Positions 1-22,324 of a DNA stretch of 22,324 bases are shown here, one piece after another. The notes below the pieces were generated by a model. It was not told the origin of the DNA, made no database searches, and was given only the letters and a program-made list of their open reading frames with translations. The stretch lies in NCBI GenBank assembly GCA_026770585.1, contig MU646820.1, positions 68,886 through 91,209 on the forward strand, given 5' to 3'. Origin of the DNA: Baffinella frigidus (taxonomy: Eukaryota > Cryptophyceae > Cryptomonadales > Baffinellaceae). The translations under genes and the position numbers were made by a program. The stretch's first letter is position 1; each line of letters starts with the position of its first letter.

Positions 1-1
1 G

Positions 2-265
2 CACGGGGGGGGGCGCATGGCAGGGGCCGACGCAGGCGGGGAGGGGGACGCGGCGGTTTCGCAGGCGGGCACAGCACGGCGGAGCCTGGGGGGCGCGGCG
101 CAGGGCGTGCCCTTCATGCGCGTGGTGCCGTGCGTCAACAACCTCTTCGCGGTGATCATGCATCCGGACTCCTCCGCCGGGGAGTCCTTCTCGACCATCG
201 CCGTCAATTCGGAGCAATGCCGCTCGCTCTTCCTGGCCATGTACTCTCCTTCCGGCTACATGTAA
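2..265 (+). CDS. 3' end of an unrecognised protein gene (partial)
   Basis: An open frame enters from the left edge and ends at a TAA at 263-265. The first in-frame ATG is at 17, but the frame is open upstream of it. The first 30 or so residues are Gly/Ala-rich and look unstructured; a CAG at 21-23 could be an intron acceptor, in which case coding starts at about 24. The last 50 residues are a normal mixed sequence with two cysteines (residues VPFMRVVPCVNNLFAVIMH, then a Ser-rich stretch and the end PSGYM), which looks like a real C-terminus. I do not recognise the family. A decayed foldback element starts 9 bases after the stop. The main doubt is whether this is coding at all, since only one edge is visible. 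Confidence 0.38.
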   Translation, partial: HGGGRMAGADAGGEGDAAVSQAGTARRSLGGAAQGVPFMRVVPCVNNLFAVIMHPDSSAGESFSTIAVNSEQCRSLFLAMYSPSGYM

Positions 266-273
266 AACTGTAA

Positions 274-401
274 TACAGGGGTACCTCTTAAGGCGCCGGG
301 ATTCTGGAAACGCCTGCCCTCTCTTTCTTAATTATTAAGAAACTCGCACCGCAAAGCCGCCCTATCTCTTATGTGGACCCTCATCGAGGCACCTCTGCAC
401 A
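274..401. mobile_element. Decayed family-A foldback (MITE-like) element
   Basis: The left end TACAGGGGTACCTC (274-287) pairs with GAGGCACCTCTGCA near 384-397 at 11 of 14 positions. The overall length of about 127 bp matches the better preserved family-A copies near 8962, 9668, 9852 and 10187. The interior has drifted and contains the palindrome TTCTTAATTATTAAGAA. It is non-coding and begins just after the stop codon of the left-edge gene. Confidence 0.45.
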
Positions 402-470
402 ATACAGCACGTCTGTGCACGCTACAGGCTCCACGAATTCCGAGGACGCCACTGTCTTTCGTTAGATTTA

Positions 471-534
471 CTCGAGAGCTCGAGCCGGCCTTAGAAGGCC
501 CGTAATTACCAGTCAACTCCCTCTACTGAGGGAG
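471..534. repeat. Cluster of three short perfect hairpins
   Basis: Three palindromes follow one another within 64 bases: CTCGAG-AG-CTCGAG at 471-484, GGCCTT-AG-AAGGCC at 487-500, and CTCCCTC-TACT-GAGGGAG at 517-534. All arms match perfectly. The region from 266 to 1011 holds no credible coding sequence. Confidence 0.6.
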
Positions 535-540
535 GCCTAA

Positions 541-614
541 GAGAATCTACTTCGAAGGCCTAAGTGGCGTCCTCATAACCTTGCGTCCTTACATACCCTT
601 AGAGCCTAGATACC
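541..614 (+). repeat. Dispersed repeat E, copy 1
   Basis: The segment from GAATCTACTT through GGCGTCCTCATAACCTTGCG to GAGCCTAGATACC recurs on the opposite strand at 10082-10150 with only a few mismatches. Copy 1 has about 13 extra bases containing a second AGGCCTAAG, which looks like a small internal duplication. Both copies are outside genes and near family-A foldback elements. Confidence 0.65.
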
Positions 615-742
615 CGCAACGTCTTCTTCTGCCCAAGAGTGGCAAGGCCACACGATTTCCGGATCGCTTCATTTCATTTACTCTGGTTGACTTAGTACAT
701 GCACTCTACACTTGATAAACGTGGTCTGGCGAGAGCACGCGG

Positions 743-938
743 CGTATCCCTCAAGTGCCCAGTAGGCGCACACGCCCTACGGTAGGGCCCTAGCTAGGAC
801 CTGCCTAGGGCTTCCACGGGTGATTATTCGCCCGTTGGGCACTTGCGGGATATACCCCTGAAGTGCCCAACGGGCGATAGGCAGGTCCTAGGGCCCTACT
901 GTAGGGCGTATGCGCCTAGTGGCCACTTAAGGGATACG
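743..938. mobile_element. Head-to-head dimer of family-B foldback elements
   Basis: The left end GTATCCCTCAAGTGCCCA (743 on) is mirrored by the right end TGGCCACTTAAGGGATAC (to 938). Inside, CGCCCTACGGTAGGGCCCTA pairs with its near-complement at about 890-912, and the centre CCCGTTGGGCACTTG is mirrored by the AAGTGCCCAACGGG that follows. The result is a nearly continuous palindrome of about 195 bp made of two roughly 100-bp elements. Single relatives lie at 17477-17583 and 18806-18909. No coding capacity is visible. Confidence 0.72.
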
Positions 939-1011
939 GTTGGTGGAGGGAGAGTGGATGCGAGGAGACGCATGCCGGGAAGCATCACGGTCTTCCCAAT
1001 CTCTCTCCCCG

Positions 1012-1078
1012 TCAATGGCTTTCCTGCAGAACTGGTTCAGGTGTACGCCTATGTTGGGAGCTCGAAGGACCTGAAGAA
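1012..1078 (-). repeat. Dispersed repeat F, copy 1
   Basis: On the minus strand this reads as a GGTCCTTCGAG start, the core CTCCCAACATAGGCG, then ACACCTGAACC and TTCTGCAGGAAAGCCAT. The same order occurs on the plus strand at 16094 and 17118, and in decayed form at 11118. It supplies the last 17 or so residues and the TGA stop of the Sfi1-like gene. Confidence 0.7.
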
Positions 1079-3068
1079 TCAAGACCGCGCGGGGAGAGCG
1101 CGCGGGGAGAGGGGAAGGGAGAGCGGGGCGAGAGGAGCGGCTCGGCATGCGCGGCGGCTTCCTGCACTAGCAACGTCACGGCAGCTTCGGCCTCGGCCAG
1201 CAGGCCGCACCTTGCTTCCAACAGCTGGACCAGCCCGTGCACGCTCGTCTCGCCATCCACCCCCGCAGGCCTCTCGAGCGCCCCGGAGATGCGCGCCCGC
1301 AGCGAAGCAACGTCAGAGCGCACCTGCGTCAATTCGCGCCAGACTTGGATGCGCGAAGACCTGCCCGCCGCGAGCCACGCCCAGGAACGCAGCACCTCTC
1401 GCTTCATGGGGAGCACGCCGCGCCGCCGCTGCGCCCCCCCCAGACTCCCCAGACTCCCCAGCAGCCTTCGCGCCCGCGCCTTGACGCGATGCACGCGCAG
1501 CCAACCAGCCCAGCTGTGCATGAGCGCTTCGTGCCACCGCGCCACACCCGCTTCATACACGATCTCCGAACGGACCGCGCGGCGGCGCAGCTCCCGCCAG
1601 GAGGACAGGGCCCGCACCGCTGCGCTCAGCCGTGTCCGCGTCAAGAGCGTCAACGCGCCCAGCCGCAGCTTCCGCTCCCGCGTCGCGCACCGTGCCCACC
1701 GCGTGAACGCCCTCCCCCTGGCGTGGTGCTTCCGAAAGAGCACCACGGCGCGAATGGCGACGCTGCCCCACCGCGCGCGCCCGCATGCGAGCGCAGAGGT
1801 CACCAGCCCCTTCTGCCGAGACCGCCCCAGAAGCTTCCCACCTGCCACTTGCAGAAAGCGTCTCAATCGGCGCGACGTTCTCGCAGCCGCACACATAATC
1901 CCAAACACCTTCCGCTGATCGCGTTCGGCGTGGCGTCTCTTGGCGGCTCTTGCCAGACGCGTGCGAGTGTTCAGACGCCTCCACGCGGCGAGAAACGCCA
2001 CGAGCAAGCCTCGGCGCCGTCTGGCCGCCCTCCTGGCACAGAAGTAGCGCGAGACACGGCGCCTCGCTCCCGCAGCGTGCCACTCACCCAGCGCGCACAG
2101 CGCCGCGCCCCGCTCCCGCCGTGCCAGCATCCACCCGCACGCCATCCCCTCCACTTTCCGTCGCCGCGCCCTCTGCACCCAGCCGTCGATCGCCCAGTGG
2201 AGGAGCGCGGTGCGGTGCGCGGTCGTGCGGGGGGAGGAGCGACGCCACACGCGGAGAGAGCCCTTGGCGCACAGCAGAGCACCGGACCGGTCGACCGCGG
2301 CGCCCTGGTTTGGGGTGTAGGGTTTTAGGGTGTAGGTTCAGGATTGAGGGTTGAGGGTTGAGGGTTTGGGGTTTTGAGGTTGAGGGTTGAGGGTGCAGGG
2401 TTGAGGGTGCAGGGTTCAGGGTTCAGGGTTCAGGGCATGGGGTTTGGGGTTCAGGATTCAGGATTCAGGGTTCAGGGTTCAGGGTTCAGGGTTCGGGTTT
2501 CGCAAGGTTCAAGGTTCAGGGTTCAGGGTTCAGGGTTCAAGGTTCAGGGTTCAAGGTTCAGGGTTCAAAGTTCAGGGTTCAGGTTTCGGAGTTCAGGGTT
2601 CAGGGTTCAGGGTTCAGGGTTCAGGGTTCAGGTTGCAGGGTTCAGGGTTCAGGTTGCAGGGTTCAGGGTTCAAGGTTTAGGGTATTGGGTTAAGGGTTTA
2701 GGGTTCACGGTTTACGGCTGAAGAGTTTGGGTTTAGGCTTCAGGCTTCAAGGTTTAGGGTTTGGGGTTTAGGGTTTCAGGTTTAGGGTTTAGGGTTTAGG
2801 GGAAAGGGTTTGGTGTTTATGGTGTAGGGTGTAGGTTGCAGGGCCGTATTATGTTGGCTTGGGGTTTAGCGTTTGGGGTTGAGGGTTTAGCGTTCATGGT
2901 TTATGATTTGTGGTGTATGGTGGATGGTTGATGGTTGATGGTTCATACTTGATGGGTTATGGTTTCTGGTTTAGGGATTAGGGATTTGGGATTAGGGTTC
3001 AGGGACCAGGGTTTAGGGTTTCGGGTTCAGGGTTTAGGGTTTAGGGTTGAGGGTTGAGCGTTGAGCGT

Positions 3069-3107
<39 letters not shown>

Positions 3108-4845
3108 GGTTTAAGGTTTGGGCTTAAGAGTTCAGGGTTTAGGGTTTAGGGTTTAGGGTTTAGGGTTAAGGGTTTAGGGTGTATGGTGTAGGGTTTAGGG
3201 TTTAGGTTGTATGGTGTAGGGTGTGGGGCAGTATGATTTTTTCTTGGGGCTGAGCGTTCAGGGTTTAGGGTTGAGCGTGCATGGGTTATGATTTGTGGTT
3301 TATGGTTGACGGTTTATGGTTTAGGATTCACGGTTCATATTTTATGGTTTTATGGTTTATGGTTAATGGTTAATGGTTTATGGTTTATGGTTCACGGTGT
3401 ATGGTTTATGGTGTATGGTTCATGGTTCATGGTTGAGGGATGAGAGTTTGGGGATTCGGGTTGAGGGATCAGTGTTTATGTTTTAGGTTTCAGGGTTGAG
3501 GATTGAGGGTTTTGGGTGTAAGTAGGGTTCAGGGTTCAGGGTTCAGAGACGAGGTTTGAAGTTTATTGTTTAGGGTTCGGGGTGTAGAGTTTAGGGCTGA
3601 GGGTTCAGGGTTCAGGGTGTAGGGTTTAGGTTTTAAGATTTATGGTGTAGGGTTTCAGGGTTTGGGGTTCAGGATTTAGGGTTTAGGGTTTAGGGTTTAG
3701 TGCTTAGGGTTTAGAGTTTAGGGTTTGGGGTTCGGGGATTGGCGTGTAGGGGTACGGGTTTAGGGTGCAGGATTTAAGGTTTAGGATGTGGTGACTAGGG
3801 TTGAGGTTTTGAGGTTGAGGATCTAGGGTCTAGGGCTTAGGGTTGAATGTTTAGTTTGAGGGTTTAGGGTTGAGCGTTGAGGGTTTACCAGCGAAGCGCG
3901 CACCGAGGCGCAGTGTACAGCAGCACCCCACCACCCCAGCAGAACGCTCCGCGAAATCCGCTCGCCGCGGAACGCCACCGCCGCAGCCTCCACCTTCCAT
4001 CCTCGCTGCGCCAGCGCAACCCCCTGTTTCCACCGCGCGATGGTCCGCCCCGCGCGCAATCGCTCCCCGCGTGTAGCCGTGCGCTGCAGTGCAACCGTCA
4101 GGACCCGGGACGAGCGGCTGTTCCCACGCCAGGCCTCCAGCGCTCGCCCCTCCCGCTGCCGGTTCACGCGCGCCAGGAGACGAAAGGCCCCCCTCCATGT
4201 TTGCAGCTGCTTCTGCAGCTTCGTGCACCATCCCAGCCACGCGCGCTGCTTTAGCGTTTTGCAGTTGGCCCGTGACAGGAGCAGATCCGCCAGAGATTGC
4301 GCCAGCCTCGACCTTCGTGCGGCTGCTCTCACCTCCTTTTCCAGCTTGCAGTTCCACTCAAACAGCGCCTTGCTCTCGCTCTCCGCTTGAGACCTGGCAG
4401 CCTTAACCTCCTCCATCTCCGCAATCGCCGCGTGGGCTTCCGCCAACGTCTCCTCCGCACACCGTACTTGCCTTCCGGTTGAGTTGCGCAAGTCAGCGCA
4501 TTTGCGCTCCAGTTCCTGTGCTCGTAGCATCCAGGCCGCCGCCAGCATGCCGCCCTCCTGGCCTGGCTCGTCCAGCACACTCGCGAACTTCACGCTCGAC
4601 TTGCTCGGGGCCCCCGCAGAGGTGGTGTGCGTAGCTTCGGGCGTCGGCGGGACTCCTGCCTCAGGGGAGGAGTTTTCCTTGCCTCGAAGCGAGCCCTTGG
4701 CCCACGCTTTGCCTCCCTCGACCAGGACGAGCGCTTGCGAAGGCCCCGCGACTTCGCTCAGCAGGGCAAACACCTCTGAGCTGGCAGCGTGTGACAAGAG
4801 TGACGAGTCGTTCAGCTGCGCCATCGTGAGCGTGACATCCTCCAT
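1012..4845 (-). CDS. Sfi1-like tryptophan-repeat protein (putative centrin-binding)
   Basis: Two exons, 4845-3889 and 2304-1012, join in phase 0 (donor CTG|GTAAAC, acceptor AACCAG|GGCGCC) to give about 749 aa. The N-terminus (1-110) is Ser/Thr-rich and low in structure. Residues about 110-190 form a charged, probably coiled-coil stretch (ELERKCADLRN, EEVKAARSQAESESKALFEW). From about 190 to 680 there is a long series of helical repeats with spaced tryptophans and Arg-rich tails, such as ALEAWRGNSRSSR, FLAAWRRLNTRTR, AFTRWARCATRERK, ALSSWRELRRRA and HSWAGWLRVHRVKARARR. This is the pattern of Sfi1-type centrin-binding repeats of centrosomes and basal bodies. It is a pattern match, not a proven homology; another Arg/Trp-rich helical scaffold is possible. 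The C-terminus is Ser/Pro-rich and ends inside dispersed repeat F. The gene starts head to head with AP-2 mu, 327 bp away. Confidence 0.75.
2311..3887. repeat. Decayed telomere-like array filling an intron (array 1)
   Basis: About 1.58 kb of heptamer-like units reads TTTAGGG, TTCAGGG, TTGAGGG, TTTGGGG or TTTATGG on the plus strand. It fills essentially the whole intron of the Sfi1-like gene, so the transcript carries the C-rich strand. Variants are grouped: TTCAGGG dominates 2410-2665, TTGAGGG 3050-3105, TTTAGGG 3130-3180, and TTTATGG/TTAATGG 3340-3430. A longer segment starting GGTGTAGGGTGTAGG near 2820 recurs near 3190, so there is a higher-order duplication. Open frames inside it are only repeat translations. 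Confidence 0.93.
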
Positions 4846-5172
4846 CGCTTCGCACGAGAGGACCTCTCTCGAAGGAGGAGGCCTTCCCGCGCCTCCGCCT
4901 CTTACCCTGCCTGGCTGCGAAAGTCGAAAGTTGTTCAGCCCTCGAAATGGACCACATCATCAATTCGGGCCTGTGAGTTTGAGCCTTGTGTGTATCTAGT
5001 TTCGACAGACTACAGTTGCAAATGTCTCACAGTATATCCTCCATTTGGTTTCTGATAGTTTCAGCCAACCCGTCGAGTAAGTTGACTTTTATCTTTTAAG
5101 TTGGCGAGTTGGGGACTGGATTTCTGAGGGCAAGATCTCATCAGATCTGAAGGGGAGCTGGTCCTGGCAGGG
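4846..5172. promoter_or_regulatory. Shared upstream region of the Sfi1-like and AP-2 mu genes
   Basis: The two start codons are divergent and 327 bp apart, so this interval must hold both 5' UTRs and probably a bidirectional promoter. The half nearer AP-2 mu is less GC-rich (TTGACTTTTATCTTTTAAG near 5081-5099). No TATA box or other recognised element can be assigned. Confidence 0.4.
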
Positions 5173-8100
5173 ATGATCAGCGCCGTGTACCTGATCAACC
5201 TGAAGGGAGAGATCCTCATCTACCGCAGCTACCGCGACGATGTGAGTCGCGCGGCAGCCGATGCCTTCCGCATGCAGGTGCTTGCCGCCAAGGAGTTCCG
5301 CTCCCCGGTCCAGGTGTTTGAGAAGGCCAGCTTCTTCCACATCCGCTCCGCCAACGTCTACCTGGTGGCGGCGACTCGCGAAAATGTCAACGCGGCCATG
5401 GCTTTCCAGTTCCTCTTCGCGCTCGTCGACGTCTTCAACGGCTACTTCGGCGGAGCCTTCGAGGAGGAGACAGTGCGGGACAACTTCCCGCTGGTTTACG
5501 AGCTCCTGGACGAGGTCATGGACTTCGGCTATCCCCAGAGCTGCTCCACCGACATGCTCAAGATGTTCATCATGCAGGAGGGGCAGAACATGGATCCCGC
5601 GCGGAAGCTGGTGATAGCGAAGCAGGCGCCTGCACAAGTGACGGGGGCGGTTTCGTGGCGGCGGGAGGGCATCAAGTACAAAAAGAACGAGGTATTCCTC
5701 GACGTGGTCGAGCACGTAAATCTGCTCATGTCCTCCAAGGGGACGGTGCTGCGGAGCGACGTGACGGGGGAGGTGCTCATGAAGACGTACCTCACAGGGA
5801 TGCCAGGTGCCTCTCCCCCTCCCCCTCCCCTGCCCACCCTTGCATCTGCCGCGCTGCCCGTTGAGGAGAAGGTCTGGCGACGAGTCCAGGTGTGGCAGCG
5901 TGGCGCAGTCTCTCACTGACGGCTGTCGTTTGATGCAGAGTGCAAGTTCGGGCTCAACGACAAGCTGATGATGGCGGAGGAGGGGAAGCGGAATTCGGGG
6001 GCGATCGCCATGGAGGACGTCTCCTTCCACCAGTGCGTGAAACTCGGCAAGTTCGACTCTGACAAGGCCGTGACCTTCATCCCCCCTGATGGTAAGCCAC
6101 CGTGGGGGGCTGCTCGCCGTTGTAACCTGCTCTCACCTGCCGATTGACAATCGTACTTGGGGAATGTGCTGGCATGCCAATCTTCCTCGGCTGGGGTGTT
6201 TGGCGGGGCAATCTTGCTCGGCACGGGAATGTTATGACACTGTTGCTCGGCGGGGGATTTTGTGGTGACAGTGTTGGTGGGGTGGCAGGGGAGTTTGTGC
6301 TGATGAAGTATCGGGTGTCGGAGAACATCAACCTGCCCTTCAGCGTTCTCCCGGTTGTCAAGGAGATGGGCCGCACCCGACTCGAGGTCTGCCTCCCTCT
6401 CGAGACACCACCACCACCACATTCGAGGTCTGTCTCCCACACTATCTCGACACCACTGAGAGATTCGAGGCCTGTCTCCCACACTTTCGAGACACCACCA
6501 CGAGATTCGAGGTCTGTCTCCCACACTACACTATCTAGAAACCACCACTCGACTGGAGGTGTGTCTCCCAGTCTTGCCTGCCAGAACACCCGACGCGAGG
6601 TCTCTCTCCCACACCATCATTTGGCAGCAGGGTTGACTACAGCTATCCACTGTCCCCTGGCGATTCTCCAGACACGCCATACGCCTCCAGTTCTTTGTTG
6701 CTCACCCCGCCCCGCACACGCCTCGGGGTGTTGGCTGCCGTCCGTGCTTACCACACACATGCCTCGAGGTCTGCCCTGCTTACCACGGGGTGCTAAGCCA
6801 CGGGGCTTACCATGAGGAGGAGACAGTGCGGGACACCTCGAGGTTTTGCCACACCAAGTAGACACCGCCACACGCTTCGGGGTCTGTGTTGCGTACCCCC
6901 CTGCACACGCATCGACGGCTTGCCTGCCAGCTGTGCTTACCACACAGTGCTCGAGTTCGTGCCGCACCAACAAGATACCACCACACTCCGCGTGGTCTGG
7001 CTTGGTTGCCACGCGTCTCAAGGTCTGTCTGCCACACCGCCCCGCAACCACCTCGAGGGCTGCCATGCTAGCCTTGCTGAAAAAAAACATGCCTCGAGGT
7101 ATTGCCACACCACGTAGACACCATCACCGCACACATCGATCTCTGCCTTGCTTATTCCACACGACTCGAGATCTCCCGTGCACACCCCGCACACGAATCG
7201 AGGTCTTGGCACACCAAGCAGAAACCACCCCTCGCCTCGCCGCGAGGTCTGGCTGCCTGTCTTGCGTGCCACCACATGCCACACCAACACGCATCCGGCG
7301 TGTGCTACCTGCCACGGCCAGCTTGACTTACCAGCCTGGAAGGCGGCAGACTGACGGACTGACTGATAGGGCTGTAACATGGTTGTTGGATCCGATCACT
7401 GCCTGACAGAAAAGCCCTTGGTTGGTTGAGAGTTGGAGGTACCGGTTGCCAAGGTTTGCAGGTCAGGGACAGGTGGTGTAGCGGGCACTGTGTCTGTCAG
7501 AGATGGTTGCCGGCACGGTGGTTCCGCGGTTGGCGCAGTCGTCTCACCTTGCTTGTTGTGCGTGTTTGATGCCTGTTGTGCGTGTTTGCCTGTTGTGCGT
7601 GTTTGACAATTTATCAGATAATTTATTAAACCTCGCCCCCCCCTGCAGATCAACGTGAAGGTGAAGGCGCAGTACAGCAGCGTCACGGGCCTCAACGTCA
7701 TCGTGCGCATCCCCCTCCCGCCCAACACCGCCAAGGTCACCGCGACCACCGCGGCTGGCAAAGCCAAGTACGAGCCGGAGACCTCGGAGCTGGTACCCAC
7801 CCACCCACCACTCTGGGGATACAGTCCCGTGTAGCATGGCCGGAGTGACTGTATCCCCAGAACCACCCATACCGCCCCTGTCTCGGGGTACTTCTAGTTG
7901 GGGGAATGCTTCGAAGGCCACTGTGTGGTGTGGGCTCCGCGCTCGCGATGATGGGCGTGAAAGGAGGAGGTGGCGTTGCTGGTGCGGGCGCGGCAGACCG
8001 AGCAGATGGTATGCACCCCGTGTGGAGGAGACGCTCAGGGATGCACTGGCAACGCTTGCCGTGCCAGAACATGTGCTTGCCAAGTAAGAGGTAGAGCAGC

Positions 8101-9285
8101 TCCCTTTTCAGGTGGCACTCGAAAAGGGCGAAACCTCTGAAACATTCAAGAGCTTTTAGTCGAATCCGTCCATTTAAAGGATTTCCTGGTAAAAATTCAT
8201 CGAGTTGACCAAACGCTCTTAGAAGTTTCGGAGTTTTCGACCTTCCCGGAGTGCCAACTAGTAAGGGACCTGCTCTCACGCGTGTGGTGGTGTTGGCAGG
8301 TATGGCGGATGCGAAAATTCCCGGGCGACACGGAATATGCGCTGAGCGCTGAGGTGGAGATGTCTGCGCGGATTGAGGACAAGCGGGCTTGGTCCAGACC
8401 TCCCATCAGCATGGAGTACCAGGTGCTTGCCGTCCGGGCCAACCACTGCCGGGGCTGGGCTGCCTCCCTCCCTGCCTCCCCGCCTCCCTGCCTCCCTGCC
8501 TCCCTGTCTCCCTGTCTCCCTGTCTCCCTGCCCCCCTCTATCCCTCCCTCCCTCCCTCCCTCCCTCCCTCCCTCCCTCCCTCCCTCCCTCCCTCTCTCCC
8601 TCCCTCCCTTCCGGACGGCCTGGCACCAACTGTCCCGTTGAACCCTGTCACCACCAGCCACTTCCCAGAGCCAGCTGCGAGCGCTGGCACCAGCCGGTTC
8701 TGCCCTGACAAGCACGCACGCGATTCTGACACGCTTTGGCAGCGGTGGCTGGTGCTCACTGAGTGCCGCTTTTTCTTTTCTGGATTCACGCACCTTGCAG
8801 TCTCTCACCTCGCAATCACCCTGCAGTCTCTCACCGTGCATTCGCGCACCGTGCAGCCACTCACCGCGCTGTGACGCACGTTGCAGCGTAGTACTGACCG
8901 TGCGAGGCACAGCATGCAGCAGCCACTGCCCGAGCGAGGCGCGCGCGCGCTGCGCAGGTGCTGCTACTTCGGCACCTGCCTCATAAGAAACCGCATCCTC
9001 CTAGGACCCTACAGGAGAGGCCTATGCCTAGGGCCCTAAGGTGGTCCTAGGGGGGATGCGCTTTCTGATGGGCGAGGTACCCCTGTACTTGCAGGCACGC
9101 ACGAAGAAGGCACTGACCCTGTGCAGTGACTGACCGTCCGCCGCGCGCGCGCTGAGCAGGTGCCAATGCTGGCCGCGTCGGGGCTCCACGTCCGTTTCCT
9201 CAAGATTTACGAGAAGTCCAACTACAACACCATTAAGTGGGTCCGCTACATCTCTAAGAATGGGCAGTACTTGAACCGTATTTAG
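5173..9285 (+). CDS. AP2M: AP-2 adaptor complex subunit mu (clathrin endocytosis)
   Basis: Medium subunit of the plasma-membrane clathrin adaptor AP-2, which binds YxxPhi sorting signals and PIP2. Exons: 5173-5806, 5939-6091, 6289-6386, 7649-7792, 8300-8422, 9160-9285; total 1278 nt, about 425 aa, close to the usual 430-440. All junctions are GT-AG; the first two introns are phase 1, the rest phase 0. An N-terminal longin domain (about 1-140, with IYRSYRDDV, NVNAAM, YELLDEVMDFGYPQ) is followed by a mu-homology domain (about 155-425, with WRREGIKYKKNEVFLDVVE, FIPPDGEF, RPPISMEY, KWVRYISKNG). The threonine phosphorylated by AAK1 is kept in QVTG, and the Asp of FLDV and Trp/Arg of KWVRY of the signal pocket are present. 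DDVSRAAADAFR and NVNAAM favour AP-2 over AP-1 mu. The ATG at 5173 gives the expected MISAVYLI start. Confidence 0.96.
6381..7320 (+). repeat. Tandem repeat in AP-2 mu intron 3 built on the 5' splice-site sequence
   Basis: Most of the 1262-bp third intron (6387-7648) consists of units starting (C/T)TCGAGGTCTG. The first five or six units (6381-6610) are about 42 bp long and read roughly TTCGAGGTCTGTCTCCCACA followed by a CGACACCACC segment. Later units (to about 7320) are longer and decayed, with CTCGAGGTCTGCC and CACACCA elements recurring. The first unit overlaps the exon end: CTCGAG is the exon 3 end and GTCTGCC the donor. No protein function is implied by the frame that runs through it. 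Confidence 0.75.
7552..7607 (+). repeat. Three-copy tandem repeat near the end of AP-2 mu intron 3
   Basis: TGTTGTGCGTGTTTG occurs three times in a row (period 17-20 bases, with short spacers) about 40 bases before the acceptor at 7648. Confidence 0.75.
7813..7860. repeat. Perfect 14-bp inverted repeat in AP-2 mu intron 4
   Basis: CTGGGGATACAGTC (7813-7826) and GACTGTATCCCCAG (7847-7860) are exact reverse complements around a 20-base loop. It sits 20 bases after the donor of intron 4 and could be a minimal foldback element or an RNA hairpin. Confidence 0.72.
8111..8258. mobile_element. Foldback element (family D) in AP-2 mu intron 4
   Basis: The left arm from GTGGCACTCGAAAAGGGCGA (8112 on) to AAGAGC (8154) pairs with a right arm ending GGAGTGCCAACTA (to 8258); the inner parts CTCTGAAACATTCAAGAGC and GCTCTTAGAAGTTTCGGAG are complementary apart from a few bases. 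Arms of about 43 bases flank an AT-richer centre of about 60. No second copy is seen in this window. Confidence 0.65.
8461..8618 (+). repeat. CCTCCCTG/CCTCCCTC microsatellite in AP-2 mu intron 5
   Basis: A pyrimidine tract made of CCTCCCTGCCTCCCTGTCTC-type units followed by an almost pure CCCT run. It begins 38 bases after the donor of intron 5. Open frames in it on both strands are artefacts of the repeat. Confidence 0.93.
8790..8880 (+). repeat. Degenerate short tandem repeat in AP-2 mu intron 5
   Basis: Units of about 16-17 bases of the type TGCAGTCTCTCACC, with drifting ends (TCGCAATCACC, GTGCATTCGCGCACC, GTGCAGCCACTCACC), occur about six times in a row. Confidence 0.5.
8962..9090. mobile_element. 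Family-A foldback element in AP-2 mu intron 5
   Basis: The left half GGCACCTGCCTCATAAGAAA then CCGCATCC pairs with the right half GGATGCGCTTTCTGATGGGC then GAGGTACC. The interior has the family core CCTAGGACCCTA and GGTGGTCCTAGG. It lies between a false acceptor-like CAG|GTGCTG at 8956-8957 and the true acceptor at 9159, in a gene transcribed through it. Confidence 0.66.
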
Positions 9286-9359
9286 ATAAGTGGTTAGGGG
9301 GGTGGCCCGTGCCGCTGGTTGAAAGTGGGGTGGGGGCATTGAGAGACGCAGGGTCGGTG

Positions 9360-9400
9360 TACAGGGGTTACTCGCGATTGAGGGCACACACTTTGAGAAC
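9360..9400 (+). repeat. Single arm of a family-A-like element, downstream of AP-2 mu
   Basis: TACAGGGGTTACTCGCGATT followed by GAGGGCACACAC matches one arm of the element at 16598-16721. No matching second arm is evident nearby, so this is a remnant. Confidence 0.4.
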
Positions 9401-9428
9401 ACACAGTGGATTCTGGAGTGTTGACCTT

Positions 9429-9434
9429 AATAAA
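9429..9434 (+). other. Possible AP-2 mu polyadenylation signal
   Basis: An exact AATAAA lies 144 bases after the AP-2 mu stop codon. The spacing is plausible, but whether this organism uses AATAAA is unknown. Confidence 0.35.
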
Positions 9435-9667
9435 GTAAGGACCGCACAGCGAGCGTTTTTGTCTGCCTGTCGGTACGGTGATGCCTGCGTGCCTGTGCGG
9501 TGAAGTGAATCGGCAGTCGACCAGGCCTGGAACACACTGGGTTGCTTTCGTTGCTCAAACGTCCGCCGAGGCGGGCCTATCCCCGGATAGTCCTCACAAA
9601 CACCTCCTCACGGACACTTGTGTCTTGACTGAGGAGGAGGAGGAGGAGGCACGGGCTTGACCCTCTG

Positions 9668-9782
9668 TACAGGGGCAACTCGCCCATAAAAAAGCGCGCC
9701 CCCCTAGGACCCTACAGAAGGGCTATGCCTATGGTGGTCCTGGGGGGGGGGGGCGGATTATTATGAGCAAGGAACCCCTGTA
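9668..9782. mobile_element. Family-A foldback element, intergenic
   Basis: Ends TACAGGGGCAACTCGCCCAT and GAGCAAGGAACCCCTGTA are near reverse complements, with the interior CCCCCTAGGACCCTACAGAA and a GGTGGTCCTGG followed by a G-run. 115 bp long, downstream of AP-2 mu. Confidence 0.72.
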
Positions 9783-9851
9783 AACGCTCCACGTGCCAGG
9801 CGCCCAGAGAGGCTCGGCTTCCCCAGGTGCAGCAGATGCATCAGCCATGTT

Positions 9852-9980
9852 TTCCGGGGTACCTCGCTGATAAGAAACCGCCTCCCCCTAGGACCCTACC
9901 ACAGCCCTGTGCCTAGCTAGGGCCCTGTGGTGATCCGATGGGGGGGGGGGGGGCTTTCTTATGAGAGAGGTACCCCTGTA
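9852..9980. mobile_element. Family-A foldback element, intergenic
   Basis: Left end CCGGGGTACCTCGCTGATAA then GAAACCGCC; right end CTTTCTTATGAGAGAGGTAC then CCCTGTA. The core has CCTAGGACCCTACCACAG and TAGGGCCCTGTGGTGATCC with a 14-base G-run. It lies about 70 bp after the previous copy. Confidence 0.72.
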
Positions 9981-10081
9981 GGGAGCATGTGCATTGCATG
10001 CGGTCCCTCACAGGCTCGGGGCGCAGGGAGGGGACTCGCTTCAAAGTATCGTGGGAACTTCGGGTTTGAGAAGCTCAGTAT

Positions 10082-10150
10082 GGTATCTAGGCTGTAAGGG
10101 CATCTAAGGACGCAAGGTTGTGAGGACGCCAAAGTAGATTCACGTAGGCC
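10082..10150 (-). repeat. Dispersed repeat E, copy 2
   Basis: Reverse complement of the segment at 541-614: on the minus strand it reads AGGCCTACGTGAATCTACTT, GGCGTCCTCACAACCTTGCG, then CCTTAGATGCCC and CAGCCTAGATACC. It ends 37 bases before the next family-A element. Confidence 0.65.
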
Positions 10151-10186
10151 TCCGGAGAGTTGTCTGTTCCGCGCACGCATTTCTAG

Positions 10187-10308
10187 TACAGGGGTACCTC
10201 GCTCACAAGAGAGCGCCTTCTCCTAGGACCTTACATTGAGCCTATGCATGGGGCCCTGTGGTGGCCCTGGGGGAAGGGGCGCTTTCTTTTGAGCGAGGCA
10301 CCCCTGTA
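10187..10308. mobile_element. Best-preserved family-A foldback element
   Basis: 122 bp with ends TACAGGGGTACCTCGCTCA and TGAGCGAGGCACCCCTGTA, complementary at 18 of 19 positions, then AGAGAGCGCC against GGCGCTTTCTT. The core is CCTAGGACCTTACATTGAG and GGGGCCCTGTGGTGGCCCTG. No open frame. I see no convincing target-site duplication. Confidence 0.8.
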
Positions 10309-11132
10309 GAGTTCTCAGAGTTTTTTCGGTTCAGCGCTTTGTGTCCGTCCTCTTTGGGACTTGGCATCAACCCCCGACTGAGCCCTGTTCTTGATAATCA
10401 AGAAAGACGAGGCAGGTGTGTTTCTTAATAATTGAAAAAGAGGAGGCGGGCCTTTCCACTGATTTTCTTGATCAAGACGGAAGAGAAGGAGGGCGTTTTC
10501 TCACGAACTTCAAAAGCTGGATTTGAGAGTGAGGGGGGCGGGGTCTAGACGGGGTCAGCGAGCGCAAGGGGGAGGCGGGGGGCAGCAAGGGCTGGGAGAG
10601 TGGTGCGGACGAGGAGTGATCTGAAAGTGATGGGGGGGCGCGGATTGGCGAGCGTGGGGGGCTGTGGGGGGGGCAGTCTAGAGGAAGCACGGGCAGCGAG
10701 AGCGGTGAGGCGGAGGATTAGGAAACGGGGGGGGCGTTTTTTTATGTGTTTCCTAATAAATAAGAAAGAAACGGCAGGTGTTTCCTCTAAAGAAAGAAAA
10801 GGCAGGCGTTTTCAGAACCCCCACGTCTTATGCGCGAGATACCACTGAAGCATTCTCGCGCGGAGCAAGCGTTTCCTGGAGGTGTTGTTCCTCCCGCCGC
10901 TCGCGCAGAATCGAGCGAATCTTCTCATCTGCCACACACCCGAGCGTTGAGAGTCTGTTGATACAGCTCCGTGTAAAGTCACTCCGGTGATTGTAAAGGT
11001 ACATGGGGCTGTATCCTTCTGCAGCGTGTGAGGGGATTCTCATCTGCAACACACCCGTTGGGATTCTCATCTGTCACACTAAGTTGAGAGCGTGCTCTGC
11101 AGCGTAGGTTGGGATTCGGTCCATGAGGTCCG
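10309..11132. other. Intergenic stretch without a confident gene
   Basis: Between AP-2 mu and the carrier gene. 10384-10500 and 10745-10815 hold decayed purine-rich units of about 35 bases containing (A)ATAAGAAAGA and GGCAGG(T/C)GTTT. 10917-11078 holds three copies of TTCTCATCTGCNACAC with CACCCG after the first two. A minus-strand open frame at 11070-10828 (80 residues, with YLYNHRSDFTRSCINRLS) has a fairly protein-like composition, but it overlaps those repeats and has no family I recognise, so I do not call it a gene. Confidence 0.45.
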
Positions 11133-11178
11133 TTAGGTGCTTTCAATTCCAACCAAAAGCGGACACAGGAACTTTGGA
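11118..11178 (+). repeat. Dispersed repeat F, decayed copy 2
   Basis: GGTCCGTTAGGTGCTTTCAA, then TTCCAACCAAAAGCGGACAC and AGGAACTTTGG follows the family order but lacks the TTCTGCAG...GCCATGC end. It covers the last codons and the stop of the carrier gene, in the opposite orientation to that gene. Confidence 0.55.
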
Positions 11179-13238
11179 GGGAGGGGGCGCGCACAGAGGA
11201 GGAAGAAGGTAGGTGTCCAGATGATGCGTCGCGCGAGGACGGGTACGAAGCCCTGGCGAGAGCAGTCAACTTAGAGCCGTCCACGTGCCGTCATAAGTTG
11301 CCAGGGTGACCAGGAATAGCCAACTAGGAGTCTGAAAAGGGCACGAGCAAAGTACAGCGGGAAAGTAGGGAGAGTAGGGAGAGTCTTCTGCGCTCACCTG
11401 AAAGAGCGAGCGCGCGCCCTCCTCTTTGACCATGCACACGACAGTGTGCCACGCGCCGCGGTACTCGCGCTTCTCAGCGGCTGCGTGCAGCGCCTGCCCC
11501 GGGGGGGGGTGAAGCGAGGTTCATCAAGTTGGCAAACAAGACCGCTTCACGCTAGGAGAAGAGGTGTGACGACACCAAAGTGCTCAACCGTCACGGAGGG
11601 TCTAGAGAGGGTGGGTATGGGAACCTGCCCCATCAGCCGGGTCTTGACGGTGTCTGCGGGGGTGCACACGGCGCTGGCTGCCTGGTTGAGTGGTGAAAAT
11701 TGGTCAACTTTGGAGCAGAAAGGGGCCTTGCTTCACAAAGTTGGTTAGGCAAAATAGAATCAGCTGGTAGGTGCGGGGGGCACCCGGGGTTGGAGTTTGC
11801 GGTTTATGGGCTGGGGGTTGGGGGTTGGGGGTTAGGGGTTAAGGGTTGGGGCATACCATCGCCGCAATGCAGCTAGCGGCAAGGTGCACAGGCGGTCCGT
11901 TAGGGAAGCCGGCATCAACCAGCATTGTCTTCACTTCGTCGTAGCTCCCCTGACAGTCACTCAGGGTTTACACCGAGCCAGATTACTACTGCCTCAATGT
12001 CGTGGGGAGTTCCCCTCCCAGAATCGGAGTCGGAGTTCCCATCCTAACCATTCTACCCACAAGGCCCAGCGTATGTGCATCAGCGTCGACGCTAGTGGAG
12101 TCATTACTGTGTGGCTCAGAACGTGGGCAGCCACACGACTCAGGCGCAAGACTCTCAAGAGGAACGTGGCAGGAGGACGGACATGCCCGACATGCTGACC
12201 CACACCACTCAGCATGCGCGTGTGCACGCAATCGACTTGACGGCACGCGTCCTCGCCTCTTCTCTTTTCCAAGCCATCACCCCTGAGCTCGCTCGTCCAA
12301 GCTCATAAAACGGAGGTGGCAAAGAGGAGGACGCAGAAGGAAGGCAAGCAAGGACCTGTTCTGCCGCGCAGACCAGGAACGTCCGGGCGACGTTGGCTCT
12401 CAGCCCTGCCCAGAAGCCCGGCAGGCCTTCCTTGGCCATGACCCTCCTCGCGACCGCGATGGCCGACTCCCGCGGTCCCGTGGAATCTTGGAGGATCACC
12501 TTGACCCGCTCGATTGGGTTGGCAATCGCGATTCCGATTGACCCACTGATCCCGCCTGCGGCGAATCTGTGCAGCATCTCAGGTTCGCCGCCCCCTGCGA
12601 GAAGCGTCTTGATGTCCTCAAACAGCGCCTGCCGGGGTGCCGCACCGCGATTCAGCGACGCTGTGGCTCTTTAGAAGCCAGCTTTTGGAACACGCATCAG
12701 GCATGACACCGAATCGCCGGGGGTGGGGACGGGGAGCACCATCGGCGGCGTCATATACACCTGCAAGAGGTAGAGGGCGGTTCAGAGGCGGGACAGAGCT
12801 CGCTCGGAGCAGGCAAGTTGTGGATGGGGTGCAAGGGCCTGAAAGCTTGCTAGTTGTCTGAAGTCATGTCACGGGCAAAGATGGGTTGCAAGCACAGGGG
12901 CACACCGCCTGCCGCATCAAGGCTGGCGGCAGTCCCCGGAACAGCGAAGTCGCCCCCTCCTTGCGAACGATGGATTGCATGCTCCGAATCAAGTGTCGTG
13001 GCGTGAATCCTGAGTGCAGGTCTTTTCTCGCAAGCTGGGCGCGCGTTTTCGCCACGTCGATCGGAAGGGTGAGGGTTTCGGCCACTGCGGCGGACAACAG
13101 GCTGGCCCAGAGACGCTCGGAGCGGAGTGCCCCGTGGAGGTAGGAGGTGCCGTAACCAGACCGCGAAGTGCCCAGAAATGCCCTCTCCTCGCCGACCACA
13201 TGTCCTCTCTCTTGCAACCCCGAACCCCCCTGCACCAT
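11133..13238 (-). CDS. Mitochondrial carrier family (SLC25) protein, UCP/dicarboxylate-like
   Basis: Solute transporter of the mitochondrial inner membrane. Exons on the minus strand: 13238-12906, 12760-12740 (a 21-nt microexon), 12628-12356, 11949-11857, 11681-11625, 11493-11398, 11252-11133; all six introns are GT-AG and phase 0, giving about 330 aa. All three carrier repeats are complete: PIDVAKTRAQ with EGATSLFRG, PIERVKVILQ with EGLPGFWAG, and PADTVKTRLM with EGARSLFQG, the last split across an intron. The joined RQA-VYMTPPM-ALFEDIK matches the carrier pattern after repeat 1, which is the evidence for the microexon. The three signatures look most like the UCP/dicarboxylate branch; the substrate cannot be told. 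The N-terminus before repeat 1 is about 40 residues longer than typical, so the start is uncertain. The C-terminus ends within repeat F. It is head to head with the GT37 gene. Confidence 0.9.
11786..11852. repeat. Short telomere-like tract in a carrier intron
   Basis: Plus strand reads GGGCTGGGGGTTGGGGGTTG and on through GGGGTTAGGGGTTAAGGGTT. It begins three bases inside the 5' end of carrier intron 4 (donor ATG|GTATGCCCCAACCC on the minus strand), so the C-rich strand is in the transcript, as in arrays 1 and 3. Confidence 0.8.
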
Positions 13239-13431
13239 GGAGCACTTGGAGATGTATTCAAAAATGTAACACACACACAAAACCTTCCTCAAAGGCGATG
13301 CGCCGCGCTGGGAACCGCTAGGGAGCCCGACGAGCCCGAAAATTTGAGGCTTAATTTTTAGACCATCAAATCTTTTTTTGCAGAAGTGGTCAAATCAGGA
13401 TTTGAGCTGGGTGGGCTGGGTGGGGGGCGGG
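13239..13431. promoter_or_regulatory. Shared upstream region of the carrier and GT37 genes
   Basis: The two start codons are divergent and 193 bp apart. The middle is AT-rich for this window (GAAAATTTGAGGCTTAATTT at 13339-13358, then a T-run at 13372-13378). A compact bidirectional promoter is inferred from geometry only. Confidence 0.38.
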
Positions 13432-16400
13432 ATGGCGAGTCTGCTGTGGCAGGTGCTCAGAGTGCGGGTGCTGCCGCTGGTCCTGCTCCTGGCTGTCTCG
13501 TGTGCCGGGAGGACAGACAGCCGGAGCGAAGCACAGGGCGGACAGACAGCAGCAGGCGAGAGGAGCCGCAGCGAGGCGAGGGAGCAGCTCCTTCGGACCC
13601 TTGAAGAGAACATGGAGCGGGCGGCGCAGTCTCCCGAAGCGGCAGCTACCTTCCGCTCATTCGAACGACGGCAAGCGGCCGCCCTCGAGAACATGGCGAG
13701 CGCGCGCTTTGTCATGGCGCGAATGAATCCTGGAGCTGGCCTTGGGAACCGAATGGTGGCACTCGTGTCTGCCTTCGTTCTCAGCATCGCCACAGACCGC
13801 GCGCTCCTCATTGAGTGGGAGTCGTATGCAGAGCCGCGCACCCATCGCAGCCTGGAGGTGTGCCACCATTCCCCGCAGCACATTTAATCTTCCTCAGACG
13901 CCCTGGACTCGCCCAGCCTCTGGGCCCGCGTACCGCTGTCTCAAGCGGGTGAGATCTGCTGGCAGGTGTCCACGATGTCCCCTATCGAAACATTCGTGGA
14001 GCTTCCGTTCGCCGGCGACACCAGCGCGATCCTCACGTCTGATAAGGACGTCAAGGTCCCCAGCCAGCCCCCCCAACCTAATGCCACAAGCCAACGCCAG
14101 CGGACCCCTTAGCCTACGGTAGGACCCGCCCCCTCCTCCTACGACGTTGAAAACAAAAAGGTCTTTACAGGTCGTAGGAGGGGTGCTTCTACCGTAGGCA
14201 ACCTGTAGGCTCTAAGCACCTCGCTGGCGTCAGCTTTTCGGATGAAACCACGACCCACCAGCCTACCCTCGGAGCATCCCTCGGAGAGAGGGCCTCCCCG
14301 ACTTCTTGAACCTGAGCGTGGTGTCGCGCGGGGGTGGGCAGGCGTTCGGGTGGGACTACCGGGCGTGGCAGATGCTTCATGACGAGCGAGGCGAGGACCT
14401 TGCCGCGCTGCTGACGGAGGACCTGAGAGTCTCGCTGAAGCCGAGAGTCGTGGTCCTCTCCGCGATCTCGCACCTCACGCAGCTCCTTGTTGCCAACCCC
14501 CACCTCGCCGCGCCGATCAACGTCCTTCCCCCACAACTAATTTTGAGTATTAGGGATTAGGGTTTGGGGTTCAGGGTTTAGGGTGCAGGGCTTGGGGTTG
14601 AGGATTTGGGGTTTAGGGTTCAGGGTTCAGGGTGTGGGTGTAGGTTTTGGGGTGTGGGGTGTGGTGTTTTCGGTTAAGGGTTGAAGGTTTAGGGTTTAGG
14701 GTCTAGGTATTACGGATTACGGATTAGTATTCGGGTTTTCGGTCTACGGTCTACGGTTCAGGGTTAGGATTGAGGGTTTAGGGTTTGGGTTTTAGGGGTT
14801 GGGGTTTGGGGTTTAGGGTTTAGAGTTCACTGTTTATTGTTGGGGTTCAGGGTACAGGGTTCAGGGTGCAGGGCTCTGGGTTCAGGGTTCAGGGTTCTGG
14901 GTGGGGGTGCAGGTTTTGGGGTGTGGGGTTTAGGGTGTGGGGTCTAGGGTTTAGGGTTTAGGGATTAGAGTTTTCGGTATACGGTTTACGGTTCAGGGTT
15001 ATGATGTAGTGTTTGGTATCTAAAGTTTTGGGGTTAGGGTTTGGATTTTAGGGTTTAGGGTTGAGGGGCTATTTTTTATTCTTTATTGTTTATTGTTTAT
15101 GGTCAATGGTTTATGGTTTATGGTGTATGGTTTATGGAGTATGGTTTTGGTTTATGGGAGTAGGTTCGATGGTTGAGGGTTGAGGGTTGATGGTTGAGGG
15201 GGGGGGGGCTTGGGGGGGGGGTTGAGGGTTCAGGGTTCAGGGTTGAGATTTAATGGTTGAGGGTTGAGGGTTAAGGGTTGAGGGTTGGGGGTTGGTTTTG
15301 AGAGTTGTGGTTTGAGGGTTGATTTTTGAGGGTTGAGGGATTTGGGTTTAGGGTGAAGAATGCTGGGTGTATGGTGTAGGGTTGAAATTGTGTGTGTATG
15401 CATCAGGGTTTAGGGTGCAGGGATTGGTGTTTAGAGATGAGGGTGTATATTGTATAGATAGTTTGATTCAGGGTTGATGGTTTAGGGTTTAGGGGTTGAC
15501 GTTTTAGGGATCAGGGGTTTGGTTTTCGAATTTAAGTTTAGGGATTAGGGTTCAGAGATGAGAGTTCAGGGTCCAAGGATTAGGGATAAGGGTCCACGGT
15601 TGAGGATTTGGAGTTGAGACGTTTAGGGTTTATGGTTGAGGACTTAGGATGTGGGTGTAGGGTATCGGGTGTGGGGTGTTGGGTTTGTTAAGAGTTTAGT
15701 GTTGAGTGGTTTAGGGTTTAGGGTTTAGTGGTTTAGGGTCTATGTTTGGGGTTTAGGCATAGGGATTATGGATTGCGGTTTAGGGTTTAGGGATCAGGTT
15801 GTGGGGTTGTGAGTGGAGGGTTGAGGACTGGGTTGGGGGTGGAGGGTTAAGGGTTAAGGGTTAAGGGTTAAGGGTTAAGGGTTAAGGGTCAAGGGTTAAG
15901 GGTTGCGGTTTGAGTGGTGAGTGGTGAGGGTTGAGGGTTGAGGGTTCAGGTCATGAGTGATTTGTTTAGGCTGAAGTTCCAGGGTTCACGGATATGGGAT
16001 ACAGGCGGTATGGTTAATGTTTTAGGGTGCAGGGTGCAGGGGTTTGTTCCCAGGGTTCACGCACCCCAGACAACCGCCGCGATCCCATTTGGCCTTCAGG
16101 TCCTTTAGGTCCTTTAGGTTCTTTTAACTCCCACCATAGGCGGACACCGAAACGTATCCTGCAGAGAGGCCATGCTTCCTTTCGGAGCGCGGGACTGACG
16201 CTGTGGCTGTCCGCAGGGCATGCTGGGCGCGAACCCGTTCCCGGCAGCCGCGCGCTACCTCCTCGCGCCCGCGCCGCCCGTGCGCGCGGCCGTGGCCAAG
16301 TTCTACCTCGAGCGCATGGCGGGGCGGGGCGTCGTCGGGGTGCACCTCCGGACCATCGAATACATGACCCTTGGAGAGCAGGCACCCGCCCTGCTCATCC

Positions 16401-18113
16401 TCTTGCTGCTCATTCTCTTGCTGCTCATTCTCTTGCTCTCTCGCAGTTCGCGTTCCCTTGCTCTCTCGCAGTCGCTGCCGTCACCCCGTACCGTCGCTCC
16501 TGCCAGCACTAGCCAGCTTTCACCCGCCGTTCTGACACCTGCGCGTACCTCTCGGACCCTGCAAAGGGCGGGTCGCGCTAAGAAGCTGCTATTACCGGTA
16601 CAGGGTTCACTCGAAATTGAGGGCACGCACCGCCCCTAGGGTGGTCCTATGCTCCTGGGCATGTCCCTAGTGTGGGACCCTACGGCGGTGTGTGTCCTTC
16701 ATCTCGAGTAACCCCTTTACTGAAGACGGTTGAGGCGCCTGTAGTGAAAGACTCCTAGTTGGCTAATCCTGGCAACCCTGGCCACTTACGGCGACAATTG
16801 GAGCGCTCGAAGTGGACGACTCTCCACACAGTGGGCTTCGATGGTTTCGTTGACCCTTGATTCCGGGGTGTTGCGTGACCAATTTGCATAGAAAAAATCT
16901 TAAAATTTAATTGTCTTAAGGTAAGTTGACTTTTGATGAAAGGTTCGTAGTCCACCGAGTGGGAGTAACAAGAAGGGTGTGGGCGAGCAGGAGACAGCGC
17001 TGGGGTGCGCGCGGTTCCTGGCGGCAGGAGGCGCCGCAAGTGTCTTTGTCGCCTCGGACACCCCCGCCGGCATGATCCTCGCTCGCAAGGTTCCTCGCCT
17101 TTCATGCCTCTGCCAGAGTCGGGTCTGTTAGGTCCGTTCGGTTCTGCGAGCTCCCAACATAGGCGGACACTGGAACTTGTTCTGCAGAAAAGCCATGCTC
17201 CCTTTCGGGTTGACTGGTCGCTGTCACGCCACAAGGTGCCGGGTTTGTACCACCAACCCGGCAAATGAACGTCCGGTCTCCTCATTATGAAGAGATTGAC
17301 TCAGGCGGAGCTAGCATGCCCCGCGCGAGTGTTTTCGGTCCCTCTCCTCGGAGACAGCACCGTGCTCCCCTGAGACGGGGTGCTCTTCAGGGATTGATAG
17401 AGTGCGCTCGCAGGACCCCTAATCCCTCTCCTCTCAGACATCACCATGCTCCCCTGCGTCCCAGTGCACGCCAGGAATATCCCTCAAGTGGCCAGTAGGC
17501 TCATACGCCCTACGGTGGGGTCCTAGGACCTGCCTAGGACCTCGTGTGGGTCAAATTTGACCAGCTCGGCACGTGAGGGATATCGACTGCCCTCGCAGGA
17601 CCCCTCCCGTGTGCGTCACGGGAGGGGCCCTGATAGCCCACGGGTTTCGGGCTGCTAGAGCCCTGGTCTCGTCCCACCTCTCCCCCTGGCGTGAAGCGGT
17701 GATGTGTGTCAACGTATTGAACCTCGCGTGCCCCCCCGATGTGTGATGCGTGCGTGGCTCGGCAGGTTCTAGGAGACGGGTTCCTGCGGTACGAGACTGT
17801 TGGCCCCGGGCGCGAGGGCGAGCGAGCTCTCTTGGATGGGTGGGCTAACGTGCTGCTCTTGAGCAAAGCAGACAGCATCGTAGGCACGAGCCGCTCGTCC
17901 TTCGCGCTCCTTGCTGCCGGTCTCAACGGGGGAGGGGGGGCGGGGGAGGGGGGGGGCAGTCGGCCTCTCTATGACGTGTACGGGGACGTGTGCGTGAAGG
18001 TGTCGTGTTATCTACCTGTGGTGCAGAGGGACCATCCAGCAGCGAGACGCGTGCCTGCCTTCAACGCGTCGTGTCTGGAGGGCAGCCCGCGCGTCACCAT
18101 TGTCTCCGCGTAG
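13432..18113 (+). CDS. GT37-like (plant xyloglucan-type) fucosyltransferase
   Basis: Probable Golgi type II glycosyltransferase using GDP-fucose. Modelled exons: 13432-13857, 13966-14055, 14291-14521, 16217-16381, 16991-17089, 17766-18113, about 452 aa, all phase 0. The N-terminus has one hydrophobic signal-anchor (VRVLPLVLLLAVSCAG). Family motifs appear in order: NPGAGLGNRMVALVSAFVLS followed by DRALLIEWE (exon 1), TFVELPFAG (exon 2), GVVGVHLRT (exon 4, cf. the family's IGIQIR), ASVFVASDT (exon 5), and WANVLLLSKADSIVGTSRSS with FALLAAGLNG (exon 6). Exon 6 has a C-terminal Cys pair in DVCVKVSC. The exon 4 donor is GC (CAG|GCACCC). Boundaries of exons 2 and 3 were chosen by frame and are least sure: TTCCTCAG at 13898 is a better-looking acceptor for exon 2 but does not keep frame. 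A related NodZ/FUT-type enzyme is the alternative. The 1.7 kb third intron carries telomere-like array 2. Confidence 0.8.
14112..14199. mobile_element. Foldback element (family C) in GT37 intron 2
   Basis: GCCTACGGTAG (14112-14122) and CTACCGTAGGC (14189-14199) are perfect complements at the ends; CCCCTCCTCCTACGAC and GTCGTAGGAGGGG pair further in around a loop containing GAAAACAAAAAGG. 88 bp long, with no second copy in the window. Confidence 0.77.
14541..16060. repeat. Decayed telomere-like array in GT37 intron 3 (array 2)
   Basis: About 1.5 kb of TTTAGGG-like heptamers on the plus strand, the sense strand of the gene, so the transcript carries the G-rich strand, opposite to arrays 1 and 3. 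Variant blocks include TTTATGG (15090-15140), TTGAGGG (15170-15200) and TTAAGGG (15845-15905). A segment around 14640-14790 (TTTTGGGGTGTGG, then TTTTCGGTCTACGG) recurs near 14910-15060 in the same order. The final 155 bp of the intron contain repeat F, copy 3, and the acceptor at 16216. Confidence 0.93.
16094..16190 (+). repeat. Dispersed repeat F, copy 3
   Basis: TTCAGGTCCTTTAGGTCCTT, then TTAACTCCCACCATAGGCGG, ACACCGAAACG and CCTGCAGAGAGGCCATGC followed by CCTTTCGG. It lies just upstream of the 3' splice site of GT37 intron 3; similarity to copy 4 extends into the CGCTGT stretch. Confidence 0.7.
16391..16435 (+). repeat. Three 15-bp tandem units
   Basis: CTGCTCATCCTCTTG followed by two copies of CTGCTCATTCTCTTG, inside GT37 intron 4, followed by two CTCTCTCGCAG segments (from 16436 and 16462). 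If translated the units read LLILL, so the region could be mistaken for a membrane segment. Confidence 0.85.
16598..16721. mobile_element. Family-A-like foldback element in GT37 intron 4
   Basis: TACAGGGTTCACTCGAAATT with GAGGGCACGCACCGCC pairs with GGCGGTGTGTGTCCTTCATC with TCGAGTAACCCC. The core has CCCTAGGGTGGTCCTA and GTGTGGGACCCTA. The arm sequence matches the remnant at 9360. Confidence 0.6.
17118..17222 (+). repeat. Dispersed repeat F, copy 4
   Basis: GTCGGGTCTGTTAGGTCCGT, then GAGCTCCCAACATAGGCGG, ACACTGGAACTTG and TTCTGCAGAAAAGCCATGC followed by CCCTTTCGGG. It starts 28 bases inside GT37 intron 5. It agrees best with copy 1 in the core (CTCCCAACATAGGCG). Confidence 0.7.
17477..17583. 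mobile_element. Family-B foldback element in GT37 intron 5
   Basis: Ends ATATCCCTCAAGTGGCC and GGCACGTGAGGGATAT are inverted repeats; the core contains ACGCCCTACGGTGGGGTCCT, CCTAGGACC twice and the palindrome GGTCAAATTTGACC. 107 bp, the cleanest single copy of this family. Confidence 0.77.
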
Positions 18114-18260
18114 ATGTGTAAGATGCAGGCGTGGGGTTACAGGTGGTGGTGGGTTAATGAAGGCGGCATAGCTCTGCCGCGGTTAACATGAGCTCCGCGT
18201 TGTACCTTGATGTTCTTTGTACTGGAGCGTGTGTGCGGAGTCCTGGAGTGAATGCACTGG

Positions 18261-18324
18261 ATTTCATGAGGAGCCCAGATTAATTAGTAAATGTAATGTA
18301 TTTAATGTGGAGCCCAGATTGATT
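18261..18324 (+). repeat. Direct repeat, 25 bp twice, downstream of the GT37 gene
   Basis: Units at 18261-18285 and 18300-18324 share 22 of 25 bases (ATTTNATGNGGAGCCCAGAT, then TNATT), 39 bases apart start to start. The interval from 18114 to 18431 otherwise holds nothing I can assign and probably includes the GT37 3' UTR. Confidence 0.6.
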
Positions 18325-18431
18325 GAGGCAGGGCTAGACGTCCCGTGCGCGTGGCCGCTCGTGTCAAGGGGATCATTGGTTCTCGCTGCCCGGCGTGCGT
18401 AGGCACCCCCGGACAAGATGTGTCCTCGCAG

Positions 18432-18776
18432 ATGAAGGCACACATCCCCGATAAAGGAATAATGTTGGTGCCACGATCCTGTTGTAAGAACCTTGGCACC
18501 ACCTCGGTGCCAACGAGAATGCTAACTAGGTGGTTGTCAGTAAAAAACTCTCTGTCTCTCTCTCTCTCCCTGCAGCGTGTGCCCCCCCCTTGTACACGGC
18601 GACTGCTCAACCGGTTTGCCAAGAATGAAGGAGCACTGGCAGGGTGGGCATGTGCAGACAAAAAGCGTGCCAATAGGGCGTTGGCAGGGATGGTGTCGCT
18701 CGTGAACAGCTTCCTGGACAGCAAGAAGCTGGCAAAGCCTGAGGGGGTGGAGACCCAGTTGCGCTATTTCAGCTGA
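18432..18776 (+). CDS. Small hypothetical ORF, doubtful
   Basis: An ATG at 18432 opens 114 residues ending at a TGA at 18774-18776; the frame is open further upstream. The first part is MKAHIPDKGIMLVPRSCC, the middle a SLSLSLSLQ low-complexity run, and the end is Lys/Arg-rich (NRFAKNEGALAG, VNSFLDSKKLAKPEG). The run is encoded by a CTCTCT tract ending CTGCAG at 18570-18575, which looks like a 3' splice site, so the real coding part may be only 18576-18776, the last exon of a small gene whose first exon I cannot find. A perfect hairpin (TTGGCACC-ACCTC-GGTGCCAA, 18493-18513) lies within it. I recognise no family. Confidence 0.3.
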   Translation: MKAHIPDKGIMLVPRSCCKNLGTTSVPTRMLTRWLSVKNSLSLSLSLQRVPPPCTRRLLNRFAKNEGALAGWACADKKRANRALAGMVSLVNSFLDSKKLAKPEGVETQLRYFS

Positions 18777-18805
18777 GCTTTCTTGAGCCCAACTTCCAAG
18801 GAGCT

Positions 18806-18909
18806 ATCATTAAGTGGCGAGCGGGTCAAAATTCACCCCCGAGAGGTCCCAGGTAGGTCCTAGGGCCCTACGGTAGGGCGTATGATCCTACTCGCCACTC
18901 AAGGGATAT
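18806..18909. mobile_element. Family-B foldback element downstream of the small ORF
   Basis: Left end TTAAGTGGCGAGCGGGTCAA pairs with right end CTCGCCACTCAAGGGATAT. The core contains GGTCCCAGGTAGGTCCTAGG and GCCCTACGGTAGGGCGTAT, nearly the same as in the other family-B copies. About 104 bp. Confidence 0.7.
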
Positions 18910-19702
18910 GCGCTGAGCTGTCTTGACGAGACATCATAGGAGCCGAACTTTGGGAGGCCGCGAGCAGTACGTCGGGAGCATCCGCAGTCGGAGAGAAGCG
19001 GGGTGAAAATTTCCAATGTAAGGCTGTTGAGTGCAATTTAATGCGGAAACGGTTTGAATTGAAAACTTTCTCCGAGGGGGATTTGTGGGTTTTCGAGGCA
19101 AACTTTTCCAAGCAAAATATTTCTTCTTCTTTCCACAACGGATGCTTGAAACAACTTTGAAAGTTTTTGCTTGGAAGTAGTCTCAGATTTTTGCTCAGCC
19201 ATCGGGAAGGGTCCCTCCGGAGGCGCGCAAAAGGACGTTTTGGGGGGGGTCCAAATGCCCAACAACCCTGAAAATCGTTTTTTGGCCAATGGAGACCGGA
19301 TTCCGGTCTCCTTGGCTCAATTTGTACCAGAAAGATAGAACGACAGAAAGTTGTAGATCGAAAAATACAGAAAATCGATTTCCGAAATGTTTGCCCCGCG
19401 GTTTGAGGGGTAATACCCGACTCTTCAGCGGAGGGAACGGGGGGGAGGGCTGCGCCAAGGCCTCTATCTCTGCCTCGCACGTCCGTGTCTTGGAGCTCCG
19501 ACCGTCTGATCGGCAGCTCTCCCTGGAAAGTTCCTCAGCGGGGCTTCCTCCGCGCCCTGGCGAGCTTGACAGTGAGTCTGTGGTCAGGAGAGCGGATGGC
19601 GGCGTGGTGAATCAGGGCTCTCCAGTCGCCGCCAGCCTGGTCGCGGGCTGCTCTAGGACGGCGCGTTCTTCCAGAGCGGCATTTGTTTCTGGAGAAGGTG
19701 CA
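18910..19702. other. AT-richer intergenic region with a perfect palindrome
   Basis: From about 18990 to 19420 the base composition drops clearly below the rest of the window. GGAGACCGGA-T-TCCGGTCTCC (19291-19311) is a perfect palindrome with a one-base centre. Around it, GGCAAACTTTTCC (19099 on) roughly mirrors GGAAATCGATTTCCGAAATG with TTTGCC (19395 on complement), so a large decayed foldback is possible. The minus strand is open for 193 codons (19480-18899), but the product has no family I know and follows the composition shift. The 5' UTR and promoter of the next gene must lie here. Confidence 0.45.
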
Positions 19703-22099
19703 ATGGGGTGCACGCGAGACGAAGGGGCGGGGCAGATTTGGGAGGAATGTGCTCGCCGCCGGTCACCAGGAAGAGGGGGAGGGCTGGGGGCTGGGGCGCG
19801 GGCTGTCGCTGTGGTGGCGCTGGCGCTGACCCTGGCTACGTCGGGCGCGGCGCTGGAACCGCAGATGTTGGGTGCGACGTTGACGTGGGCTGTCCATCCC
19901 AACTTTCGGCCTCAAGAGGCCAGCAGCAGTATCAACGATGTGACAAGGGATGTGACTTTCACGCTGCGGACAGCGTGGAAACTGGAGTGGCTTGGGGGGG
20001 CCGGTGATTGTAAAATCCAGGAGGGCGATGAGGTGCTGGACCCGTTTGGAACGTGGTTCTCACGCTGCGGCGCGCAGTCAGCAGCGTTCGGGAACTTGTC
20101 CATCTTCGCGTGTGACTCTGCGGTCAGCCCTTGCGAGTTCAACAACCAACAACCTTCTTCTACGGTGCGCAACAATCTGCGAGTTCTCCAGACGAACATG
20201 TACGGGAAGCGGCCGGGGGTGTGGGGCGACTCTGGGTTCGTTGCGATCATGAGCGGCGAGTTCAAGTACACGTACACGGTGGCAGACAGCAAGCAGTATC
20301 TCTACGCGTACCTTCACGTCGCCGACCCGCAGTTAACGTACAAGGAAGCGCTCAGCACGTTCCACACGGGAAACCAAGTGTACTTCGGTACCACGGTGCT
20401 GCAGAACTTCCAGGTCCCGGCCAATCAGGCGCGCTTCGTGCCCACGAGCGTGCGCCTCTGCGTCAAGGCCAACTGCCGCCCCGTCCTCGCCGGCTCGCAC
20501 GTGCAGAACTACTACTCGCCCATGCCGGCGTTCCCCCTCGTGGTGTTCCCCCCGCCGGACGCGACCAAGCAGCGCGGCACGCGCTTCAAGGTCAACGACT
20601 ACGACGGCCAACCCATCCTCCTCAAGGGCCTGCTCTCCGCGGACCTCTCCACGGACGCTGGGGACCTCTCTGACGTGGGCACCTTCTCCGTCTCGCAGAC
20701 GCTCGACCTGGAGGTGTCGAACTCGACTGGGGCGCTGCTGACGCCCGCGGCCGTCTCCGGGGGCCCGACCAAGCTGGGGTTCAAGATGCTCGAGGTGCAG
20801 GATCAAATCTTTGACCAGCTCGAGAAGCAGGTCATGCTCAACCCGAAACACGAAACACGAAACCCGAAACCCAAAAACCGGAACCCGAAACCGAAACCCG
20901 AAACCCGAAACCCGAAACCGAAACCCGAAACCCGAAACCCGAAACCCGAAACCAGAAACCAGAAACCCGAGACCCGAAACCACACACCCCACACCCCAAA
21001 ACCCAAACCTCACACCCCACACACCACACACCACACACCACACCCCAACCCCCAATCCTCACACACCACACACCACACACCACACACCTCACACCTCACA
21101 CCCCACACCACACCACACACCACACAAAAACCCAAAACCCAAAACCCACACCTCACACCACACCCCACACACCACACACCCCACGCACCACACCCCAAAC
21201 CTCACACCCCCAACCCCCAAACCCCACACCCCAACCCCAAACCCACAACCCCAAACCACTGACCCCACACACCACACACCACACACCACACACCACACAC
21301 CACACACACCACACACAAACCACCATACACCACACACCACATCCCAACCACCAACCCCCAAACCTCACACGCCAAACCCCAAACTCCAAACCCCTAACCC
21401 CGAACCTCAAACCCCAAACCCCAACCCTAAAACCCCAAACCCCACACCCCAAACCCCAAACCCCAAACCTGAAAGCAGGTGACGCTAGCGGGCGGGACAG
21501 TGACGAGCCCCTCCGAGGCCTCGCGCTCGGTGTACGACGACCTCACGGGGTACACCACAGACCTGCGCGTGGAGCGCCCGCAGCCGTCGAGCACGGCAGG
21601 CGACGCCAGCGTGCAGATGGTGTGGACGGTCATCCCGCAGGACCAGGCGTGCGCCGCAGGCTCGGGGCTGGGGTGGGCGGCGGGGCTCCCCACGGAGGTG
21701 GAGTGCTTCTACGACCAGCCCAACGACTGCAAGACGGTGCTGCGCCTGTCGGCCACGGCCGCAACGGACCAGCTGGGGGTGCTCGCGGCGTCCGGCTTCG
21801 CCAAAATCCCCGGGTGCCCCATCACAAGCGAGGACGGGAGCCCGCGCACCGACTCGGGCGATGCGTGGTGCGCGGCGAACTGGGCCAGAGCGCCGTGCGG
21901 GTGCTGCAAGAACTTCGGGGCTACCTTCGGGTGCGAGTTCAAGCTCCCCGGGCTGGACATCAACAAGGTCGGGATGTCGGAGACCATGTGCTTCGTGGCG
22001 AAGTCGTCCAAGGACGCGGTGTTCGACGCGCGGGGCGAGCGCACGTGCCACTCGGAGCCCCACTGCGTGCGCTTCAACATCCGGGGGTACGCGCCCTAA
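19703..22099 (+). CDS. Unrecognised secreted or membrane-anchored protein (3' end uncertain)
   Basis: Exons 19703-20830 and 21479-22099 (phase 0, donor CAG|GTCATG, acceptor GCAG|GTGACG), about 582 aa. The ATG at 19703 (start MGCTRDEGAG) precedes a hydrophobic segment at about 34-51 (AVAVVALALTLATSGAAL) that looks like a signal peptide or anchor; the frame is open upstream to 19289 but that part looks non-coding. The mature part is rich in beta-prone stretches (GATLTWAVHPNFR, DVTFTLRTAWKLEW, FGTWFSRCG) and has many cysteines, including a Cys-rich tail (CAANWARAPCGCCKNF, then FGCEF). This suggests a disulphide-bonded extracellular protein, but I recognise no family. The stop TAA (22097-22099) is the first telomere-like CCCTAAA unit; a GTACGC at 22087 could instead be a donor, so the gene may continue beyond the window. 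Confidence 0.66.
20838..21470. repeat. Telomere-derived array in an intron (array 3)
   Basis: Reads ACCCGAAACCCGAAACC on the plus strand from 20850 to 20970, then a long CACACCACACACC-type stretch (21010-21340), then AACCCCAAACCCC to 21470. The C-rich strand is in the transcript. It fills the 648-bp intron from 20831 to 21478 apart from about 8 bases at each end. One reading frame stays open for 430 bases across it, which would produce a false His/Pro/Thr-rich tail. Confidence 0.92.
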
Positions 22100-22324
22100 A
22101 CCCTACTAAATCCTGATCCCTGATCCCTAAACCCTGAACCCTGAACCCTGAACCCTAAACCCCAAACCCTAAACCCTACACCCTAAACCCCAAACCCCAA
22201 ACCCTAAACCCTAAACCCTAAACCCTAAAACCTCCACCCTAAACCCTAAACCCTAAACCCTAAACCCTAAACCCTAAACCCTAAACCCTAAACCCTAAAC
22301 CCTAAACCCTAAACCCTAAACCCT
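22094..22324. repeat. Telomere-type CCCTAAA array at the right edge (array 4)
   Basis: 22094-22236 holds mixed CCCTAAA, CCCTGAA, CCCCAAA and CCCTACA units; 22237-22324 is 12.6 perfect CCCTAAA units. On the plus strand at a right-hand chromosome end the G-rich TTTAGGG strand would be expected, so this is oriented the wrong way for a simple chromosome end at this edge. It starts inside the stop codon of the preceding gene. Confidence 0.93.

Follow-up and report, generated by a model that had tools for sequence, protein, structure and literature searches.

How do long arrays of a telomere-type heptamer come to lie inside protein-coding genes? The origin of new introns is a long-standing question, and we know of few natural systems that display the act of intron gain. 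An earlier note on this Baffinella frigidus DNA suggested that introns here arise from telomeric DNA, or else are preferred sites for it, with telomerase helping to repair breaks in exons. We followed up this proposal in the window, by which we mean the whole stretch of 22,324 nt (gap-free contig sequence within a 382-Mb genome), and in a wider sample of the same genome. The evidence leads us to favor, at a probability of roughly 0.55, an origin in which telomere-type DNA was inserted at staggered breaks and splice-competent insertions were kept as new or lengthened introns.

Telomere-type arrays lie within predicted introns of four genes

Tandem Repeats Finder returned period-7 rows in four introns of the window and in one array 3' of the last exon. 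All four introns are of the GT-AG type and in phase 0, and their flanking exons join in frame, which confirms the earlier placement of arrays between in-frame exons of four genes. When 10 Markov shuffles of the window were used as a null, telomere words (at most one mismatch) covered 0.42 to 0.67 of the best 60-bp stretch; the long window arrays hold coverage above 0.4 over hundreds of bases. Standing at internal, nonterminal scaffold sites, the arrays agree in position with interstitial telomeric sequences. The distance from the donor to the first repeat is 0 bases in the Sfi1-like gene, 5 in the carrier gene, 6 to 9 (depending on the caller) in the secreted-protein gene, and 27 to 28 in the fucosyltransferase-like gene, so that the earlier figure of 0 to 8 bases in three of four genes holds to within one base.

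Only the Sfi1-like and secreted-protein introns are filled nearly edge to edge. On the minus strand, the Sfi1-like gene (a name from the earlier note; no Pfam family matched, even at an E value of 10) has a predicted intron 1 at positions 2305 to 3888, with edges CTG|GTAAACCC and CCAAACCAG|GGC, and its array (2307 to 3887; unit GGTTTAG; 225 copies) is C-rich on the sense strand. Upstream coding sequence at 3889 to 4872 (coding model from 3928 to 4872, with the open frame running on to 3889) joins downstream coding sequence at 1174 to 2304 (coding model and frame) as RASL|GAAVDR, in frame and in phase 0. The single-copy secreted-protein gene, on the plus strand, has exon 1 at 19703 to 20830 (coding model), an intron at 20831 to 21478 that is likewise C-rich in sense (rows 20840 to 20981 and 20979 to 21469; units AACCCGA and ACCCCAC), and exon 2 at 21479 to 22086 (frame and coding model), joined in frame as LEKQ|VTLAGG. 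Searches with this protein found no homologue, and the genome search matched its own locus only.

In the carrier gene (minus strand), the array at 11786 to 11851 takes up 66 of the 175 bases of the intron (11682 to 11856). It is C-rich in sense and degenerate (unit GGGGTTG; 9.4 copies), was missed by a stricter coverage-based array caller, and adjoins the donor only, 5 bases away, with about 104 bases left to the acceptor. The preceding exon (11857 to 11949) ends in HLAASCIAAM and the following exon (11625 to 11681) reads AASAVCTPADTVKTRLMGQ; a Mito_carr match (PF00153; E value, 5e-13, on the joined exons) spans the junction SCIAAM|AASAVCTPADTVKTRL. The plus-strand fucosyltransferase-like gene carries an array from about 14549 to 15950 (looser end, 16084; called as 14550 to 15950, unit TTAGGGT, 202 copies) within its intron at 14522 to 16216, ending 132 to 266 bases short of the acceptor, depending on the tail degeneracy allowed. 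Coding model and frame place the exons at 14270 to 14521 (modeled as 14270 to 14524; start uncertain; ending in LAAPIN) and at 16217 to 16378 (end uncertain; beginning GMLGANPFP and including GVVGVHLRT), and these join in frame as AAPIN|GMLG. Matches to XG_FTase in the upstream part (22.1 bits; curated cutoff, 23.4) and, weakly, to NodZ in the downstream part (17.1 bits; curated cutoff, 28.3) fall below their cutoffs. Being G-rich in sense and close to neither splice site, this array runs against the reading we favor, as does the carrier array in adjoining one splice site only.

The fifth array, absent from the earlier list, lies 3' of the last exon on the plus strand, at 22093 to 22324, with its C-strand in sense, and continues up to an assembly gap (period-7 row, 22112 to 22324; period-21 row from 22106). 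The frame of secreted-protein exon 2 either meets a TAA at 22097 to 22099, in the first repeat unit, or would be spliced at a donor-like GTACGC at 22087, and the array may open another such intron. A chromosome end at this position was rejected: the array reads CCCTAAA toward the right, whereas a right-hand end would show the opposite strand, and an N gap follows.

Long runs of N in the assembly, some bordered by arrays, could point to telomeric reads misjoined into genes. Gap-free sequence nevertheless surrounds the four intron arrays of the window and many of those sampled, the exons join in frame, Pfam domains cross the junction in two genes, and splice words and repeats are specific to each locus; we consider misassembly very improbable. 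Telomere words within genes are not necessarily misassembly, a point that annotators may wish to bear in mind.

Arrays adjoin exons beyond chance and favor one strand

The wider sample, of 136 kb, draws on 15 regions (loci L034 to L048), all on scaffold C1, and is biased: because the regions were picked for exact plus-strand 21-mers on one scaffold, it is skewed to purer arrays. Loci L031 to L033, L049, and L050 were left out as wholly or almost wholly N or as overlapping the window; L049 and L050, two scaffold starts, are N throughout. Coding segments are predictions, because the coding model was seeded on the window exons and self-trained.

The coding neighbors of an array agreed in strand in 29 of 45 cases (0.64, against 0.61 [SD, 0.06] for random noncoding placement). 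Arrays thus also stand between genes, in proportion to chance; the earlier claim that they occur only as introns fails in this sample, and in this crude measure the comparison of between-gene and intron arrays gave the outcome that the earlier note had named as refuting it. The chance proportion between genes favors another account: all introns are old, and telomere-type DNA entered introns, intergenic DNA, and exon starts (duplicating the acceptor), only lengthening introns, while selection removed the rest. The carrier and fucosyltransferase-like arrays, which lie within introns that keep a nonrepeat remainder, also favor it.

Array edges fell within 20 bp of a coding-segment edge in 19 of 133 cases, against 3.8 (SD, 1.8) expected under random noncoding placement, a count reached in 0 of 1,000 permutations; without the window, the figures were 15 of 124 and 2.9 (permutation maximum, 10). 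Most sampled array edges have no coding segment nearby. Masking by the coding model was rejected as the cause of this excess, since unmasked arrays again gave 19 of 133 (a count only, without permutations), and the arrays were rejected as coding sequence, since 180 of their 19,598 bases were called coding when unmasked. Exon-adjoining edges were C-rich on the sense strand in 17 cases and G-rich in 2; as the edges of one array are not independent, the corresponding count of arrays is 15 versus 1. Among arrays with same-strand coding neighbors, 23 were C-rich in sense and 6 were G-rich. One of the sampled loci, a CCA-adding-enzyme gene (L043, 4533 to 4731), has an edge-to-edge array intron with an in-frame join, and a PolyA_pol match (E value, 8.4e-33) runs across it.

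Direct repeats and splice words mark array edges

We compared the flanks of 58 merged arrays (70 before neighbors were merged and those near piece ends dropped). Direct repeats scoring at least 8 flank 13 of the 58, against 2.0 expected; four score at least 13 (0.08 expected), and at least 24 bits was reached by 5 of the 58 arrays and by 0 of 348 control pairs. These duplications are about 10 to 39 bp long, vary in length, and in some cases contain a splice site. In the secreted-protein gene, the left copy of a 14-bp repeat (20825 to 20838; AAGCAG|GTCATGCT) holds the donor and the right copy (21473 to 21486; AAGCAG|GTGACGCT) the acceptor, with 11 of 14 positions identical (score, 9; chance expectation, 0.9 per 58 arrays). 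The array at 844 to 1082 of L036 has the same arrangement, donor in the left copy, acceptor in the right, and the frame restored, as break repair would leave it; at L035 (7322 to 7614) the repeat agrees in layout only. Such AG|GT-type repeats score 8.5 to 9 each, a level that chance alone would give in about 1 to 2 of 58 arrays. At L042, L044, and L048, three of the clearest repeats suggest that an old intron was lengthened at an exon start rather than a new one gained, and the Sfi1-like and L043 introns have no convincing flanking direct repeat.

Across the genome, pure C-strand arrays are followed by CAGG 1270 times (control words CGGA, 208, and CACG, 282; a 4.5- to 6.1-fold excess) and preceded by GGTA 342 times (control words GGAT, 65, and GATA, 93; 3.7- to 5.3-fold). 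By eye, G|GTAAACCC and TAAACCAG|G are the commonest of the edge forms listed. Over all sampled edges the excess is weak: GT[AG] stands at 31 of 68 C-sense and 24 of 65 G-sense 5' edges (random, 0.34), and [CT]AG at 40 of 65 versus 36 of 68 edges (random, 0.38).

The GGTA excess on the donor side speaks against an origin of all these introns by lengthening, as do the Sfi1-like, L043, and secreted-protein introns, which consist of array from end to end and have donor and acceptor at the repeat, and the in-frame AG|GT-type repeats of the secreted-protein gene and L036. Despite the acceptor-duplicating cases on its side, we think it unlikely that old introns account for the whole pattern.

Many copies, target duplications, and recurrent acceptor forms (TAAACCAG|G and GAAGCAG|G) might instead betray introners or other transposons, that is, mobile DNA whose body is telomere-like and whose ends can be spliced. 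The variable duplication lengths count against this, as does the finding, by eye, that the arrays share no sequence besides the repeat, and we judge it improbable. Growth of heptamer runs in place by slippage within introns, without insertion of telomeric DNA, could draw on other tandem arrays that begin near donors (in AP-2 mu intron 3, a 42-bp repeat whose unit resembles the donor region) and on runs of variant units within arrays. It seems less probable still: the genome contains 53,120 exact (TTTAGGG)3 words, whereas the reversed control occurs 27 times, the TTTAGGG-type unit recurs at independent loci, and direct repeats flank the arrays. The nearest counterparts of the AP-2 mu protein share 91 to 92% identity with it.

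Discussion

In the break-insertion reading that we prefer, telomere-type arrays would have entered staggered DNA breaks at very many sites of the nuclear genome and then changed by slippage and mutation, and fill-in of the staggered ends would duplicate the target directly, over lengths that differ from site to site. An insertion at a break in or at an exon would persist if the pre-mRNA remained spliceable. At G|GTAAACCC edges, the TAAACCC of the array would supply the donor T beside a target G; at TAAACCAG|G edges, the array end and a target G would form the acceptor; elsewhere, the splice sites would come from a CAG|G or AG|GT target that the insertion had duplicated. The C-rich strand would be tolerated in the mRNA sense because pure CCCTAAA contains neither GT nor AG; TTTAGGG has both within each repeated unit. 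The outcome would be a new intron or, as at L042, L044, and L048, an old intron extended up to its exon.

We regard the secreted-protein gene and L036 (844 to 1082) as the best candidates for intron gain, and the Sfi1-like gene and L043 (4533 to 4731) perhaps represent gain as well, although at any one locus gain rather than lengthening is our interpretation. The array introns are presumably spliced in vivo. Breaks would be the origin of the arrays, and telomerase may be their source; a search for the TERT RNA-binding domain found no match in this genome and none in its 14 control genomes. A search for the RuBisCO large subunit likewise gave no match.

The earlier proposal survives in part. 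The exon-edge excess, direct repeats beyond chance, genome-wide splice words at pure-array edges, and the in-frame donor-left, acceptor-right repeats of two loci support it. It is weakened by arrays outside introns, by the three loci that resemble lengthening, and by splice dinucleotides that are only weakly raised at sampled edges. We advance tentatively, as an idea that may well prove too broad, that insertion of telomere-type DNA at breaks has been a major supplier of new spliceosomal introns in this lineage and may still be one. The CCCTAAA strand would then act as filler that is neutral to splicing, and patched breaks would account for hundreds to more than 1,000 introns.

Our literature searches, which reached some sources only in part, turned up no paper that we recognized as presenting telomeric arrays as introns. 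Three known systems invite comparison. In Daphnia, intron gain has reportedly been ascribed to the repair of breaks, in which filler DNA comes to lie between short direct repeats and these repeats hold the splice sites. The arrays described here resemble that system in having filler at a break and flanking direct repeats that hold splice sites and differ in that the filler is one recognizable telomere-type repeat.

Introner families, as described in the portions of a paper used here, carry 3- to 9-bp duplications and/or terminal inverted repeats, and some have neither (PMC9860276); "telomer" and "tandem repeat" are absent from its main text. Judged from the splice-word excess at pure array edges and from full introns at few loci, the likeness may be that a single type of sequence gives rise to introns in many genes; target duplications are a further likeness. 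In contrast, the duplications found here lie outside the 3- to 9-bp range, being longer and of variable length, with a simple telomere-type repeat as the body.

The sections consulted of a study of mammalian interstitial telomeric sequences describe telomere-type repeats at internal sites, attributed to break repair, with direct duplications at 3 of 66 horse loci, attributed to staggered breaks; exons contain none of the human copies, introns contain 31% of them, as random insertion would predict, and whether splicing is affected is posed as a question (PMC7215372). The B. frigidus arrays share the internal position and the direct duplications at some loci with those sequences, as far as these sections describe them, and differ in adjoining exons and splice sites beyond chance and in their sense-strand bias. 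With a filler that can be recognized, scars that can be measured, and an orientation rule that can be tested, this one genome could separate intron creation from intron lengthening. If our reading is correct, telomere-type repair DNA has here left a permanent mark on the structure of genes, a possibility that the studies of human and horse, in those sections, left open.

Telomere-type arrays in predicted introns of the window

The window (22,324 bases, 59% G+C) is a single gap-free contig, flanked to the left and right by long stretches of N, in an assembly of 1,364 scaffolds and 382,457,362 bases. The AP-2 mu protein that it encodes shares 92% and 91% identity with two transcript-derived proteins and 87% with a EukProt entry whose identifier starts with Tamp, which we take to be Teleaulax amphioxeia, classified in the Cryptophyceae. 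Judged by this single protein, the window probably comes from a cryptophyte.

The earlier note had placed four arrays of TTTAGGG-type heptamers within introns, and this was borne out: each of the four predicted introns starts with GT and ends with AG, and the exons beside it join in frame at phase 0. Period-7 arrays occupy positions 2307 to 3887 (Sfi1-like gene), 11786 to 11851 (carrier), 14550 to 15950 (fucosyltransferase-like gene), and, in two rows, 20840 to 21469 (secreted-protein gene); the array fills almost the full length of the first and last of these introns and part of the other two. A Mito_carr match spans the carrier junction (E, 5e-13). The fucosyltransferase-like product matches XG_FTase upstream and NodZ downstream, both weakly and under the curated cutoffs, and has only poor PDB matches (E, 0.24 to 0.85); its assignment to GT37 is a suggestion. 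The Sfi1-like gene matched no Pfam family, even at an E value of 10, and a homologue search with the secreted protein found none; these two joins are based on reading frame, the coding model, and splice letters.

A fifth period-7 array (22112 to 22324), absent from the earlier note, lies 3′ of the secreted gene's last coding bases and continues up to an assembly gap, with a donor-like GTACGC at 22087 and an in-frame TAA at 22097 to 22099 nearby. We rejected it as a right-hand chromosome end because its strand is wrong for such an end.

Several of the predicted donors at 12355 (−), 14056, 14522, and 6387 start with GTC (GTCCTT, GTCCCC, and GTCTGC), unlike GTAAGT; splice-site choice in this genome may be loose. 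AP-2 mu intron 3 (6387 to 7648) opens with a 42-bp tandem repeat (6409 to 6570) whose unit includes a sequence similar to the exon end and donor of that same intron (TCGAGGTCTGTCTCCC); thus, nontelomeric arrays also begin at donors here. An array of the 8-bp CCTCCCTC (8463 to 8609) lies just past an AP-2 mu donor. Imperfect inverted repeats around CCTAGGACC and GGTCCTAGG, seen by eye and resembling a small mobile element family, lie at approximately 780 to 900, 8990 to 9070, 9690 to 9780, 9860 to 9975, 10190 to 10310, 16640 to 16700, 17500 to 17580, and 18830 to 18905. A short dispersed repeat around CATAGGCGGACAC lies at approximately 1020 to 1075 (−), 16127 to 16190 (+), 17119 to 17208 (+), and perhaps 11140; the copies near 16,100 and 17,120 are alike by BLAST, and more occur in L044, L047, L041, and L037 (loci sampled from scaffold C1).

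Abundance and placement of arrays

The assembly contains 25,832 and 27,288 exact (TTTAGGG)3 matches on the two strands, versus 13 and 14 for the reversed control word; such arrays are not rare in this genome. We fetched 20 regions of 10 kb (15 around matches on C1, 3 adjoining the window, and 2 at the starts of scaffolds) and excluded the last five, which were N, nearly N, or overlapped the window. The analyzed set, 136,246 bases in 17 gap-free pieces with the window included, is a biased sample of a single scaffold plus the window, and its exons are predicted, by a self-trained codon model seeded with window exons; this model overlooked several short exons and produced a number of false calls. 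Coding neighbors flanked 45 of 70 arrays on both sides, agreeing in strand in 29 pairs and disagreeing in 16, approximately the share under random placement (0.61). Arrays therefore lie between genes too, and the claim that they occur only as introns does not hold in this sample; by this crude measure, the count gives the result that the earlier note had named as refuting its proposal, arrays equally common between genes.

Array edges, orientation, and splice words

Nineteen of 133 array edges fell within 20 bp of a coding segment, versus 3.8 (standard deviation, 1.8) expected when arrays were placed within existing noncoding DNA; none of 1,000 permutations reached that number. With the window left out, the count was 15 of 124 (2.9 expected; maximum, 10), and with arrays unmasked, it was again 19 of 133, with 180 of 19,598 array bases called coding. 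This excess says that part of the arrays are situated at or in exons.

The sense strand was C-rich at 17 exon-touching edges and G-rich at 2 (15 versus 1 per array); the sole G-rich array, at L035 7322, may reflect a gene on the opposite strand. Arrays with same-strand neighbors were likewise C-rich in 23 cases and G-rich in 6 (one-sided binomial, 0.001). GT and AG are both absent from pure CCCTAAA and both present in every TTTAGGG unit.

Genome-wide, CAGG occurred 1 to 8 bases downstream of pure C-strand arrays 1,270 times (CGGA, 208; CACG, 282), and GGTA occurred 1 to 6 bases upstream 342 times (GGAT, 65; GATA, 93). Among the first hundred places listed, inspected by eye, the most frequent edge forms were GGTAAACCC and TAAACCAGG, which resemble the letters of the Sfi1-like intron. 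Across all array edges of the small sample, splice words were raised weakly.

Direct repeats flanking arrays

Among 58 merged arrays, 13 had flanks that matched each other with a score of at least 8, where mismatched flanks predicted 2.0, and 4 reached at least 13 (0.08 expected); by BLAST of flanks, five arrays reached at least 24 bits, versus 0 of 348 control pairs. The repeats range from approximately 10 to 39 bp. In the window's secreted gene, the left end reads AAGCAG/GTCATGCT and the right AAGCAG/GTGACGCT, with the frame kept. The ends at L036 844 to 1082 are ATCAAG/GTGCACCTC and GACCAG/GCGCACCTC, again in frame, downstream of an open frame of approximately 206 codons where the coding model favored the opposite strand; those at L035 7322 to 7614, candidate coding only, are CCG/GTGGAAACC and CAG/GTGGAAAGCC. 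These three repeats score 8.5 to 9 each, so one or two of them could be chance. The array at L043 4533 to 4731 splits a CCA-adding-enzyme gene, with ends ATG/GTATACC and AAACCAG/GCG, and the joined exons match PolyA_pol across the junction (E, 8.4e-33). No convincing flanking repeat was found for this intron or the Sfi1-like intron.

At L042 4722 to 4831 (a 32-bp repeat with one mismatch), L044 118 to 212, and L048 5102 to 5173, an exon start with its AG is duplicated on either side of the array; judged from sequence, the acceptor is shifted and a preexisting intron lengthened. At L044 and L048, the two flanking last-exon starts, each following AG, have diverged, and the frame of the upstream copy enters the array and ends at an in-array stop, making alternative C termini conceivable. 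Around the array at L046 7435 to 7503, there are three copies of a stretch coding for GTLAVGDVEV, of which the middle one is degraded.

Proposed origin and comparison with known systems

The scars, the edge excess, and the orientation were measured. For the agent, the splicing, and the gain of introns, we infer the following as most likely. A staggered break in transcribed DNA would be filled with telomere-type repeat, either telomerase added or captured, and then joined, the overhang being duplicated through fill-in. Insertion within an exon would be harmful except where spliced out; intron ends would be supplied by the duplicated CAG/G or AG/GT or by array TAAACCC beside a target G, and the C-rich orientation would bring no decoy GT or AG. 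Slippage and mutation would later lengthen and blur the array. That such insertion has been a major source of new introns in this lineage is a tentative reading, with a probability of roughly one in three; we place it no higher because each AG/GT repeat has a modest score by itself and because lengthening is what three of the clearest repeats represent.

A literature search at the level of listings found nothing linking telomeric arrays to intron formation. Interstitial telomeric sequences of horse and other mammals are described as break borne, with occasional duplications; human ones have none in exons and an intron share matching random insertion, and splicing effects are named as still to be tested (PMC7215372). 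Break-repair intron gain has been discussed for Daphnia (PMC4202315). Introners create introns at many loci, and the families described carry 3- to 9-bp duplications, terminal inverted repeats, both of these, or neither (PMC9860276). Yeast telomeric Y′ elements contain intron-like sequences, with splicing inside subtelomeric elements (PMC6726248), and are distinct from the array introns reported here.
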